IMG/VR virus record: IMGVR_UViG_3300023210_002753
Location: 1 to 64,000 of that record
Origin: a virus
Strand: one strand, 5' to 3'
DNA: 64,000 nucleotides
A model generated the notes under the pieces. It worked only from the letters and a program-made list of their open reading frames with translations. It did not search any database and was not told the DNA's origin. Positions 1-64,000 of the stretch are shown here, in pieces. The position numbers and the translations under genes are program-made. The first letter of the stretch is position 1; the number at the start of each line of letters is the position of its first letter.

Positions 1-519
1 GGCGGTTATGATTCTCAGGATATAATGGGGATTCATGGTGGTAGAGTTCATGGTGAAATAACTAGAATAGTTACCGATACAGTGGGGTTAATAAAACACT
101 TTAGCGAACATTTAGTTAGTGGTTCCTTATCTAAGAATGATATAATGCTCGGAATTTTTAATTTTTCTGAAAAAGTTCAACATGATATAAAACGATTAAA
201 AGAATTATCAAGTGAAATTTATATAGATGACGATTTTAAGTCATTAATGGTAAATTATATACGAGCACTACAAAAAGTTTTAAAATATTTTAAATTATTA
301 AGCAATTTAAGTTCAGGAATAGTGGGTAGGAAACCACAAATGTTTAGTGCTGGATTAGGTGTGGATATGAGCCATAGTGAGTTATCTTTAAAAATTGCAG
401 AGAAATTATCTAGCTTGGGTGAACACATAGAATCTTTAGGTGAAATGTTCCAAACAATTATGGGTAGATTTAGTAGTCGAATGCAGGGTAATCACGATGA
501 TAGTGAGGATATATTTTAG
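1..519 (+). CDS. Hypothetical phage protein, 5' end outside the window
   Basis: The frame is open from base 1 and continues into the in-frame ATG at 25 without a stop, so the gene most likely begins upstream; about 172 C-terminal residues are visible. The segment starts glycine-rich (GGYDSQDIMGIHGG), then becomes a mostly helical, Leu/Lys/Ser-rich region with no recognisable catalytic motif or membrane segment and an acidic tail (DDSEDIF). It reads in the same direction as the late genes downstream, so a virion role is possible, but this is inference from position only. I do not recognise the family. Confidence 0.75.
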   Translation, partial: GGYDSQDIMGIHGGRVHGEITRIVTDTVGLIKHFSEHLVSGSLSKNDIMLGIFNFSEKVQHDIKRLKELSSEIYIDDDFKSLMVNYIRALQKVLKYFKLLSNLSSGIVGRKPQMFSAGLGVDMSHSELSLKIAEKLSSLGEHIESLGEMFQTIMGRFSSRMQGNHDDSEDIF

Positions 520-571
520 ATACCCTTTAAAATTAACTACATTAACATTACTTTTATTAAAATAAAGAATT

Positions 572-769
572 ATGAACAACGATCAAAAAGCAGAATTATA
601 CCATTCTTATCTATTAAGACATGATAGATTAGAATCTCAGATAGCAGATATTAAATCTGAGGCAGCAGGAAGAGATTTAAACAAAGAGCAAAAAAATAAG
701 ATTAATCTTATAGAATCTCAGAAGGCAGAAATTGTTACTGAAACTCAGAAACTTTTCGAGTCATACTAG
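572..769 (+). CDS. Small coiled-coil-like hypothetical protein (65 aa)
   Basis: A 65-residue protein rich in Glu, Lys, Gln and Leu with a heptad-like spacing of hydrophobic residues (LESQIADIKSE, IESQKAEIV), predicted by eye to be helical. The ATG follows an A-rich stretch (aataaagaatt), the usual translation signal in this genome. Its stop overlaps the late-type promoter element of the next gene. No family recognised. Confidence 0.6.
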   Translation: MNNDQKAELYHSYLLRHDRLESQIADIKSEAAGRDLNKEQKNKINLIESQKAEIVTETQKLFESY

Positions 770-780
770 TATTTATAATA
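768..780 (+). promoter_or_regulatory. Late-type promoter element (AGTATTTATAATA)
   Basis: Matches the recurring TATTTAT(A/T)A element found in front of many late genes of this window; it sits 2 bases before the ATG at 783, so the transcript would have almost no leader. Confidence 0.5.
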
Positions 781-782
781 GT

Positions 783-1577
783 ATGTCGATAAGAACTACT
801 ATTAAAAAAATACTTTTAGAAAATAATAAACGTTATAATAAATTCGCTTATAACGTAATTAAATATGCGTATAATAATATTCGCATTAATCAGTACAGTG
901 GTAAAGAAGGTGAATTTAAATCTAAATTTGGGAGTGTTGATAATTGGATTAGAAATATTAAGTTGTATTTTTTTGAGCCGATGGAAAAACAAAAATCTAT
1001 GTATAGTTTAGATAAGGCTATTGATTATGGAAACAACCCACTCATTGACGGAATCAAACAAACAGATATAATAAAAATGTTATCAGAATTTATAGTGAAT
1101 TTTGAGGAGTCTGGTGAAAAAATAGAAGTGGACGTAATTAGTGGGTTTAATTTTGATGTATACTTGGAAAAAAATTATTTTAAGTGTACTAATGAATTTT
1201 TTGAATTTGTATGGGACGTTTATTTAAAAGATGCTAGAAATCATTGGAACGAGAGTCCAAAAGATAAGTATTGGGAAGAAATAAAAGATGGTGTCATCGA
1301 AAAAATGGAAGATGTGGAGTGGCAAGAGGAAAACGGTGTTTCATTTGATCAATTAAATAACGAAAAGGAATATTTTATGTCATATTGGCATTACCCAATG
1401 GACTCTTTGGGTTGGGATAGGGATGATTTATGTGAATTTTATAAAGATATGTTATCTGAAAGGGGAGATGAAAAATTAAGAAAAGTAATCGAGTATCACG
1501 ATAACCAATTTATAAATACAACTATAATAGACCATAACCTTTATTATGTAATTGACAGGGATAAGTTCCTATTTTAA
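783..1577 (+). CDS. Putative head-internal protein with capsid-targeting-like N-terminus
   Basis: 264 residues. I start at ATG 783 rather than an in-frame upstream codon at 732 because 783 follows the late promoter element and gives the N-terminus MSIRTTIKKILLE|N. That peptide ends in L-L-E (residues 11-13), the (L/I)-x-E signature cleaved by T4-type prohead proteases, and resembles the starts of other genes here. The body is rich in Trp, Tyr, Asp and Glu (for example WEEIKDGVIEKMEDVEWQEE) with no known domain that I can see. Inferred role: a protein packaged in the prohead and trimmed there. Its last 9 bases overlap the end of the convergent HNH gene. Confidence 0.75.
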   Translation: MSIRTTIKKILLENNKRYNKFAYNVIKYAYNNIRINQYSGKEGEFKSKFGSVDNWIRNIKLYFFEPMEKQKSMYSLDKAIDYGNNPLIDGIKQTDIIKMLSEFIVNFEESGEKIEVDVISGFNFDVYLEKNYFKCTNEFFEFVWDVYLKDARNHWNESPKDKYWEEIKDGVIEKMEDVEWQEENGVSFDQLNNEKEYFMSYWHYPMDSLGWDRDDLCEFYKDMLSERGDEKLRKVIEYHDNQFINTTIIDHNLYYVIDRDKFLF

Positions 1578-1991
1578 CCTTTTTATACGTCTTAATGCGT
1601 TTTTTGACTCATTTGTTACCTTACTACCCTTACTTAAGTTCTCCTCATAGGGTATAAACCTTAAATTTTTGATGTTTCCTACCTTTTCTGGTGGGATTTT
1701 CTCTTTAAAACCCATCGCAATAGGGTAAATGTGATCTAAATGATGGTTTTTCCATCCTCTTTTGTCAGAATTCTCCAATAAATAGAGTTTTTGTCCTTCT
1801 GTAACCTCCCAAACCATAGCATAATACAATTTCTTCTCTAAATCCTTAATTTTTTTGATTTTTTGTTTGATTTTAGGGTGTTTTTTGGTAATTTTACGTA
1901 TTTTATACCTATTTTTATCCCTTTTTCGTTGATTTAAGGGTGTTTTAGGGGTATTTTTACCTTTTTTAGTATTTTTGGGTGGAATATTCAT
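1569..1991 (-). CDS. HNH family endonuclease
   Basis: 140 residues. The first ~50 residues are extremely basic (Lys/Arg runs), a probable DNA- or RNA-binding tail. Residues ~83-125 carry an HNH core: H-H-L-D-H-I-Y-P, then N-I-K-N-L-R and later N-L-S-K-G-S, the spacing seen in stand-alone phage HNH nucleases. It runs opposite to the surrounding late genes and is divergent from the cell-wall hydrolase gene, with only 30 bases between the two starts. It could be a homing endonuclease or a packaging-associated nicking HNH protein; the sequence does not decide. Confidence 0.8.
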   Translation of the reverse strand: MNIPPKNTKKGKNTPKTPLNQRKRDKNRYKIRKITKKHPKIKQKIKKIKDLEKKLYYAMVWEVTEGQKLYLLENSDKRGWKNHHLDHIYPIAMGFKEKIPPEKVGNIKNLRFIPYEENLSKGSKVTNESKNALRRIKRLK

Positions 1992-2008
1992 ATATTTAAA
2001 TAAATAAC

Positions 2009-2021
2009 TATATTTATAAAT
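2009..2021 (+). promoter_or_regulatory. Late-type promoter element abutting the start codon
   Basis: TATATTTATAAAT lies directly before ATG 2022. If this is a -10 element, transcription would begin at or next to the start codon. The gene at 19952 has the same element at the same distance (five bases between ATATTTA and the ATG). Confidence 0.6.
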
Positions 2022-2861
2022 ATGAAGATAATAATTACCGAAAACCAGTTAAAAAAAATACTTTTAAATGAAAATCAATATACAAAAAGTAATGTAACTT
2101 TTAATGATATATGGTTTTGTAATAAAGTAGTTAAATGTGATGAAAATCAAGATAGGGATGATAGCCCACTTTATTTAGTACAACAAAGATTAATAGAAGA
2201 GTTAAATAAAAATCCGGAAACAAAAAAATGGGTGATAAAAAAGAACTTCACAGCAGATAAATCTTTTGGTCCAACTACCGCTAAGGCAATTGGGATGTAT
2301 TATACTAATGGTGAAAGTGAATTTGAGTGTCCAGTTAATATCGGACCAAAATTATTAAAAAAGTTAGGTTTTGAACCACCAGAAGAATTAACAGAAGATG
2401 AAAAAATATTGGCAGTTACATTAACTATGGAAATGTCTAGTTACAATGAAAATGAAATTAAAGCAATATCTAATGTAATTGCAAATAGATCATATATACG
2501 TAATAAATCTGTGGTAGATATAGTTAAATCTTGTAATAAGAAAAACATTTGTCAATTCTCTGGGTGGAATGATTATAAAGGTGAGGATGTCGACACTGTT
2601 ATATGTAAAGAAAGATCGTATGAGGATGATTCTTGGGAAACTGCGGTAAAGTATGCGAAGTTATTGTTGTCGGGTGCAAACTTTTCAGATAATACTAATG
2701 GTGCAACACATTATTATAACCCTAACAATCCAGACGTTAAAAAAAACCCACCTAATTGGGGTGAAGGATTTGATACTTGGGTACCACATATTAAATTAAT
2801 TCATTCATATGGTAGGGATACTACAACTAATTGGGCAAAAAATCCAGTTATAAGAAAATAA
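2022..2861 (+). CDS. SleB-type cell-wall hydrolase with capsid-targeting-like leader
   Basis: 279 residues, three parts. Residues 1-17 form a leader, MKIIITENQLKKILLNE, with two (L/I)-x-E sites (I-T-E at 5-7 and L-N-E at 15-17). Residues ~48-95 resemble a peptidoglycan-binding-1 repeat (VQQRLIEEL ... SFGPTTAKAI). Residues ~128-265 match the SleB/CwlJ hydrolase_2 family: E-x-x-A-I-S-N-V-I-A-N-R at 145-156, Q-F-S-G-W at 178-182, G-A-T-H-Y-Y-N-P at 227-234 and P-N-W near 245. The family cleaves peptidoglycan glycan strands. The leader suggests packing inside the head and release during infection rather than use in lysis; that is inference. No signal peptide. Confidence 0.85.
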   Translation: MKIIITENQLKKILLNENQYTKSNVTFNDIWFCNKVVKCDENQDRDDSPLYLVQQRLIEELNKNPETKKWVIKKNFTADKSFGPTTAKAIGMYYTNGESEFECPVNIGPKLLKKLGFEPPEELTEDEKILAVTLTMEMSSYNENEIKAISNVIANRSYIRNKSVVDIVKSCNKKNICQFSGWNDYKGEDVDTVICKERSYEDDSWETAVKYAKLLLSGANFSDNTNGATHYYNPNNPDVKKNPPNWGEGFDTWVPHIKLIHSYGRDTTTNWAKNPVIRK

Positions 2862-2865
2862 TAAA

Positions 2866-3123
2866 ATGGAAAGGGAATTAGATTACGCCTATAAGATATT
2901 CGTTTTTGAACAAATACACAATGCAACTGCAAGTGTAAAAAAAAGATGGATAATATACGATAGTATTTTAGGTGTCTTAAATGATATGAGGGAAATGGAA
3001 TTAATAGATGAAATAAAATATAGAATAACTGACAATGAAAATGATGTAAAAGTGTTCAAGTCTTCTCTAAAGAAGATAAAAAATAAAAATGATACTTTAA
3101 ATTTGTTAATTAATTCAATTTAG
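2866..3123 (+). CDS. Small hypothetical protein (85 aa)
   Basis: Starts 4 bases after the hydrolase stop and is probably co-transcribed with it. It is charged and helical-looking, with no membrane segment, cysteine pattern or recognised domain. No (L/I)-x-E leader is present, which separates it from its two neighbours. Confidence 0.65.
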   Translation: MERELDYAYKIFVFEQIHNATASVKKRWIIYDSILGVLNDMREMELIDEIKYRITDNENDVKVFKSSLKKIKNKNDTLNLLINSI

Positions 3124-3136
3124 TATATATTTATAA
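3124..3136 (+). promoter_or_regulatory. Late-type promoter element
   Basis: TATATATTTATAA starts one base after the preceding stop and lies 15 bases before ATG 3152; it is one of the closest matches to the recurring late element. Confidence 0.55.
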
Positions 3137-3151
3137 ATAAAAGTTAAGAGT

Positions 3152-4777
3152 ATGAAATATATAATTAGTGAAAACCAATATAAGATATTATTAAAAGAAG
3201 ATAGGGTTACATTTTTAAAGACAAATAATGTAATTACAAAAGATGACCTTAAAAAATACCTTAAAGGTGAAAAAGAAGTATCCCAAGATCACCCAGAAGG
3301 TGGGATGAAGAAAAGAATTAAGCTTGAACCTATTCAAGGTCATGATGGTATCGATATAGGTTATATCGTAACAAACAAAAAAGGTAAGGTGAGTATTAAA
3401 GTCACAGAGGAGGTTTTTGATAACATGGTTGACTCTGACCCAACAAATAATAAATCATTTGTCCAGTGGATGCTAGGGGTGTTTAGTCGACACCTTAAAG
3501 ATGGTGATACTGATCAAGCAGTTAGATTTTTATCTGAAGATTTACCTGAAGCTAATGAATATCTTGAAGTTTTTGAAAGGGTTAGAAAGAAAAAAGTATT
3601 TAAAACTGGTGCACCTAATAGACCTAACGCACCCGATAATGTTACCGACATAAATCAATATAAAGATTTGGCACATCTCTACTCCATTGTTAGCCCATTT
3701 ATCGGCGCTGATGAAGAAGATGAGGATGATGGAGTAAGCCCTATATGGAAAAAAATGAAAAAGTATATTGATCTTGGACATGCTAGGTTAGCGTATAGAG
3801 ATAATGACGTATTAGTTTATATTCCAGATACTATAGAATCTAGTTGTGACCCATTAGGTAATTTAGCTTCATGGTGTACGAGAAGAGAAGGGAATTCTTA
3901 TTTTAAATCTTACCGAGAAGGGAATAAAAAACCAGATGGTAGTAATTCAGATTTATATGTAGTTATACCTAAAGAAGTTTTTGAAGGTGATGACGTTGGT
4001 GGGAGGTTTCCATTACAATTCCATTTTGAAACTGGACAATTACATGATAAAAACAATTCATCTATAGAAAATGATTTTAATAATTTAATGAGTAATTATA
4101 GTGGGGCAAAGGAATTCTTTAAAAGAGAGTTAGGGGTATTAGCAACTGGAGATATTGAGCAAGGATCTGGATTAATGGATAGTAGGTATTTAAAGTACCT
4201 TAATAAGTTCGGTGGTAAAGCAAAAGATGTAATGACTGATGCTACATATAAAAAAGGTGTAGAATCTATTAGAAAATTAGCATCAGAACAAACAGGACAA
4301 CTTCAAAATAATAAGTATTTAAAGTGGTTAATGGAAAATACTGATGGTGTGCAAATAACGGATTATTTGGATCCTAGTGTGGAGGTATTAGATTTTAGTA
4401 ATATGGAATTAACAGAGCTTCCAGACATCTCGAACTTCGTCAAGGTAACTAGACTTTCAGCTAATCAGTGTGGGTTAGTTAAATTACCACCTGTTAATTA
4501 TTTACCTAAAAGTATTGAGGTTTTAACTATGACAGGAAATCAAATTAAAGAGGTTCCACTGAAAGATTATGGGACATTAACTAATTGTTTTGTAATGAAT
4601 TTTGGTGACAACCCAGTTACAAAAATAAATGTGGAGGTACTGGAGAAATTGGTTAGGGAGGCGTTAGCTAGATTTGTATTAGCAAGTGTTAACTTAGATA
4701 ATCTTTCACCTGAAAATCTTGCACAATATAGGAGGTTTGAGGAAGATCCCGATAGTATAGGATATTTAGTGGCGTAA
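3152..4777 (+). CDS. Leucine-rich-repeat protein with capsid-targeting-like leader
   Basis: 541 residues. The leader MKYIISENQYKILLKE parallels the hydrolase leader at 2022 (I-S-E at 5-7, L-K-E at 14-16). The middle holds a conserved-looking block with L-A-S-W-C-T-R-R-E-G at 238-247 followed by N-S-D-L-Y-V-V-I-P near 265-273; I recognise the pattern from phage proteins of unknown function but cannot name it. Residues ~410-495 form about four leucine-rich repeats (for example VLDFSNMELTELPDISN). LRRs usually bind proteins. An LRR protein injected from the head, or part of the particle, would be an unusual effector; that role is inferred only from the leader. Confidence 0.8.
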   Translation: MKYIISENQYKILLKEDRVTFLKTNNVITKDDLKKYLKGEKEVSQDHPEGGMKKRIKLEPIQGHDGIDIGYIVTNKKGKVSIKVTEEVFDNMVDSDPTNNKSFVQWMLGVFSRHLKDGDTDQAVRFLSEDLPEANEYLEVFERVRKKKVFKTGAPNRPNAPDNVTDINQYKDLAHLYSIVSPFIGADEEDEDDGVSPIWKKMKKYIDLGHARLAYRDNDVLVYIPDTIESSCDPLGNLASWCTRREGNSYFKSYREGNKKPDGSNSDLYVVIPKEVFEGDDVGGRFPLQFHFETGQLHDKNNSSIENDFNNLMSNYSGAKEFFKRELGVLATGDIEQGSGLMDSRYLKYLNKFGGKAKDVMTDATYKKGVESIRKLASEQTGQLQNNKYLKWLMENTDGVQITDYLDPSVEVLDFSNMELTELPDISNFVKVTRLSANQCGLVKLPPVNYLPKSIEVLTMTGNQIKEVPLKDYGTLTNCFVMNFGDNPVTKINVEVLEKLVREALARFVLASVNLDNLSPENLAQYRRFEEDPDSIGYLVA

Positions 4778-4801
4778 ATAAAATTTTTTTATTAATAACA
4801 C

Positions 4802-4814
4802 TATATTTATAATA
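4802..4814 (+). promoter_or_regulatory. Late-type promoter element
   Basis: TATATTTATAATA, 34 bases before the ATG at 4849, in the gap after the LRR gene. Confidence 0.5.
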
Positions 4815-4848
4815 TAAAATAACATACTTTATAAAAAACATTAATAAT

Positions 4849-5013
4849 ATGTCAAAAAGAAAGAAAAAAGTGGTTAGGTTAACAGAAACAGAAATGGTTA
4901 GCTTAATTGAAAACATCGTTAACGAAGTAAAAAGAGAAAAGAAAAGAGAAATTACAGAATCTAGAAATAGAAAACCTGTAAGTAGAAAACCAGTATCTAG
5001 AAGAAGAAGATAA
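4849..5013 (+). CDS. Basic 54-residue peptide with protease-site leader
   Basis: A short gene with a late promoter element upstream. The product opens with a lysine/arginine tract, then LTETEMVSLIENIVNEV, reaches I-T-E at residues 35-37, and ends in a 17-residue tail SRNRKPVSRKPVSRRRR containing no acidic residue. If a T4-type prohead protease cut after the I-T-E, it would free that Arg-rich tail inside the capsid, where it could neutralise DNA. T4 also makes small internal peptides by such cleavage (established for T4); assignment here is inferred. A 109-codon frame on the other strand covers the same bases but lacks these signals. Confidence 0.65.
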   Translation: MSKRKKKVVRLTETEMVSLIENIVNEVKREKKREITESRNRKPVSRKPVSRRRR

Positions 5014-5032
5014 TCCAAAGTTAAAAAAACGT

Positions 5033-6415
5033 ATGTCTAAAAATTTATCAGAAGAAAGAATTAGGATGAGAAAACTTATGGGGTTTACCTATGAGGATAA
5101 TTCTCATGATGTATTGGCGGAACAGAATATTGGTAAATCTATAATTTCTGAACAGGGGGAAAAAGAAGAAGTTGGAGGAGAAGATTGTGTCACTATTAGT
5201 CATGTAGGGAGATTCCCAGTGGATGGTATTGCAGGGTCCGGTGCATTTACAACGTTTATGGATAAAATAGAGACCACTATTAAAGGTAATGCTAAATTAG
5301 CGGATAAAATTACAAAAGGTTTTGTATATGTAACAGATTTTAGTCTTATTGGTGGCGCAAGTAATCATTATGAGGGTCATTCTGTGACACCTGAAAAAAA
5401 TAATGACCGTAAAAGTGATTATAGTGGACAAGATTATACTGAAGATAATAAGTCATCTCACTTTAAGAAAAATAAAGAATTATCAGTAAATCGAGCTAAA
5501 GGTTTGGCAGATGAATTAAACGGGGAGGATGGATTAAAACGTATTAATGTTCAATTCGATGAGGGTATTTTAGATAATGCTAAAAATAACGCACAAGGAT
5601 ATATTATAGATACAGGGGGAATTAATGATAAACCTAATAAATCAAGCTGGACAATTAATGGTGTAACATACCAACCCGGTCAAGTAGTTGAAGTTAGTAT
5701 GACTATTTGTTACCAATCAGAAAAACAGGAGGAAAATCCTGAAACAGGAACCACAGAAACGGTAATAACCAAAGAACAGGTAACAGTACTAAAAAAGTGT
5801 TTTAATGGTGCCACAATTAAAGTAATTTATGACCCAAAAGATCTGAAGAAAAGAGGGCTTCCAGACCATAGTTGTAATAAAGCAGTTTATGATATATGGG
5901 CAAATGGTTATAAGATAAAAAGAACACCAACGTTAGATTACGCTAGTTTAAATAATAAAGGGTATTTAGATGATGCTGAGAAAGAAGGGCGGAAAAGGAT
6001 AAATACGTTTACTTTAGAGATAGATGGGGTAAATAGTGAGTTCTTTAATGAGGATATTATAGGTAAACATAGTGGAAGATTAGTGATTACGGCAGCATGT
6101 AGGAAGACAAAAGCAGGGAAATGGAGATCAAAAACGTGGAAGTTAAATGGAAAGAAAATGGATCCAAGTGACTGTCATTATGGCGTAGGGAAAATAATAG
6201 TAGATACCGCTGAAGGAACCGACTCTAAAGTAGTGGTAACACCTAGTATGTGGGGAGTAGAGAAAAATGTTGCAGAATTTCCAGCTTGTGAAAATATAAT
6301 TACTGAGTTAATGACTGATAAACCTAAAGTTATAGAAAAAATAAAAACTTGGTGGAAAAAAATAAATAGTAAATCGGATAAGGAAGAAACAAAAAAAGAA
6401 GTAACAAGATTCTAA
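5033..6415 (+). CDS. Putative virion/internal protein, possible degenerate OmpA-like part
   Basis: 460 residues. The N-terminus has several (L/I)-x-E sites: L-S-E at 5-7, L-A-E at 28-30 and I-S-E at 38-40. The segment R-I-R-M-R-K-L-M-G-F is amphipathic. Residues ~110-185 weakly recall an OmpA C-terminal domain (NKELSVNRAKGLADEL followed by a possible binding loop), but the motif is imperfect. Two or three beta-rich, cysteine-containing segments follow, then a very basic C-terminus. The gene lies 19 bases after the basic peptide gene and ends in a 4-base convergent overlap with the secreted-protein gene. Function is not established. Confidence 0.7.
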   Translation: MSKNLSEERIRMRKLMGFTYEDNSHDVLAEQNIGKSIISEQGEKEEVGGEDCVTISHVGRFPVDGIAGSGAFTTFMDKIETTIKGNAKLADKITKGFVYVTDFSLIGGASNHYEGHSVTPEKNNDRKSDYSGQDYTEDNKSSHFKKNKELSVNRAKGLADELNGEDGLKRINVQFDEGILDNAKNNAQGYIIDTGGINDKPNKSSWTINGVTYQPGQVVEVSMTICYQSEKQEENPETGTTETVITKEQVTVLKKCFNGATIKVIYDPKDLKKRGLPDHSCNKAVYDIWANGYKIKRTPTLDYASLNNKGYLDDAEKEGRKRINTFTLEIDGVNSEFFNEDIIGKHSGRLVITAACRKTKAGKWRSKTWKLNGKKMDPSDCHYGVGKIIVDTAEGTDSKVVVTPSMWGVEKNVAEFPACENIITELMTDKPKVIEKIKTWWKKINSKSDKEETKKEVTRF

Positions 6416-7026
6416 TCAACTTTATTATATAACATTTTAATTATTTCTTTATCCAATTCCGAATATTCAGTTACGGTAGAATACCCTTGATAAAAAATAC
6501 TATTATCGTACTGGTATGTGTCATTCCCTAACCCTAAACATTGTGTTATTTCTTCGCGTAGTATATGTTTTTGTCTAATAGGGTTTTTTACTCTACCAAT
6601 ATCTACAAATGCCTCACCCCCATAAATATTATTATGTCTACCACAATATATAACACCAAAACCTTGAGTATTACCCTTTGTATGTTCATCAAATTCCATA
6701 TTAATTTTAGAGAATTCTTTTCGTGTCCCTAAAAATAGTAATAGATTAGATTCATCATTATTAGTAGTTATCGATATATTGATAGGGCTAATAATGTCAT
6801 TTAGTTCAGATACAACCTTTTCTAATTCTTCAATTAAATAATCTATTTTTTCTCCCTTAACAAATATTTTAACGTCTTTTTTGAATTTTTTATGTGATTT
6901 GGCACTGGAAGAGTATTCTCCATAATGAACTATCGTATCATAATAATTTATTATAGTTAGAGAATCTATTTGTGAAACCCCATTTAAAGAGGTTAATACG
7001 ATTAATAATGTGATTAAGTTTTTCAT
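6412..7026 (-). CDS. Secreted DUF2927-like protein (putative metalloprotease fold)
   Basis: 204 residues when started at ATG 7026, which gives a classical signal peptide (MKNLITLLIVLTSLNGVSQ); an in-frame codon 16 residues upstream would bury it and overlap the promoter. The C-terminal half has H-I-L-R-E-E-I-T-Q-C-L-G-L-G-N-D followed by S-I-F-Y-Q and Y-S-E-L-D-K-E-I-I-K-M-L-Y, the block typical of DUF2927 secreted proteins, whose H-x-x-x-E-E core is thought to bind a metal. The gene has a textbook Bacteroidetes promoter and lies alone between late genes. Exported to the host periplasm or beyond; role in infection unknown. Confidence 0.75.
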   Translation of the reverse strand: MKNLITLLIVLTSLNGVSQIDSLTIINYYDTIVHYGEYSSSAKSHKKFKKDVKIFVKGEKIDYLIEELEKVVSELNDIISPINISITTNNDESNLLLFLGTRKEFSKINMEFDEHTKGNTQGFGVIYCGRHNNIYGGEAFVDIGRVKNPIRQKHILREEITQCLGLGNDTYQYDNSIFYQGYSTVTEYSELDKEIIKMLYNKVD

Positions 7027-7043
7027 AGTTGTTTGATTTAATA

Positions 7044-7075
7044 CAAATATACGAAAAAAATTTGACTTTACCAAA
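7044..7075 (-). promoter_or_regulatory. Host-type (Bacteroidetes sigma-A) promoter TTTG-N20-TATATTTG
   Basis: On the minus strand TTTG (7072-7075) is followed after exactly 20 bases by TATATTTG (7044-7051), matching the known Bacteroidetes -33/-7 consensus TTTG / TAnnTTTG. It lies 17 bases upstream of the secreted-protein ATG. Confidence 0.75.
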
Positions 7076-7093
7076 TATTATGCGTAATAATCT

Positions 7094-9571
7094 CTATTCT
7101 ACTACTTTTACCTCTACCTTTTCCTTAACTTTACTATAAGAAATCATAATAGTTTGACCTTCCTTAACATTACCTTTTAATATTTCTTCCGATACAGGGT
7201 CTTCAACATACTTTTGTATTGCTCTATTAAGTGGTCTTGCACCATATTCTTCATCATAACCCACTTTCGCTAGAAAATCTTTTATGGATTTGGTTAGTTT
7301 AAGTTTGTAACCTATTTCTACCATTCTTTCTTGTAGTTTAGCAATCTCTAGTTTTACTATTTGAGCTATTTCTTCTTGATTAAGTGAATTAAATATAACA
7401 ACATCATCTAACCTATTTAAAAATTCTGGTGGAAAATGTTTTTTAAGTTCTTTCTTTAATACATTTTTTCTATTTTCATCTGAATCACCTTCTAACATTT
7501 TAGTTGTGAAACCTAATCCAGTACCAAAATCTTGGAGTTTCTTTGCCCCCACATTTGATGTCATTATTATCACACAATTTTTAAAGTTAACTTTCCTACC
7601 TAAACTATCTGTTAATTGCCCATCATCCAAAAGTTGTAACAATACATTATATACATCTCTATTGGCTTTCTCGATTTCATCAAATAATAATATTGAGTAG
7701 GGCTTTCTTCTAACCTTTTCGGTTAATTGACCACCCTCATCGTGTCCTACATATCCTGGAGGTGCGCCAATTAATCTTGAAACTGTATGTTTTTCTTGAT
7801 ATTCCGACATATCAATTCTTATTAGTGATTCCTCATTACCGAACATATACTCCGCCAATTTTTTTGCTAAATGTGTTTTCCCAGTACCGGTCGGTCCTAA
7901 AAACATAAATGTCCCAATAGGTTTCTTTGGGTTTCTAATACCTACCCTATTTCTTCTTAAAGATTGGGATATTTTAACAATGGCACTGTCTTGTCCAATT
8001 ACACTACCTTTCATATCACTTTCCATATTTAATAACCTCTTCCCTTCATCTTCACTTAATCTACTTAATGGTATCCCTGTCATAATGGAAACCACATCAC
8101 TAATATCTTCTGGTGTTATAATGGTTCTTTTTTTATTTAATTTATCTTTCCAAACCTCTTTCTCCTCTTCAAGTTTTTCAGTTACTTGTCTTTCTTTATC
8201 CCTAAGTTTTGCAGCCTCCTCATATTTTTGATTCCTAACCACATCATTTTTTTCTTCTTTTATGTTAGTAATTTCACCTTCTAATTTATTGATAACTTCA
8301 GGGGGTTTTGCGTTAACTTGTGATCTAGCACCAGCTTCATCCATAAGATCAATTGCTTTATCAGGAAATTCTCTGTCAGTAATATATCTATCTGATAGTT
8401 TAACACATTGTACAATTGATTCTTCTAAATAAGTTGCCTTGTGATATTCTTCATAAGAATCTTTTATTCTATTTAATATTGTAATCGTATCTTCTACTGA
8501 TGGTGGGTCAACTATCACTTGTTGGAATCTTCTGGTGAGTGCACCATCCTTTTCAATGTGTTCCCTAAAATCATCTAATGTGGTTGCACCAATTATTTGT
8601 AAATCACCTCTAGATAGTGCTGGTTTAAATACATTTGCTGCATCCATTGATCCTGAAGCATTTCCTGCACCAACCATATTATGTAACTCATCAATGAATA
8701 ATATAATATCATCAGTGTTCATTAATTCATCAACAACACCCTTAATTCGTTCTTCAAATTGACCCCTATATTTGGTTCCTGCAACTAATGAAGTTAAATC
8801 TAAAGAAATAATTCTTTTATCTAATAGTGTTCTTGGGGCATCTCCCTCATATATTTTTAAAGCTAAACCTTCAATGATTGTTGTTTTACCGACACCTGGG
8901 GGTCCAATTATAACAGGGTTATTCTTCTTTTTTCTTGAAAGTATTTGTGCAACTCTTTGTATTACATCATCTCTACCGATAACTGGGTCAATATTTCCTT
9001 CTGATGCTTTTTTTGTTATATCATCAGAAAAATTATCTAGTATAGGTGTATTAGAAGTTGTTTTTCCTCTCTTCTTGGATGGTCTATTAAATATTTCTTC
9101 TGGGTCATTAGCAGATTCAAAAGCATTATCCATATTATCGATTAATGATTTTTTAATTGTATTTTTGTAGTTTTTATAGTTTACCCCCATAGAGTTTAAA
9201 ATTTTTGTAACATTATTTTTTTCTTTTAGTGTGGATAATAAAATATGGGTGGTGTCTAAATAAGATTCTTTTAATTTATCACATTCATTTTCTGATCCCT
9301 TCATTATCTTTTCTGTATGTGCGTTCATTGGAATGTGTTTGATTATCGTTCTACCATCATCTTTCTTTTTTACTATACCCTTCTCTAACTTTCTATGTAA
9401 ATCATCAATATCTATGCCCATCTCTAAAAGAAATTTTATTGATTCATTGTTAAAATCGTTTATTAACGCAATGATAATATGTTCTATCTTTATTTCGCAA
9501 TCATTATAAAGTTTGGCTTCATCGATTGACTTGTTTATTATTTTTTTTACTTTCGGTAATACTTTTCTCAT
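7094..9571 (-). CDS. clpC: ClpC-type AAA+ unfoldase (Clp ATPase)
   Basis: 825 residues, full length for ClpC. Order of parts: double Clp_N repeat (1-145), D1 AAA+ module with Walker A GPPGVGKT at 223-230 and Walker B ILFIDELH at 290-297, a UVR-like coiled linker (~440-470, KYEEAAKLRDKE), D2 module with GPTGTGKT at 559-566 and ILLFDEIEK at 627-635, and the ClpB_D2-small C-domain. L-G-F at 686-688 sits where Clp ATPases carry the loop that docks ClpP. Family role: unfold proteins and feed them to ClpP. I found no clpP in the window, so it may redirect host ClpP. All catalytic motifs look intact. Confidence 0.95.
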   Translation of the reverse strand: MRKVLPKVKKIINKSIDEAKLYNDCEIKIEHIIIALINDFNNESIKFLLEMGIDIDDLHRKLEKGIVKKKDDGRTIIKHIPMNAHTEKIMKGSENECDKLKESYLDTTHILLSTLKEKNNVTKILNSMGVNYKNYKNTIKKSLIDNMDNAFESANDPEEIFNRPSKKRGKTTSNTPILDNFSDDITKKASEGNIDPVIGRDDVIQRVAQILSRKKKNNPVIIGPPGVGKTTIIEGLALKIYEGDAPRTLLDKRIISLDLTSLVAGTKYRGQFEERIKGVVDELMNTDDIILFIDELHNMVGAGNASGSMDAANVFKPALSRGDLQIIGATTLDDFREHIEKDGALTRRFQQVIVDPPSVEDTITILNRIKDSYEEYHKATYLEESIVQCVKLSDRYITDREFPDKAIDLMDEAGARSQVNAKPPEVINKLEGEITNIKEEKNDVVRNQKYEEAAKLRDKERQVTEKLEEEKEVWKDKLNKKRTIITPEDISDVVSIMTGIPLSRLSEDEGKRLLNMESDMKGSVIGQDSAIVKISQSLRRNRVGIRNPKKPIGTFMFLGPTGTGKTHLAKKLAEYMFGNEESLIRIDMSEYQEKHTVSRLIGAPPGYVGHDEGGQLTEKVRRKPYSILLFDEIEKANRDVYNVLLQLLDDGQLTDSLGRKVNFKNCVIIMTSNVGAKKLQDFGTGLGFTTKMLEGDSDENRKNVLKKELKKHFPPEFLNRLDDVVIFNSLNQEEIAQIVKLEIAKLQERMVEIGYKLKLTKSIKDFLAKVGYDEEYGARPLNRAIQKYVEDPVSEEILKGNVKEGQTIMISYSKVKEKVEVKVVE

Positions 9572-9578
9572 GACTAAA

Positions 9579-9610
9579 TTTGTTTTTTTAAATAAATATT
9601 ATTATGTTTG
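9579..9610 (+). promoter_or_regulatory. Host-type promoter TTTG-N20-TATGTTTG
   Basis: TTTG at 9579-9582, then 20 bases, then TATGTTTG at 9603-9610; same spacing as the promoters at 7044 and 63886. It would transcribe the DNA methyltransferase gene starting at 9640. Confidence 0.75.
9590..9603 (-). promoter_or_regulatory. Late-type element facing the Clp gene
   Basis: On the minus strand this reads ATAATATTTATTTA, 18 bases upstream of the clpC ATG. It overlaps the spacer of the divergent host-type promoter, so the two directions could compete. Confidence 0.4.
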
Positions 9611-9639
9611 TTAATAAATTCATATATAAAATATAAATA

Positions 9640-10563
9640 ATGAAAGACAAATATAAACTTTATTTAGGAGAAACAAAAGAAATAATTTCTAAAATGGTGG
9701 AAAAGAACGAATTAGTGGATATGATATTCACTTCACCACCCTATTATTCGTTCAGAAAAAATTATAGTGGTAACGGAGATGGATCTGTCGGATCCATACA
9801 TGTGGACGAGTATGCAGATTGGCTTTTAGAATTTACAGAAAAGTTTTTACAAGTATTAAAACCTAATGGTAGTTTTTTCCTAAATATTAACGACAAAATC
9901 GAAAATGGTGTTGTTCACCCAGTATTAGATGAATTAAAATATAAGATGAGTAAACAAGGTTGGTACTTGGTTGCAAAACCTTATATATGGTTTAAAAAAC
10001 AATCTATGCCCACTAATTGTAAATACAGAGCAATTGATAGGTATGAGTATGTGTTCCATTTTTCAAACTCTACTAAACCAAAATTTAGAGCAACTAATTG
10101 TAGGACACCCCATTCTGAAGTTACAAAAAGAAGAATGAAGCGACCAGTACCAACAATCAATTCTAGAGATGGGGTTTATGAACACACAAAAATTAAATTA
10201 AATTCTGATGGGGCATTACCACATAATGTTGTTATTACACCCGCAGAATCTAACCCCAGTGTATTACACCCAGCTCCTTTTCATGTGGATTTAGCTGAAT
10301 GGTTTATTAAGGTAGGGTCAGATATCAACGACATTGTTTTAGATCCGTTTGCTGGGTCTTCAACCACAGGTGTGGCAGCAATTAAAAATGAAAGAAAATA
10401 CGTTGGTATTGACTTAGTAGATTTTAATATTAACTTTGGGGAAAATAGAATAAAACATTTGTTAAAAACTGGAGATTGTTATATACCTAAAAATAAATTA
10501 ACAACTTATGGTATTGATGTAAACTATTATAAGGTAAAAGGTAAAAACATCAATAACCCATAA
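9640..10563 (+). CDS. DNA methyltransferase (N4-cytosine/N6-adenine, beta-class order)
   Basis: 307 residues. Catalytic motif IV T-S-P-P-Y at 31-35 comes before the SAM-binding motif D-P-F-A-G-S-S-T-T-G at 235-244, the beta-class order. S-P-P-Y is usual for N4-cytosine enzymes but is also found in some N6-adenine enzymes. It transfers methyl from SAM to DNA bases. No restriction endonuclease gene is adjacent, so it is an orphan enzyme, probably protecting phage DNA from host restriction or altering gene expression. A host-type promoter precedes it, suggesting early expression. Confidence 0.92.
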   Translation: MKDKYKLYLGETKEIISKMVEKNELVDMIFTSPPYYSFRKNYSGNGDGSVGSIHVDEYADWLLEFTEKFLQVLKPNGSFFLNINDKIENGVVHPVLDELKYKMSKQGWYLVAKPYIWFKKQSMPTNCKYRAIDRYEYVFHFSNSTKPKFRATNCRTPHSEVTKRRMKRPVPTINSRDGVYEHTKIKLNSDGALPHNVVITPAESNPSVLHPAPFHVDLAEWFIKVGSDINDIVLDPFAGSSTTGVAAIKNERKYVGIDLVDFNINFGENRIKHLLKTGDCYIPKNKLTTYGIDVNYYKVKGKNINNP

Positions 10564-10577
10564 TGTCATTTTGACAT
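10563..10577. repeat. Inverted repeat ATGTCA-TTT-TGACAT
   Basis: Six-base perfect arms around three bases. It overlaps the TTTG of the candidate promoter at 10570 and the end of the methyltransferase stop codon. It may be an operator; no T run follows, so a terminator on the + strand is unlikely. Confidence 0.45.
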
Positions 10578-10602
10578 AAAAACTAATATGGTATATGTTT
10601 TG
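10570..10602 (+). promoter_or_regulatory. Probable host-type promoter TTTG-N20-TATGTTTTG
   Basis: TTTG at 10570-10573, 20-base spacer, then TATGTTTTG, which has one extra T compared with TAnnTTTG. Positioned 52 bases before the Hsp20 gene. Confidence 0.5.
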
Positions 10603-10654
10603 ACAATGGATTATTAAATTTCAAATAATAATAAAAAAATAAATTAAATTAAAA

Positions 10655-11125
10655 ATGCGAAGAGATTTTAACGAAATAATAAAAGATTTGTTTACACATG
10701 ACGATTACTTATGGAGTAACTCCACAATAACACCCTTTTTAAATAGGATCACTGAAAATAATCCTTTACGTAAGGATAGAGATTATGCTCAAAACCTACC
10801 ACCTACCAACATTTATGAAGATGAGTGGTCGTATAGGTATGAGTTATCAACACCAGGGTTTATAAAAAACAATTTATCTGTGGAACTAGATAATAGTGTT
10901 CTTACAATAAGAGGTGAACGAAAAAACACTAATAAAAAAGAAACTGGTGAATATATTGCTAAAGAATACCACTCCAATAAATTTTATAGGTCATTTAATT
11001 TACCTGAAAATATTGTTGCAGATGAGATACACGCAAAGGTAGATAATGGAATTACTACTTTATTTATACCAAAAGAAAAACCAACAAAGACCAAAAATTT
11101 AACAAAAACTATAGAGATATCTTAG
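10655..11125 (+). CDS. Small heat-shock protein (Hsp20/alpha-crystallin)
   Basis: 156 residues. After a ~45-residue N-terminal arm comes the alpha-crystallin domain: EDEWSYRYELSTPGFIKNNL, then L-T-I-R-G-E-R, F-Y-R-S-F-N-L-P, and the closing N-G-I-T-T-L-F-I-P-K. ATP-independent holdase chaperone in the cytoplasm; marine T4-like phages are known to carry Hsp20 genes. The C-terminal I-x-I-like motif (TIEIS) that links dimers into oligomers is present. It has its own probable promoter and is followed by a strong terminator. Confidence 0.93.
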   Translation: MRRDFNEIIKDLFTHDDYLWSNSTITPFLNRITENNPLRKDRDYAQNLPPTNIYEDEWSYRYELSTPGFIKNNLSVELDNSVLTIRGERKNTNKKETGEYIAKEYHSNKFYRSFNLPENIVADEIHAKVDNGITTLFIPKEKPTKTKNLTKTIEIS

Positions 11126-11153
11126 CGTATCTAATATATTTAAAATAATATTT

Positions 11154-11183
11154 AAGCCATACCTTTACAGGTGTGGCTTTTTT
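11154..11183 (+). terminator. Rho-independent terminator after Hsp20
   Basis: AAGCCATACC and GGTGTGGCTT form a 10-bp stem (one G-U pair) with a 6-base loop, followed by TTTTTT. It lies 28 bases after the hsp20 stop. Confidence 0.85.
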
Positions 11184-11245
11184 ATTATATTTATTTTAAC
11201 AAAAATTTGATTTTTAAATAAAAAAAATATATAATTATATAAGTT

Positions 11246-11488
11246 ATGATACCATCAGCACCAAAGTTTAAAAAAATAGTATTACTAATAAAAAATGAAA
11301 ATAGTAGTGATCCAGATATAAAACCCACAATTAGGGTTGAGCATAGTGATTGTGCAATGATCATAACTGGAGATTATGTTATTATAACAGAAGATGAGAC
11401 TGGTAACAATATTGATACACCTTCAACAGTAAAGGGGAAAATATATGTATTAAAAGAAATAGACTCATATAAACTTTTTAAAAATTAA
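11246..11488 (+). CDS. Small hypothetical protein (80 aa)
   Basis: 80 residues, beta-rich by eye (KKIVLLIKNE, CAMIITGDYVIITEDETG), with no known domain. It heads a tight cluster of small genes (next gene 3 bases away), so it is probably the first gene of a short operon after the Hsp20 terminator. Confidence 0.65.
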   Translation: MIPSAPKFKKIVLLIKNENSSDPDIKPTIRVEHSDCAMIITGDYVIITEDETGNNIDTPSTVKGKIYVLKEIDSYKLFKN

Positions 11489-11491
11489 ATT

Positions 11492-11785
11492 ATGGTTTTA
11501 AATAAACACGAAGAGAATGGAGCAATCGAAAACTTGTACGATTCAAGTAATATACTAGCTTCAAAGTACGATATCAGAGGTAAGAAGTTGGCAATAATTT
11601 TTAATAGTGGTAGACAATATTTGTATCATGATGTATCAAGAAATGATTATGATGTATTTGAGGGTGCTGAAAGTCAAGGAAAAATTTTACATTCAACGAT
11701 TAAAAAATATAAAGTAGAGAAAGTAGTGGACATTGTTGACACTACTTTAATTATCGAGCAGATACAAACACTGAAAAATTCATAA
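11492..11785 (+). CDS. KTSC-domain protein
   Basis: 97 residues. The pattern Y-D-S-S-N-I, then L-A-I-I-F-N-S-G-R-Q-Y-L-Y-H-D-V, then A-E-S-Q-G-K-I-L-H-S-T-I-K matches the KTSC domain, a small fold common in phage and bacterial proteins and sometimes fused to nucleases or RNA-related enzymes. Here it is stand-alone. The precise function of the family is unknown. Confidence 0.75.
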   Translation: MVLNKHEENGAIENLYDSSNILASKYDIRGKKLAIIFNSGRQYLYHDVSRNDYDVFEGAESQGKILHSTIKKYKVEKVVDIVDTTLIIEQIQTLKNS

Positions 11786-11953
11786 ATGGAATCAAATAAA
11801 AATCAGAGATTATTATCTAAACTATATGAATGTCAAGAAATAATTCTTGCATTGAGTGGTGACACTATTAGTGAACAACATATTTTAATGTCTGAAATAA
11901 TAAAAGAATTAGAATGTGATATAATAGAAGATATTGGCTATATAGGGATTTAA
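11786..11953 (+). CDS. 55-residue hypothetical protein
   Basis: The ATG immediately follows the KTSC stop codon. The product is Ile/Leu/Glu-rich and helical-looking, with no signal peptide or membrane segment. The uninterrupted frame and the zero-gap junction support it as a real gene; function not recognised. Confidence 0.5.
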   Translation: MESNKNQRLLSKLYECQEIILALSGDTISEQHILMSEIIKELECDIIEDIGYIGI

Positions 11954-11966
11954 AAAATAAATTAAA

Positions 11967-12371
11967 ATGAAAAATAATATAACAATAATATTAACACTAC
12001 TATCTTTAAACCTAATAGGTCAGATAAACTATGATGTATATAGGGTAGTTGCTCACAGCAATGAAATGTATGTGCATTCAATTTCAAACACAATTAAAGT
12101 ACCCCAAGAACATGCTATATTTGTTCCAAATGTATTCTCACCTAATAATGACGGAATAAATGATTATTTCCGGGTGATGGGTAAAGGTTTAGATCATATT
12201 ACAATCGAAATATATAATAGATGGAGTCAACAAGTATTCGAAGCACCTCACTTAACAGAGATTTGGGATGGGACATACCGAGGTAAACAATGCCCCATCG
12301 GAACATATGTATACCAACTTAAAATAGATAAAAAAATATCCCATTCAGGGACAGTAACATTAATAAGATGA
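11967..12371 (+). CDS. Secreted mini-protein with T9SS type-B sorting (gliding-motility C-terminal) domain
   Basis: 134 residues. Signal peptide (MKNNITIILTLLSLNLIGQ), a linker of ~30 residues, then a near-complete CHU_C / type-B sorting domain: F-V-P-N-V-F-S-P-N-N-D-G-I-N-D-Y-F, I-Y-N-R-W-S-Q-Q-V-F, W-D-G-T-Y-R-G, P-I-G-T-Y-V-Y-Q-L and a terminal G-T-V-T-L-I-R. In Bacteroidetes this domain ends large adhesins and enzymes exported by the type IX system (established). Here there is practically no cargo in front of it, so the protein could act as a decoy for, or binder of, the T9SS or its substrates (inference). It strongly ties the phage to a Bacteroidetes host. Confidence 0.88.
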   Translation: MKNNITIILTLLSLNLIGQINYDVYRVVAHSNEMYVHSISNTIKVPQEHAIFVPNVFSPNNDGINDYFRVMGKGLDHITIEIYNRWSQQVFEAPHLTEIWDGTYRGKQCPIGTYVYQLKIDKKISHSGTVTLIR

Positions 12372-12460
12372 AAGAAGTAGTAATATTTAGTTGGGTATTT
12401 GCAGGTGTTATATGTGTTTATGCGTATTATGTTAAACATAAGAAAAACCAAAACAATTAA
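12368..12460 (+). CDS. 30-residue single-helix membrane peptide
   Basis: The start overlaps the stop of the T9SS-domain gene as ATGA, suggesting translational coupling. The peptide is one hydrophobic helix (VVIFSWVFAGVICVYAYYV) followed by a basic tail KHKKNQNN, an inner-membrane topology with the basic end inside. It is very short, so it could be chance; the coupling and helix-plus-basic-tail design favour a real product. Confidence 0.45.
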   Translation: MKEVVIFSWVFAGVICVYAYYVKHKKNQNN

Positions 12461-12513
12461 ATCACCATTAAATAATTAATTTCCCCAATAACTTTAATTT
12501 AATAATTAATGTG

Positions 12514-12524
12514 AGTATTTATTA
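12514..12524 (+). promoter_or_regulatory. Late-type promoter element
   Basis: AGTATTTATTA ends 11 bases before the nucleotidyltransferase ATG at 12536. Confidence 0.5.
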
Positions 12525-12535
12525 TAAAAATACTT

Positions 12536-13327
12536 ATGCGAATTAAAAGATTAAAAGAACAAGAGGTAAGTGATATAATCGCCAAAGAAAATATTGACTT
12601 ATCATCCTTTAAAGTAAAAAAAACATTAAACCCAAAAGTATTCGACAAGGATAAAAAAATGCATAGTGATGTTCGATCTAGGTTACTGATGATTGCTGAT
12701 GATTTTTTTGAAACTTTGGATATCGGTTGGGTTGATCTGGATGATGTTATATTAACTGGTAGTTTAGCTAATTATAATTGGTCAAAATTTTCAGATGTTG
12801 ATCTACATATATTACTACAATTTGAAGATGTGGATGAAAATGTGGATTTGGTTAGGGAATATTTTAACTCAAAAAAGAATTTATGGAATGAAAAACATTC
12901 TATTACCATAAAAGGTTATGATGTGGAATTATATTTACAAGATACTCATGAATCACATGTTTCTAGTGGTGTGTATTCTGTAATGTGGGATGGATGGGTT
13001 GTTAAACCAGAAAGAGGTGATAAGAAAATAGATGCGAAAAAAGTAAGTGAAAAAGTTAATAGTATTGTTGATGCAATTAAACATGTTTATGAGATGTATA
13101 AAGATGGGGAGTATGATAAAGTAATTAGAAGTATAAAAACACTTAAAGAGAAATTAAAGAAAATGCGACAAGCCGGATTGGATCGTGAAGGTGAATATTC
13201 TTTTGAGAATATTGCATTTAAAGTTCTTAGAAGAAGTGAGTATCTAGATAAATTAACTACAATAGAAACTAGGGCGTATGATAATTCATTAACATTGGAT
13301 GAATCTATAAAGCTTATAAAGTATTAA
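12536..13327 (+). CDS. Nucleotidyltransferase-fold protein with protease-site leader
   Basis: 263 residues. Residues 74-90 hold the polymerase-beta-type nucleotidyltransferase signature: T-G-S-L-A-N-Y ... F-S-D-V-D-L-H, with a candidate third carboxylate in G-Y-D-V-E-L at 128-132. Such enzymes add NMP to proteins, RNA or small molecules. The start MRIKRLKEQEVSDIIAKE has L-K-E at 6-8, and the gene sits behind a late promoter element, so it may be loaded in the head like the T4 ADP-ribosyltransferase Alt (a known injected enzyme). Target unknown; the C-terminal helical half is Lys-rich. Confidence 0.8.
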   Translation: MRIKRLKEQEVSDIIAKENIDLSSFKVKKTLNPKVFDKDKKMHSDVRSRLLMIADDFFETLDIGWVDLDDVILTGSLANYNWSKFSDVDLHILLQFEDVDENVDLVREYFNSKKNLWNEKHSITIKGYDVELYLQDTHESHVSSGVYSVMWDGWVVKPERGDKKIDAKKVSEKVNSIVDAIKHVYEMYKDGEYDKVIRSIKTLKEKLKKMRQAGLDREGEYSFENIAFKVLRRSEYLDKLTTIETRAYDNSLTLDESIKLIKY

Positions 13328-13362
13328 TATATAACTATTTTATGTTTTTTTATTAAAAATGC

Positions 13363-13373
13363 AATATTTATTA
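13363..13373 (+). promoter_or_regulatory. Late-type promoter element
   Basis: AATATTTATTA, 13 bases before ATG 13387; likely start of the transcript covering the acidic structural genes to 18703. Confidence 0.55.
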
Positions 13374-13386
13374 ATAAAATAAAAGA

Positions 13387-13707
13387 ATGGGAACATATTT
13401 AACGGGAACATATTCAGTAATTCATACTAGTGGTACTACAGATTTTAATAATTTCGTATATAGTGCGGTGTATTTTAATACTACAGGGCCATTTACAATA
13501 AATGGTACCAACGTAGTTGGGTCAATAGGTGAAACATTAGATATTGTTGTAGATGAAAATACTACAATATTATCTACAGATTTTCTTTTGTTAGGAAATC
13601 CAATTGCACCACAAACAAAAGTTCAAACTGGTTTAATATCTGGTGATTCACATAACGAAGTGTGGCAATTTGTAAATATAAAAACTGGATTACCAACAAA
13701 CGGATAA
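13387..13707 (+). CDS. Small beta-rich late protein (106 aa)
   Basis: Gly/Thr/Ser-rich and beta-strand-like throughout, with no charged leader, signal peptide or cysteines. First gene behind a late promoter element. Composition fits a head decoration or fibre-tip protein, but no family is recognised. Confidence 0.65.
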   Translation: MGTYLTGTYSVIHTSGTTDFNNFVYSAVYFNTTGPFTINGTNVVGSIGETLDIVVDENTTILSTDFLLLGNPIAPQTKVQTGLISGDSHNEVWQFVNIKTGLPTNG

Positions 13708-13739
13708 AAATTAAAATTAAAAATATAAAAAATAAAAAA

Positions 13740-15635
13740 ATGAGAAAATTTACAAACCCAAAAACTCTAAAAGGTCAAGATAAAATCAATAGGATTACTG
13801 ATCTAATGAGTAGAATGACAACACTAAATGAAAGTACTTCACTTTCAGAAATAGATTTCATAAAAAAGGGACCAAATGGAATTGTTTATGGTATTATTAG
13901 AGAAAATCATAACTACTTTATTAAAACAACTGAAAAAACATCTGGAACATTAATTGCAGAAGATTTTGAATACGTTGGTGGTGCTAAAAATAAATACATT
14001 GAAAGGTATAATACATATACTGAAGCATTAAAACAATTAAATATGAAATTTGATATGTTGAATGAGTCATATGGTATTGAAGTGGGATCAAATCTTTTTG
14101 AATCCGATGGTCATGAGATTCAGGTATCCAACGCTAGTGGGGTAGTAGTTAAAGAGACTAAGGTTTCTGACCCCGATAATGATGATGATGGTAAATTAGA
14201 GTTAATAAATGATGAAGAGGAAGATGTTGAAGAACAAAAGCAAGTAATTAGGGTAAAAACACCAAAAGCGCCAGTAGAAGATACAGTAGAGGTAGATGAA
14301 TTTGCGATGGATGATATGGAAACTGCTGAAGGTGGTGGAGAAGACCCATTCGCTGCTGAAGATGGTGGAGAAGGAATGGATGATGAAGGAATGGATGATG
14401 AAGGAATGGATGATGAAGATGGGGACGAAACAACCAAAAAGATACAAAAACTTACTGGAAAAGTCACACAACTAATGAGAGATATGGATGACCCTGATTC
14501 GGAGTTAGATAAATACGTCATTAACTCAGTTATTTCAGCAATTGATTTTGAAGAAATGGATGAGGAAGATGTTGAAGATGTTATTGCTAAGATTGAGGGT
14601 GAAGATGAAGAAGCTGGAGAAGGTGATGAATTTGATACGGAAGAGGTTGATGTTGATTTAGATGTAGAAGAAGTTCCTGAAGGTGAACCGTCAGAAGATC
14701 AAATTACTGAAGATTCTGAAGGTAGGGAAACTTTTGACTATGGTGAGGATGAAGGTCACGACCATAAAGAAGAAGAAGATTTAAAAGAGAAAGAAGAAAT
14801 GTCACCACAAGATAGGATTAGTGAAATAAAAAAACATCTTGAAGCCCTTGAGTCTGATATGTCTTATGATGAAGACCATGAAGATAGAGAAGAAGAAGGT
14901 ACCGAATTTAACGAATCAAGGTCATTTTCCAAAAAACAATTAATGGAAACATTTTTAAGAAAAAATGTTAAAAATTCACTAAAAAAAGTTTTAAAAGAAA
15001 ACCACTCAATGTGTGAAGAATGTTTGGGGGAAGGTTGTGAGTCTTGTATGGGAGAACATCATAATTTGTCAGATACTAATTATGGTAAATATAATAGAAA
15101 TGAATATATGTTAGAAGATGACGATATGGATATGTTGGCTGGGGATGATGTACATGAAGATATAGATTATATGGATACTGAAATGTTAGGACAAGATGTT
15201 TTATACCGAACCGGAGAAGAACCTAAATTTGATAGGGATGGTGATGGTATATCTAATGAGTATGATGTAGATAGTAACGATGATGGTAGTATAGATTACG
15301 GAATGGGTAATAAAATGTATGATTGGCCAGAACGCACTTTTGGTAGAAAGGGTGATAGGGATTCTGACGGTATCCCAAATACAAACGATGACAATCCTGG
15401 AACACCTAGTTGGGAAGATGACGGAGATGATTTTATAGAAATAGATTTTGAATCGTTGATGGGAAATGCTCCGGTTAAAGAACCGGGTGTCGCACCACCA
15501 ACAACTACACCAAGTACCACACCAGGTAAACCAAGATGGAAAAAAATTAGGAAACCTGAACCAGGTACACAGGGAAAACCTAAAGCAGAAGTAGCAAGAA
15601 GAAAAGCTACTATACGAAAAGGAAGAATGTATTAA
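13740..15635 (+). CDS. Large acidic late protein with zinc- and calcium-binding-like motifs
   Basis: 631 residues from ATG 13740; an upstream in-frame ATG at 13662 lies inside the preceding gene and is less likely. The leader ends L-N-E|S-T-S at 29-34, almost the same as the capsid protein cleavage site. Then a structured region to ~110, a very acidic stretch with three EGMDD repeats (211-225), a second leader-like segment near 400, a DnaJ-like cysteine cluster C425-x2-C428-x4-C433-x2-C436 with His440/441, and two thrombospondin-type-3-like calcium motifs, DRDGDGISN at 498 and DRDSDGIPN at 539. The tail is Pro/Thr-rich and then basic. Probably a head core or internal protein; not identified. 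Confidence 0.8.
   Translation: MRKFTNPKTLKGQDKINRITDLMSRMTTLNESTSLSEIDFIKKGPNGIVYGIIRENHNYFIKTTEKTSGTLIAEDFEYVGGAKNKYIERYNTYTEALKQLNMKFDMLNESYGIEVGSNLFESDGHEIQVSNASGVVVKETKVSDPDNDDDGKLELINDEEEDVEEQKQVIRVKTPKAPVEDTVEVDEFAMDDMETAEGGGEDPFAAEDGGEGMDDEGMDDEGMDDEDGDETTKKIQKLTGKVTQLMRDMDDPDSELDKYVINSVISAIDFEEMDEEDVEDVIAKIEGEDEEAGEGDEFDTEEVDVDLDVEEVPEGEPSEDQITEDSEGRETFDYGEDEGHDHKEEEDLKEKEEMSPQDRISEIKKHLEALESDMSYDEDHEDREEEGTEFNESRSFSKKQLMETFLRKNVKNSLKKVLKENHSMCEECLGEGCESCMGEHHNLSDTNYGKYNRNEYMLEDDDMDMLAGDDVHEDIDYMDTEMLGQDVLYRTGEEPKFDRDGDGISNEYDVDSNDDGSIDYGMGNKMYDWPERTFGRKGDRDSDGIPNTNDDNPGTPSWEDDGDDFIEIDFESLMGNAPVKEPGVAPPTTTPSTTPGKPRWKKIRKPEPGTQGKPKAEVARRKATIRKGRMY
14370..14414 (+). repeat. Three perfect 15-bp tandem repeats
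   Basis: GAAGGAATGGATGAT three times in a row, encoding EGMDD x3 in the acidic protein; a site prone to copy-number change without frameshift. Confidence 0.9.
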
Positions 15636-15637
15636 AA

Positions 15638-16036
15638 ATGAAATTAGTATATATAAATAAAATAGGTCAAAACTGGAAAGGAAACTACATTTATGAGTTT
15701 CTTTTTTCAGATATAATAAAAGATATTGACGGAGAGGGATGGGATTCGTACCCATCTTCAGGTAACCCTGAACCACCAGAAGTAAAATTTATTAAAGAGA
15801 CTGGGGTGTTAAATACTACATTAAAACTGGATTTGGTTCAAGAATCCGATTCATTTGCAATGTGGGACGCAGTTGATGGTGTTGTTTCTATGGCTTGGGA
15901 AAATATGGAAGGATATGATGAATATCCAGAAAAAAGATTATTCTTTTCTTTCGGGGAGGATATTAAATCAGTAAACGATAAACTATATGAAAAAGATATA
16001 GTATTAAACTATAATAAAGAATTAATAAACACATAA
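15638..16036 (+). CDS. Hypothetical late protein (132 aa)
   Basis: Starts 2 bases after the preceding stop. Aromatic- and acid-rich with alternating strands (MKLVYINKIGQNWKGNYIY), then GEGWDSYPSSGNPEPP; resembles a small soluble alpha/beta protein. No leader with (L/I)-x-E. It sits in the middle of a five-gene run of acidic late genes; role unknown. Confidence 0.7.
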   Translation: MKLVYINKIGQNWKGNYIYEFLFSDIIKDIDGEGWDSYPSSGNPEPPEVKFIKETGVLNTTLKLDLVQESDSFAMWDAVDGVVSMAWENMEGYDEYPEKRLFFSFGEDIKSVNDKLYEKDIVLNYNKELINT

Positions 16037-16037
16037 A

Positions 16038-16556
16038 ATGAAAAAGAAAGTTAAGATATTTGGTAAGGAAATTAAGCGGGCAACCAGACGTAAATTAATG
16101 GAGAATGTTATGGAAAACTGGGAAATGAAGGACACTTACAGTAAAAAGAAATATAAACAAACCCCTAGAGAAGGTGGTATTGAGAATGTATTTGGTCAAT
16201 ATGCTGAAGATATGGATCCTGCGGTAATTAGATACATGAGAAAAAATCCCGATGCGATTCTAAGAAGAATGGCTAAGTTGTATCCAGAAATTTATATGAG
16301 ACACCTACCAGAACAATCACCAGTTATGGATGATTGGGAATTTGAAGAAAAAGGGGTAGACATAGTAGATGAAACATACTATGGTTTTGAAAACTCTGGA
16401 GATATACCTAGTAATTTCAAACCAGAACAAGATGACACAGTAAAAGTGGGTCCAAATGCAGTTAAAACAGAAAGTAAGATTAAAACTGTAACAGTTAATG
16501 AAATTAAAAAAATGTTAGGTAGAAAATCAAAAAAGAAGAATAAATTTAGAAGATAA
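16038..16556 (+). CDS. Putative head-internal protein (172 aa)
   Basis: Very basic leader (KKKVKIFGKEIKRATRRK) followed by L-M-E at 20-22, then an acidic middle and a Lys/Arg-rich C-terminus (GRKSKKKNKFRR). This basic-acidic-basic layout with a protease-type site suggests a DNA-contacting internal protein. Starts 1 base after the previous stop and is co-transcribed. No known domain. Confidence 0.7.
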   Translation: MKKKVKIFGKEIKRATRRKLMENVMENWEMKDTYSKKKYKQTPREGGIENVFGQYAEDMDPAVIRYMRKNPDAILRRMAKLYPEIYMRHLPEQSPVMDDWEFEEKGVDIVDETYYGFENSGDIPSNFKPEQDDTVKVGPNAVKTESKIKTVTVNEIKKMLGRKSKKKNKFRR

Positions 16557-16557
16557 A

Positions 16558-17280
16558 ATGAAAAAAAAGGATATTATAAAAAGTTTAATATCTGAAAAGT
16601 TTGCATCCAAAGCACAACAAGCTTATCTTTATGCAAATGAGCCCGATATTGCAGATGAATTTGCTTCTACAATGACCGATGAAGATTACGATGAATTACC
16701 CCAAAAAGTTAAGAAAAAAAAGAAAGGGAGTAAAAAATCTAAAAAAGAATCCATCAATCCCAGAATGAAAAAAAATGATTTACTGGAATATATAAAAAAT
16801 TCATCAGTTAAAAAAAAAAGTAAGATAGTTGAGTCTCGGTATGATTTTCCTTACCTAAGAGAGGTAGACCCACAAGAACGAAGGGATATAATGAAATACT
16901 TTGAGATGATCCGACAAAGTGGGATTGTTAATATGTTTCAATCACCCCCAATACTTAATTGGGCAAAAGACGATCTACATAGATTTTTATATGGAGAAAG
17001 AAATGATCCAGAATCTATTGAGAGGAGTATTGAGGAAGAAGAATATGATAATGAAGATGGGGAAAATGATACTACTATCTCCATATTAAAGGAAAGGTTA
17101 GTAACTATAAACTATTTATTAGATAATAAACAAAAGATTAGAGATATATTAATCCGAGCTGCATTTAACAGAATAGATAATACCAATGGTAACCATGAAA
17201 TGAGAAATGTACAACATATATTCGAAAAGATGGCTAAAGAATCTTGGCAGTTTTGGGTTGGTATACAAAGTATAAAATAA
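16558..17280 (+). CDS. Putative head-internal protein (240 aa)
   Basis: Leader MKKKDIIKSLISE|K with I-S-E at 11-13; then a Lys-rich stretch at ~50-66 (KVKKKKKGSKKSKKE) and a helical, acidic second half with a W/F-rich end (ESWQFWVGIQ). One base separates it from the gene before. No recognised domain; grouped with its neighbours because of the leader and operon position. Confidence 0.7.
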   Translation: MKKKDIIKSLISEKFASKAQQAYLYANEPDIADEFASTMTDEDYDELPQKVKKKKKGSKKSKKESINPRMKKNDLLEYIKNSSVKKKSKIVESRYDFPYLREVDPQERRDIMKYFEMIRQSGIVNMFQSPPILNWAKDDLHRFLYGERNDPESIERSIEEEEYDNEDGENDTTISILKERLVTINYLLDNKQKIRDILIRAAFNRIDNTNGNHEMRNVQHIFEKMAKESWQFWVGIQSIK

Positions 17281-17290
17281 AACAATAACT

Positions 17291-18703
17291 ATGAGAAAGA
17301 AAATAAATAGAATAAACGAAATTACTAAACTAATAGTAAAGAAACATTTAAGAGAAGCAATAGAATACGACCCATCTCATAGAGAAAGAATGGATCAAAG
17401 TATTGAACAAAGTTTAGGTCAAGACACTCACCCATTTGGTGGTAGTCCTTCATTACCAGGTACTGGAACATCTCAAAAATATTCAGAAAAACTTGCTAGT
17501 AAAAGATTTAAAGATATTGTTAATATGGTTAAAAGATATCATGGGGTAGAAAATATTGATATGGGGATGATGAGACAAATGATGCAAATTATGCAACAAG
17601 TTGGGGAAATTGAACAATCAAAAAAAGCACAATTAGAGCAGTTGGCAATTGATATAGTAAGTGAGGAGTTTGATATACCGGAAGATATGTTAAGACCAAA
17701 TCTAGTTCCACCCGGATCAGAATTAAATTTAGATGATGATAATGAGGAAGAAGGAGAAGAGGGTGAAGAAGAAGAATTCAAACCTAAAAGTGCTGAAAGA
17801 ATGAAAGAATTAGATTCTGAAGTTGCTAAAAGAAATTCACTTAATGCTATGATGCAAGGGGCAGCAAAGAAAGGTCACTATATATTCCATCAAGTTGCTG
17901 ATGAATTAGATAAGATAGACCCTCGTTTAATGGGTCTTTATGGTAAATTAATGTCATTGGCAGATTACCAATATTGGTTAGTTCCAGAAAGTGCTATGGG
18001 TAGTGCTATTGGTGGAACAGAAAAAATTAAATGGGAAAAACCAAAAAAACCTGAAGATGAAGAAGAAGAAGAAACAGGTATAAAGGAAGAGGAAGAACCT
18101 ATAATAGAAGCTAAAGCGTGGATATTCCCTCTTTTAGTACATGAATTAATCAAAGGGGTTATGGAGTTAGCTGCAATGGATTGGGGGAGAAAACATATGG
18201 ATTCCGATGAACTGAAACATGTTATTGGTAGAGCTGATACTATTAGTGGTGAAATATGGGGAATGAGATTGGGTCCAGGAATGTGGGAGAAATTTCTTGA
18301 ATGTATTAATGATGAGGATTATAAGATAAAACATTGGTTATTCCAACAACTATCTCAGTTACCTGCAGATAAATTTCATAGTTTTATGAAAGAAATACTA
18401 TCCTCTACTCATGAATGTGAAAAAGTAATTGACCACCTAAGAGAACTACATCAAGAAGATGAAAATGATAGCTTAGAAGATATTGTAACAGGCGATGAAA
18501 ATACTTTCGATGCGGGATTAGATGATTTATTAGATGATGTGGGTATTGCACCTTCACCACAAGAAGATACTCCCGAAGATACGGCAACACCAGAAGATGT
18601 CGATTATTCTGAAATGTCAAAATCTGAAATCCAGAAGTTAATAGATGATGCTTTAGATGCGGGTGATATTGATATGATGGATAAGTTATACAAGTATTTG
18701 TAA
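17291..18703 (+). CDS. Acidic late protein with leader, possible head core component
   Basis: 470 residues. The basic leader MRKKINRINEITKLIVKKH is followed by L-R-E at 20-22 (also I-N-E at 8-10). The body has Met/Gln-rich helices (MMRQMMQIMQQ), two poly-Glu linkers, a conserved-looking helical core at ~190-380 (GHYIFHQVADELDKIDPRLM; FPLLVHELIKGVMELAAMDW), and an acidic tail. Last gene of the run from 13387 and followed by a terminator. Composition resembles scaffold/core proteins; no named family. Confidence 0.75.
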   Translation: MRKKINRINEITKLIVKKHLREAIEYDPSHRERMDQSIEQSLGQDTHPFGGSPSLPGTGTSQKYSEKLASKRFKDIVNMVKRYHGVENIDMGMMRQMMQIMQQVGEIEQSKKAQLEQLAIDIVSEEFDIPEDMLRPNLVPPGSELNLDDDNEEEGEEGEEEEFKPKSAERMKELDSEVAKRNSLNAMMQGAAKKGHYIFHQVADELDKIDPRLMGLYGKLMSLADYQYWLVPESAMGSAIGGTEKIKWEKPKKPEDEEEEETGIKEEEEPIIEAKAWIFPLLVHELIKGVMELAAMDWGRKHMDSDELKHVIGRADTISGEIWGMRLGPGMWEKFLECINDEDYKIKHWLFQQLSQLPADKFHSFMKEILSSTHECEKVIDHLRELHQEDENDSLEDIVTGDENTFDAGLDDLLDDVGIAPSPQEDTPEDTATPEDVDYSEMSKSEIQKLIDDALDAGDIDMMDKLYKYL

Positions 18704-18745
18704 ATTTTTAATACTAAAATAAAAAAACTGTAAAGATAATATTAG

Positions 18746-18770
18746 AATCCCATCAAGGTGGGATTTTTTT
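18746..18770 (+). terminator. Rho-independent terminator
   Basis: AATCCCA and TGGGATT form a 7-bp stem around a 6-base loop, then a run of seven T including the stem end; 42 bases after the stop of the preceding gene. Confidence 0.8.
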
Positions 18771-18780
18771 ATATACATAA

Positions 18781-18792
18781 GATATTTATATA
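18781..18792 (+). promoter_or_regulatory. Late-type promoter element
   Basis: GATATTTATATA just after the terminator and 26 bases before the GTG start at 18819. Confidence 0.5.
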
Positions 18793-18818
18793 AAAAATAG
18801 ATAGGATACCCCAAAGGT

Positions 18819-19940
18819 GTGAAATTAACATTTAAAAATATAATTACAGAAGATATTAGGAAATCCCCTAAACTAGAGAATGCCATTTTTAAATTTCTTA
18901 AAAGGAAGGACGTTTGGCGAGGGAGAACAGAAGACGAAGATAAAAGTAGTTTGCAAGCTTCTGATGATGTAGAAAAAACATTTGGTTTGGATGAATGGGA
19001 TGCTAAGTTTTTTACATTTAAATGGTTAGTTAATAATGGTTACGACACTCTAGATAGTGATGGTGAGATTGATTATTGGGTTAAAAGTACTGATGACAAA
19101 TATCAATTTTTAAAAGATACTGGATGGTGGGGTAAATTTTATAAACCATATAAATTTATAGATGTAGTAGAGAAGGGTGAAGGTAATCAAAAATTTATCC
19201 TTGTAGATTCTTATTATGAATTTAAACCATTATTTGATAATGAATGGATAAGTGATGCAATTTTTGGTGGCGATTATGTTGAGATATTTGGGTGGTATAA
19301 CTACCCGCTAGAAGAAATGTGGGATAGCCTTGATGATAAAGGGTTACAATCTATAATAGAAGTTCTCCCTTCATATACATCCGAAGATGATTTATTTCAT
19401 AACGCCCCTGAATCGTTTTTAGATGTAGTTGACCCAGATACCGGTAGTATCCCAATGGATAGAAGAACAATAAATTTTATTAAAGATGGGGATACCTCTT
19501 CATTACTTTATGATTTGATTAATGAGTTAGATGAATTTGATGAATTAAAAAGTGATATGGTAAATCTTTATAATGTAGCATATAATGATGCTGCACATTC
19601 AGAATTATTCAAGGGTGCAATGTCAGAGTTGGAAAGTTTTTTCGGGGGCAACCCAAAATGGGTGCAGGTTCCGGGTCCAGATAAAAATAATGAGTTAAAT
19701 ATGTTAGAAATCCCCATCAAACAAGAAGATTATGACAATTTATATAAAGAATGGTTGGACACCTTTTCAGATTTCCCAGAACATTCTTATTCAGAGTATA
19801 TAGAATCGTGGGGAGAGGTATTAAGAGAAAGTGGGGATGAGCTGAGATTTCCTGACTTACAATATTTTTATCCAGACCATAATATAGTGAATGATTATTT
19901 TAATGATTCATTACGAGATAATTTATATGGTGGTAACTAA
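18819..19940 (+). CDS. Putative head-internal protein with GTG start (373 aa)
   Basis: GTG start chosen because it directly yields the leader MKLTFKNIITE|D (I-T-E at 9-11) shared in kind with neighbouring genes; no ATG lies nearby in frame. The body is acidic and rich in Asp, Trp, Phe and Tyr (WWGKFYKPYKFIDVVEKGEG) with no named domain. Eleven bases separate it from the next leader-bearing gene, which has its own promoter element. A soluble packaged protein is inferred. Confidence 0.7.
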   Translation: MKLTFKNIITEDIRKSPKLENAIFKFLKRKDVWRGRTEDEDKSSLQASDDVEKTFGLDEWDAKFFTFKWLVNNGYDTLDSDGEIDYWVKSTDDKYQFLKDTGWWGKFYKPYKFIDVVEKGEGNQKFILVDSYYEFKPLFDNEWISDAIFGGDYVEIFGWYNYPLEEMWDSLDDKGLQSIIEVLPSYTSEDDLFHNAPESFLDVVDPDTGSIPMDRRTINFIKDGDTSSLLYDLINELDEFDELKSDMVNLYNVAYNDAAHSELFKGAMSELESFFGGNPKWVQVPGPDKNNELNMLEIPIKQEDYDNLYKEWLDTFSDFPEHSYSEYIESWGEVLRESGDELRFPDLQYFYPDHNIVNDYFNDSLRDNLYGGN

Positions 19941-19949
19941 TATTTATTA
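19938..19949 (+). promoter_or_regulatory. Late-type promoter element abutting the start codon
   Basis: TAATATTTATTA; five bases separate ATATTTA from ATG 19952, the same arrangement as before the gene at 2022, which would give a leaderless or nearly leaderless mRNA. Confidence 0.6.
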
Positions 19950-19951
19950 AT

Positions 19952-20797
19952 ATGAAGATTATAATAACAGAGTCACAACATAGGAGAATAGTAAAGGAAG
20001 AAACCAAACAGATGGAATTGGCCAATAAAGTAAAACAAGGGTTGTCAAGTGCAGACCTAAAAACAACTATGTATGAAATCACTACCTTATATTCATATAG
20101 TGAAGAAGAAATTATTAATAATTCAGTGTTAATGGAGTTAGTTAAAGAGAAAATGTTAAAAGAAATAAAGGATAATTACTATATATCTAAAGATTTAAGA
20201 GATAAGTATGGAAACTATTTTGGTTTGGTTGGGCAAAGCGCAGCTAAAGAAATCGTTCAAGGTGGGTCAAACCCTTATTCTAAGTTTTTGCAATTAGATG
20301 CGGTTTTAAAAACTATACCCCGTGGTTATTCTATAACAGAATCAAGTATAGAGATAGTAAAAGAAATGAGAGATGGGTTAACTTATGATGCGATACAATA
20401 TCTTTTTGATAACTTTGAAGTCGCTGGTGCAATTAAAAGGGCATCAATTATGAAAGATAGGTCGGGTAATTATGATGAAATATACCCCTACGTTAAAGAA
20501 TGGGCGATTAAACATGGTATAACCTTATTTGAGAAACATAGGGGATTAACATTTATAAAGAAAGATGGTATGATGCAGTCTTTGGTTAACTACCTAAAGG
20601 ATGTTAACCCCAAAACGAAGTCGGGATTTTTGGATTATATTAACTCCAGGGGGAGATCAACAGGTCAACATGCGTATTTTTGGAAAGCAGCCCAAGAATC
20701 TGGAATTATTACCCCTGTTAGAAATGGTAGACAGATTACCTATCAGTTAGGTCCCAATTATGAAGCTTGGAAAAACGATAATTTAGTTGCATTTTAA
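19952..20797 (+). CDS. Leader-bearing protein with possible C-terminal winged helix
   Basis: 281 residues. Leader MKIIITESQHRRIVKEE matches the cell-wall hydrolase leader at 2022 over the first seven residues although the codons differ, so conservation is at protein level. I-T-E lies at 5-7. The C-terminal ~65 residues (GFLDYINSRGRSTGQHAYFW, then ITPVRNGRQITYQLGP) read like a winged-helix DNA-binding fold with a beta-hairpin wing. A packaged DNA-binding protein is possible. It directly precedes the terminase gene, but its late leader argues against it being the small terminase. Confidence 0.7.
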   Translation: MKIIITESQHRRIVKEETKQMELANKVKQGLSSADLKTTMYEITTLYSYSEEEIINNSVLMELVKEKMLKEIKDNYYISKDLRDKYGNYFGLVGQSAAKEIVQGGSNPYSKFLQLDAVLKTIPRGYSITESSIEIVKEMRDGLTYDAIQYLFDNFEVAGAIKRASIMKDRSGNYDEIYPYVKEWAIKHGITLFEKHRGLTFIKKDGMMQSLVNYLKDVNPKTKSGFLDYINSRGRSTGQHAYFWKAAQESGIITPVRNGRQITYQLGPNYEAWKNDNLVAF

Positions 20798-20815
20798 TAG
20801 TTTTATTCACATTTT

Positions 20816-20827
20816 TATATTTATTAG
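20816..20827 (+). promoter_or_regulatory. Late-type promoter element for the packaging/head module
   Basis: TATATTTATTAG, 12 bases before the terminase ATG at 20840. No TTTG lies about 20 bases upstream, consistent with a -10-only late promoter. Confidence 0.6.
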
Positions 20828-20839
20828 TAAACTAACCTT

Positions 20840-22636
20840 ATGGATAGAGCAGAAAAATTAAAAATATACGCACGTTGTTTAGGTGACCCTACATATGCAA
20901 TTGAAACGTTTTTGAAAACATATGATTTAACACAAAAAGGATTTGTTCCCTTTAAGTTATATATTAAACAAAAAAAAATAATAGAATCATATGAAAACCA
21001 CAATAGAAATATTGTTACTAAACCTCGTCAGGCAGGTGTATCTACTACTACTGCTGCATATATCGCAGTAAAAATTGCTTTCGGTGACCCTAATAACCCT
21101 TGGAAAGTATTGGTATTAGCAAATAAACAAACTTTAGCCCAAGAATTTCTTAAAAAAATAAAAGATTTTTTAGATCAAATGCCTGCATGGGTATGGGGAG
21201 TAAAAGAAGGTGACTCATATTTAGATATTGAAGCTAAGGGACATATAAAAACAAAGGGCACAAAATGTGAGGTTAAAGCTTTGGCAACATCTAAAGATGC
21301 TCTTAGGGGGTATACCCCTACATTCTTAATAATGGATGAAGCTGCGTTTATCGATAATGGTGCTGAGGTATTTGGTGCTGCATTAACCTCTTTGGGTACT
21401 GGTGGTAAGGTAACGTTAATATCAACACCTAATGGGCAAGATGCGTTATATTATAGAACGTATGACGGTGCAAAGAAAGGGGACAATAATTTTAAAATTA
21501 TTGAAATGAGGTGGCATGAAGATATAAGATATAATAGAAATTTAAGGTGGTTAAGGGGTGAGGAAGAAATAATTGTTTGTGAAAGTATCGGTAGAGAAAA
21601 ATTAAGATGGGAATATAGTGGTAACACATATGAAACTGATAGTATCCACATAGATGATTACACTATAATGGTTAAAGATGGATGGAAAGCATCCTCCCCA
21701 TGGTATGAAGAAATGTGTAGGGATATGAATGGGGATAAAAAACAAATAGCCCAAGAATTAGATGTGTCATTTGTTAGTTCTGGTGGTAACGTTATAGATG
21801 ATGAATATATCGAATACCAAAACGATAATTATGTTAAAGAACCAAAATATATGGCAGAAATGGAAAAATCTATGTGGATATGGAAAGAACCAGAAGAGGG
21901 TCATAAATATATTATGGGTGTGGATGTATCTAGAGGAGATGGAAAAGATAGTTCCACTATAGTAATATTAGATTTTGATGGTTTAGAACAGGTTGCAGAA
22001 TTTCAATATAAACTACCACCTGATTTATTAGCGGAAATAGTTTATAAGTATGGTAATCTTTATCAAGCATATACTGTTGTAGATATAACTGGTGGTATGG
22101 GGGTTTCTACAGTAATGAAACTTCTAGAAATGGGTTATAAATATCTTCATTATGATGACCCTAAAAGTAGAAGCTTAAGTGAAAAATACGCAAAAAGTGT
22201 ATATAAACAAGGTGATAAGGTTCCAGGTTATAATGTAGGGAACACAAGGTTACAAATGGTTAGTGATTTAGAAGAGCATGTAAGAGAAAGTAAAACAATT
22301 ATTAGATCAGTTAGATTGATTTCTGAATTAAAGACTTTTGTGTATAGAAATGGTAGGCCAGATCATATGGATGGGTATCATGATGATATAATTATGGCAT
22401 TGGCAATGCCAATATTTATTGTACAAACAACATTTAAAAAATTAAAAGCCATAGAAAAACAAACAAAAGCAATGTTAGATAGTTGGGTTACTGTGTCTAG
22501 TGGTAATGAAACAGATAAAATAGATAAACCCCACGTTAACCCTTTTTATACTAACACCCCAACGTATCACCCAAAAGAGGCATCTAACGGAAATAATGAT
22601 AAAGGTGAATTTAATTGGTTATTTGGGATTAGATAA
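20840..22636 (+). CDS. terL: Terminase large subunit (T4 gp17-like)
   Basis: 598 residues, close to T4 gp17 (610). ATPase domain: Walker A-like K-P-R-Q-A-G-V-S-T at 61-69 and Walker B L-I-M-D-E-A at 163-168. Nuclease domain: G-V-D-V-S-R-G-D with Asp362, V-V-D-I-T-G-G-M-G, and H-D-D-I-I-M-A-L-A near the C-terminus, as in RNase H-like terminase nucleases. It pumps DNA into the prohead through the portal and cuts the concatemer. The portal gene follows directly, whereas T4 has sheath and tube genes between them. Confidence 0.96.
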   Translation: MDRAEKLKIYARCLGDPTYAIETFLKTYDLTQKGFVPFKLYIKQKKIIESYENHNRNIVTKPRQAGVSTTTAAYIAVKIAFGDPNNPWKVLVLANKQTLAQEFLKKIKDFLDQMPAWVWGVKEGDSYLDIEAKGHIKTKGTKCEVKALATSKDALRGYTPTFLIMDEAAFIDNGAEVFGAALTSLGTGGKVTLISTPNGQDALYYRTYDGAKKGDNNFKIIEMRWHEDIRYNRNLRWLRGEEEIIVCESIGREKLRWEYSGNTYETDSIHIDDYTIMVKDGWKASSPWYEEMCRDMNGDKKQIAQELDVSFVSSGGNVIDDEYIEYQNDNYVKEPKYMAEMEKSMWIWKEPEEGHKYIMGVDVSRGDGKDSSTIVILDFDGLEQVAEFQYKLPPDLLAEIVYKYGNLYQAYTVVDITGGMGVSTVMKLLEMGYKYLHYDDPKSRSLSEKYAKSVYKQGDKVPGYNVGNTRLQMVSDLEEHVRESKTIIRSVRLISELKTFVYRNGRPDHMDGYHDDIIMALAMPIFIVQTTFKKLKAIEKQTKAMLDSWVTVSSGNETDKIDKPHVNPFYTNTPTYHPKEASNGNNDKGEFNWLFGIR

Positions 22637-22663
22637 TATTTATTTTTAATAGATATTTATTAT
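22636..22663 (+). promoter_or_regulatory. Two tandem late-type promoter elements
   Basis: AATATTTATTTTTA (22636-22649) overlaps the terminase stop and GATATTTATTAT (22652-22663) follows; both precede the portal ATG at 22690. Confidence 0.5.
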
Positions 22664-22689
22664 AATGGTAAAACAATATATAAGATAAG

Positions 22690-24627
22690 ATGGCAAAAAA
22701 AACAATATTTCAACAGTTAGGAGACTTATTTGGTCCTGAGATAAGTCAGAAACAAAGTAAATCCAGATATTCATTAGGTAATGAAGAATTACTTAAAACA
22801 CAATCTAAAGAAGAATACGATCATAAAAAGTTGCAAATGCAACAAAATAAATATCTTTCTGATATGTGGTCTAAGGTTGATAATGAGATATATCAGCACT
22901 CGATATATTATGAAACTACACGATTAGCTTCATATGCAGATTTTGAAGGGATGGAATTTTTCCCAGAGATAGCAGCGGCATTAGACATTTTTATGGAAGA
23001 ATCTACAACTCAAAACGGGGAAGGTAGAATTTTAAACATATTTTCAGAAAGTAAAAGAGTTAAAAGAATATTACAAGACCTATTTTTTAATAGGTTAGAT
23101 ATACACACAAATTTACCTATGTGGGTAAGAAACACATGTAAATACGGTGACAATTTTTTATTTTTAAATATAGATGGTGAAGAAGGTATAACCAACGTAA
23201 AACAATTACCCAATATAGAAGTAAGTAGAAAAGAGAATGATGGGTTCGGTGAAAATTCTAGTCTTGAAACTGAGGATAAATTTAACCCAGTTAAATTTGT
23301 ATGGAGTAATAAGGATATAGAATTTAATGCTTGGCAAATAGCACATTTTAGATTATTGGGTGATGATAGGAGATTACCTTATGGTACGTCAGTATTAGAA
23401 AAAGCGAGAAGAATTTGGAAACAATTACTTCTATCTGAAGATGCAATGTTAATATATAGAGTAACTAGGGCACCAGAAAGAAGGATATTTAAAATATTTG
23501 TTGGTAATATCGATGAGGCAGATGTTCCAGCATATATTAATAAAATTGCAGATAACTTTAAAAGAAGTCCAGTTATAGATCAAAAAACAGGTCAAATAGA
23601 TACTAGATATAATCAAATGGCTCAAGATCAGGATTATTTTATACCTGTTAGAGACCCTAACGCCCCTAGCCCCATAGATACTCTTCCTGGTGCAACTAAC
23701 TTATCAGAAATTGCAGATATACAATACCTACAGAAAAAATTGTTTACAGCTCTTAGAGTACCTAAACCATTTTTGGGTTTCGAGGAGGTGACTGGTGAAG
23801 GTAAAAATTTAGCACTACAAGATATTAGATTTTCAAGGACAATAAATAGAGTACAACAATCGATAATACAAGAATTAAATAAAATCGCAATTATTCATTT
23901 ATATGTTTTAGGATTAGAAGATGAATTAGAAAACTTTACGTTGTCACTTAACAACCCTTCTACTCAAGCGGATATGTTAAAAACTGAACAAACTCAATTG
24001 AAGGTAACTCTTTATAAGGATGCAGTATCAGATGCAGGTAACGGTTTTGGTGCGTATTCTATGACTAGAGCTAAAAGAGATATTTTAGGGATGAGTGAAG
24101 AAGAAATAAGAAATGATTTAGAACAACAAAGAATGGAAAAAGCTGCATCTGCAGAAATGGAACAAACTTCTACTATAATTAAGAAGACTGGTATATTTGA
24201 TAGGGTAGATACTTTATATGGTGAATTCGGTACAACACCAACTAACGCAGCTGGTGAAGAAGGTGGTGATGACATGTCCGGTGGAGATGAATCATTCGGT
24301 GGTGGGTCAGACTTTGGTGGTGGCGGGTCAGACTTTGGTGCTGAAATGGAAGGTGGTGCAACCGCAGAAGCGGGAGCTGAAGCTGGTGCAGCAGAAGCAC
24401 CGGTAGAATCTACAAATAAGAAAGGTGATTTAATAGTAGAGGAAAATAAATCCAAACTAACTAATAAAACCAAAAAATATCAAAACATTTATTTAAAAAG
24501 ATTAATTGAGAGTATAGATAACGATCAAAACATAATTAATGTGGATAATGGTGTAGAAAGCATAAATTCTAAGATCGAACAAATGTCAAAAGAGATAGAT
24601 GGTTTAATACGAGACGAAGAAAAATAG
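22690..24627 (+). CDS. Portal protein (T4 gp20-like)
   Basis: 645 residues, longer than T4 gp20 (524). The core has the gp20-type sequence LASYADFEGMEFFPEIAAAL, the IAHFRLLGDDRRLPYG segment, LYRVTRAPERRIFKI-like text (here IYRVTRAPERRIFKIF), and FTALRVPKPFLGF. It forms the dodecameric ring at one head vertex and initiates head assembly. The extra length is a Gly/Ala/Glu-rich low-complexity C-terminal part (~510-585) followed by a helical end. The low-complexity part includes two 16-bp direct repeats. Confidence 0.93.
   Translation: MAKKTIFQQLGDLFGPEISQKQSKSRYSLGNEELLKTQSKEEYDHKKLQMQQNKYLSDMWSKVDNEIYQHSIYYETTRLASYADFEGMEFFPEIAAALDIFMEESTTQNGEGRILNIFSESKRVKRILQDLFFNRLDIHTNLPMWVRNTCKYGDNFLFLNIDGEEGITNVKQLPNIEVSRKENDGFGENSSLETEDKFNPVKFVWSNKDIEFNAWQIAHFRLLGDDRRLPYGTSVLEKARRIWKQLLLSEDAMLIYRVTRAPERRIFKIFVGNIDEADVPAYINKIADNFKRSPVIDQKTGQIDTRYNQMAQDQDYFIPVRDPNAPSPIDTLPGATNLSEIADIQYLQKKLFTALRVPKPFLGFEEVTGEGKNLALQDIRFSRTINRVQQSIIQELNKIAIIHLYVLGLEDELENFTLSLNNPSTQADMLKTEQTQLKVTLYKDAVSDAGNGFGAYSMTRAKRDILGMSEEEIRNDLEQQRMEKAASAEMEQTSTIIKKTGIFDRVDTLYGEFGTTPTNAAGEEGGDDMSGGDESFGGGSDFGGGGSDFGAEMEGGATAEAGAEAGAAEAPVESTNKKGDLIVEENKSKLTNKTKKYQNIYLKRLIESIDNDQNIINVDNGVESINSKIEQMSKEIDGLIRDEEK
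24304..24340 (+). repeat. Two 16-bp direct repeats in the portal Gly-rich tail
   Basis: GGGTCAGACTTTGGTG at 24304-24319 and 24325-24340, encoding GSDFG twice. Confidence 0.8.
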
Positions 24628-24644
24628 ACCTTTTTATAAAATCT

Positions 24645-24656
24645 TAATATTTATTA
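24645..24656 (+). promoter_or_regulatory. Late-type promoter element
   Basis: TAATATTTATTA, 11 bases before ATG 24668. Confidence 0.55.
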
Positions 24657-24667
24657 ATAAAAAAAGT

Positions 24668-25441
24668 ATGAATAACTTTGGAAAAATAAAAGATACCTTT
24701 AACTTAATTCTAACAGAATCTATCATTAAAAAAGATAGTGAAGGTAAAAAATTATTTATTAGTTACTTGAAAGAACTAAAAGAAAACAAATCATTAAAAT
24801 CACAATTTTTACTATATAAGAATTTAAGTGATAAAAAATTTATTAATGAGTCTGATGCCAAATACTATATTAAAGAAAATATCGAACTATTAAAAAAATT
24901 AGATAAAAAAGAAATTAATAGTGGGTCAAAAAAATTAGTATCTTTATTAGAGGGTAAAGAATTAGTTAAAGAAAATATAGAATTATATAACCATATTAAT
25001 GTATTAGTAGAAACTAAAAAAACAGCTTCCTCTATAGATAAAATTCAAGAGTCAATTAATTTCATCACAAGAAAGATGATGGAAGTAGATGAAGAAGAAG
25101 TTGAACAATATGAATCTCTAAATTTACCACCTAGTGTATTAACTAAATTGGCAATTAATAGATTTAATTTAAAATATTCAGATATTACAGAAAGTGAAAA
25201 AAAAATAATCAAATCAGTTTTAAACGGCACAGATGAAAACAAAGAAGATGTGTACGTAAACCTTAAAAAAGAATGTATTGATTTAATCGATAGTAAATTA
25301 AATGAAAATACTGATTTGGATATGAAAGATAAGTTACTCAGAGTAAAAGACAAACTATTGAGTATGGCTTATAATCCAGATGAATATGTTGGTGACATCG
25401 ATAAGGTTTACCAACTTAAACAATCAGTGGCCACTGATTAG
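24668..25441 (+). CDS. Probable prohead core protein
   Basis: 257 residues, highly charged and helical (Lys+Glu rich), with leader MNNFGKIKDTFNLILTE|S containing L-T-E at 15-17. Further (L/I)-x-E sites occur in the body (L-K-E, L-L-E, I-T-E, L-N-E), as expected for a core protein degraded by the prohead protease. It lies between portal and protease genes, where T4 has core genes 67 and 68. Homology to those cannot be shown by eye, so the role rests on position and composition. Confidence 0.7.
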   Translation: MNNFGKIKDTFNLILTESIIKKDSEGKKLFISYLKELKENKSLKSQFLLYKNLSDKKFINESDAKYYIKENIELLKKLDKKEINSGSKKLVSLLEGKELVKENIELYNHINVLVETKKTASSIDKIQESINFITRKMMEVDEEEVEQYESLNLPPSVLTKLAINRFNLKYSDITESEKKIIKSVLNGTDENKEDVYVNLKKECIDLIDSKLNENTDLDMKDKLLRVKDKLLSMAYNPDEYVGDIDKVYQLKQSVATD

Positions 25442-25471
25442 AACCAATAACAATTATATAAAAACGTGATT

Positions 25472-25873
25472 ATGAAACAATTAATTTTAATGTTTGCGCT
25501 ATTTGTTTGTTCTTTTGCAGGTTTTTCTCAAGAAAAGGGATCAACTCAATTAAGTACTTTATCAATATCTTCAACAGAAAATGTTATTAATGTTTCCTCT
25601 CCTAGTATTACTCATTTTTTCTTTGAAAATGTGGGAATTACTTTAGGTATGGCAAACTTTGATGATATCAATGTTGGTGCGAGGTATTATGTTAAAGATA
25701 ACAATTTTGCATTCGCTGGTTATGGTACCAGTTCAGAATCTTTTGATTTAGGTCTAGGTAAGACCTATAAATGGAAAGATCATGTAAACATAGAACCAAG
25801 ATTAACCCTTTCGGATGTTTTAAACGATGAAAGAAATCTAGGTCTAAGTATACATTTAAACTTAGTATTTTAA
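25472..25873 (+). CDS. Small outer-membrane beta-barrel-like protein with signal peptide
   Basis: 133 residues from ATG 25472 (a GTG six bases upstream is in frame but less likely). Signal peptide MKQLILMFALFVCSFAGFSQ, then alternating hydrophobic strands with G-A-R-Y-Y-V, F-A-F-A-G-Y-G and a C-terminal L-N-L-V-F; a final Phe is typical of outer membrane proteins recognised by BAM. Its place inside the head operon is unexpected. It could change the host surface (for example block superinfection) or help lysis; both are guesses. Confidence 0.7.
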   Translation: MKQLILMFALFVCSFAGFSQEKGSTQLSTLSISSTENVINVSSPSITHFFFENVGITLGMANFDDINVGARYYVKDNNFAFAGYGTSSESFDLGLGKTYKWKDHVNIEPRLTLSDVLNDERNLGLSIHLNLVF

Positions 25874-25901
25874 CCAATAACAAAAATTAAAAAACAAAAT
25901 T

Positions 25902-26126
25902 ATGGAAAAGATATTTGGAAGTATCAAAACATTTTTCTCTGGAGTTACGGATCTCTTAATGACATTCTTAACTGTAGGTATCTTAGTACAAGTACTCTTC
26001 GGTGAAGCAGTATTTGGAATGGATGTAGTAGGTAATGTTACCGCTCTAATTGAATCTTTAGGAAACTCAGGATTCGTTGGACTGTTAGCAGTTGTCTTAC
26101 TAGTGAAATTGTTAGATAAAAAATAG
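25902..26126 (+). CDS. Small two-helix membrane protein (holin-like candidate)
   Basis: 74 residues with two hydrophobic helices (LLMTFLTVGILVQVLFGEAV and FVGLLAVVLLVKLL) and a basic end LLDKK. Size and topology fit a class II holin or small membrane anchor. It lies 28 bases after the barrel protein gene and ends before a terminator, so the two likely form an envelope-directed pair. No endolysin gene is adjacent. Confidence 0.65.
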   Translation: MEKIFGSIKTFFSGVTDLLMTFLTVGILVQVLFGEAVFGMDVVGNVTALIESLGNSGFVGLLAVVLLVKLLDKK

Positions 26127-26154
26127 GTATATTTCAAAATAAACCAATGAGATT

Positions 26155-26181
26155 AAACCCACCCAATAAGGTGGGTTTTTT
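26155..26181 (+). terminator. Rho-independent terminator
   Basis: AAACCCACC and GGTGGGTTT form a 9-bp stem with a 6-base loop, followed by more T residues; 28 bases after the membrane protein stop. Confidence 0.88.
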
Positions 26182-26197
26182 CGTGGTTGACAAACCT

Positions 26198-26210
26198 ATA
26201 TATATTTAGT
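26198..26210 (+). promoter_or_regulatory. Weak late-type element
   Basis: TATATATTTAGTA, one base off the usual TTTATTA, 40 bases before ATG 26251 and right after the terminator. Confidence 0.35.
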
Positions 26211-26250
26211 ATATTTTAATCATAAATAACATAAAAATAAAATATTATGA

Positions 26251-26691
26251 ATGAAAAAAAGAGGAAAAGAAATAACTTTAGATGTAGATTCAAGTTATAA
26301 AGTAAGATTAGGTACGGTTGACAATAAAAACCCAAAGAGTATATACATTAGTTTATGTGCTTGGGGTGAGCCAATGAAAGAAACAGAAAATATAAATTAT
26401 AATAGCGTAATAAGTAATTTAAGAAAACAAATAAAACATAATATAAATTCTACTATAGATGTAAATGACTTTCACACCGATAAATATATTGTAGATTTAG
26501 ATATGAGATCTTCAGGTATAAGTGATGGTAAAAGAAGTTTTATGTCATGTGAAATAACACTATTTCAAAAAAACAATATATCAGTTACTAAACCAAAGAT
26601 GATAAACACCGCAACTGACATCGTAAAAAATGTGATAGGTAGTTGTTTAGAAAAGCAAGAACATTTTACTTTTTATAAAACTAAAAAATAA
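26251..26691 (+). CDS. Hypothetical late protein (146 aa)
   Basis: Alpha/beta-looking soluble protein without leader or known motif (DVDSSYKVRLGTVDNKNPKS start, then a strand-rich core). An ATG at 26247 is out of frame and overlaps the true start. Flanked by core and protease genes, so a head or connector role is plausible; not identified. Confidence 0.65.
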   Translation: MKKRGKEITLDVDSSYKVRLGTVDNKNPKSIYISLCAWGEPMKETENINYNSVISNLRKQIKHNINSTIDVNDFHTDKYIVDLDMRSSGISDGKRSFMSCEITLFQKNNISVTKPKMINTATDIVKNVIGSCLEKQEHFTFYKTKK

Positions 26692-26708
26692 AGTTTTTCT
26701 TAACATAG

Positions 26709-26720
26709 ATATATTTATTA
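26709..26720 (+). promoter_or_regulatory. Late-type promoter element
   Basis: ATATATTTATTA, 15 bases before the protease ATG at 26736; no TTTG at the -33 position. Confidence 0.55.
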
Positions 26721-26735
26721 GTAAAGTATGTCACT

Positions 26736-27428
26736 ATGTTAGAAATATTAAAGAGTAATGAAGTAAATAAAAAAGGTATTCTTGTAGAATACGATTCAGG
26801 ATACATCTCTCCAAAAGATAATAAACATTTTATTAATGAGGTAAATAAATTAACCAAGGGTGGAACAATAGTTGAAACTCCTTTGGTTGTTTATGCTGTA
26901 ATGCAGAAATATGGTGTTGAGAATAAGAACGAAAGGATATACCCTGAAAATATTTTAAGAAGAGAAGCAGAAAACTACCTTAAACTAATTAACGAAAGAA
27001 GAGCAATGGGTGAGGCAGATCACCCGGAGAGTTCAATAGTATCGATAAGTAGGATTTCACATAATGTCACAGAATTATGGTGGGAGGGAAATGTCCTAAT
27101 GGGGAAATTAGAAATTATAATGTCACCAGGATTTGTCAACCAAGGGATTATTTCTTGTGAAGGAGATTTAGTTGCTAATTTACTACGTAATAATTTAAAG
27201 ATGGGTGTATCTTCTAGAGGTGTAGGTTCCCTGGAGAAGGAGCATGGTAAAAATATAGTTCAAGATGACTTTGAATTAATATGTTGGGATGTGGTAACAT
27301 CACCGTCAACTCCCGGTTCTTGGATATATAATAGAGAACCAAGTAAGGAAGAACAAATGGCAGAATCTAAAGATAATTCTGATAAGAATTTACTTATTGG
27401 TTCTTTAGATGATTTTTTATGTGACTAA
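26736..27428 (+). CDS. Prohead core protease (T4 gp21-like serine protease)
   Basis: 230 residues (T4 gp21 is 212). The herpes/T4-type prohead protease pattern is present: N-x-R-I-Y-P near 65-70, catalytic His96 in G-E-A-D-H-P-E, and catalytic Ser in G-V-S-S-R-G-V-G at 157-164, with W-D-V-V-T-S-P-S after it. The T4 enzyme cuts scaffold, capsid and internal proteins after (L/I)-x-E and then destroys itself. This protein is the expected processor of the leader sites noted across the window. It lies directly upstream of scaffold and capsid genes, as in T4. Confidence 0.93.
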   Translation: MLEILKSNEVNKKGILVEYDSGYISPKDNKHFINEVNKLTKGGTIVETPLVVYAVMQKYGVENKNERIYPENILRREAENYLKLINERRAMGEADHPESSIVSISRISHNVTELWWEGNVLMGKLEIIMSPGFVNQGIISCEGDLVANLLRNNLKMGVSSRGVGSLEKEHGKNIVQDDFELICWDVVTSPSTPGSWIYNREPSKEEQMAESKDNSDKNLLIGSLDDFLCD

Positions 27429-27460
27429 AATACCACAAAAATCATACTTTTCTAATTTTC

Positions 27461-27473
27461 TATATATTTATTA
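27461..27473 (+). promoter_or_regulatory. Late-type promoter element for scaffold and capsid genes
   Basis: TATATATTTATTA, 66 bases before the scaffold ATG. No other element is seen before the capsid gene, so the two genes are probably transcribed together from here. Confidence 0.55.
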
Positions 27474-27539
27474 AAAAACATGGTACATTAGTGCCAAAAT
27501 AAAATATTCTAATAATATAAAATAAACAAAAAGAATTAA

Positions 27540-28868
27540 ATGGCTACAAAAAGAAAATCAATCATCGAAGAGGCTTTGCTAGAAGCTAAGTCTTTAGAGG
27601 ATGCCTTAAAAGCCAATACGAAAGAAATACTTGCCACTCATATGAAGCAAGAAATTGAGAGTATCGTAGAGTCGTCTCTGAAAGAAGAAGACGAAGAATT
27701 TGAAATCGATATAGAAGGGTCCGATGAAAATGAGGATGGAATGTCAGTTGACGATGTTGTAACTGGAGATGATTCTGAAGAACTAATTAATTTAGATGCA
27801 TTTACTGCAGATGAAGAAGGTGACGCAGAATTGGAATTAGATCTTGATCTTGATTTACCTGATGACGGTGAAGAGTCAGATATTGATGTTTTGGAATTAC
27901 CTATGGATTTATTAGGTGGTGATGAAATAGATTTAACTGGTGCACCCGATGATGAAGTACTTAAAGTTTTCAAAGCAATGAGCGATGATGACGAAGTAGA
28001 AGTAATCAAAGATGAATGTGGAATTCACTTAACAGATAACGAAACAGGTGCTGAGTATTACATTAAGGAAAGTATGGAAGAACTGGATGGAATGGCAGAA
28101 GGTTGTGATGACTCTTTGGAAGAAGGTTGTGAAGAATTGGAAGAAGAAACCATTTATGAAATAGAAATGGATGATCAAGGATACGATGATAAAGAAGATG
28201 AATCTTTAGGTATGAGGACCGGTAAGGAACTTGAAGAAGAAGAATCATATTCAGATCGTAGAGAAGATTCTTACGGAAAATGGGGGGATCGTGACGATGA
28301 ATCTTTGGAAGAAGATCATACACTTGCTAGGACTAAAGGATACCAAAGAAAAGGTGGACATAGAAATAGGCAAGAAGAATCTCGTAAACCACGTAAACCA
28401 ATCTCTGAAAGGAGAAATTCACGTAAACCAATCTCTGAAAGGAGAAAAACACCTAAGAATGTAAGCAAAGTAGCTGACTCTAAAATAATGAAAGAATACA
28501 AAGAACTTAAGAGTAAAAATGAAGAATACAAAGGAGCTCTTAACGTATTCAAAGATAAACTTAATGAAGTTGCTTTATTCAATACAAATTTAGCATACGT
28601 AAATAGATTGTTTACTGAACACTCTACCACTAAAAAAGAAAAAATGAGCATCTTAAAGAGGTTCGATGAAGCTGATAGTGTTAAAGGTTCTAAATCTATT
28701 TATAAAACTATTAAATCAGAATTGGATCGTAAATCACCAATTACTGAATCAGTAGAGAAGAAAGTAAACAGAACTGTTAAGTCATCGGCTTCAGATTTAA
28801 ACGAATCTACAGCATATGTAGATCCACAAATCGTAGCGATTAAAGATTTAATGAAAAGGATATCATAA
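27540..28868 (+). CDS. Prohead scaffold protein (T4 gp22-like)
   Basis: 442 residues, extremely acidic in the first 250 (Asp/Glu runs), then basic and helical. Start contains I-E-E and L-L-E (residues 9-15). Many internal (L/I)-x-E sites are present, including a duplicated R-K-P-I-S-E-R-R (285-302) and D-L-N-E-S-T-A near the C-terminus. T4 gp22 is the core scaffold, cut to small peptides during maturation. Position between protease and major capsid genes supports this. Sequence homology to gp22 is not obvious, as is common for scaffolds. Confidence 0.85.
   Translation: MATKRKSIIEEALLEAKSLEDALKANTKEILATHMKQEIESIVESSLKEEDEEFEIDIEGSDENEDGMSVDDVVTGDDSEELINLDAFTADEEGDAELELDLDLDLPDDGEESDIDVLELPMDLLGGDEIDLTGAPDDEVLKVFKAMSDDDEVEVIKDECGIHLTDNETGAEYYIKESMEELDGMAEGCDDSLEEGCEELEEETIYEIEMDDQGYDDKEDESLGMRTGKELEEEESYSDRREDSYGKWGDRDDESLEEDHTLARTKGYQRKGGHRNRQEESRKPRKPISERRNSRKPISERRKTPKNVSKVADSKIMKEYKELKSKNEEYKGALNVFKDKLNEVALFNTNLAYVNRLFTEHSTTKKEKMSILKRFDEADSVKGSKSIYKTIKSELDRKSPITESVEKKVNRTVKSSASDLNESTAYVDPQIVAIKDLMKRIS
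28390..28447 (+). repeat. 28-bp direct repeat inside the scaffold gene
   Basis: Two perfect 28-base copies at 28390-28417 and 28420-28447, offset by 30 bases (ten codons); each encodes RKPISERR and so a candidate protease site. Confidence 0.9.
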
Positions 28869-28900
28869 TAATAATAATATAAATTAAAACTCAAAAAAAA

Positions 28901-30652
28901 ATGGGACATTTATTAAACTCAGGTGAAGTCGGAAATATCGGACTTGAACACTTGAAACAAATAAGATCTAAAACTATTTCGAAGTGGAACAAAATTGGTT
29001 TCCTAGAAGGTTTAAAAGGTCACGTAAGAGAGAACATTGCTCAGTTATATGAAAACCAAGCATCGGCTCTTTTAAACGAATCTACGAGTTCAAACTCATC
29101 AGGTTCATTCGAAACAGTTGTTTTTCCAATTGTAAGGAGAGTATTCTCTAAATTATTGGCTAATGACATCGTTTCAGTACAAGCTATGAATATGCCGATT
29201 GGTAAATTATTCTTCTTTGTACCGAAAACAACTGGTAGGAATCATGCAGCCTTAAACGGACCAGCATTGTCAAATCAGGAATGTGTATTTTCAGCTTGTG
29301 GTGGTAACACACTATCAGTATTTCAAGAAAAGAATCTTTATGATATCTTTTATAATGATGGATTATTTGATGCGTCTAAAGGACAATCAACACTATTTTC
29401 GGATGGTGGAATTGATCCAGTTATCTTAAGTGCAAACGGAGAATCCGTTTCAACAATATTTGCTGATCAACCTTTAGCGGCTGATGGTAGTATGAGAAAT
29501 TTAACTTTCTGTATTACTGGATTTACTGGTACAGGTGCTGGTAGAATGGTTGGTGCAGATGGTAATGAAATGGATACTGAGGCTTTCTTAGCTTCATTAC
29601 ACATAGTAAATGGTTCTGACCCAATTATGGCTGGTGACGGTAGTGGTAATGTAGTTATTGCAGCCAATGCTAACGTACCATTTAGATTAGTAGCACAAAA
29701 ATATGGAAAAGGTATTGTCGATTACGGTGATATTTGTACTCCAGCAGGTTGTTTACTAGTTGAAGTGGATCTTACAACACCAGCTTGTGTTAGTTGTAGT
29801 GCTAATACCTTCGATGGTTACATTGGTGGTAGTGACGCAACAACATCAGCGGCAACATTCAGTGTAAACTGGATGACATATGCATCTTTAGAATATGCAA
29901 CTGAAATGGGTGAGGTATCATTCGAACTTGATGAAGTTGTTGTTTCTGTAACAGAGAGAAAGTTGAGAGCAACTTGGTCTCCTGAACTAGCACAAGATGT
30001 TAGTGCATTCCATAACATTGATGCTGAAGCTGAATTAACGGCTTTATTATCTGAACAAGTAGCAGCTGAAATCGACAGAGAGATTCTTAGAGATTTAAGA
30101 GTAGGTGCAGCTTGGCAATTGAGATGGGATTACAATGGTTGGAAACGAACTGCTAGTGGTGGTTTCAACGCTTACACTCAAAAAGAGTGGAATCAAACGT
30201 TGATTACTAAAATTAATCAGTTATCAGCTCAAATTCATAAATCAACTCTAAGGGGTGGTGCTAACTTCGTAGTAGTATCTTCTGAGATATCAGCTATTTT
30301 TGATGACTTAGAATACTTCCACGTATCAAATGCGGCTCCAGAGCAAGATCAATACAACATGGGTATTGAGAAAGTAGGTTCATTAGGAGGACGTTACACA
30401 GTGTATCGTGACCCTTACGCACCAGCTAACTCAATAATTGTTGGACATAAAGGAAAATCGTTATTGGATACTGGGTACATTTATGCACCTTACGTACCAT
30501 TACAATTGACTCCAACGTTACAAAACCCATTCAACTTCGCACCAACGAAGGGGATAATGACAAGATACGCTAAGAAAATGGTTAATAACCGTTTCTACGG
30601 AGCGTTGACTGTTGATGGTGTTGTTACATTTGACATCAATGAGTTGAGATAG
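28901..30652 (+). CDS. Major capsid protein (T4 gp23-like)
   Basis: 583 residues (T4 gp23 is 521). N-terminus parallels gp23: W-N-K-I-G-F-L-E-G, then I-A-Q-L-Y-E-N-Q, and a predicted propeptide cleavage after L-N-E at 58-60 followed by S-T-S. The next segment V-V-F-P-I-V-R-R-V-F ... D-I-V-S-V-Q-A-M-N-M-P-I-G-K matches the gp23 region after its cleavage site. The C-terminal part includes G-R-Y-T-V-Y-R-D-P-Y. HK97-fold shell protein. Codons here look more balanced than in accessory genes, as expected for a highly expressed protein. Followed by a strong terminator. Confidence 0.95.
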   Translation: MGHLLNSGEVGNIGLEHLKQIRSKTISKWNKIGFLEGLKGHVRENIAQLYENQASALLNESTSSNSSGSFETVVFPIVRRVFSKLLANDIVSVQAMNMPIGKLFFFVPKTTGRNHAALNGPALSNQECVFSACGGNTLSVFQEKNLYDIFYNDGLFDASKGQSTLFSDGGIDPVILSANGESVSTIFADQPLAADGSMRNLTFCITGFTGTGAGRMVGADGNEMDTEAFLASLHIVNGSDPIMAGDGSGNVVIAANANVPFRLVAQKYGKGIVDYGDICTPAGCLLVEVDLTTPACVSCSANTFDGYIGGSDATTSAATFSVNWMTYASLEYATEMGEVSFELDEVVVSVTERKLRATWSPELAQDVSAFHNIDAEAELTALLSEQVAAEIDREILRDLRVGAAWQLRWDYNGWKRTASGGFNAYTQKEWNQTLITKINQLSAQIHKSTLRGGANFVVVSSEISAIFDDLEYFHVSNAAPEQDQYNMGIEKVGSLGGRYTVYRDPYAPANSIIVGHKGKSLLDTGYIYAPYVPLQLTPTLQNPFNFAPTKGIMTRYAKKMVNNRFYGALTVDGVVTFDINELR

Positions 30653-30677
30653 TCTTAGTTAGATTATAAGTAACTTT

Positions 30678-30710
30678 AAAAGGGGTGGATTTATTTCTAC
30701 CCCTTTTTTT
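30678..30710 (+). terminator. Rho-independent terminator after the capsid gene
   Basis: AAAAGGGGT and ACCCCTTTT form a 9-bp stem with a 12-base loop and a T run; 25 bases after the stop. Confidence 0.88.
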
Positions 30711-30719
30711 GTTTTATAA

Positions 30720-30730
30720 GATATTTATTA
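30720..30730 (+). promoter_or_regulatory. Late-type promoter element
   Basis: GATATTTATTA immediately after the capsid terminator, 16 bases before ATG 30747. Confidence 0.55.
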
Positions 30731-30746
30731 TTAAATTAGAACCAAT

Positions 30747-31559
30747 ATGAGGATTAAGAAAAAAGATGTGTTATTAGAAGCTCAATTAATAGATACTACT
30801 TCCGAATTTACCCCACAAGAAAAAAGATTGTTAAAAACATTAAAAAAGAAGTTTGGTAAGGGGGGTTATGACTCTGATTATGACAGATTTGTTGGTGCAG
30901 CATTTTTAATTGAGGACATGGGGATTCCTTATGATCAAGCATATGACTTATCTTTAACTCATTGGTGGCATGGAGATAAATTATATCAAGAAGTTGATCC
31001 AATCTATAAAAAAGAAGATAGAGGGTGGCTTTATAGAAAATTAATACATCAGCTATTATCACCATATATAGAAGGTAGGGGTGAAACAATTGGCGATGCC
31101 ACCATAACATGGGAAGATCCTAACCATATAATTTCACAAAAAGATTTATTTACTGTTAAAGAAAGTGTTACATTATGGTCCGGAACTTTGGGGTTTACTT
31201 TATACATCCCTTTTAGGGGGAATATTTTGGGGATACCATCAAGTGACGTGATTCACGGCGTGAGGCACCGTTACGATATCTCAGATAAAAATACTCTGAT
31301 GGTGTATATTAAATTTATACCATACGATGAAAAAGGTCACCCTAAAATGGGTACACATGTTAAGTTTGATGTAAAATATGTTGTTGGGGATTCCACGATG
31401 AGGCATGAAAATAATAATGAAAAAAATATGATGAGTTTTGATATTCCTATTCCCTCCCCATTAGATAAAGATAATATGTATAAAATTTTTACTGACTCTT
31501 TAAAGGATGTATTGGAGAAAATAGAAAGTATGACTTTTACTTTAAACCCACCTGAATAA
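30747..31559 (+). CDS. Putative head-internal protein with leader (270 aa)
   Basis: Leader MRIKKKDVLLE|A with L-L-E at 9-11, similar in layout to T4 internal protein leaders. The rest is soluble: a helical segment (SEFTPQEKRLLKTLKKKFGK), a W-W-H motif, then a beta-rich half. No family recognised. Own late promoter element. Ends 5 bases before the convergent tail gene cluster, marking the end of the rightward late region. Confidence 0.72.
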   Translation: MRIKKKDVLLEAQLIDTTSEFTPQEKRLLKTLKKKFGKGGYDSDYDRFVGAAFLIEDMGIPYDQAYDLSLTHWWHGDKLYQEVDPIYKKEDRGWLYRKLIHQLLSPYIEGRGETIGDATITWEDPNHIISQKDLFTVKESVTLWSGTLGFTLYIPFRGNILGIPSSDVIHGVRHRYDISDKNTLMVYIKFIPYDEKGHPKMGTHVKFDVKYVVGDSTMRHENNNEKNMMSFDIPIPSPLDKDNMYKIFTDSLKDVLEKIESMTFTLNPPE

Positions 31560-31564
31560 CCAAC

Positions 31565-32995
31565 TTAATGTAATTGATCCACTTGGTTAACTATATTAAA
31601 TTTAATGGCGTCTGTGAGTGTTTTAACTTGTAAATTAGAGGTTAACTTGATATCTATATGGTATTCGTTAGGTATCATCCAAGAAGTGTCTAAAACGAAG
31701 TAATTTTTAAGATAAGCCCTATTAATATCTTCCCACTCAATAACGTTAACTTGTGTGTTCCCTTCCCTCACCCATAACCTATATTGTAAACCATCAATAA
31801 CTTCACTTTGATTAATGGTGAATGGTATTCTTGCTGAAACTAATATTTTTCTTTTGTCTCCTCTTTTAATCTTTTCGTCCCTTTTAACACCACTTAATGA
31901 TATTGCGTATTCTATTGGTAGTGATTCATTATCACCGATATTGTAATAATCAGTGTCATCCTTAATTTCAAACTCTAATGATACATTTGGTCGATTAACC
32001 CCCCCTATATTAATATCACCCCAAGTATCCATAAATAAACAACCATCCTCTTGCGTTATTGGAACAAATACTTCAGCATAATAAATACCTGTGGTTACAT
32101 GTACTGTTTGTGCGGTTGTTATTGATGAAAATACGTTACCAGATTCATCATAAATGGTAACACTAGGATTATTATCGAGATTAGTTGGTTCACCACCTAA
32201 ATTACTATAAAGGTATAACTTATTTGTTTTACCCCTATAAAAGTTTTTTCTATCATCTATAACCGTATCGTTATAAGTAGTTTCTAAAAATGGTTCGTAA
32301 TACGTTTGGGTATGTCTACTGAAAAACCCAACGAATTGTGCGGGATTTTTAATAAGTATTTCTAAATCTCTCTCAAATGCGATACCATAACCATAATTTG
32401 TTGTCCCACCAGTAATTAAACTATTAACCTCATCGGACATATCCATTTCAATATTTTCATTACCTTTATCAAAATGTTGTGTGGTTATCGTAATTGCTGA
32501 TGGTGACCCCGAATAAACACCTCCACTATCCCAAGGAGTTGTTGTTGTCGCATTTAACCAATTACTAGCACCTTCAACAAAAGTTATGTTATCTGAAGAT
32601 TCAACTACACCCCTATCTTTATCTCCCGATTTAAATATTCTTTGGTAATCGTATCCACATCCCTCATCCCATGATTTATTAACTCTAAATAATACCAGAT
32701 CAAATGAGAAAGTTCTTCGTTTACTATCTAATAATTCTTGTGCTTGTAGATCCGCATCAAAAAAAGAACTATTACACATTTTAAGTGTGTGAACCACATT
32801 AGATAAATCACCTAGCTCACCATTATTATATTGTGTTTGTAATGTATCAATATCGAAATATAATAAATGTCTAGTATAATTAGTGGCCGATTCACTTCCA
32901 CCATAATATAATTCAGTGATAGGGTTTCTACCAGTATTAATAATAGTATCCTTAATTAATGTGTTGTTTTTATCTATGTATGTTCTAGTTACCAT
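31565..32995 (-). CDS. Probable tail/baseplate structural protein
   Basis: 476 residues, beta-rich, with an N-terminal part (R-H-L-L-Y-F-D-I-D-T-L, then V-H-T-L-K-M) that weakly resembles DNRLRE-type jelly-roll domains used in virion and cell-surface fibres. No leader or signal peptide. It lies directly downstream of the spike-like gene and has its own late promoter element. Could be a fibre, collar or baseplate wedge protein; the exact part is not determined. Confidence 0.65.
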   Translation of the reverse strand: MVTRTYIDKNNTLIKDTIINTGRNPITELYYGGSESATNYTRHLLYFDIDTLQTQYNNGELGDLSNVVHTLKMCNSSFFDADLQAQELLDSKRRTFSFDLVLFRVNKSWDEGCGYDYQRIFKSGDKDRGVVESSDNITFVEGASNWLNATTTTPWDSGGVYSGSPSAITITTQHFDKGNENIEMDMSDEVNSLITGGTTNYGYGIAFERDLEILIKNPAQFVGFFSRHTQTYYEPFLETTYNDTVIDDRKNFYRGKTNKLYLYSNLGGEPTNLDNNPSVTIYDESGNVFSSITTAQTVHVTTGIYYAEVFVPITQEDGCLFMDTWGDINIGGVNRPNVSLEFEIKDDTDYYNIGDNESLPIEYAISLSGVKRDEKIKRGDKRKILVSARIPFTINQSEVIDGLQYRLWVREGNTQVNVIEWEDINRAYLKNYFVLDTSWMIPNEYHIDIKLTSNLQVKTLTDAIKFNIVNQVDQLH

Positions 32996-33000
32996 TTTTA

Positions 33001-33012
33001 TATATAAATATA
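33001..33012 (-). promoter_or_regulatory. Late-type promoter element, minus strand
   Basis: On the minus strand reads TATATTTATATA, 5 bases before the ATG at 32995. Confidence 0.55.
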
Positions 33013-34350
33013 CTAATTACTGTTAATGTTTTTATTTAATATACTATCTAAGTCAAAATTTAAAACATTTATCTTATTAGGTAAATCTGTGGAAGGCATA
33101 CCATGATAATTATGTATATGTAATGATACATATCTTTTCATTAATTCTAAAAATTCTACTAGTTTATCCCCATACACTAAGGGGTGAGCTTCATTATTTA
33201 TTTTTTCTTGAACTTCATCAGTAATTAAACTTTCTGGATTAGTTAAATCAAACGTATGGTTACCATCGTGACTTATTAAATTAATTTTACTAGCTACCAC
33301 ATTCAATACACTAGATTTTTTATCTTTATCTGGTATTAATTTAATAACTTTAATGGTTTTTTTAACTTCTTTTTTTGCGCCTTTAAAAAATGCGACTTGA
33401 TTTAAAACTCCTTCGTCACCCCCATAATTCTTCAACACTTCATTAGCGTTAGATTTTAGTTTCCATTTTCCAGTTTTATATGGTAATATCCAAGCATAAG
33501 CAGCAATTAACGCTGCCTCTCTATTGGGGAAGGTGGTGGGTGTCATTGATGCAATATTCACCTTTGTTGTTATATCTGTAACCTTTATTTCTACAATAGT
33601 ATCCCCAACATTTAAAATATATTCGTTAGGTGTTAAATCCCCAGCTAATGTATTTGGGTCAGTTCCTTGTGTTTGTGTATTAATTTTAACATTTATTAAT
33701 GTTTTTGCATCATCATATACGTAATTAGTTATTACTTTTTCCTCTGTTGTCCTTTTTAATTGTTCACCACCATATTTAAGTTGTATATACCCAAGATCTT
33801 TATTATTAAATTCATTTCTTTCGGGCGTATCTATAAATTTACCAGCTCTTATCCATATTTCACCATTCTCATTTTGTTCCCCCTTATCTTTAAAAATTAT
33901 ATCAGCATTATTTCTACCTTGTAAACTTATGTCTAATTTATCTGGATATGACCCCTTAAAATCCTTACCTACGGGATTACTTAATTTTAGTTGCCCGTCT
34001 GCCATTAATGACCTAGCACTTTTTTTAGGGTCAAAATTTAATTTAGTTATTTCAGATACAACAGGTCCAATCCAGAATCTTTGGGTTTGGTATTCTGCAT
34101 ACTTTGCAATGTGTCTACTCTCGTATTGGAAAAGGAAAACTATCTCACCTTCTTTTGGTAATATATTTAAGTATTTTGGTAGTAGGGGTACACAATATGG
34201 TAAATTTGCATCGGACACATCTTTATCTATCCCTTCTATTCTACATTGTATTCTTCCAGTTCTTTTCGAGTCTACCGCACTAATAACCTCACCAACCCTT
34301 ATCATTGGTATAGTTTTATTATCTCTACTATCTTTATATCTATCTCCCAT
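33013..34350 (-). CDS. Baseplate hub/spike protein (gp5-like OB fold)
   Basis: 445 residues. Residues ~15-95 form an OB-like domain: G-E-V-I-S-A-V-D-S-K-R-T-G-R-I-Q-C-R-I, then L-P-Y-C-V-P-L-L-P-K and L-P-K-E-G-E-I-V-F-L-F, typical of gp5/VgrG N-terminal domains. A long middle follows, and near the C-terminus V-S-L-H-I-H-N-Y-H-G-M-P, a pattern common in contractile-tail spike proteins. No lysozyme domain as in T4 gp5 is visible, so wall cutting must come from another protein. Acts at the tip of the tail. Confidence 0.8.
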   Translation of the reverse strand: MGDRYKDSRDNKTIPMIRVGEVISAVDSKRTGRIQCRIEGIDKDVSDANLPYCVPLLPKYLNILPKEGEIVFLFQYESRHIAKYAEYQTQRFWIGPVVSEITKLNFDPKKSARSLMADGQLKLSNPVGKDFKGSYPDKLDISLQGRNNADIIFKDKGEQNENGEIWIRAGKFIDTPERNEFNNKDLGYIQLKYGGEQLKRTTEEKVITNYVYDDAKTLINVKINTQTQGTDPNTLAGDLTPNEYILNVGDTIVEIKVTDITTKVNIASMTPTTFPNREAALIAAYAWILPYKTGKWKLKSNANEVLKNYGGDEGVLNQVAFFKGAKKEVKKTIKVIKLIPDKDKKSSVLNVVASKINLISHDGNHTFDLTNPESLITDEVQEKINNEAHPLVYGDKLVEFLELMKRYVSLHIHNYHGMPSTDLPNKINVLNFDLDSILNKNINSN

Positions 34351-34548
34351 TTATTCTATACCTTTATGTCGTTTGTTTAATATTGTATTCCCTAAATAAT
34401 ATTCTTTTTCTATATCCATTAAATTTTCTAAAAGGGTATCTATTTTATTTTTAAGGGCAATATGACCATGTTTTAAAGATTCTAATTCTTCTTTTATTTT
34501 TTTATTAGATTTATTACCCCAATCCATATGCTCTACTTTAATATCCAT
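34351..34548 (-). CDS. Small coiled-coil-like protein (65 aa)
   Basis: Helical, charged protein (SNKKIKEELESLKHGHIALK, then IDTLLENLMDIEKEYYLG). Its start shares a base with the upstream stop and its stop is next to the spike gene start, so it belongs to the tail operon. Perhaps a small assembly factor; not recognised. Confidence 0.6.
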   Translation of the reverse strand: MDIKVEHMDWGNKSNKKIKEELESLKHGHIALKNKIDTLLENLMDIEKEYYLGNTILNKRHKGIE

Positions 34549-34952
34549 TACCTTATAATACCGTAACCTTTTATTGTCGCAAAAGGTGGTGTATCATTAA
34601 CACCGATTCCTATTGGTGGTGATTGACCTGGAACACCTGCATAAACAGTAACTTGAAGCGCATTGGGTGGGATCACTATATCTACTTTTGCGTTGGCAAT
34701 TAATTCATTTAATATTGCTTCTACCCTAATTCTTTCCATCCTTAAATCTTCTTCTGATGGTACATTAGGAACACCCGCTTGAGTTTTTCTAGTTTTAATC
34801 TCATTATACACTCTCGATGGACTAATACCAGTTTTATTAATTGGGACACCCTTCCGTATAATTTCTTTATTTATAGGTATAGGTGGCGTGTATAGTGTCA
34901 TTAACCCCTTAAAAAATCCAAGTACTGTTTTTATACTTTGTATTGCTGCCAT
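34548..34952 (-). CDS. Hypothetical tail-operon protein (134 aa)
   Basis: Pro/Ile/Val-rich protein with P-P-I-P-I-N-K near the start and a beta-like C-terminus ending in K-G-Y-G-I-I-R. It lies 12 bases after the large structural gene and overlaps the following small gene by one base. Structural role inferred from operon position alone. Confidence 0.65.
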   Translation of the reverse strand: MAAIQSIKTVLGFFKGLMTLYTPPIPINKEIIRKGVPINKTGISPSRVYNEIKTRKTQAGVPNVPSEEDLRMERIRVEAILNELIANAKVDIVIPPNALQVTVYAGVPGQSPPIGIGVNDTPPFATIKGYGIIR

Positions 34953-34964
34953 AATTTCATATTT

Positions 34965-36602
34965 TTAATCACAAAATTTACCATCTTTAGTTTCACCCTT
35001 TTTAGAATTACCTAAACCACCTGCTGGGACTGGTAAATTAACTTTATTTAGTGCGGTTCCTACTTTACCCGCAGCATCTTTTACGTTACCCATCGCTTTA
35101 GTTATTTTATCTTTAGTTTCCTCCCTTATATTAACATTAACTAATAAACTTTCCAAGGTTAACTTCTGAATTTTTAATTTCTCTTGTATAATCCATTTTA
35201 ATGCACATATTATTATAGGTTTTAAATTTTTTAAAATAAAAGGGATCAAAAGTTCATATATTAGTTTTCTTAATAGTTCACCTAATATGTTACCGATAAT
35301 ACACGCATTAAACTTTAAAAATTCCCCAGTAGAGGCGTATCTACTTTTATTTTCAACTAAGTACCCCATCATAATTATAGGTACGTTAACCTTGGGTGAT
35401 AGTGTTAATTTAGTTGTCACAATAGATAAACTATTTAAAAAATTACCAATAAAATCTCTTCTTGCCTTATCTACATCTCCAGAATTAACATTATTAGCGC
35501 TTTGTTCTGACATACTCCTCATAGACTTATCTATTTCTCCGGCCTTTTCAGAATTACTCATATTAGGGTCACTTAATTTTTCATTTAATTCTGTTAATGA
35601 TTCTATACTAACTGATGCCGTTTTTTTACTACAACATTCAGTAAATGGTCTAACACCCTTTTTATTGTTTCTTACTGCCTCCTTTATATTTTTTAGTTCC
35701 GGGGTAGAGAATTCAAAAAATGAATCATCTACCACCACGTCTGCATCGTCAAGACCGTTATCTATCATTTTTTCCAAACCTTTCTCAAACTCAATTTTTT
35801 TAGTAACACACGCAGTGGACATGTCTACGTTACTAGTTATTGATCCATATAGTAAATCTATGGTTGCAGGAATAACTTTCGATATATCAAAGGGTGGGAA
35901 CTGACTAGTTATATATTCATTAGTAAATGTGGTTAAAGACTTTCCACTATATGAGGGGTTAATTTTAATATTAAAAACATTATTTCTGGGGTCTTCGTTT
36001 TGTTGGGCTCCGGGGCTATTGGTAGAAACATTTGCGGCTTGTTCAATAAATGTAACATCTACTATTGGGTTGTTACTTTTTGGGTCTTCCCATGTGGAAG
36101 ATGTACCAGCATTTTGGATTCTGTCATATAGAAATCTGTTCATATCATCTCCACCATCATATAAAAATTGACCCGCTATTGAGCTTGGTGCGGTTTTAAA
36201 CATACAATCTCTATCTATTTGTTCTAATTCTACATTAAACCCAACATCAAATAACCAACTAGGTATTTTAGGATTTATCTTACAAGTGTAACATTTTTTT
36301 ATTGCTTCTTTTATAATGTCCCCCAATCTTTCTAGTAGAGGTTGTAAATTATTAACTAACCAATCAACAATCAATGCTCTTATCTCATCTATTTTTAAAT
36401 TACCTAAAACGGCCATAATATCCCTAAGAAAATTAATAACCGCAAAATTTACATTAATAGATGGTAATGATGTATCAATATTTAAAAAAGGTGGTCCAGC
36501 ACAAAAAGATTTGATGCCTTTTATTTGATCCAGAACTTCTTGTTTTGCTTTACGAATATCTTCTATAGTATCGCATATTCTATTTTGTTCTCCGTCACCC
36601 AT
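34965..36602 (-). CDS. Large tail/baseplate-associated structural protein
   Basis: 545 residues, no signal peptide. Several hydrophobic helices occur (FAVINFLRDIMAVLGNL near 54-70; YELLIPFILKNLKPIIICAL near 450-470), together with Cys pairs (C-Y-T-C near 115, E-C-C-S-K). The operon also contains a gp5-like spike, so it is probably a baseplate or tail component. The hydrophobic helices could instead mark a membrane-contacting protein. I do not recognise the family. Confidence 0.65.
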   Translation of the reverse strand: MGDGEQNRICDTIEDIRKAKQEVLDQIKGIKSFCAGPPFLNIDTSLPSINVNFAVINFLRDIMAVLGNLKIDEIRALIVDWLVNNLQPLLERLGDIIKEAIKKCYTCKINPKIPSWLFDVGFNVELEQIDRDCMFKTAPSSIAGQFLYDGGDDMNRFLYDRIQNAGTSSTWEDPKSNNPIVDVTFIEQAANVSTNSPGAQQNEDPRNNVFNIKINPSYSGKSLTTFTNEYITSQFPPFDISKVIPATIDLLYGSITSNVDMSTACVTKKIEFEKGLEKMIDNGLDDADVVVDDSFFEFSTPELKNIKEAVRNNKKGVRPFTECCSKKTASVSIESLTELNEKLSDPNMSNSEKAGEIDKSMRSMSEQSANNVNSGDVDKARRDFIGNFLNSLSIVTTKLTLSPKVNVPIIMMGYLVENKSRYASTGEFLKFNACIIGNILGELLRKLIYELLIPFILKNLKPIIICALKWIIQEKLKIQKLTLESLLVNVNIREETKDKITKAMGNVKDAAGKVGTALNKVNLPVPAGGLGNSKKGETKDGKFCD

Positions 36603-36986
36603 TTAATCTAAATCATATTCTATATTATCTCTTGATTGTTTTTCATTAAATAACTCTCTTAATGCGTCTTTGTCTTTATCTGAAAATGATTTATCACTAA
36701 CATTTTCATCGTTAGATGACCTATTATCTGATACTATTTGACTTTGTAACTTTGCTAGTGATAATTTCTTATCAATAGTAGAATCAATTAATTTTAATGT
36801 ATCATTATTAACCTTCCCAATCATAGATTCATCGTTAACGTCATCTATATCTACTCTATTTTTTCTTTCATTTAATTCTTTACGAGCACTATTCATCATA
36901 TTACTACAATCATTATAAATTTCTTGCATAAATTCACGCAAACTATCCTTATCTAAATGTATCTTAGTTTTTTTTGGTCTCGCCAT
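36603..36986 (-). CDS. Small charged protein upstream of the tail genes (127 aa)
   Basis: Basic start (MARPKKTKIHLDKD), then an acidic and helical remainder ending IEYDLD. Stop adjoins the start of the large tail gene. It follows the sigma factor gene and has its own late-type element. T4 needs a small co-activator (gp33) besides gp55 for late transcription; size and location would allow that role, but I see no sequence proof. Confidence 0.6.
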   Translation of the reverse strand: MARPKKTKIHLDKDSLREFMQEIYNDCSNMMNSARKELNERKNRVDIDDVNDESMIGKVNNDTLKLIDSTIDKKLSLAKLQSQIVSDNRSSNDENVSDKSFSDKDKDALRELFNEKQSRDNIEYDLD

Positions 36987-36997
36987 AGGTTCCTTTT

Positions 36998-37010
36998 TAC
37001 TATAAATATC
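36998..37010 (-). promoter_or_regulatory. Late-type promoter element, minus strand
   Basis: Minus strand reads GATATTTATAGTA, 11 bases before ATG 36986; likely the start of the tail operon. Confidence 0.5.
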
Positions 37011-37024
37011 AAAGATTAATATTT

Positions 37025-37765
37025 TTATAAAGATCCTTGATCTATCTTAATATTCTTTAACGCAGTATATATTTTTTTAAATCTCCTCATTGATACCCTA
37101 ATATCTTTAGTAGATAACCCAGATATCTCCCTTATATAGGACAATATTAAATTTTTGTTATATTTATTCCCACTTTCTACCTGCTCAAATATAGTTTCCC
37201 AGTCTTCTAACACTACAATTAATGCATTACCTACACGCTTTTCATTTTCAGTAATTTTTAACCCAGATAATTCTTCTTTAATGTTAGAGGATATTTCTAA
37301 TATGAAAACATCTAGCGGTGTTTTATCTTCATCTTCTAAGTTATATATATAATCATCCATCTTCTCCACTGTTGAGTACATGTCTTCGTATGATAAATCA
37401 GATTTCATCTTTTTATCGGATTTTAATAATTGACCCAATAGATAATTTTTACAAATGGTACCAAAATAGGAGTATGCTTTTTTATTTTTAGATGGTTGAA
37501 ACTTTTCCATCTTTGTGGCTAAAAAAGAAAGGGTGTCGGAATGAATATCTTCATAAGTGTAATCTTTCCTATATAATTTATACCGCCTAATGATTGACTC
37601 AATCATCTTATTTAGTGGTGCCTTTAAAAATGTATTATATATTTTATTTCTTTCTTCGTAATCGTCAGAGGTTAAAAATTCAACAACAGCTTTTTCTTGT
37701 TCAGGGCCAAAGTATAAATTAGTTGTCCTTTTTCTACCCCTCTTGTTGGTGGGTTTTTCGGACAT
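37025..37765 (-). CDS. RNA polymerase sigma factor for late genes (T4 gp55-like)
   Basis: 246 residues. Sigma region 2 features: Y-T-Y-E-D-I-H-S-D-T-L-S-F-L followed by K-F-Q-P-S-K-N-K-K-A-Y-S-Y-F-G-T-I-C-K-N-Y, the core-binding and -10 recognition helix pattern. No complete region 4 is evident, although a short basic helix ends the protein. T4 gp55 likewise recognises only a -10 element (TATAAATA) and relies on the sliding clamp (established). It probably directs host RNA polymerase to the TATATTTATTA elements in this window. Its basic start includes K-R-G-R-K-R. Confidence 0.85.
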   Translation of the reverse strand: MSEKPTNKRGRKRTTNLYFGPEQEKAVVEFLTSDDYEERNKIYNTFLKAPLNKMIESIIRRYKLYRKDYTYEDIHSDTLSFLATKMEKFQPSKNKKAYSYFGTICKNYLLGQLLKSDKKMKSDLSYEDMYSTVEKMDDYIYNLEDEDKTPLDVFILEISSNIKEELSGLKITENEKRVGNALIVVLEDWETIFEQVESGNKYNKNLILSYIREISGLSTKDIRVSMRRFKKIYTALKNIKIDQGSL

Positions 37766-38562
37766 TAATTTGTTTCTAATTCATATGTTATTTCTCTATC
37801 TTCAGTGAAAAAATATTCTTTTTTAGCTTTATTAACCCAAAACTTACTTTCCATTACATCTACAGTGTTTTTATAGTGATCAAACAATGAATCTTTTCTA
37901 TTGTTAGTATGTTTATACCCTAGTTTTGGTATTACCATAATTGGTATGGATAAGTAACTCATTCTTAATAGGAATTCATATGTAAACGTTAACTTCATAT
38001 GTGTTTTAATACCACCATGTTCCTCATATAATGATTTATTAACAATCATTCCATCGAAATTAAAATTCTGAATCCTCTGGAGTGTGTTATTATCTAATAA
38101 CCCCATTTCTTCACTTACATTTTTACCCCATATAGTTTCATTTGTAAAAGAAATAAATTGACCATTTTCATCACATTCAAATACTATAGGTAGGAAAACG
38201 CCAACTTCAGGGTATGCATTTACATACTCTACCCCATTTTTGATCCATATTTGGGACATTTCATCATCATACTCTAAAAATGTAAAATACTCAGTATCGC
38301 ATTTACTAACACCAAAATTCATTTGTGATGGAAACCCATAGTCTCCATTTGTATTCTCAACCACCCTAGTTATTTCTTTTATCTCACCGTAATCAAACTT
38401 ATCAAGTAGTGTTTTAAGTTTTTTATCTTTAGACCTAACTATTAATAATTCTTTAGGTTTAACTGATTGTGTAGCGATACTAGTTATTGCTCTTTTTAAT
38501 AAAGTTTCTGTATTTTCTTGTACCTCATGTATTGGTAATATTACTGTAATATTATTGGACAT
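37765..38562 (-). CDS. Family 2-like glycosyltransferase
   Basis: 265 residues. N-terminus I-T-V-I-L-P-I-H-E-V is the usual GT-A beta-strand 1, followed by L-L-K-R-A-I-T-S-I-A-T-Q-S-V-K-P-K-E-L-L-I-V and a D-x-D-type metal site in F-L-E-Y-D-D-E-M. Cytoplasmic transferase using a nucleotide sugar. First glycan gene after the sigma gene; the two share one base. Confidence 0.82.
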   Translation of the reverse strand: MSNNITVILPIHEVQENTETLLKRAITSIATQSVKPKELLIVRSKDKKLKTLLDKFDYGEIKEITRVVENTNGDYGFPSQMNFGVSKCDTEYFTFLEYDDEMSQIWIKNGVEYVNAYPEVGVFLPIVFECDENGQFISFTNETIWGKNVSEEMGLLDNNTLQRIQNFNFDGMIVNKSLYEEHGGIKTHMKLTFTYEFLLRMSYLSIPIMVIPKLGYKHTNNRKDSLFDHYKNTVDVMESKFWVNKAKKEYFFTEDREITYELETN

Positions 38563-38574
38563 ATTTAATTATTT

Positions 38575-39720
38575 TTATTTTTTGTTATTTTCAATTTGTA
38601 ATTCAGGGGTAGTATTTAATTTCTCCTGTTCTTTTTCCCCAATGGTTTGCAACTCAACTATCCTTCTACCAAAAATTCTATTATATACTTCTTTAATAGA
38701 ATTTTTCATCTCATCTTCAGTATATTTAGATTTATATTCTTCCATTGATTCTAATAAATTAGTAGGGATAGCATCCTCTAAATATAATCCAACTACGGTT
38801 GCAATTATATCTGGTATTGCATTTAAATTTGCTGTCCATATACCATTATCATTTAAATTTAAATTACCATTTTCATCCACAGCTCCCATCCATTCAGGAA
38901 CCATTCTAGGTATCTTACCAACAACAGGTGTTCCACATTTCATAGATTCTATTGGGAATGTACCAAAACTAGATAATTCGTCAACCCACACACTTAAAAA
39001 GGATTTGGATAATTCCTTAGCGAATTCTTCTCTAGGTAATCCAGACATATCTCTAAATGTGATGAACTGATATTGTGGGTATTTTTGATAAAATATTTTA
39101 ACTATTTTTAACACTTCTCTTTTATCTCTAGCTGATAATGCAACTGTAGGTATCTTTGGTTTTTCATTCTCTTTGAAATACTCTGGAATTGCCACAGGAA
39201 CGATTTCAGTAGATAAATTCCTAAATATCGATTCTATATAATTTTTAAGATTTTCATTTGTGGTTATAACCTCATTAATACCAAAATTTTGCCAATTCTC
39301 ACCAATTTCTAACATCTCAAACACATATTCATATGATTGTAGAAAAACTAATCGTTTACAAGGAAATTTAGATGTTTGTTTCATAACACTAGCGAATGCT
39401 TCAGGTATAACAACAAAATCTGATGGTCCAACTTGCAATGTTTGCGATTCGATAGAAACGTGTGGTAAATTGGCGTATTCTTCACCTAACCACTCAGCAA
39501 TACCAATCCCAGTTTCATCTTCTCTAAGTTTATAATCATTTTTATCATGTAGAATTTGGGCATTAAATCCTAATTCTCTTAATACCTTAACATGTTCATA
39601 TATAGTTGCAACACCAGCAGTGGGGTTACCTTTCGTATCAAGGGTAAAAAAATAAATACCGAAGTCCTTATCGGTTATTTTTTTTATTGATTCATTTATT
39701 GCGTTAATTTGTTCACTCAT
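38575..39720 (-). CDS. GT-B glycosyltransferase (family 4-like)
   Basis: 381 residues. Begins with a helical ~18-residue extension, then Y-F-F-T-L-D-T-K-G-N-P-T-A-G-V-A-T-I-Y, the acceptor-side start of GT-B enzymes. C-terminal nucleotide-sugar part has F-G-T-F-P-I-E-S-M-K-C-G-T-P-V-V-G, the E-x7-like GT4 motif. A Glu/Gln/Asn-rich tail follows. Short A-rich gap to its neighbours. Confidence 0.8.
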   Translation of the reverse strand: MSEQINAINESIKKITDKDFGIYFFTLDTKGNPTAGVATIYEHVKVLRELGFNAQILHDKNDYKLREDETGIGIAEWLGEEYANLPHVSIESQTLQVGPSDFVVIPEAFASVMKQTSKFPCKRLVFLQSYEYVFEMLEIGENWQNFGINEVITTNENLKNYIESIFRNLSTEIVPVAIPEYFKENEKPKIPTVALSARDKREVLKIVKIFYQKYPQYQFITFRDMSGLPREEFAKELSKSFLSVWVDELSSFGTFPIESMKCGTPVVGKIPRMVPEWMGAVDENGNLNLNDNGIWTANLNAIPDIIATVVGLYLEDAIPTNLLESMEEYKSKYTEDEMKNSIKEVYNRIFGRRIVELQTIGEKEQEKLNTTPELQIENNKK

Positions 39721-39732
39721 ATTTTTATTTTT

Positions 39733-40038
39733 TTATAATTCTTTTATTATTCCTTTCATTAGTAATGTATTAAAAGATAATTTAAAGGGTATCGGTAACG
39801 AATTTAATGCCATAATCCCCATTTTATCATCTATTATTTCACCACAACCTAATAATGTCCCCACAAGATCTCGATACATTTCGTATTTTGCAACATCTAT
39901 TTGTAAGGTATTTTGTATGATATTTTCCGATGATTCAACAACTGTAACAGGTTCATTATCTACTTTAACTGCTTCTGACATCGCATCAATGTCTAAGTAA
40001 AATTCTTTTCCCCCAATTTCTAATAAAATATTATCCAT
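39733..40038 (-). CDS. Hypothetical protein (101 aa)
   Basis: I use ATG 40038; an upstream frame of 27 residues is hydrophobic and overlaps the next gene, so it is less likely. The product starts MDNILLEIGGKEFYLDIDAM and is an alpha/beta mixture with no known motif. Lies between a glycosyltransferase and a HAD-like gene. Confidence 0.6.
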   Translation of the reverse strand: MDNILLEIGGKEFYLDIDAMSEAVKVDNEPVTVVESSENIIQNTLQIDVAKYEMYRDLVGTLLGCGEIIDDKMGIMALNSLPIPFKLSFNTLLMKGIIKEL

Positions 40039-40099
40039 ATGCTTTTTTAAAAAATGTAAAATAAGTATCCCCTTAAGTAAACACTTAAAAATTATTAAT

Positions 40100-40729
40100 T
40101 TATATATCCTCAAATTCAACAGTTTCCGTACTTAGTACCTTTTCTAAAGTATTTCTATCGTCTAATAGCTCTTTTAAATCGACTAATGTGTAATCAGAAT
40201 CTATATTTTTATTATATTCGTTTATTACCTTTATTGATATCTTACCCGATGGTTTAATTTTTAACGTTTCAGGGTTGGCGGTTATTAATATATCAACATG
40301 ATCCCATTTTTTATCATAATCTCTAACAAATATTATATTATTTATTTTAGAGGATAATTTAGATAAAAAGAATAAAGTTGCTGGTTTGCTATTATTTAAC
40401 TCTTTGCTAATAACAATTGGTGTATGACCTAAATCTTCAATTATATTATGTAGTTGGTTTAGATGTTCCACACTATTTAATTTAACTTCACCTGCGTGAC
40501 CGAAAATCTCTAACGCAGCGTCTACATACATAAACTCATTAAGTTCCTTTGTACCACCTGAAAATTCAAAATAGTCTAATAAATCTAAAGTTTTTATATC
40601 TCTTTCTGGTAATTCTTCTGTTTCTTCTTCCGATTCATCTATATCCACTGGGTAATATTTATCATAAACTGACTCAAACTTTGTTATGAAATCTCTTATA
40701 ACACCATCTATTGTAATACCTACTTTCAT
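40100..40729 (-). CDS. HAD-like hydrolase (5'-nucleotidase-like)
   Basis: 209 residues. Starts V-G-I-T-I-D-G-V-I-R-D-F, the D-x-x-x-x motif I seen in phage 5'(3')-deoxyribonucleotidase-like HAD proteins, though the usual D-x-D is incomplete (Ile-Asp-Gly). Later T-P-I-V-I-S-K-E-L resembles motif II (T/S), and K-K-W-D-H-V-D-I-L-I-T-A-N resembles motif IV with Asp residues. Might act in nucleotide turnover or be a non-catalytic relative. ATGA overlap with the small gene before it. Confidence 0.65.
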   Translation of the reverse strand: MKVGITIDGVIRDFITKFESVYDKYYPVDIDESEEETEELPERDIKTLDLLDYFEFSGGTKELNEFMYVDAALEIFGHAGEVKLNSVEHLNQLHNIIEDLGHTPIVISKELNNSKPATLFFLSKLSSKINNIIFVRDYDKKWDHVDILITANPETLKIKPSGKISIKVINEYNKNIDSDYTLVDLKELLDDRNTLEKVLSTETVEFEDI

Positions 40730-40875
40730 ACCTTTTCTATTTTATAAATTTTGAATATCTCTTTCTTAGGTAATTGTTTAACTTTAGAAAAATATTCTAT
40801 AGCTAATTCCAATGAACTCTGTTTAGTGGTGTTTATTACTTCACCAGACATATTTTTTAATACATATTTATACAT
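40726..40875 (-). CDS. 49-residue hypothetical protein
   Basis: Fits the gap between phoH and the HAD-like gene: ATG at 40875, stop overlapping the next ATG as ATGA (40726-40729). Product MYKYVLKNMSGEVINTTKQS, then a Lys-rich helix ending KIYKIEKV. It resembles small conserved phage proteins of the form strand-strand-helix. Unknown function. Confidence 0.6.
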   Translation of the reverse strand: MYKYVLKNMSGEVINTTKQSSLELAIEYFSKVKQLPKKEIFKIYKIEKV

Positions 40876-40879
40876 AAAT

Positions 40880-41635
40880 TTACCCTTCTAACTCTTCAAA
40901 AACCTTTTCGATTATTTTGATTACTGGGTTTCTAACTACATCGTCAGGGTTTCTAAGTGAAACACAACCAAAACCATCTATACCTTCAAACTTATCAATT
41001 ACAACTTCTAATGAACTATTCTTAGGGTTCTTAATATCTTTTTGTTTAATATCACCAAGAATAACCATCTTGGAGTTATCACCTATCCTCGTCATAAGGG
41101 TTCTCATATTCTGTATAGATATGTTTTGTGCCTCATCAATAATGATAATAGTATTATCTATACTTCTTCCCCTAACAAATGCTAGTGGTTGTATCTGTAT
41201 TAACCCCAACTCACGTAATTTATTAGTTAACGACTCACCAATAATCTTTTCAAAGTTATCAATAAATGATATCATATAAGGATCCAACTTATCTTTCAAA
41301 TCACCTGGTAAAAAACCTAATTCTTCACCTGGTAACTGTATAACAGATTTAACCAATAAAATCTTTTTATATTTAGGTTTTGTTTTAATTAGTTTAAGTG
41401 CTTCAGCACAGGCCAAAAACGTCTTTCCAGTACCTGGAAGTCCCGAAACTATAGTGATTTCATTATTTTTAATAGACTCTATTACTAACTTTTGGTTTTC
41501 ATTCTTACATTTAATATTTACAGACATCGACTTTAGGAATTTATCCTCCTCAGCGTTTTTCTTATAAACAAAATTTTGTACTTCCTCTAATTCTTCTTCT
41601 GAGAGTTTACCTCGTCTTCTACTTGTTTTTGACAT
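40880..41635 (-). CDS. phoH: PhoH-like ATPase
   Basis: 251 residues. Walker A G-L-P-G-T-G-K-T at 65-72, Walker B I-I-I-I-D-E-A-Q-N, and the family segment M-R-T-L-M-T-R-I-G-D-N-S-K-M-V-I-L-G-D. Phage PhoH proteins are widespread in marine viruses; their biochemical role is unsettled (RNA helicase/endonuclease activity reported for relatives). N-terminal ~40 residues are basic and acidic mixed and may be disordered. Confidence 0.92.
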   Translation of the reverse strand: MSKTSRRRGKLSEEELEEVQNFVYKKNAEEDKFLKSMSVNIKCKNENQKLVIESIKNNEITIVSGLPGTGKTFLACAEALKLIKTKPKYKKILLVKSVIQLPGEELGFLPGDLKDKLDPYMISFIDNFEKIIGESLTNKLRELGLIQIQPLAFVRGRSIDNTIIIIDEAQNISIQNMRTLMTRIGDNSKMVILGDIKQKDIKNPKNSSLEVVIDKFEGIDGFGCVSLRNPDDVVRNPVIKIIEKVFEELEG

Positions 41636-41672
41636 ATATTAATAATAGCGTATTAATTAAATATTGTGAATG

Positions 41673-42605
41673 TTATTTTCTAATATTATCATAATTAGAT
41701 TCGAACCATTCTATTGTTTCTTTCAAACCATCATATAAAGGGGTAAATTTAAAGTTAGGTAAGTAATGTTTAATTTTACTATTATCACTTGGTTTTCTAA
41801 ATTGACCGTCTGGTTTATTTTTATCGTATATAACTTCCCCTTTGAAATCCATTAACTCAACAATAACCCCTACTACTTCTTTTATTGATATTTCTTCTGA
41901 TGTTGATAATATAATTGGTTCATCTTCATTATAATTATCTAATACCCATTCTGTTAATTTAGCCACATCTTTATTATAGATAAATTCTCTTAATGGTTTA
42001 CCACTTCCCCATATCATTAGTGGTGTGTTGGTTTCTCTAGCGATATAACATTTATGAATTAATGAGGGTACGACATGTCCGTTTTCTATATCAAAGTTAT
42101 CATTAATACCATATATATTTGTTGGGATAACTGATTTATAGTTTAAACCATATTGTTCTCTATAAGCCCTGATTTGAACATCAGCCATTCTTTTAGCGTA
42201 GGCGTAAGCGTCATTTGAAAAGTGTGGTGGACCTAAATGTATTTTATCTTCCGTAAGTGGATATTCTACATTATCTGGAAAAACACATGTTGATAAAAAA
42301 CAAACTAGATTTTCTATCCCGTATTTTCTTGCGGATTCAATAACATTAGTATTGATCATAATATTGTCATAAAAAAATTCACCTTTATAATTCATATTAC
42401 CACCTAACCCACCTACTTTGGCGGCACAATGAATAACCGACCCCCAATCTGTAGAATTAATATTATTAACATAGTTATTAAAAATATTTTTTGTTTCACC
42501 AATATTTCTAAGATCACAATCTGAAGAACTAAAATAACTATATTTTTCTCCCCTAAATTGTGACCCAACTAAACCGTTGCCCCCAGTTACTAATATTTTA
42601 CGCAT
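41673..42605 (-). CDS. fcl: GDP-L-fucose synthase
   Basis: 310 residues. Rossmann G-G-N-G-L-V-G, the S-T-C-V-F-P stretch, catalytic Y-x-x-x-K in Y-A-Y-A-K-R, N-I-Y-G and P-L-R-E-F-I-Y are all typical of WcaG/Fcl. It epimerises and reduces GDP-4-keto-6-deoxymannose to GDP-L-fucose with NADPH. Its start overlaps the gmd stop by 8 bases, coupling the two pathway steps. Confidence 0.93.
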   Translation of the reverse strand: MRKILVTGGNGLVGSQFRGEKYSYFSSSDCDLRNIGETKNIFNNYVNNINSTDWGSVIHCAAKVGGLGGNMNYKGEFFYDNIMINTNVIESARKYGIENLVCFLSTCVFPDNVEYPLTEDKIHLGPPHFSNDAYAYAKRMADVQIRAYREQYGLNYKSVIPTNIYGINDNFDIENGHVVPSLIHKCYIARETNTPLMIWGSGKPLREFIYNKDVAKLTEWVLDNYNEDEPIILSTSEEISIKEVVGVIVELMDFKGEVIYDKNKPDGQFRKPSDNSKIKHYLPNFKFTPLYDGLKETIEWFESNYDNIRK

Positions 42606-43632
42606 ATATAATATCTTTTTCTTTATAGTATTCTAACCAATACTCAATCATTTCATCTAACATAGTTTCAAATGTATATTTAGGTTGCCAATCCAGTTCA
42701 CTTCTTAATTTAGTGGAATCGCCCTTTAAATCGGTTAATTCTTCTGGTCTCATATGTTTACCTGAAATGGCAACATAATTTATATAGTTTAAATCTAATT
42801 TTTTAAAAACATATTCACAAAGTTCTCTAACTGAGTGTGAAACACCAGTGGAACAAACATAATCATCTGGATTATCTGTCTGTAACATTAACCACATAGC
42901 TTCAATATAATCTTTAGCGTGTCCCCAATCTCTAGTTGCATCTAAATTACCTAAATGTAAGTTATTTTGTAAACCTAATTTTATTTTAACTGCCGCCTTA
43001 ACTACTTTATTGGTTACAAAATTAGTTCCACGTCTTGGTGATTCGTGATTGAACAATATCCCATTCCATATTTTCATATTATAAGAATTTCTATAATTCC
43101 TACAAATATTATATGAAAATACCTTAGCACACCCATAAGGTGAAACTGGTGTCATCGGTGTGGTTTCTCTTTGATACCCATCAGCATCGATATTGTTACC
43201 AAACATTTCTGATGAACTTGCTTGATATATTTTTGAATGTGGAGATACCATTCTAACTGACTCTAATAAATTAAGTGTTCCCAATCCTGTTACATTGGCA
43301 GTGTATATTGGTTGATCGAAACTAACTTTTACGTGAGATTGAGCAGCTAAATTATATATCTCATCTGGTTGTACCATTTGTAATACCCTCACTAGTGATG
43401 CCATATCTGTAAGATCGGCATATTCTAAATTAATTTTACCTGATGAACGAAGGTGTTCTATTCTTGTTGATTGTGTTTCTGATACAGAGTTTCTTTTTAC
43501 TGTACCCCATACTTCGTAATTTTTTTCTAATAAAAACTCTGCAAGGTATGAACCATCTTGTCCGTTAATTCCAGTGATGAGACATTTACGACCCTTATAA
43601 ACACCATTTTCTTTTTTCACTTCTTTTCCCAT
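42598..43632 (-). CDS. gmd: GDP-mannose 4,6-dehydratase
   Basis: 344 residues. T-G-I-N-G-Q-D-G-S-Y-L-A-E nucleotide motif (20-32), N-L-A-A-Q-S-H-V, S-S-S-E-M-F-G, catalytic Y-G-C-A-K, F-N-H-E-S-P-R-R-G and R-D-W-G-H-A-K-D-Y, all hallmarks of Gmd. It makes GDP-4-keto-6-deoxy-D-mannose from GDP-mannose. Together with fcl it supplies GDP-fucose to the fucosyltransferases in the locus. Full length, no damaged motif seen. Confidence 0.96.
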   Translation of the reverse strand: MGKEVKKENGVYKGRKCLITGINGQDGSYLAEFLLEKNYEVWGTVKRNSVSETQSTRIEHLRSSGKINLEYADLTDMASLVRVLQMVQPDEIYNLAAQSHVKVSFDQPIYTANVTGLGTLNLLESVRMVSPHSKIYQASSSEMFGNNIDADGYQRETTPMTPVSPYGCAKVFSYNICRNYRNSYNMKIWNGILFNHESPRRGTNFVTNKVVKAAVKIKLGLQNNLHLGNLDATRDWGHAKDYIEAMWLMLQTDNPDDYVCSTGVSHSVRELCEYVFKKLDLNYINYVAISGKHMRPEELTDLKGDSTKLRSELDWQPKYTFETMLDEMIEYWLEYYKEKDIIYA

Positions 43633-43667
43633 TTGTATTTATATTGTTTATTTATATTTACTTGTAA

Positions 43668-44915
43668 TTATAATTTAATTGCTTCTAAATTCAAACTCAT
43701 TAATGTTCCATTTTTTTTATCCATATGTGGGAGATAGGCTTGGCTATAATCATCTATTTCTCTATGTGATGTTTTTCGCCAATCCCATTCTTTTACTTTA
43801 TAAAATCCAACATCCAACAATGATTTAGTTAGATTTTCTTTAGTAAAAATCATTCCATGATAATCATATTTATTTCTTTGTCCACCTACTAATAATCCAG
43901 TTATTAAAGATAAATCATGGGTTTTATTATAATGTTCAATTATTTTATCTAAATCGGGCACTGCCAACCTTAAAATACCGCCAGGTCTTAATTTTTTAAA
44001 CCATGTTTTTAAAACGTCTTTATATTCATATCTACCAAAATGTTCTAAAATGTGACTTCCATAGATTATATCATAAGAATCATCTTCAATGGAAGAAAGA
44101 TGTTTAACGTCTTCTATTTTATCTACCCTTTCTTTATTATCAATATCTATATTTTCCCATCCCTCCATATATCTTTTACCGCACCCCACATGTAATTTTT
44201 TAATTTTACTAATAGGTGGATTAATGATTAAACTTTTTTCTTGGGTTTTTGTCATGGGAGGATGGTGATGTTTAGACACATGAAACCCTGTTGTAATATC
44301 TAAGACTGGAAAATTTTCCTTATTATAATTTTTATCAATAAAAATCAAATTTACATTAGGGATATGAGCAATTAATTCATATCCTCGTTCATTTGCTAAT
44401 TTAGTTAATGCTAACCCACTAGCTCCGTAAAATTGTGTATTATCCCATTCATGTTCCGGATTATAAGGAACAGTTGTAGATTTTTCCCAATTGGAATTAT
44501 ATTCTACAATAACTACTTTGGGTTTAAATCGTAAATTATCCCATATCCAATAATCACACCCATCTAAATCTAAGGACAAAATATCAAAGTCTATGGGGGT
44601 ATTAGTCTTTATTAAAATTTCATCTAAAGTATCACCTTTTTCTAATGATACCATTTTATTAATACAGGATATATTATTATATGGTTTCATATTCTTAAGT
44701 AGTGTAGAATATTTTTCTTTATCACCCTCTATTAACGTAGCTGACCACCCTTTGGTAATGAGATTATATACATTACTATATTTTATTCCGTCCCAAGCAC
44801 CTAATTCTACTGAATGCCCATTTTTTATATTTAAAGTATTAAATATTGCTTCTATGATGCCATCCTCTCCTCTTTGACTCCATACTTTCTTTTTATATTC
44901 ATTTAAGTTTTCCAT
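43668..44915 (-). CDS. Two-domain protein: FkbM-like region fused to a class I methyltransferase
   Basis: 415 residues. I start at ATG 44915 (a TTG two codons upstream is possible). Residues 1-~185: G-E-D-G-I-I-E-A-I-F ... V-E-L-G-A-W-D-G and L-I-E-G-D, the sequence style of FkbM/TylF-like methyltransferases, with L-S-L-D-L-D-G-C-D. Residues ~230-390: L-H-V-G-C-G-K-R-Y-M, a SAM site, then I-L-E-H-F-G and L-R-P-G-G-I-L-R-L-A-V-P-D-L, a Methyltransf_11 pattern. Two different methylations of one glycan by one protein is likely. Confidence 0.82.
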   Translation of the reverse strand: MENLNEYKKKVWSQRGEDGIIEAIFNTLNIKNGHSVELGAWDGIKYSNVYNLITKGWSATLIEGDKEKYSTLLKNMKPYNNISCINKMVSLEKGDTLDEILIKTNTPIDFDILSLDLDGCDYWIWDNLRFKPKVVIVEYNSNWEKSTTVPYNPEHEWDNTQFYGASGLALTKLANERGYELIAHIPNVNLIFIDKNYNKENFPVLDITTGFHVSKHHHPPMTKTQEKSLIINPPISKIKKLHVGCGKRYMEGWENIDIDNKERVDKIEDVKHLSSIEDDSYDIIYGSHILEHFGRYEYKDVLKTWFKKLRPGGILRLAVPDLDKIIEHYNKTHDLSLITGLLVGGQRNKYDYHGMIFTKENLTKSLLDVGFYKVKEWDWRKTSHREIDDYSQAYLPHMDKKNGTLMSLNLEAIKL

Positions 44916-44924
44916 AATCAATTT

Positions 44925-45794
44925 TTATATTTTTTTATATTTAGGTGTAATTAAAGTAGGATAAAAATTAGGGTGCCATCCATGCCAATGTAGACCTAAT
45001 CGAGGGTGAATCATTTTTTTACCTTGACCAGCTCTTTTATGATAAAATATTTTTTCACTAAAAAAAGAAAATAATCCAATCATAAAACTAAAGCTACCAC
45101 TAGAAATAATTACATATTTACAAGTACTACCAAAAAGTATTGTATCTATTTTATTTTCAACAAAAGGAATAATTTTATATTTTTTAATTAATCCTTGACA
45201 AATTTTATGTTCTATGTTATCTGAAGACATATAAATATTACTATATTCATCATTTAAAGAATCTATAATACCTTCATAAAAAGCCTGATCTGGTAATACA
45301 ATATTTCTTAATGGGTGACTATCTGGATACATATGGTTTGCTCGTATATGAATAAACATATCATTATTATTTTTATATCTATCTTTATATTTATTACGGG
45401 AAATAATATTATCACATAATTCATTTTCACTATTTGCAAAATAGTGGGTAATATGTTTAACAATACCACTATCTTGACACCAACATGGTGGATTAAAAAT
45501 ATATTTAGTAGATTTATCTATAGATAAATCACCATCTAAAAACTGTTTTATTTGAGTATCAGTTATTTGTTGGCTATTTTTTATTGGGTGTATATTTTCA
45601 TCTTTAAATTCTACCCCTAATTCTAAAAAATCATCGGTTTTCCACTGATAGTGGGGTGGTAAATCATAGTGTTTTGGAATTTTTTCGTACTCACTTCCTG
45701 TGTTATATTTAATAGATAACAAATAAGTTATCATATTACGAAAGAACACATTAGCAAATAATCCTCCTTGATTGTTATTTTTACATGAAAACAT
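44925..45794 (-). CDS. Family 11-like glycosyltransferase
   Basis: 289 residues. Starts with N-N-Q-G-G-L-F-A-N-V-F-F-R-N-M, has H-I-R-A-N-H (compare H-x-R-x-D in GT11), and V-I-I-S-S-G-S-F-S-F-M-I-G-L-F-S, the family-11 donor-site region. GT11 enzymes are alpha-1,2-fucosyltransferases. This copy is divergent, so the sugar is not certain, but a GDP-fucose route is encoded nearby. Confidence 0.68.
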   Translation of the reverse strand: MFSCKNNNQGGLFANVFFRNMITYLLSIKYNTGSEYEKIPKHYDLPPHYQWKTDDFLELGVEFKDENIHPIKNSQQITDTQIKQFLDGDLSIDKSTKYIFNPPCWCQDSGIVKHITHYFANSENELCDNIISRNKYKDRYKNNNDMFIHIRANHMYPDSHPLRNIVLPDQAFYEGIIDSLNDEYSNIYMSSDNIEHKICQGLIKKYKIIPFVENKIDTILFGSTCKYVIISSGSFSFMIGLFSFFSEKIFYHKRAGQGKKMIHPRLGLHWHGWHPNFYPTLITPKYKKI

Positions 45795-45800
45795 ATATTT

Positions 45801-46442
45801 TTATATTTTTTTATTTAAGAATTTAAAATCAAAAAGCTCAATCTCTTTTGAATACCTATTTTGAATCTCGTCAATTAATTTTTTATCATAATAATAAGAA
45901 TAATGGTTGTGGGTAGTTTTATTTATATGAATTAAATTTTTATTAAAATTAAATTTTTTATTTAGGTTATCATATTCTTCTTTTAAATCTTTTAAATCTA
46001 TTATTTTATCTATTATAATATTCCCTTCTAAATCACAGAGATATTTTTCTGCACCCCACGTTGGTCTTATAAGAGGAGATTTTAAATCATTAAGAAATAA
46101 GTCGCGATTAAATTTATCATTATTTTTCCATAAATGTAAGGATAATAGGCGCTCATAGGTATTTCTAACGATAGAAATTTTATAATATTCATTAAATTTT
46201 TTAGGGTATAATTTTCTCATTTCTAAAGCAGTTGCATGCTTATAATTAAGTGCAAACGAATCCATTTTACTAAATTTATTATAGATATCACCACCTTCTT
46301 TTAAATTAACCATAGTATTAAGACCCTTTCTATTAAAAGTACTTATTTTATCTACCGAAAAATCTTTCCACATTACTTCTAAAGAAGATCCTCCTGTTTT
46401 GGGAATATGAATAAATATTATTTTTTTAGTATCAGATATCAT
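45801..46442 (-). CDS. Sulfotransferase-like protein (family 2 type)
   Basis: 213 residues. PAPS-binding 5'-loop H-I-P-K-T-G-G-S-S at 12-20, and 3'-phosphate site I-V-R-N-T-Y-E-R-L-L-S. Carbohydrate sulfotransferases of this class move sulfate from PAPS to sugar hydroxyls. Its start overlaps the previous stop by 4 bases. A PAPS source is not in the window and would have to come from the host. Confidence 0.82.
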   Translation of the reverse strand: MISDTKKIIFIHIPKTGGSSLEVMWKDFSVDKISTFNRKGLNTMVNLKEGGDIYNKFSKMDSFALNYKHATALEMRKLYPKKFNEYYKISIVRNTYERLLSLHLWKNNDKFNRDLFLNDLKSPLIRPTWGAEKYLCDLEGNIIIDKIIDLKDLKEEYDNLNKKFNFNKNLIHINKTTHNHYSYYYDKKLIDEIQNRYSKEIELFDFKFLNKKI

Positions 46443-46996
46443 TTTTCTATTGTTATAATTAACCTATCATCTACTATAAAGTTATTAGTTATATTAAGTG
46501 TTTTAAAACATTCATAAATATTAGTGGTGGATATGTTACCCCAGTCCTCATATTTAGTTGTACCAAATAATCTAAAATCATCAATAATTATTATACCATG
46601 AGATGATTTATAATGCTTATCTATATGTTTACATTCTTTTATAATGGGAACCTCATAGATTCCTTTACTTGTTATACCACCAGACCAATGACCATCTAAC
46701 CAAAATACAGTGTTATCAGGTATTTCACTAATTACTTTATCTAAGAGTGTTGCACTATCACCTAATATAAATTCTACATTATTTAAATAACTTAATTTTT
46801 TTCTAGTTTTTTTATATATTAACTCAGACACCTCGACAGTATAAATTTTTTTAAATAAAGAATACATCTCCATAACTGTTTCTCCTTGATATGTTCCCGT
46901 TTCTACAAAATAAGGATATTTAATATTTTCTAATTTATAATTTTTATTATTAATTATTTTTCTAATCTGATTATATTGTAGGTGAGTTAATTTCAT
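46439..46996 (-). CDS. Class I SAM-dependent methyltransferase-like protein
   Basis: 185 residues. F-V-E-T-G-T-Y-Q-G-E-T is a degenerate SAM motif I, followed by I-Y-T-V-E-V-S and a L-G-D-S-A motif; W-L-D-G-H-W and I-I-I-I-D-D-F-R lie in the expected downstream positions of TylF/CmcI-like enzymes. A sugar O-methyltransferase is probable. Coupled by 4-base overlap to the sulfotransferase gene. Confidence 0.72.
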   Translation of the reverse strand: MKLTHLQYNQIRKIINNKNYKLENIKYPYFVETGTYQGETVMEMYSLFKKIYTVEVSELIYKKTRKKLSYLNNVEFILGDSATLLDKVISEIPDNTVFWLDGHWSGGITSKGIYEVPIIKECKHIDKHYKSSHGIIIIDDFRLFGTTKYEDWGNISTTNIYECFKTLNITNNFIVDDRLIITIEK

Positions 46997-46997
46997 T

Positions 46998-47765
46998 TCA
47001 TCTATTCGTTAATACTACAACTGGTTGTAATATCGCAGCTTTTCCAGTATCTTTTTCTAATGCATGATGTGAGAATCCGGAGGAATAAAGAATATCAAAA
47101 TCCTCTATAAGTTTTCCCCATCTTTTTTTACCATAAATCCTGTGAGCATTCCATATTATTTTATCTCTCCCAATAGGTACAGATAAAAATAATTTCCCAC
47201 CCTTCTTTAAAATATTTTTTTTAACATTTTTCATCGCTTTTAAATCCCCATCTGGGTCAATATTGTCACCATATCTCCCTAATCCGTCATGTTCAAATGA
47301 AGAAATAGAAAATACCATATCAAACTTTGTTGGGTTTTTATCATATTCTGACACAGTTAATAATTTAAGTCTGTTATCGTTAGTAGTGATAGTATTATAT
47401 TCTATAGTGGTAGGGTATCCTCCATACGCTATACAAACAGATTCATACCATGGTTCTACTGACCCTAAAATGGCTACCGTTTTATTTTTAATGGGGTATT
47501 TGGATAAACAATCATATAAAAATTTATCTGTTTCCCCATAATAATTAACTTGTTTTTTTAACGCTTTTTTTATAAGGGCATCAATCTCTTCTTTATCATA
47601 ATAATTATTTTTTTTATCATTAAGATAATCACTATTAATAAACCAATCTAATTTAGGTATAGTATTATTCATGGTAAATTTATTTTTATCATCTATCGAC
47701 AAGTTCACCCAATTAAGTGGTACTTTTCTAAAATTATTAATTTTATCAGAAGGATTACTATTCAT
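46998..47765 (-). CDS. DUF268-like methyltransferase-fold protein
   Basis: 255 residues. Signature S-S-F-E-H-D-G-L-G-R-Y-G-D-N-I-D-P-D-G-D-L at ~155-175, then G-G-K-L-F-L-S-V-P-I-G and W-N-A-H-R-I-Y-G, the DUF268 pattern, found in sugar-modifying loci. The A-I-L-G-S-V-E-P-W-Y-E segment is the nucleotide-type motif I. Activity of the family is unproven; methyl transfer is inferred. Confidence 0.75.
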   Translation of the reverse strand: MNSNPSDKINNFRKVPLNWVNLSIDDKNKFTMNNTIPKLDWFINSDYLNDKKNNYYDKEEIDALIKKALKKQVNYYGETDKFLYDCLSKYPIKNKTVAILGSVEPWYESVCIAYGGYPTTIEYNTITTNDNRLKLLTVSEYDKNPTKFDMVFSISSFEHDGLGRYGDNIDPDGDLKAMKNVKKNILKKGGKLFLSVPIGRDKIIWNAHRIYGKKRWGKLIEDFDILYSSGFSHHALEKDTGKAAILQPVVVLTNR

Positions 47766-47825
47766 AATTTAACACTATTGTAGGTATATTAATATTTTTA
47801 ATGTCTATTATTTTCATAAGTTATA

Positions 47826-48518
47826 TTATATATTATAAATACTCTTTAAGTTATTTTTTTCTTCATTACCAATGGATTTTCTGGTGTTAGTTGACACCCA
47901 CCAGTTAGGTAAAATTTTACCCCTTTTAAATATGTGTATGTAATCGGTTACTGTTGGAGTTGTGCAACATACCCCCCATTCATCATTAATCTTTAGTGTT
48001 TCCCAGTCCCATAAATTATTACATTCTGGTAAGTATTTTAAAAAGTAATCCTTATCCCAAAGTGACATAGTTATAGATAAAAAATGATTTTCACCTTTTA
48101 AAGTTTCGTTAACACTAAAATTTTTATGGAACTCAATTATTTTATGTTTTCTATTGTTATTATCTGGTGTTAATCCTATCCTACCAATCTTATCATTCTT
48201 TATTTTTTCAATTAAAAAATCTAATATTTCATAATTAAAACTTTTAACTATTGGTTTATCATCCACCTCAATTATAAAATATTTTTCCTCTTTTTTAGAA
48301 AAATATTCATATAATTGTTGACATACTTTATCCACACCTTGATCTTCACCTAAACTTTCAAACCTGCAAAATAATGGTTTTACTTTAGGGTTAGAATAAC
48401 CTAATACACAAACATCACTTTTAGGGTGATATTTTTTATAAAAAGTATCCGCCATTTGTATAGTTGAGTTTACTAATTTATCAGATGTTAAAATGTAAGT
48501 CACAATATTTTGTCCCAT
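47826..48518 (-). CDS. Putative glycosyltransferase (230 aa)
   Basis: Begins with I-V-T-Y-I-L-T-S-D-K-L-V-N-S-T-I, carries F-I-I-E-V-D-D-K-P-I, a D-x-D-like site, and ends with a Trp-rich W-D-W-E, N-W-W-V stretch. Likely a GT-A nucleotide-diphospho-sugar transferase. The family could not be named with confidence. Confidence 0.62.
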   Translation of the reverse strand: MGQNIVTYILTSDKLVNSTIQMADTFYKKYHPKSDVCVLGYSNPKVKPLFCRFESLGEDQGVDKVCQQLYEYFSKKEEKYFIIEVDDKPIVKSFNYEILDFLIEKIKNDKIGRIGLTPDNNNRKHKIIEFHKNFSVNETLKGENHFLSITMSLWDKDYFLKYLPECNNLWDWETLKINDEWGVCCTTPTVTDYIHIFKRGKILPNWWVSTNTRKSIGNEEKNNLKSIYNI

Positions 48519-48520
48519 AA

Positions 48521-49240
48521 TTAATTTAAAAGTTCTTTATAGTAATTTTTAGCTTGTTGGGTGGTTGGTTGTCCCCATCTAGTATTACCAACTATTAAAG
48601 AATCAAATCCACTACCAATATCTAATAATGTAATGTTATTTTTAAATTTATGAATATCACTAATTAAACCAGGAGATTGCAAACCAACACTAAATAATAT
48701 TATACAATCATCAGTTATCGCATTTTTTATTTCTTCATAAATTTTATCCTTTTCATCATAAGCGTTTACTAATGGTATTGTAATGTAATCATCTATTTTT
48801 AGATAATTACAAATACCCTTTAATCTTTCTGGGCCAACATATATTTTTTTTCTTTTAGAGTTCGTAATACTTCTATAAAATTCTAATAAAGATTTATCAC
48901 CTAATTTATTTTTTTGTATCATTAACACTTCAAATGGTGAAATAAAATTAGGTTTTATGTTATTTTCATTATTAAAATGATTAAAAAACTTAAAGTTAGG
49001 GAAATCATGCGGGTTTTTTGGTGGATTGCTAGAATACCAATCAGATATGTAAGCACCAATAGATGATAGATATTTATACCCCTCTATATTATCATTACCT
49101 AAATCTTTACTGTATTTATGTCCGTCAATATTTTCACCTTCTTTAAATTGCATAGAAATTATTTCCCCATCACCAATTTTAAGAAATACAAAATTGTCGT
49201 TATTACTAATTTTATCCGTAAAAAGTTCTATACTCATCAT
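48521..49240 (-). CDS. GT-D fold glycosyltransferase-like protein
   Basis: 239 residues. F-L-K-I-G-D-G-E-I at ~20-28 and S-V-G-L-Q-S-P-G-L-I-S ... L-D-I-G-S-G-F-D near 200-225 match the GT-D (DUF1792-like) pattern, in which D-x-E binds the metal. Such enzymes transfer glucose or related sugars. Its start overlaps the GT25 stop by 4 bases. Confidence 0.72.
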   Translation of the reverse strand: MMSIELFTDKISNNDNFVFLKIGDGEIISMQFKEGENIDGHKYSKDLGNDNIEGYKYLSSIGAYISDWYSSNPPKNPHDFPNFKFFNHFNNENNIKPNFISPFEVLMIQKNKLGDKSLLEFYRSITNSKRKKIYVGPERLKGICNYLKIDDYITIPLVNAYDEKDKIYEEIKNAITDDCIILFSVGLQSPGLISDIHKFKNNITLLDIGSGFDSLIVGNTRWGQPTTQQAKNYYKELLN

Positions 49241-49920
49241 CTATTTGCACTTTTATAAACACCTGTCATTGATCCTTGTTTAACTAATCCGGGTTCTAAC
49301 CAGTAACAATTAGTATTTAATTTATTAAAAAAATAATTTAATTCGAAATCAAAAGGTAAAACAATTTCTTTTATTTCTTCATAAAGTTTTTTAGCAAATT
49401 CTTTTTTTACAACATACCCATCCACACATCTAGTTTTGGCTGGTGTTTTTTTATATATATTATTTTTTATTTTAATAGTTTTTGATAGGTTTGATTTATC
49501 TAAATTAAAAATATTAAATGACGAACCAAAAAATATAACATCAAAATCTTCAGGGGTTTGTTTTATTAAATTTTCTAATCTACCATTAAAATCATTATTA
49601 AAAATAACATCATCCTCAATAATAATTGAGTAATCTTCTTTTGATTCTGATATTTTTTTTAATGCATCTAAATGGGATAAAGAATTACAAATTTCACTTA
49701 ATTTTAGTTCTCTAAATCCTATATTATTTATGTATAACCCTTTAGTTCTTTTTTCCCATAATTCTGGGTTTACCTTATAAAATTTATTTATCAAATTGGT
49801 GCTAATGGTTTCTCTTTCGTATTGTTCAATAAAACGATATTCTAAATTAAAACTATTTAATTTATTTATTAGATATTCCTTTCTATCTGTTAATTTTTTA
49901 TAGTGTATAATATAGATCAT
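49237..49920 (-). CDS. Glycosyltransferase family 25 protein
   Basis: 227 residues. Y-I-I-H-Y-K-K-L-T-D-R-K-E-Y is the GT25 start, E-I-C-N-S-L-S-H-L-D-A-L the conserved helix, and I-I-I-E-D-D-V-I the metal-binding acidic site; G-Y-V-V-K-K-E-F-A is also typical. The family includes LPS beta-1,4-galactosyltransferases. Complete length for a phage member. Confidence 0.85.
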   Translation of the reverse strand: MIYIIHYKKLTDRKEYLINKLNSFNLEYRFIEQYERETISTNLINKFYKVNPELWEKRTKGLYINNIGFRELKLSEICNSLSHLDALKKISESKEDYSIIIEDDVIFNNDFNGRLENLIKQTPEDFDVIFFGSSFNIFNLDKSNLSKTIKIKNNIYKKTPAKTRCVDGYVVKKEFAKKLYEEIKEIVLPFDFELNYFFNKLNTNCYWLEPGLVKQGSMTGVYKSANR

Positions 49921-49925
49921 TTTAT

Positions 49926-50549
49926 TTAATTTATGTTATATAATAATAAAGATTTATCGGTATAGTTAGGGTAGTCTTCTGCGCAATTTTCAATAATAAT
50001 ATCTATAGGGTTAGTTAACTTATATGGTTCTATTTCTAGATTTATTGGTCTCCATCCACCATCAGGTATATTTGCATTTAAAACAGATTTTCTCCAGTCA
50101 TGACCCAAATTTTTATCTGTAAAGGAAGTTGTTAAAAGATATTTAACATTGCTATTTTTTACATTTTCTATAAATTTTAATATGTTATCATTACTTAAAT
50201 GAACCAAACAATCTCTAACTAATAATAAATCCACATCAGGTATTTTATCTGTTATGATATTTATAACTTTAAAATCAAAATTGTAGAGACTTTTGTTTTT
50301 TTCTATGATTTCAGGGACAATATCTCCACCAATATATTCTATATTAGATAAATCCATTTCTTTCACCCAATTAAAATCACCACATGGCGCATCTAACATT
50401 GTTTTTATATTATATTTTTTTAAAAGATTTTGTAATCCTATTCTTAAATCTTTTGTGGTATCTAATTCTGATCCAGCCCCACTAACACTTTCTTTAGATG
50501 ACCAAGCATTATTTTTAAATTTACTATGAAATATATTTGTTAAACTCAT
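49926..50549 (-). CDS. Glycan-locus SAM methyltransferase (207 aa)
   Basis: M-L-D-A-P-C-G-D-F-N-W is motif I, I-E-Y-I-G-G-D-I-V motif II, then L-L-L-V-R-D-C-L-V-H-L-S and W-R-P-I-N-L-E near the end, a set seen in small methyltransferases of capsule and O-antigen loci. It probably methylates a sugar hydroxyl. The next gene upstream is directly adjacent. Confidence 0.8.
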   Translation of the reverse strand: MSLTNIFHSKFKNNAWSSKESVSGAGSELDTTKDLRIGLQNLLKKYNIKTMLDAPCGDFNWVKEMDLSNIEYIGGDIVPEIIEKNKSLYNFDFKVINIITDKIPDVDLLLVRDCLVHLSNDNILKFIENVKNSNVKYLLTTSFTDKNLGHDWRKSVLNANIPDGGWRPINLEIEPYKLTNPIDIIIENCAEDYPNYTDKSLLLYNIN

Positions 50550-51401
50550 CTAACCCTTTATTAGTTTTTCCCAATATGGAAATTTTAATTTTTCCATATT
50601 TTTATTTTCTTTAAAATAATCTTTTTTTGCGATAAGTAAAGTTTCATTTAAATCTTTAAAACTATCTACTATTAAAACTGGTAAGTCACCATATATTTTT
50701 TCATGGAAATAACTCCTTTCAATTATAGGTATTACCCCTATATATAACATTTCCCAATTTCTATGGCAATCTATACCATTACCATCGGGGCATAATACAA
50801 AATCAGATTCTTTACATTCTTTAAGGTAATTATCAATATTTCCTAACCAACCACCCATTCTTATATAACACCATTCATATTTACTAAAATATGGTGGAAT
50901 CCACTCTCTTTTATTCTTATTTGTTTTCGTATTAAAATTTAAATAACACATATATTTTTTATCTAAATTCTGAGAACTATACGCCTCAATTTTATTATGC
51001 TTATTGCCGTGTTTTCCATGTGATTTTACTGACCAAAATTTTCTTTCTAACCCTATCGGTAGGCTACATATTTCATTTGTATTGACAGCGTCAATATTTT
51101 GACCAAACCATTTTTTTATACATTTCGGTATATTGTCTACGTCACTTTGTTTAAAACCCATGTCTCCATTATGCGATAAAAGAATAAATGGTTTTTCATA
51201 ATCTTTAATAATATTAAAAAAATTAGTAACCCTGTCCGAATCAACATAAACGATTGGTAGTCTGTCTTCTTTAAAATTTTCTATGAAATTATTTAATCTA
51301 TTAAAATCTAAAGGTAGTTCTTTAGTATATTTATCCCCAAAACCAATATCTGCAATAGATTCGAATTTTTCACCATCAATGTAGTCTTCTTTTTTTATCA
51401 T
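50550..51401 (-). CDS. Exostosin-like glycosyltransferase
   Basis: 283 residues. C-terminal P-D-G-N-G-I-D-C-H-R-N-W-E-M-L-Y-I-G-V-I-P-I-I is the GT-B donor-binding signature seen in exostosin-like enzymes. The first half has I-V-Y-V-D-S-D-R and H-N-G-D. A 4-base overlap couples it to the next gene upstream. Confidence 0.72.
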   Translation of the reverse strand: MIKKEDYIDGEKFESIADIGFGDKYTKELPLDFNRLNNFIENFKEDRLPIVYVDSDRVTNFFNIIKDYEKPFILLSHNGDMGFKQSDVDNIPKCIKKWFGQNIDAVNTNEICSLPIGLERKFWSVKSHGKHGNKHNKIEAYSSQNLDKKYMCYLNFNTKTNKNKREWIPPYFSKYEWCYIRMGGWLGNIDNYLKECKESDFVLCPDGNGIDCHRNWEMLYIGVIPIIERSYFHEKIYGDLPVLIVDSFKDLNETLLIAKKDYFKENKNMEKLKFPYWEKLIKG

Positions 51402-52294
51402 TTTGATAAAAATTTATATAACTCTTTAGAGTGGATGTGTAAATTACAAATTGGTATTTTTTTACCGTCATACCAGCAAAATGGTCTTTTAAACCCTTCG
51501 GAATCACATTCTAAAGAAATTTTAATATTATTATTAATTATTTCTTTACCGATATATGTTTTCAGTATATTATCACCACATTGGTGGTATGGTCTACCTT
51601 TATTATCCCCACCGAAAAATTGACCGTAAGGTGCAGGGTCAAATAACATATTAAATTCATTAAAATTATTAGAAAAAGGTAAAAGTGGAAAATCCTTTAT
51701 ATAGTCCTTTTCTTTTTTTACTTTCCTCAAAAAAGTCATTTCTGATGGGCAACATTCACTATAATTTTCTCTTATATCTTTTATTTTTTCTTTATCATGT
51801 AAAATATCATCCATATCACTAACTAGTTGTTTAAAAATATTTTTATTTTTAAAGTAGGTTAACCCAGTAGTAACTCTTTGGTCATCCAATGTGGTAACAA
51901 ATATATCACCAGTTAAGTTTTTTAATATATTTTTTATTTTTGATAACGACTGATAAATTAATATATCATTTTCAAAAAAGAAAAACTCTACATCGGAATT
52001 GATGGTTTTTAAATATTCTTCGATAATATAAAATCTTGCAAAAGTTAAAATCCAGAAATCTTTAGTGGGGAAACTATTGAATATATTATTTTTATTGTCT
52101 AGTAGTTTTAAACTACTATATTTTTCTATTTTATTAATGTCTATTCGAATAAACTCAACACCATACTCATCAAAACAAAAATGTTTATTATCCCCTAAAA
52201 ATATTATTTTTTCATCTTTATTAAATGTCCTTAACTGGCGTATAGTATCGTTTATATAGTCAGGTACTTTCCCTATGTTAACTAAAATAATCAT
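51398..52294 (-). CDS. Putative GT-A glycosyltransferase (298 aa)
   Basis: N-terminal D-Y-I-N-D-T-I-R-Q-L-R-T-F-N and later V-E-F-F-F-F-E-N-D-I-L, where E-N-D may replace the D-x-D metal site; H-I-H-S-K-E near the end could supply the closing His. Overlaps both neighbours by 4 bases. Family not identified. Confidence 0.6.
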   Translation of the reverse strand: MIILVNIGKVPDYINDTIRQLRTFNKDEKIIFLGDNKHFCFDEYGVEFIRIDINKIEKYSSLKLLDNKNNIFNSFPTKDFWILTFARFYIIEEYLKTINSDVEFFFFENDILIYQSLSKIKNILKNLTGDIFVTTLDDQRVTTGLTYFKNKNIFKQLVSDMDDILHDKEKIKDIRENYSECCPSEMTFLRKVKKEKDYIKDFPLLPFSNNFNEFNMLFDPAPYGQFFGGDNKGRPYHQCGDNILKTYIGKEIINNNIKISLECDSEGFKRPFCWYDGKKIPICNLHIHSKELYKFLSK

Positions 52295-53058
52295 AAATAA
52301 ATAAAATTTTTTGTTTTTATATCTTTAGGGAAAAATGTTTCATCCTTAGTAAAGTTATAGTTATAATTTAACCATCTATCAGGTGCAATTACTATCTCAC
52401 TATTAAGTAACCCCAACCAAGACGCCCACCAAGAGAATGTTGATGAACTAATTATTTTATATTTACTATGTAATATTAATTGAAAATCTGTTCTCATATC
52501 ATTTTGATAGATAGTGTCGTTAGGAAAATATTTTTTAGCTAATGGTTTATTATCTGTTATAACTATAAATTTAATATCTTTATTTATTATTGAGTTAATA
52601 TGTTCTTTAGCGGATATAAAGTATTTCTTTGGTAGTCGGTAATCTCTTAGATAAGCATCTTGCGCTCTAAAATGAATAACACAGGTATTATCGTCAATAA
52701 TATTATTTGTAGGGGGTTCCATCTTAAACCATTCACGTATCTTATTCTCAAACCCTTCAAAGTAACATTCACTTTGCCACCAACCATTTAAATGGGTATC
52801 ATTGTCAATATCAAAAACTTCCGAATTAAATTTATCACCTATTTCTTTGAATACGTTAGTTTGTTTTCTATACGGTTGAATCCCCATGTCGCAATTAAAA
52901 AATTTATTACCTAACCAACCACCTTTTACTGTTTTATCCCCGTAAGGTACACCATTAGGTATTGTAAAACCATAACCCAGTTTCTCTGATATTACTCTAG
53001 CCATTACGTACTGATATAAATGATTCCCTAACCTACCCTGTAATTCTACTGATACCAT
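52291..53058 (-). CDS. Alpha-1,2-fucosyltransferase family (GT11)
   Basis: 255 residues. G-R-L-G-N-H-L-Y-Q-Y at 8-17, I-H-F-R-A-Q-D, and I-I-S-S-S-T-F-S-W-W-A-S-W-L are the family-11 motifs (G-L-G-N-x-x-F-Q; H-x-R-x-D; S-x-F-S-W-W). Uses GDP-L-fucose, which gmd and fcl in this locus can supply. The clearest glycosyltransferase assignment here. Confidence 0.88.
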   Translation of the reverse strand: MVSVELQGRLGNHLYQYVMARVISEKLGYGFTIPNGVPYGDKTVKGGWLGNKFFNCDMGIQPYRKQTNVFKEIGDKFNSEVFDIDNDTHLNGWWQSECYFEGFENKIREWFKMEPPTNNIIDDNTCVIHFRAQDAYLRDYRLPKKYFISAKEHINSIINKDIKFIVITDNKPLAKKYFPNDTIYQNDMRTDFQLILHSKYKIISSSTFSWWASWLGLLNSEIVIAPDRWLNYNYNFTKDETFFPKDIKTKNFIYL

Positions 53059-53059
53059 A

Positions 53060-54355
53060 TTAAAATGGGTTAAACCCTAATTTTTTATTGTTAGTAGTGT
53101 AATTATTTTTTTCTAAAAAGAAAGTTAATGGAGATTTAAAGGAATCATTTTTTAATTTAACACTTAAATTTAAAAATGATTGTACCACATCTTTATCTAA
53201 AAATGGGTATCTACTCTCCACACCGAAAGAACCAGTTACGAATTCTTCCTTTTGTAAATATGAAAATTGGGATCCATGATAAAAATTCTCCCAAGGAAAA
53301 TAAGTGGATATGTTTTCGTCATGTTTAATAGGGTTACTTTTTCCAAAAGTATATGCTTGTATGTTAGACATGATTTCATCAGAACCTTGACCAGATGCCA
53401 TTATTCTAATGTTTGGGTTTTCGTTTTTTACAGTTTTTAATAGATGATAAAGACCAAGAGCACCAGGGTCATTAAACCCATCTATTGATTTTTTATTATA
53501 GCTACTGCCGTAAAAAAATGGTTCACAATTATTACTTAATCCCTCTTTAAGTTTTATCTTATTAATTGAATTGTCTTGTATGTAACTTTTTATGATATTT
53601 TCAGATTTCACCCTTTTTTTAATTATGTCTAAATTCTCTTTACCTTGAAATGAAAAAGTGGTATAGGGGATTTTTAATATATCTAAACCACAAGCAATTG
53701 CACCACTATCATGACCACTACTTAATGGTAAGATTATATCATGTTGTATATTAGTGAATCGTTTTTTTAAAGATTTAATAAAATTATCTTCCCACTCACT
53801 AAAACTATCTATATTTTGTGTTAAATCAAAAACATATACACTTTCTTTTTTTATAATTTCTTTTGTAGTTAAGTCAAATTTTAATGTGGTATTGGGAGGT
53901 AATTTAGTAATATTATTAAACCCATTATTTCTTAAAATTGATTCGTAGGTAGACACACCTACACCTGAAACTGATATATCATAGTATATTGGTTTGGTGC
54001 TGAATACATCACTAGATATGTATATGACATTTTTTTTGAAGTCGATTAATGTGATTGCAAATTCCCCATCTAATTTTTTAACAAAATTATCACCGAATTC
54101 TTTGTAATCATTTATTATATGGTAAACATCACTTTCATATTTTTTATTATAATTATAAATCTCACCATTAAAAAGACAAACAATGTCACCATCAACTATG
54201 GGTTGCGTGGTTAGTGATCCTGTTAGTGATAGTAATGTATGTATGAAAGTAATTCCATTAACATCTAAAATAGAAGTATTATCGGGACCCCTTAATTTTA
54301 ATAGATTAAGGGTACTTTCATTAATGGGTTTGGTTGACACTACTATACCGCACAT
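53060..54355 (-). CDS. Asparagine-synthase-like glutamine amidotransferase
   Basis: 431 residues, shorter than AsnB (~550). Cys2 nucleophile (M-C-G-I), L-R-G-P-D, F-N-G-E-I-Y-N-Y and a synthetase half with L-S-S-G-H-D-S-G-A in place of the usual S-G-G-x-D-S, then S-G-Q-G-S-D-E-I and V-E-S-R-Y-P-F-L-D. In polysaccharide loci such enzymes amidate sugar carboxylates (uronic acids); that use is more likely here than asparagine synthesis. The glutaminase half looks functional. Confidence 0.85.
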   Translation of the reverse strand: MCGIVVSTKPINESTLNLLKLRGPDNTSILDVNGITFIHTLLSLTGSLTTQPIVDGDIVCLFNGEIYNYNKKYESDVYHIINDYKEFGDNFVKKLDGEFAITLIDFKKNVIYISSDVFSTKPIYYDISVSGVGVSTYESILRNNGFNNITKLPPNTTLKFDLTTKEIIKKESVYVFDLTQNIDSFSEWEDNFIKSLKKRFTNIQHDIILPLSSGHDSGAIACGLDILKIPYTTFSFQGKENLDIIKKRVKSENIIKSYIQDNSINKIKLKEGLSNNCEPFFYGSSYNKKSIDGFNDPGALGLYHLLKTVKNENPNIRIMASGQGSDEIMSNIQAYTFGKSNPIKHDENISTYFPWENFYHGSQFSYLQKEEFVTGSFGVESRYPFLDKDVVQSFLNLSVKLKNDSFKSPLTFFLEKNNYTTNNKKLGFNPF

Positions 54356-54358
54356 ATT

Positions 54359-54982
54359 TTATATTTTAATATTCTTTTTATTGTAAATTTCTGAACCAGA
54401 TATTAGATCATCATTCTCAAAGTTGTAACCAAAATATTCAAAATCTTTTTTAAATCCTTCTATCATTAACTCTATACTTTTTTCATCATAATAATCTTTA
54501 AAATGGGTTCTACTAGATTTATTAGTGTGTGGTAAAGTCCCCTCAATTCCTAACTTATTTTTAATGAAATTAAAATCTTCATTTATTTTTTCAAATTTAC
54601 CTACAAAATCTAATGTGATTGGGCTCTCTAAATCAGAATTTTCTGATAACCAAAGATACTGGGGTTTACAATCTTCATTAACTCTCCATTCTATATATTC
54701 TCCATAATTTTTAAATGACTTGATAAGTTTGTGTTGAAAATGAGATGTATCTTTTAACATATAATGATATAAAGAAACTTGCCAATCAAACGGATTTCTT
54801 ACAAATGCGAAAGTAAAATATTTGATATATTTATCTTTTCCATATTTATCGATATATTTTTTGGGTGGGTCATGTTTATCGGATATAAAGTTTCCATATT
54901 TATTTAAGATATTTCTCATAGAAGTACCACCTGTTTTATATAAATGAAAAAATATAAATTTATTATTGTCGGATCCTATCAT
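54359..54982 (-). CDS. Second sulfotransferase-like protein
   Basis: 207 residues. F-H-L-Y-K-T-G-G-T-S at 12-21 is the 5'-phosphosulfate loop, F-A-F-V-R-N-P-F-D-W-Q-V-S-L-Y the 3'-phosphate site. Sequence differs from the protein at 45801 outside these motifs, so probably a different acceptor position. Needs host PAPS. Confidence 0.85.
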   Translation of the reverse strand: MIGSDNNKFIFFHLYKTGGTSMRNILNKYGNFISDKHDPPKKYIDKYGKDKYIKYFTFAFVRNPFDWQVSLYHYMLKDTSHFQHKLIKSFKNYGEYIEWRVNEDCKPQYLWLSENSDLESPITLDFVGKFEKINEDFNFIKNKLGIEGTLPHTNKSSRTHFKDYYDEKSIELMIEGFKKDFEYFGYNFENDDLISGSEIYNKKNIKI

Positions 54983-54986
54983 AATT

Positions 54987-55694
54987 TTAATTTAATTCTA
55001 TGTAACACAACCAAGTATATTGTTGTGATTCTTTTTTGAAAATCTCATGTTTATTTTCACTATTTTCAAATATTGGTTTTTTGGTCGGGTATTCGACACC
55101 CCATTCATCACCCCATCTTGTTTTTATATCTTTATAAACGGGTGGGAATTCATAATAAAAATCCAGATTCTCTTCAAGATACTTTAAGTTACTATCTTTA
55201 GAATCGATAATCTTCTTTAAAGAATAACAATCCCCTTGATTAATAGGGTAATTATCCTCTATGATTATTTTTTTAAAACCTAATTTTTTACATAATTTAA
55301 TTCTTTCCAACGCATCTTGATGGTCATCGAAAAACAATATAGTATTTTCTTTATCTAAAGAATCCCATTCTGAGGTATCAATATCCTTAAAATCAGTATT
55401 AAAATACTTAGCTGATTCAGATATGTATTCCCTTCTACTTAAATTAATATCTATACCAAATACTTTAGATGTCGGTAAAACATTTTCAATCAACCAAGTA
55501 CTTTGACCCCTCCAAACACCACTTTCTATAACACTACTAGGGCTTATCTTATCTAAAATAAAATAAATGGCAAACATATGAGGTGTAACCATCCCACCCT
55601 TATTGTATTTTATTGGTCTTTTAGAATATAGTTCTAAAAAATCTTCAATCTTTTCTGTTATTTCATCATAAGACCACAATTCTTTATATTCCAT
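54987..55694 (-). CDS. Class I methyltransferase-like protein (235 aa)
   Basis: S-V-I-E-S-G-V-W-R-G-Q-S-T is motif I, followed by V-F-G-I-D-I-N and I-L-F-F-D-D-H-Q-D and I-I-I-E-D-N-Y, the spacing of CmcI/TylF-like O-methyltransferases. Found next to a sulfotransferase and a glycosyltransferase, so sugar methylation is most likely. Confidence 0.72.
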   Translation of the reverse strand: MEYKELWSYDEITEKIEDFLELYSKRPIKYNKGGMVTPHMFAIYFILDKISPSSVIESGVWRGQSTWLIENVLPTSKVFGIDINLSRREYISESAKYFNTDFKDIDTSEWDSLDKENTILFFDDHQDALERIKLCKKLGFKKIIIEDNYPINQGDCYSLKKIIDSKDSNLKYLEENLDFYYEFPPVYKDIKTRWGDEWGVEYPTKKPIFENSENKHEIFKKESQQYTWLCYIELN

Positions 55695-55698
55695 TGTT

Positions 55699-56481
55699 TT
55701 AAATTATTTTTACGTTATTTTCGTTTAATATTTTGTTCGTTATGTTAAAACTACCTTCTATAGAACAATTTTCTTCATACCATTTTATACCATTATTACT
55801 CATTTCTTCCCAATTTTCTTTCGTTATATTATTAATCTTTTCTTTTACCTCTTCCGGGTTAGATGCCGTTATATAATGTTTATTTTCCTCTAATGGGTTA
55901 TAGAATGTTAAATCGACTAAAGGTGTTATAATGGGGACAACTCCCATACACAGTAATTCAATTTCCCTATTACATTTAGGTCCATACCCACTTAAACATA
56001 AACCGAATTTACTTTTAGTCAATAATTTAAGATATTCTTTCTGATTATATTTATATTCACCACGAATAGGCATACTAAAAAGTTCAATATTTTTTGACCA
56101 ATCAACTTCTGTTCTTTTTCCCAACTGTACGTTATTTTCCACTTTACCCAAAAAGATCGATTCTATATTTCGATCACCCCAGCTCAGTCTTTCTTCTTTT
56201 ATTTTTTCCATTAATCTAGGTCTCCTACCCCAAAATATCCAAGGCGAGGATTTAGGTAAGTTAGGTACGGTGTTACCGAATAATGCAAAATTATAATTTT
56301 GTCCACCATACCATTCTAGTGTTGGTCTATCGTAGAGTAGAACGTCACCATAATCATTTAACCAAACGTTTTTAACATTTTGATACTCTACCTCGCAGAA
56401 ACCATTTTCTACCCATAGATCAACCAATTCTCTAAAGGTATCACCATTATGTTGATCATATTTAGGTTTTATTATTTTCAT
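55699..56481 (-). CDS. Putative GT-B glycosyltransferase (260 aa)
   Basis: The C-terminal half has G-L-C-L-S-G-Y-G-P-K-C-N-R-E-I-E-L-L-C-M-G-V-V-P-I, the donor-binding block of exostosin-like enzymes, similar in layout to the gene at 50550. The first half includes I-F-W-G-R-R-P-R-L. Overlaps the FkbM-like gene by 4 bases. Confidence 0.68.
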   Translation of the reverse strand: MKIIKPKYDQHNGDTFRELVDLWVENGFCEVEYQNVKNVWLNDYGDVLLYDRPTLEWYGGQNYNFALFGNTVPNLPKSSPWIFWGRRPRLMEKIKEERLSWGDRNIESIFLGKVENNVQLGKRTEVDWSKNIELFSMPIRGEYKYNQKEYLKLLTKSKFGLCLSGYGPKCNREIELLCMGVVPIITPLVDLTFYNPLEENKHYITASNPEEVKEKINNITKENWEEMSNNGIKWYEENCSIEGSFNITNKILNENNVKII

Positions 56482-57077
56482 TTTTTCAAAAAAGTTACTT
56501 CTTGGTAGTTTGGCGTTGTATGTATTATATCATAACCATTATTTTTTAACATATTAATTTTATTCATTGTATCGTTAATTGTAATGGTTGATATTTGATT
56601 ATGATGAAACTCAACACATATTTGTTTAACGCCCACACAATCAGATAAAACCTCATATTCTGACCCCTCTATATCTAATTTTATGAGTGATGGGTTATAG
56701 TCAGTTATTAATGTTTTTATTGATACCGTTTCTACCTCGTGGTAATCACTATTACTTACCATTGTATGGGATGGTGTTGTTGATTCACTAACAAAATTTG
56801 GGTTTGTATTTTTATATAATTTTATTCTATCACCATCGACTTTACCTACTGCCTTTTTTATTAACTTTAAATTAGGTAAATTAACACCCTCAATGAATTT
56901 ATGGCTTTTAATTGTTGGGTCTATCCCCACTATATTGATATCTTTTAATTTATTGAGTTCAATATCAAAAGATATATCCTCACCTAACCCCCCATCAATA
57001 ATTACATCACCGTCAGAAATGGAATCAACGTCAATTGTCCAACCACCATATTTTGTCCCTAAATATTTTTTATTCAT
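56478..57077 (-). CDS. FkbM-family methyltransferase
   Basis: 199 residues. V-I-I-D-G-G-L-G-E-D-I-S-F-D motif I, I-V-G-I-D-P motif II, and the FkbM hallmark L-I-K-L-D-I-E-G-S-E-Y-E-V-L near 140-153. O-methylates a sugar with SAM. Overlaps both neighbours by 4 bases. Confidence 0.85.
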   Translation of the reverse strand: MNKKYLGTKYGGWTIDVDSISDGDVIIDGGLGEDISFDIELNKLKDINIVGIDPTIKSHKFIEGVNLPNLKLIKKAVGKVDGDRIKLYKNTNPNFVSESTTPSHTMVSNSDYHEVETVSIKTLITDYNPSLIKLDIEGSEYEVLSDCVGVKQICVEFHHNQISTITINDTMNKINMLKNNGYDIIHTTPNYQEVTFLKK

Positions 57078-57760
57078 TTTTTATATTTTTTTATTATATT
57101 ATCTATATATGTTTCTTTTAAATCAATATTACATTTTTTCATTATTTGTAAAGTATACCCACTAGGTATCCCAATATAATTTTCACCACCCTCAATTTTT
57201 TTGATAGTATTTTTTTTATTTAATGATATTTGCATTTTTTTAACTATGTCTATGACATTATAAGAAATCGGGTGAATAAAATTAATAATTTTAGGGTGTT
57301 TACCATCTAAATTATTTATAAAACAAGAGATATCAGCAACATCTATAATATTTCGATAAGCATTTTTTAAAATTGTGATTTGTTCGTTATTATTTATTGT
57401 TTCTTTAAAATAATTGAACATCGTATTGGGGTTTCCTCCTTCACCCACAACGTTGGGTAATCTTATGGTTAAACTATTATTAACACTCTTCATCAACCTT
57501 TCTATCTTTAATTTATGTTCAACATATTTTGAATTAATTAAGGAAGAATCATATATACTATAAGTGCTAAAATAAATAATATTTTTATTAATGTCCCTAT
57601 CTTTAATAAATTCCATTATCATTTCTATTTCTCGATTAAATTCAGTTTTTAAATCCTCATTAGAATTGGAAACCCCTGAAGCAAAAATTTCGAACCTATC
57701 CGTAGTTAAATTTTTTTTTAAGGATTTTGCTATTAAACCATTACCTATTATTTTTAACAT
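57074..57760 (-). CDS. NAD-dependent epimerase/dehydratase-like protein
   Basis: 228 residues. Short Rossmann start I-I-G-N-G-L-I-A-K-S, S-T-Y-S-I-Y-D, Y-V-E-H-K (Y-x-x-x-K), I-R-L-P-N-V-V-G and R-N-I-I-D-V-A-D. It is a shortened SDR fold of the sugar-nucleotide type; may reduce or epimerise a nucleotide sugar, but the substrate is not clear. Its start overlaps the next upstream gene by 20 bases. Confidence 0.75.
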   Translation of the reverse strand: MLKIIGNGLIAKSLKKNLTTDRFEIFASGVSNSNEDLKTEFNREIEMIMEFIKDRDINKNIIYFSTYSIYDSSLINSKYVEHKLKIERLMKSVNNSLTIRLPNVVGEGGNPNTMFNYFKETINNNEQITILKNAYRNIIDVADISCFINNLDGKHPKIINFIHPISYNVIDIVKKMQISLNKKNTIKKIEGGENYIGIPSGYTLQIMKKCNIDLKETYIDNIIKKYKK

Positions 57761-58403
57761 ACTCTAATAATTTAAATTTATTTTCTAACCCAACAGTCCA
57801 ATTACCATGATGGATAATAACCTCATTGGGTATATTAAAATTTTCTCCATTCCATTGTTTTGGTCCAGTACTTGCTGCTACTGTAAAATATTTATTTTTA
57901 GGTAACCTACTATGTTTTATTGGGTGTTTATTGGAATTAAGGAAGTGGTTTATAATTTTTTGATCATCCATACCATTTTTTACTGTATTTAATAAAGTTT
58001 TTAAAACATCTTTAAAAAAATTTAATATTTTTTCATTTTGATTGCAGACAAATAATCCAGCACAAACACATACGATATCATCTTGAAATTTTATATCGTA
58101 ATCACCTATATCTTCTATGATATCTTCTTTTATATTTTTAAAAAATTGTATGTCACAATCTGTGAAAACTAATGGGTTATTATCACTTATATCAACGTTG
58201 TTAATTATATGTTCAACTTTACCTATCATTGTTTGATTAAACCCCAATGTACCATATGATACATCTTTTGTAATTTGTTTATAGTGACACCCTAAAAGTT
58301 CAAAATCATCTTTCAAATATTGTTTATACGAAGATAAAAAATATTTTTCATATAACTCTTTATGTGAATCAGTATAAAAAGTTAATAATTTTATTTTTTT
58401 CAT
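57741..58403 (-). CDS. Nucleotide-diphospho-sugar transferase (GT77-like)
   Basis: 220 residues. F-T-D-C-D-I-Q-F at ~70-77 is a D-x-D site, C-V-C-A-G-L-F-V-C the next conserved block, then D-D-Q-K-I-I-N and I-I-H-H-G-N-W near the end, in the order of Nucleotid_trans (GT77-like) enzymes. Lies in the coupled run of overlapping genes. Confidence 0.75.
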   Translation of the reverse strand: MKKIKLLTFYTDSHKELYEKYFLSSYKQYLKDDFELLGCHYKQITKDVSYGTLGFNQTMIGKVEHIINNVDISDNNPLVFTDCDIQFFKNIKEDIIEDIGDYDIKFQDDIVCVCAGLFVCNQNEKILNFFKDVLKTLLNTVKNGMDDQKIINHFLNSNKHPIKHSRLPKNKYFTVAASTGPKQWNGENFNIPNEVIIHHGNWTVGLENKFKLLEYVKNNR

Positions 58404-58404
58404 A

Positions 58405-59043
58405 TTAAATAGGATTTACGTAATAGTATGGTTTTTCAACCACATCTTTGTTATTTATATGCTCTTTTTGACCCACCAATGTTTCTTTATAATTTCTTAT
58501 ATTAGTATTATGGGTATGATAAGTTTTAATAATACTACAAGGGTTTCTTAAAATAAATCCCTTATTTTTAAATTCCCAAGCAATTCTATTATCACAACCT
58601 AATTTACCTAAATAAAAATCAGAATAATCTAATTCTTTCATTTTACCTAACCATATCCAAGTATCTTGACAATCAGATCTCATTATTTCTACTTTTGGGG
58701 TTTCTTTATATTCCCACCTCAATAAAGATAATAACATATTATTATTTATAATGTTTTTAACATCTTTTATGGTTTCATCTAAAAAAATATCAGTATTAGT
58801 TAAAATATTTATGTCATCCTCTTTTGTAAATTCATTAATTATATTAAAAAAATCTTTAAATGTTGGTCTTTTATGTGGGATAATTTTTAATTTATTATTA
58901 GTAAATGGTACATCATCTGTTTCACTAAGAATATAAATTTTATCAATAAAACCATTACTTATATTCTTACCCAAACAAAAATCAATTTCTTTTTGCCTTT
59001 CTGAATTTTTATCTTTATAATATGAAGTAAACAAATTTATCAT
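58405..59043 (-). CDS. Putative GT-A glycosyltransferase (212 aa)
   Basis: I-N-I-L-T-N-T-D-I-F-L provides a T-D-x-like metal site near 80, and R-S-D-C-Q-D-T-W-I-W and G-C-D-N-R-I-A-W-E further conserved blocks. The end contains H-T-H-N-T-N, candidate metal ligands. Not assigned to a numbered family. Confidence 0.65.
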   Translation of the reverse strand: MINLFTSYYKDKNSERQKEIDFCLGKNISNGFIDKIYILSETDDVPFTNNKLKIIPHKRPTFKDFFNIINEFTKEDDINILTNTDIFLDETIKDVKNIINNNMLLSLLRWEYKETPKVEIMRSDCQDTWIWLGKMKELDYSDFYLGKLGCDNRIAWEFKNKGFILRNPCSIIKTYHTHNTNIRNYKETLVGQKEHINNKDVVEKPYYYVNPI

Positions 59044-60443
59044 GCAACAATTTTATTATCTTTTATTTCGAAGTTTTTATTCATTATTTTCATATATAGT
59101 TCTTGACTATTTTTATTGGCTTCGGTAGATACTGTTCCATCTTTTTCATGATGAAAATATACAAATAGTGGTTTAGGTATTCTTTTACCTACATACCCCT
59201 CTTTCATCATTCTTATCCACATATCATAATCTTCCCAACCAGTTAACTCTTCATCGTAACCATTAACTTTTTCAAAAGCTTCTCTATGAAACATTGAACA
59301 ATTAACGATAAACGGACCCTTCAGTAATGTTTCTTTATTCCATTCTGGACGTTTTTCAATTCCTTGCATTTGACCAACATGATGTGTATCACAATAAACT
59401 GGACTTACATTTTTTTCTCTCTTTAAAATTGCAACACATGTTTTCATATAACCATCTAAAATCATATCATCAGAATCTAAAGGTAATATATAATCACCAT
59501 TACAATGTTTAAACGCCTCATTTCTAGCTGAAGATGGTCCACCATTTTCTTTATAAACAACTTTGATTTTTTCATTACTTTCCAGTTGTTTTAGTTTTAG
59601 TTTCACAAATTCATCAGTTGACCCGTCATCAACCAATATAATTTCATAGTTTGTGTAATCTTGATTAAAAACAGAATTTAATGTTTGATTGATTCTATTA
59701 CCATAGTTATATATTGGCATTAAGATAGAAACCAAAGGTTCATCCTTCTTTATGTTTTTAGTTTTATATGTGTATGGTATTATTTGTGGTAACTTATCTT
59801 CATATTTTTCCACAAATTGTTTTTTATTATTTTCCCATTGTTCATTTGTTTGACCAATGGATAAATGTGTAATTGCAATATCTGATATTACACCCACCTT
59901 TACATCATTTAAAAAATTATTAAAACAAAAATCTAGTTCATAAAAGTGAAAACCTTTAATGTCCTCATCGAAATTAGATTTAATATTATTCTTATTTACA
60001 ATAAAAAATAAACCATCAACGATAATGGTATCCTCTATTTTATTACCAAAAAATTCATTATATTTAGATAGCCATTTTTTACCTTGGTTTTGGTGGTGTA
60101 CTTGACCTACCGATTCTGTCATACCATTATCCCACCAACAACCAGATTTAGGTAGATATTTTGACCCAGCTTTACCTAAAATACCATAATCAGGGTTTCG
60201 TTTAAAGTGTTTTAATATTTTATTACCCCAATTTTTTGTTTCAAAAATGATGTCATCATGACAAAAAACCACAATGTCATTTGTAGTTTCTTTTAAAGCC
60301 CTATTATATAATTCAGTTAAACCAAACTCTCCATCATTAACGTATTGAATGACTTCCAACCCCTTATAAACCCCAGAAGATTTCTTTATGTGATCAATGT
60401 GAGGTTGGTTATCTTTTCTTGTTGAAAATACGACACTAATCAT
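59040..60443 (-). CDS. Two-domain glycosyltransferase (C-terminal GT2)
   Basis: 467 residues, two GT-A domains. First (1-~230): V-V-F-C-H-D-D-I-I-F as metal site and H-F-Y-E-L-D-F-C downstream. Second (~235-460): V-S-I-L-M-P-I-Y-N-Y-G start, I-I-L-V-D-D-G-S-T-D, P-L-D-S-D-D-M and G-W-E-D-Y-D-M-W, a clear GT2. Such tandem enzymes can add alternating sugars to make a repeating chain. Confidence 0.88.
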   Translation of the reverse strand: MISVVFSTRKDNQPHIDHIKKSSGVYKGLEVIQYVNDGEFGLTELYNRALKETTNDIVVFCHDDIIFETKNWGNKILKHFKRNPDYGILGKAGSKYLPKSGCWWDNGMTESVGQVHHQNQGKKWLSKYNEFFGNKIEDTIIVDGLFFIVNKNNIKSNFDEDIKGFHFYELDFCFNNFLNDVKVGVISDIAITHLSIGQTNEQWENNKKQFVEKYEDKLPQIIPYTYKTKNIKKDEPLVSILMPIYNYGNRINQTLNSVFNQDYTNYEIILVDDGSTDEFVKLKLKQLESNEKIKVVYKENGGPSSARNEAFKHCNGDYILPLDSDDMILDGYMKTCVAILKREKNVSPVYCDTHHVGQMQGIEKRPEWNKETLLKGPFIVNCSMFHREAFEKVNGYDEELTGWEDYDMWIRMMKEGYVGKRIPKPLFVYFHHEKDGTVSTEANKNSQELYMKIMNKNFEIKDNKIVA

Positions 60444-60648
60444 TGGTTAGGCTCAAGTAATAACCCCTTATTTCTCTACCCAATTCCTTATCATTAGGGT
60501 ATTCCTGAATTAAATCTACAATGTGCTGACAATCAAAATTCACTTTTCTCCAATATTCATTATCCACCTTTGCTTTTGGTGCGGTATAAGTATTGTCCTT
60601 AACTTGTCTTAACTCATTCATCGTTCTTTCTTTTGGTTCTTCCATCAT
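60436..60648 (-). CDS. Small hypothetical protein (70 aa)
   Basis: Contains W-R-K-V-N-F-D-C-Q-H-I-V-D-L and ends Y-Y-L-S-L-T-N-D; no metal-binding pattern or membrane segment. Lies between the glycosyltransferase (8-base overlap) and another small gene, in the dUTPase cluster. Unknown. Confidence 0.6.
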   Translation of the reverse strand: MMEEPKERTMNELRQVKDNTYTAPKAKVDNEYWRKVNFDCQHIVDLIQEYPNDKELGREIRGYYLSLTND

Positions 60649-60650
60649 AT

Positions 60651-60893
60651 CTATTTATTTTTATGTTTATTTATTTTAAAATCGTACCAATATTTAAAGT
60701 TTATAAGGACATTGTTTTTACCTCTAGGTGGTGAAAGTTTAATTAAATGACTGTCATCCGCTTGTAACGATATAAACTCATCATCCTTTTCGATAACAAA
60801 CCATATTTTATCGTTATCCCTATAATTAAATCTTTTAGATATAAAACTTACAACATCACCAATATTTAATTGTTCAACACTTATATTGTTCAT
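60651..60893 (-). CDS. Small hypothetical protein (80 aa)
   Basis: An SH3-like beta sequence by eye (QLNIGDVVSFISKRF, WFVIEKDDEFISLQ) with a Lys-rich end. Starts within the dUTPase stop (4-base overlap), so translated after it. May be a small nucleic-acid or protein-binding fold; not recognised. Confidence 0.6.
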   Translation of the reverse strand: MNNISVEQLNIGDVVSFISKRFNYRDNDKIWFVIEKDDEFISLQADDSHLIKLSPPRGKNNVLINFKYWYDFKINKHKNK

Positions 60894-61591
60894 TCTTTTC
60901 CTGTTGATCCAAATCCACCATCACTTCTTTCAGTATCTGTTAGTGTATTTGTTTTTATTAACTTTGTTATTCTTTGACCCACAACGTTCATAATCACCCC
61001 TTGGGCAATTCTTTCACCAGGTTCTATCGTATAGTCATCATTGCTTAGGTTTACCGCTATTATACCAACTTCCCCTCTATATCCTTCATCTACAGTTCCT
61101 GGTGTGTTTAAAACGGAGATACCATGTTTCAAAGCCATTCCACTTCTTGGTCTAACTTGTAATTCGGTGTTTGCAGATAATTCAAACCTTAACCCTGTGG
61201 GTATTAATTTTCTTTCCAACGGTTTAAGAGTAACCGATTCCGATAAATAAGCTCTTAAATCAAACCCACTATCACCTTCTCTAGAATATTCGGGATCAGG
61301 ATTATTTGAACTATTGGTAAATTTTGTAACCACATTAAAATTATATTTTAACGATTCATATGATTTAACTAGCTCATCATAATTATTTACCGACTCTGTA
61401 GTTGCTGCAGGTGTTTCCACTGTGTTTGATAATAAGTTAATAATATCTTTTATCTCCCCTAAATCTTGTAAATTTTCAGCGCTTGACTCAGTATTTAACC
61501 CTTGTTGTATTTTTTCATACTTATCTAACTCCTTAAATAGGTCTTCTAATTCTTTAGATTCTTTTTTAAATTCTTCACTATTATCCATCAT
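60890..61591 (-). CDS. dut: dUTPase with N-terminal coiled-coil extension
   Basis: 233 residues. C-terminal ~145 hold all five motifs of trimeric dUTPase: S-G-F-D-L-R-A, R-P-R-S-G-M-A, V-L-N-T-P-G-T-V-D-E-G-Y-R-G-E, E-R-I-A-Q and the final R-S-D-G-G-F-G-S-T-G. It hydrolyses dUTP to dUMP. The first ~85 residues are a charged helical extension (EFKKESKELEDLFKELDKYE) not needed for catalysis, possibly for oligomer or partner binding. Confidence 0.95.
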   Translation of the reverse strand: MMDNSEEFKKESKELEDLFKELDKYEKIQQGLNTESSAENLQDLGEIKDIINLLSNTVETPAATTESVNNYDELVKSYESLKYNFNVVTKFTNSSNNPDPEYSREGDSGFDLRAYLSESVTLKPLERKLIPTGLRFELSANTELQVRPRSGMALKHGISVLNTPGTVDEGYRGEVGIIAVNLSNDDYTIEPGERIAQGVIMNVVGQRITKLIKTNTLTDTERSDGGFGSTGKE

Positions 61592-62165
61592 TTTGGTTGG
61601 TTTTTTCTTCTATTATTGCAAGTTCATTTGCTTGTTTAAGAATAGTGGATAATGTGCAACCATACCATTTTGATTGTTTATCATCATCAGATTTATCGTA
61701 ATTGATAATTGCTTGATATTCTTCATCCGTTAATTGTATACCATATTTTAATGAATAATAAGCGGAACGTTCTCCTATTTTTAGTGAAACTAATTCCTCA
61801 TTAAACTCATACATTTTACCTTGATTATTTCTATGCCATTCTGACTCATTCCATTTATATAAGAATGTTTTACCTATTTGGTGTAGGAAACATACTTTTA
61901 CTATAGATTGCGCATCTACTTCATAACTTTGGGGTAATAATTTATTAATTCCAATAGCATACTTAGTAGTTTTTAATATATGATCAATTAAACCACCAGG
62001 AAATGCATTATGTAAAGATTTCATTGTAGATGCAGGTGCAGTAAATAAATCCTCACCTAAATAATCTACCAGTTCTTTAGATAAAATACCATATAATTTA
62101 TTTTTCGCTAAAAAAATATCTTTATTTTTAAGTATTTTATCTTTTAATTGTATTGTATCACTCAT
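61581..62165 (-). CDS. HD-domain-like protein with altered HD pair
   Basis: 194 residues. G-G-L-I-D-H-I-L-K-T-T near 60 and V-K-V-C-F-L-H-Q-I-G-K-T near 90 fit the HD phosphohydrolase family, but the second residue of the H-D pair is Gln (codon CAA) instead of Asp. This should weaken or abolish metal catalysis, so it may be a binding protein or use a different chemistry. Its stop overlaps the dUTPase start by 11 bases. Confidence 0.72.
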   Translation of the reverse strand: MSDTIQLKDKILKNKDIFLAKNKLYGILSKELVDYLGEDLFTAPASTMKSLHNAFPGGLIDHILKTTKYAIGINKLLPQSYEVDAQSIVKVCFLHQIGKTFLYKWNESEWHRNNQGKMYEFNEELVSLKIGERSAYYSLKYGIQLTDEEYQAIINYDKSDDDKQSKWYGCTLSTILKQANELAIIEEKTNQNDG

Positions 62166-62179
62166 TTCTTTTTTTATTT

Positions 62180-62192
62180 AAATATAAACAAT
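62180..62192 (-). promoter_or_regulatory. Shared 13-base element ATTGTTTATATTT (minus strand)
   Basis: The identical 13-mer also occurs upstream of the gene starting at 63449; a candidate promoter for non-late leftward genes, proposed from two copies only. Confidence 0.35.
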
Positions 62193-63449
62193 TTAAATTA
62201 CATTTTCAACTACCAACTCTTTTTTTTCTTCAATTAATTTTATATATAACGCTTTTCTTTTTGCACATACTGATTTCATATCATATGTACCATTAACTGT
62301 GTTATATAAATTTTCACCCATATCTTTAATTAATTGTGGGTTTTCTATTAATTTTTTTAAGTGTTTAAACCAAAACTTATTATTTTTATTAGTTGGGATT
62401 AACATACCATTACCTGATGAATCTAATTCCCCACCTTTCTGATAAACATTTTTAATATCAATCTGATACGGTCCAAAATCTTGAGCTATCAATGCCTTTT
62501 TATGGAAACCAGATTCAATAACCTTTAATTGTGATTTTACCTTATTAAAGTCACTTTCTTTTAGTGGGGCTAATGAGATATCAAATAAATTATAATTTGA
62601 TGCATAACTAGTTATTGGTTGTGTCCACACTCTTCTATATGGCTCATTCTCAACATCATCATATTCTTTTTGTTCAAAGGATAGTAAGAATTTTTTATAT
62701 CTATCACTAACAATATTATAGTTATCTGTAAATATTTTTTCATATAGATACCAAACACTTTCCGTTGGTTTGATTGCCCTTACTTTTTGTTCACCAGTTT
62801 TTTTATCTATCATCGTCATGTTACCTCTTAGGTCATAACCACATAAAACAAATTGTACTTTATCTAACAATCCAGCGTTTTTAATGTTATTTACAACACC
62901 ATTTAAAATTTCCAGATCTTTTATATGAGAACTTCCACCTAACCATCCTATTCTAATTCTATCAGAAGGTTTACTATTATTTTGAAATTGTTTTTCGTCT
63001 GGGTTAATTGCGTTAGGTAAGATAAACACATTTTTATTTAACCTTCTTATTTCATCAGCAAATATAGATGTGGTTGTGGTTATATTTCTAGATATTTGTA
63101 GATTTTTTGATATTTTTTTATCTAATTCATTTTGTTTAATGATTTGCCAAGCTGGGTGATTTGGTCCTGGTGACCAATGATCATCAATATCCATAATAGT
63201 TACAATACCTAATTTATCACATCTTTTAAGTAGGTCCTCTAATTTATCATAATCCCCCAATGTTCTGTGATAGTGAATTAAATCGTATTTCTTAAGATAA
63301 CTATCATTATCTAATTGTGGCTCATAATCTATATCCACATAAAAATCATCTGGGTAATATTCTTGTAATTTAATATGTGGGATTGTAGACCTAAAAAAAC
63401 TAACACCAGTTCTATCACTGGGAACTACTAATATTTTAACTTTTGACAT
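62193..63449 (-). CDS. GT-B glycosyltransferase (family 4-like)
   Basis: 418 residues. Starts with I-L-V-V-P-S-D-R-T-G-V-S-F-F-R, includes D-I-D-D-H-W-S, I-G-W-L-G-G-S-S-H (the donor-domain start) and V-I-E-S-G-F-H-K-K-A-L-I-A in place of the GT4 E-x7-E loop. It lies apart from the main glycan cluster, beyond the HD and dUTPase genes, and has its own upstream element. Confidence 0.82.
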   Translation of the reverse strand: MSKVKILVVPSDRTGVSFFRSTIPHIKLQEYYPDDFYVDIDYEPQLDNDSYLKKYDLIHYHRTLGDYDKLEDLLKRCDKLGIVTIMDIDDHWSPGPNHPAWQIIKQNELDKKISKNLQISRNITTTTSIFADEIRRLNKNVFILPNAINPDEKQFQNNSKPSDRIRIGWLGGSSHIKDLEILNGVVNNIKNAGLLDKVQFVLCGYDLRGNMTMIDKKTGEQKVRAIKPTESVWYLYEKIFTDNYNIVSDRYKKFLLSFEQKEYDDVENEPYRRVWTQPITSYASNYNLFDISLAPLKESDFNKVKSQLKVIESGFHKKALIAQDFGPYQIDIKNVYQKGGELDSSGNGMLIPTNKNNKFWFKHLKKLIENPQLIKDMGENLYNTVNGTYDMKSVCAKRKALYIKLIEEKKELVVENVI

Positions 63450-63467
63450 AACTTATTATTTTTAAAA

Positions 63468-63480
63468 AAATATAAACAAT
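63468..63480 (-). promoter_or_regulatory. Shared 13-base element ATTGTTTATATTT (minus strand)
   Basis: Second copy of the 13-mer, 18 bases upstream of ATG 63449. Confidence 0.35.
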
Positions 63481-63522
63481 AAATGTCATTAATTAAAGTA
63501 TTTTACGATTTTTTTTATTTTA

Positions 63523-63554
63523 TTTGGAAAATTAAAATAATATTTTTATATTTA
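63523..63554 (+). promoter_or_regulatory. Probable host-type promoter TTTG-N20-TATATTTA
   Basis: TTTG at 63523-63526, 20 bases, then TATATTTA, one base off TAnnTTTG. It lies in the 177-base gap 63450-63626, which holds no gene, and would transcribe the lipoprotein gene. TATATTTA is also the late motif core. Confidence 0.45.
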
Positions 63555-63626
63555 TCGTAGTGTAAGTGGTGTAGGATTATTTTTATTTATAGTAAGTTAT
63601 TCCATTACATACAAAAAAAGACGTAA

Positions 63627-63869
63627 ATGAAAAAAATAATATATATAATTTTAGTTGCTTTATTTTTAGCACTTACAAACTGTAGTACAAGCAAAAGAGC
63701 TAAACCATGTGACACTTGCCCACAATTTAGTTATATCTATTTTTGTGATACAACTATAATAGTCATTCCTCACCACAATTACAACAGAATTTGTTTCCCC
63801 GAAGAAGAAATAGTGGTAGTGGAAGAAGAGATAATTATAATCGAGGATATTTTAATTCGTAAATATTAA
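63627..63869 (+). CDS. Small lipoprotein
   Basis: 80 residues. Lipoprotein signal peptide MKKIIYIILVALFLALTNC with lipobox L-T-N-C and Cys19 as lipidation site; the next residues S-T-S-K-R. Mature part has a C-D-T-C pair, another Cys in Y-F-C-D, and an acidic, Ile/Val-rich end. Located in the host envelope. Such small phage lipoproteins often block superinfection or receptors, but no evidence here tells the target. Confidence 0.78.
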   Translation: MKKIIYIILVALFLALTNCSTSKRAKPCDTCPQFSYIYFCDTTIIVIPHHNYNRICFPEEEIVVVEEEIIIIEDILIRKY

Positions 63870-63885
63870 TTTTTTTCATAAAAAG

Positions 63886-63917
63886 TTTGGTGGTTTAAAA
63901 TAATTGTTGTATCTTTG
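63886..63917 (+). promoter_or_regulatory. Host-type promoter TTTG-N20-TATCTTTG
   Basis: TTTG 63886-63889 and TATCTTTG 63910-63917 with exactly 20 bases between, the Bacteroidetes sigma-A consensus. It lies 30 bases before ATG 63948 and overlaps a palindrome. Confidence 0.8.
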
Positions 63918-63927
63918 ATATATCAAA
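63914..63927. repeat. 14-base perfect palindrome TTTGATATATCAAA (possible operator)
   Basis: Perfect 7+7 palindrome that begins in the TTTG of the -7 element of the promoter at 63886, the right place for a repressor site. Confidence 0.5.
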
Positions 63928-63947
63928 CAACCATTAAACTATCTATT

Positions 63948-64000
63948 ATGTCAAATCAAAATTCAATTACAGTAAACAACGAAACAACTTACGGAAGTCA
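63948..64000 (+). CDS. 5' end of a gene cut by the window end
   Basis: ATG 63948 opens a frame of 17 codons (MSNQNSITVNNETTYGS) up to the end of the window. It follows the strong host-type promoter, so it is likely an early gene. Too little sequence for assignment. Confidence 0.6.
   Translation, partial: MSNQNSITVNNETTYGS

Follow-up and report, generated by a model that had tools for sequence, protein, structure and literature searches.

In phage T4, the prohead protease gp21 cuts after (L/I)-x-E, and the internal proteins and Alt carry N-terminal targeting peptides. This peptide (CTS, MKTYQEFIAE) is a short N-terminal sequence that ends in (L/I)-x-E and is shared by unrelated proteins, namely IPI-III and Alt. 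In the accessible text of three reports, the internal proteins of T-even phages are described as diverse, with the CTS alone conserved, and at least 10 Ips are reported for related phages (PMC3012670, PMC9026906, PMC12373910). S-SM1 gp190, which begins MKKFSAFLNE/ (the slash marking the potential cleavage position), belongs to cluster T4-GC190, which according to the accessible part of one report was detected in purified virions (PMC3037559), a single example. In SPN3US, proteins that are packaged along with the DNA lose N-terminal propeptides to a related protease, and two paralogues have identical first 15 residues, as far as the accessible text goes (PMC5694885). In the accessible accounts of SPN3US/phiKZ-type giant phages, however, the cleavage motif is A-x-E (PMC5694885), the nine substrates identified by mass spectrometry mostly have long propeptides (PMC10052503), and we found no large unrelated set under one shared leader. 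Flavobacterium phage immuto (NC_055915) has a T4-like head module, as the locus described here does, and its own leader family, MENFDLKKFLVEN.LT.NS (MENFDLKKFLVE-type), on 4 proteins without body similarity; it differs in its terminase, which is 27% identical.

The window analyzed here spans 64,000 nt (positions 1 to 64,000 of the IMG/VR virus record IMGVR_UViG_3300023210_002753), and gene sets were obtained with a simple gene caller written for this analysis. As in T4, short N-terminal peptides on unrelated proteins occur here together with a gp21-type protease and a capsid protein that has a site of this kind (Table 1). Our best reading of these leaders is T4-like capsid targeting, but on a larger scale, with leader sequences unrelated to one another and to T4's, and with ECF sigma factors among the cargo.

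Table 1. Features of the window. Slashes mark putative cleavage positions; "motif" denotes TATTTATW upstream of the gene.
Coordinates (strand)	Feature	Gene product and remarks
1..519 (+)	First gene, truncated by contig end	In-frame codons upstream of 25 ATG read GGYDSQDI
783..821 (+)	Leader MSIRTTIKKILLE/	264-aa protein, gene 783-1577; motif
2022..2072 (+)	Leader MKIIITE/NQLKKILLNE/, type A1	Cell-wall-hydrolase-like protein, gene 2022-2861, Hydrolase_2; motif
3152..3199 (+)	Leader MKYIISE/NQYKILLKE/, type A1	541-aa protein, gene 3152-4777; motif
4849..4926 (+)	Leader ..VVRLTE/TEMVSLIENIVNE/, type A2	54-aa basic protein, net +13, gene 4849-5013; motif
5033..5125 (+)	Leader MSKNLSEERIRMRKLMGFTYEDNSHDVLAE/, type B	460-aa protein, gene 5033-6415; no motif
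12536..12559 (+)	Leader MRIKRLKE/	Nucleotidyltransferase-like protein, gene 12536-13327; Pfam matches below cut-off
13740..13832 (+)	31-residue N-terminus ending LNE/STS	Strongly acidic protein, gene 13740-15635
16038..16103 (+)	Leader ending LME/	172-aa protein, gene 16038-16556
16558..16596 (+)	Leader MKKKDIIKSLISE/	240-aa protein, gene 16558-17280
17291..17356 (+)	Leader ending LRE/A	470-aa protein, gene 17291-18703
18819..18851 (+)	Leader VKLTFKNIITE/	373-aa protein, gene 18819-19940
19952..19999 (+)	Leader MKIIITE/SQHRRIVKE/, type A1	281-aa protein adjoining terminase, gene 19952-20797
20840..22636 (+)	Terminase large subunit, head module, no leader seen	phrog_2
22690..24627 (+)	Portal, head module, no leader seen	phrog_213
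24668..24718 (+)	Leader ending ILTE/	257-aa protein, gene 24668-25441, flanked by portal and protease
26736..27428 (+)	gp21-type prohead protease, Peptidase_S77	PF03420 E=1.1e-23; phrog_207
27540..28868 (+)	Acidic, scaffold-like protein; expected substrate of gp21	Position of T4 gene 22; no PHROG
28901..30652 (+)	Major capsid protein gp23	phrog_138; expected cleavage LNE/STS at residue 60 (DNA to 29080)
30747..30779 (+)	Leader MRIKKKDVLLE/	270-aa protein following MCP, gene 30747-31559

A gp21-like protease had been proposed for this window in a sequence-only reading, and its H96, S159/S160, and D185 proved invariant with T4, S-SM1, and immuto. Peptidase_S77 was present in all 10 long relatives chosen on the basis of their terminase. 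Of 36 contigs of 100 kb or more that bear leaders, 23 have PF03420. The 13 protease-less leader contigs yielded neither gp23 (0/13; positive control 5/5) nor portal (0/13; positive control 3/3), and their head module therefore does not lie on the contig. The capsid protein's LNE, earlier named as its expected processing site, is retained in 21/21 sequences, as is LYE at residue 51. The scaffold-like protein encoded at 27540 contains 16 [LI].E motifs, against 10.1 expected (P = 0.021).

The window has 29 rightward genes up to 31.6 kb; in 16 of them an [LI].E places its E at residues 6-25, compared with 7.0 (sd 2.3, P = 0.0005) in residue shuffles of the same genes and 8.3 (P = 0.002) in internal windows from the same proteins. 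The leftward half of the window is at chance level (11/40 vs 9.5 expected, P = 0.35); by motif count, rightward versus leftward, the excess is restricted to the head half. In a T4 control, gp21 and its substrates, 10 of 10 proteins, carry the motif in the same interval, versus 58/194 of all T4 proteins. Chance alone gives about one quarter of genes one [LI].E near the N-terminus, so one motif by itself has no diagnostic value. N-termini were also enriched for [LI].K (up to 1.7-fold) and [KR].E (up to 1.45-fold), and the [LI].D and [VF].E controls fell far below the observed values. The excess of such leaders among rightward genes, first noticed by eye on 14 genes, is real, and the phenomenon is larger than was then supposed. 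All 14 genes can be read from the starts given at the time; for 783 and 13740 the starts are assumed, because longer ORFs from TTG/GTG also exist.

Across related phages, leader types recurred on unrelated bodies. In 11 genomes, 530 cross-family pairs shared a leader, compared with 4 in the control, and another comparison gave 64 sharing pairs against 1, 5, and 5 in controls; body families here are single-linkage BLAST groups, in which distant relatives can end up split. Each of three leader patterns matched at least 120 stretches, whereas a scrambled pattern with the same codons, the control relied on, matched 4; a scrambled version with two extra fixed bases matched 0. Among the matches listed, types A1 and A2 alone account for at least 387 proteins in 184 body families. 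In type A2, again among the matches listed, an (L/I/V)-x-E follows RLTE no further than position 26 in 123/124 leaders, its E falling at position 16 in 96/124, and no residue in later columns exceeds 43/124. Among the type A1 matches listed, 210/263 contain a second site, versus a 21% background. Several leader types coexist within one genome, and one 304-kb relative encodes 27 to 44 leader proteins, where T4 has 3 IPs and Alt.

The leaders are unlike the T4 CTS: strict A1/A2 matrices matched 0/194 T4 proteins (150 of 169 kb), and such leaders were likewise absent from S-SM1 and immuto. One T4 protein lands in the loose cluster A. For the strict matrices, loci L429 and L160 were left out of training and close relatives of G046 and G016 kept in; the 116-kb border in G046 was set after inspection of the data. 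In annotated phages, short-query tblastn, an insensitive search, gave one weak match to the type A2 leader (E = 4), in a 484-kb uncultured record. By eye alone, some minor leaders (MKFFRLEK..LLFE in G005) look nearer to the T4 CTS.

Selection acts on the peptide, as had been argued from 2022 and 19952, which share MKIIITE with differing codons: 4 of their 6 non-Met codons differ, and RLTESDL is written in 75 DNA versions in 108 proteins among the matches listed. DNA-level conservation, for example selection on translation start, was rejected as the main cause, since leader codons vary about as in bodies for L, T, E, and D; variation in RLTESDL is smaller for R (AGA in 99/108) and S.

Site conservation was counted over aligned distinct orthologues, which are related rather than independent. 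On this count, the leader site is kept in 21/21 for 13740, 16/16 for 16038, 13/13 for 30747, 34/35 for 17291, 28/32 for 18819, and 30/33 for 19952 (ITE at 7), and in 7/10 for 12536 and 9/14 for 16558; for 24668 it is kept in 23/36 with L/I only, most others having V. Elsewhere in the bodies, [LI].E sites have a mean conservation of 0.06 to 0.65, or 1.00 for the lone one in 30747, and further N-terminal sites are mixed (LKE at 39 of 24668 kept in 35/36, INE at 10 of 17291 in only 6/33). In 19952, E7 and E16 are nearly invariant, and the next nearly invariant residue is 47. The site is retained while leaders change or get swapped: orthologues of 12536 in G005/G006 bear another leader, one of 16038 (L057) has a type A2 leader in place of the LME-ending one, and those of 18819 in L059/L060 have a type A1-like leader. 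The 17291 leader varies in length, and its LRE site stays adjacent to the conserved body.

Within the window, 2022, 3152, 4849, and 19952 have a strict shared leader. Genes 783 and 5033 had zero orthologues in the loci searched and are assigned by resemblance; the 5033 leader is common to G002_14779, the two bodies lacking BLAST similarity. By eye, the 783 leader is like the MK.LIRKILKE type. The residues before the first gene's ATG resemble those after the leader in the homologue L350; the leader of this gene is thus probably located beyond the contig end. The 3152 body has weak LRR similarity, below the Pfam cut-off, and a PDB search with 12536 gave no useful match. A structure model of 19952 (pLDDT 86.8 overall, about 62 in the leader) had no match at E<=0.001 among PDB and viral structures. 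Its top PDB row was BamD (E 0.07, TM 0.36), and a C-terminal winged-helix-like piece resembled ArsR-type repressors (prob 0.99, 71 columns, E 0.7); both likenesses of the model are suggestive only.

The motif TATTTATW, chosen after looking and partly on the leader genes themselves, stands upstream of 39/78 strict leaders, 19/35 head genes, and 16/21 tail genes, and of 5/27 early genes and 251/1144 remaining genes. From this shared late-promoter-like motif, the leader genes look late, like the head and tail genes. It is absent upstream of the window's capsid and scaffold genes, which counts against reading the leaders as capsid labels. Strict leaders were found on 0/27 early homologues, but against early genes alone this is not significant (P = 0.18; early and tail together, P = 0.049), a further point against capsid labels. 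The deficit in the plain motif is due to tail genes (1/21, P = 0.0002) and not to early ones (8/27, P = 0.13).

Taken together, we consider it probable that this is T4-like capsid targeting at a larger scale, in which leaders load cargo, including ECF sigma factors, into the head, gp21 cuts them, and part of the cargo is injected. The label would dock on the prohead core during head assembly; gp21 would then cleave behind (L/I/V)-x-E, the label departing and the body remaining with the DNA. A subset of the cargo (hydrolases, a nucleotidyltransferase, sigma factors, and many unknowns) would be injected and act on the host, and a smaller conserved subset (13740, 17291, 24668, and 27540) more likely belongs to the core or the scaffold. 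Against this reading, a literature search found no virion proteomics for this clade.

The leader could instead be a docking helix for another late structure, such as the tail lumen, the baseplate, or a host target, with (L/I/V)-x-E an uncut part of the helix. Type A1 and B1 leaders do sit on three families adjoining tail sheath and tube in G001/G002, also a point against capsid labels, TATTTATW precedes tail genes at least as often as it does head genes, and a low-confidence helix is predicted at residues 7-17 of 19952. We nevertheless regard this as unlikely: type A2 has no consensus beyond its terminal (L/I/V)-x-E, the capsid protein retains the same kind of site, and none of the 21 tail homologues has a strict leader. 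A tape-measure identity for one leader-bearing family (89; G001_73425) was not supported, PHROGs weakly favoring G001_82119 (E = 1.9e-4).

Another explanation is that the leader proteins, with few or no exceptions, belong to the prohead core and are digested by gp21, so that little or nothing reaches the host. Some proteins of the window fit this description. The products of 13740 (28% acidic, net charge -102), 17291 (net charge -49), and 27540 show the acidity and conservation of core proteins, and 24668 occupies the portal-protease interval, where T4 has gp67/gp68. Hence, 13740 is probably a core part rather than cargo, 17291 appears more like a core part than cargo, and 24668 is probably a gp67/gp68-like core part, all three of which gp21 would be expected to digest, whereas 2022, 3152, 4849, 12536, 18819, and 19952 would be better cargo candidates. 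For the leader set as a whole, however, a core-only role is quite unlikely. Dozens of unrelated core parts in each phage would be odd, 15 of the 17 window bodies tested lack an [LI].E excess at P<0.1, and bodies include sigma factors, cell-wall hydrolases, and lysozyme, esterase-like, and Cas4-like domains (Pfam run on 80/156 family representatives 110 aa or longer and 60/73 pattern-picked proteins from G046 and G016, a few being in both). The proposal of a head-internal or injected set much larger than that of T4 is supported in part, for its size in close relatives; that all 14 genes encode cargo is doubtful. A compositional accident, with AT-rich N-termini favoring K, I, L, and E, would fit the chance motifs and the raised [LI].K and [KR].E, but is highly improbable and for the whole leader set ruled out by the shuffles, internal windows, control motifs, and scrambled patterns, all far under the observed values, and sites are retained in orthologues; individual cases, 783 or 5033 for example, may be accidental.

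Some likenesses were seen by eye alone: L159, L145, and L370 to ADP-ribosyltransferases (for L159, the best PDB sequence hit had E = 0.096 and a single-sequence model a useless pLDDT of 33), and L213, L222, and L192 to GIY-YIG, ParB, and metalloprotease proteins, respectively, the last three having no NCBIfam match.

A type A2 variant also occurs in bacterial genomes (present in 17/22 stretches), which argues against capsid labels; six Prevotella-group genomes checked had one or two copies each and no PF03420. In Segatella baroniae, the neighbors in 8 kb around the A2-variant gene are not phage-like by eye.

Tentatively, and as something possible rather than probable, we propose that with T4-like capsid targeting this clade delivers dozens of different proteins per virion via several kinds of interchangeable label, including ECF sigma factors that would redirect host transcription upon DNA entry, before phage genes are expressed; the isolated label genes of the Prevotella group could be bacterial, exploiting the label to enter heads. 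If true, the label alone would predict injected effectors among the many unknown genes of large uncultured phages, and well over 100 anonymous families would become candidates for host takeover or counter-defence. The leaders would add capsid-loading tags to that of T4, and the protein payload of a virion could far exceed the textbook case.

The N-terminal leaders ending in (L/I)-x-E, which the sequence-only reading had described in at least a dozen unrelated proteins of the window, are real. Roughly a quarter of genes have one [LI].E near their start by chance alone, and stronger tests were therefore sought. Among the rightward genes of the window, 16 of 29 carried [LI].E with its E at residues 6-25, against 7.0 in shuffled sequences (P=0.0005), an excess beyond chance; the leftward genes had it near the start in 11 of 40 cases, with 9.5 expected. 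Across seven sequences (the window, five relatives and Flavobacterium phage immuto), the density of [LI].E was 0.019-0.030 at residues 5-25 versus 0.011-0.018 at residues 46-120, and neither [LI].D nor [VF].E rose towards the N-terminus. [LI].K (1.05- to 1.7-fold) and [KR].E (1.04- to 1.45-fold) were also raised there, as would be expected of basic N-termini.

Orthologues of the window genes were aligned from 80 of 187 related loci and from the long relatives, and in these alignments (L/I)-x-E was retained while the remainder of the leader varied (Table). In orthologues of gene 17291, for example, LRE, LNE, LTE, INE, VSE or LLE abuts the conserved body behind leaders of differing length. When the sites with E at P1 were pooled, 206 of 210 had L, I or V at P3 and 147 had S, A or N at P1'. 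Some orthologues have the same body behind another leader (18819 in L059 and L060, 16038 in L057, and 12536 in contigs G005 and G006). No orthologues of 783, 2022 and 5033 were found in the related loci and long relatives searched, and those of 4849 and 3152 were too few for a retention count. The first gene of the window is probably a fifteenth leader gene, because its upstream codons resemble the residues that follow the leader in its homologue L350 (36% identity).

Table. Leader genes, leader clusters and neighbouring features
Feature	Position	Description or pattern	Count
Window gene	17291	site retained in aligned orthologues	34/35
Window gene	16038	site retained in aligned orthologues	16/16
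Window gene	18819	site retained in aligned orthologues	28/32
Window gene	19952	site retained in aligned orthologues	30/33
Window gene	30747	site retained in aligned orthologues	13/13
Window gene	13740	site retained in aligned orthologues	21/21
Window gene	24668	weaker site retention in aligned orthologues	23/36
Window gene	12536	weaker site retention in aligned orthologues	7/10
Window gene	16558	weaker site retention in aligned orthologues	9/14
Cluster A		MKI.(I/L)(T/S)E.Q and K.IRLTESDL	66 proteins, 54 families
Cluster D		MK.LIRKILKEE	30 proteins, 24 families
Cluster E		ITEEEK.RILGMH	9 proteins, 9 families
Cluster B2		MNLQEQISRI.SMMGL	8 proteins, 7 families
Cluster B1			5 proteins, 3 families
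Immuto-type cluster			4 proteins, 4 families
First window gene	1-519	truncated by contig end; in-frame upstream codons GGYDSQDI	
Window gene	7094-9571 (-)	phage-encoded ClpB/ClpA-type AAA+ protein (under NCBIfam cut-offs)	
Window gene	11967-12371	small, secreted-looking product; T9SS type B sorting domain, odd for a phage	
Window genes	41673-63449 (-)	long series of glycosyltransferase and epimerase genes; methyltransferase and asparagine-synthase-like by eye	
Possible late promoter, window	e.g. upstream of 20840, 22690, 24668, 26736	TATTTATW	
Contig G001	71464-77355	leader-type genes alternating with genes for tail sheath and tube	
L505-L525, mostly Prevotella-group genomes or bins	L517:1104-1367	type A2 variant MNKKLIRLTESDLHRIVKESV.RVL.E, short proteins	
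ECF sigma factors L203, L234, L230, L464	L203:2093-3100	type A1 leader	

The leaders also proved to be modular. We compared 12-residue N-terminal windows for pairs of proteins lacking BLAST similarity in their bodies (residue 31 onwards). Cross-family leader pairs numbered 64 in seven sequences, versus 1, 5 and 5 in internal controls, and 530 versus 4 in 11 sequences, bearing out the claim that unrelated bodies stand behind shared leaders. In clusters of at least three families, [LIV].E lay at residues 5-30 in 119 of 125 proteins; cluster A includes one T4 protein. The results also contained ordinary small clusters, of P-loop, thioredoxin and GIY-YIG-like N-termini and, in the seven-sequence comparison, a secretory signal. 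The window contributes only modestly to this sharing, with just 4 of its 72 proteins falling in any cluster at the threshold used in the 11-sequence comparison.

Beyond these genomes, two patterns of type A1 (MKI.(I/L)(T/S)E.Q-like) and one of type A2 (RLTE-containing) each matched at least 120 stretches in IMG/VR; a scrambled form of the first A1 pattern with the same codons matched 4. Among the matches listed, the A1 and A2 loci yielded 387 different complete leader proteins, whose bodies fall into 184 families. In type A2, residues are conserved up to a second (L/I/V)-x-E, found in 123 of 124 proteins (in 96 with its E at position 16), and unconserved beyond it, where no residue exceeds 43 of 124. 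In type A1, a second site lies at residues 9-24 in 210 of 263 proteins, versus 21% in internal windows. Aligning 80 proteins, each from a different body family, gave the consensus MKIxLTESQLxxxxxxxxxIxE, followed by only four scattered residues. Selection acts mainly on the peptide, as had been proposed, because RLTESDL is identical in 108 proteins encoded by 75 DNA versions; its codon entropy for L, T, E and D is close to that found in the bodies, and for R and S it is lower.

The record behind the window is a viral sequence of 64,433 bases, of which the window covers bases 1-64000. It encodes a T4-like head module of terminase (phrog_2), portal (phrog_213), protease (PF03420, phrog_207) and gp23 capsid protein (phrog_138), and its leftward half encodes PhoH, sugar-nucleotide epimerases, glycosyltransferases and dUTPase. 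The protease is gp21-like, as first read: H96, S159/S160 and D185 are invariant between it and gp21 of T4, S-SM1 and immuto. By terminase, immuto is the closest annotated phage (27% identity). The sorting domain encoded by gene 11967 (TIGR04131, E=4.2e-18) points to a host among the Bacteroidota; a phage relative (L017, probably the same as L514) that occurs as a contig in a Prochlorococcus single-cell genome (QCKH01000009.1, 63985 bases) conflicts with this sign.

The expected scarcity of leaders in early genes reached significance only with tail genes pooled. Over eight sequences, strict A1/A2 leaders occurred in 0 of 48 early, metabolic and tail homologues versus 78 of 1260 others (P=0.049); for early homologues alone the figure was 0 of 27 (P=0.18). 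Plain [LI].E was found in 9 of 48 versus 534 of 1260 (P=0.0006), a deficit due to tail genes (1/21, P=0.0002) and not to early genes (8/27, P=0.13). We also counted TATTTATW within 70 bases upstream of genes. It preceded 39/78 strict-leader, 19/35 head-core, 16/21 tail and 5/27 early genes, and 251/1144 of the remainder (leader versus rest, P=2.7e-7; leader versus early, P=0.006). The leader figure is partly circular, since the motif was picked after inspection of 8-mers over-represented upstream of leader genes in four of these genomes; the head, tail and early classes played no part in that choice. In its opposite-strand form, the motif preceded 14/78 leader genes and 133/1230 others. Within the window, 9 of the 14 leader genes have it upstream, as do the terminase, portal and protease genes and 3 of 40 leftward genes; the scaffold and capsid genes do not. 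By this motif, which is unlike the T4 late promoter TATAAATA, the leader genes group with head and tail genes as apparently late.

Some results run counter to the T4-like reading. Among the 36 contigs of 100 kb or more that bear leaders, 13 lacked PF03420. These 13 lack the head module and not just the protease, since searches found gp23 in 0 of 13 (positive in 5 of 5 relatives), a window-like portal in none (positive in 3 of 3) and only two weak matches to phrog_2. Two of them, G016 and G039, have 146 of 244 and 72 of 275 proteins, respectively, in common with the relative G046; both have tail genes and no head core, with one weak capsid-profile match in G016 (E=0.0028). In contigs G001 and G002, three leader families adjoin tail sheath and tube genes. 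The A2 pattern was also found in 22 stretches of bacterial genomes, 13 of them from records with Prevotella, Prevotellaceae or Segatella in the title, and 17 of the 22 contain a real leader. Eight bacterial genomes were checked. PF03420 was absent from the six of the Prevotella group, which had one or two leader copies each; it lay on a contig other than that of the leader in a Bacteroidales bin, and on the leader's own contig in a Prochlorococcus single-cell genome. In Segatella baroniae, the one complete genome viewed (8 kb), the neighbours of the A2-variant gene were not phage-like by eye.

The set was also claimed to be much larger than that of T4, and this is so in the 304-kb relative G046. 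Its terminase, portal, protease and capsid protein each match their counterparts in the window at E <1e-67. G046 has 27 leader proteins by the strict A1/A2 matrices, and a broader hand-made pattern matched 44 of 325 N-termini versus 0 of 286 internal windows. Strict leaders are carried by 25 of the 156 genes up to 116 kb and by 2 of the 169 genes beyond that border (P=6.5e-7), which was picked after inspection; the early and tail homologues found lie beyond 150 kb. G016 has 19 strict leaders, and 30 of 244 by the broader pattern versus 2 of 208 internal windows. No strict leader was found in T4 (150 of 169 kb), S-SM1 or immuto, where the broader pattern gave 0, 1 and 4, respectively.

A Pfam scan of 140 leader proteins (sets of 80 and 60, a few counted twice) gave few matches, with 21 families in the first set and 4 in the second. 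These included cell-wall hydrolases, peptidoglycan-binding, LysM and lysozyme domains, a Cas4-like domain, one esterase-like UPF0227 match and one ECF sigma factor (L203; TIGR02937, E=8e-27; PDB SigE, E=2e-11). Three relatives of L203 each have a leader followed by (L/I/V)-x-E; in L203 itself, the sigma domain is preceded by a hydrophobic stretch and by another leader-like peptide within the protein, MKLNESKLYKILTED. The product of window gene 2022 is a Hydrolase_2 protein, slightly over the Pfam cut-off. Three leader proteins are candidate ADP-ribosyltransferases from likeness by eye only, the class to which T4 Alt belongs.

In T4 itself, [LI].E with E at residues 6-25 is present in each of IPI, IPII, IPIII, Alt, gp67, gp68, gp21, gp22, gp23 and gp24, against a background of 58 of 194 proteins. 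Passages of published work state that gp21 removes the N-terminal peptides of the internal proteins and Alt, that the ten N-terminal residues of IPIII are enough for head entry, and that T-even internal proteins have only the capsid targeting sequence (CTS) in common (PMC9958956, PMC9026906, PMC3012670, PMC12373910). The cytidylyltransferase gp190 of cyanophage S-SM1, one of 41 hand-picked proteins of that phage, starts with MKKFSAFLNE and belongs to cluster T4-GC190, which a passage of PMC3037559 reports from purified virions; it is a single example. A literature search, with preprints and most subscription journals outside its scope, returned no publication describing these leaders or a leader-tagged set of comparable size. 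Because the main leaders are unlike the T4 CTS and packaging is putative, we do not class them as members of the T4 capsid-targeting system. The leader system of these phages would work like that system; what is new relative to it is the scale, the several label types per genome and the diversity of the cargo.
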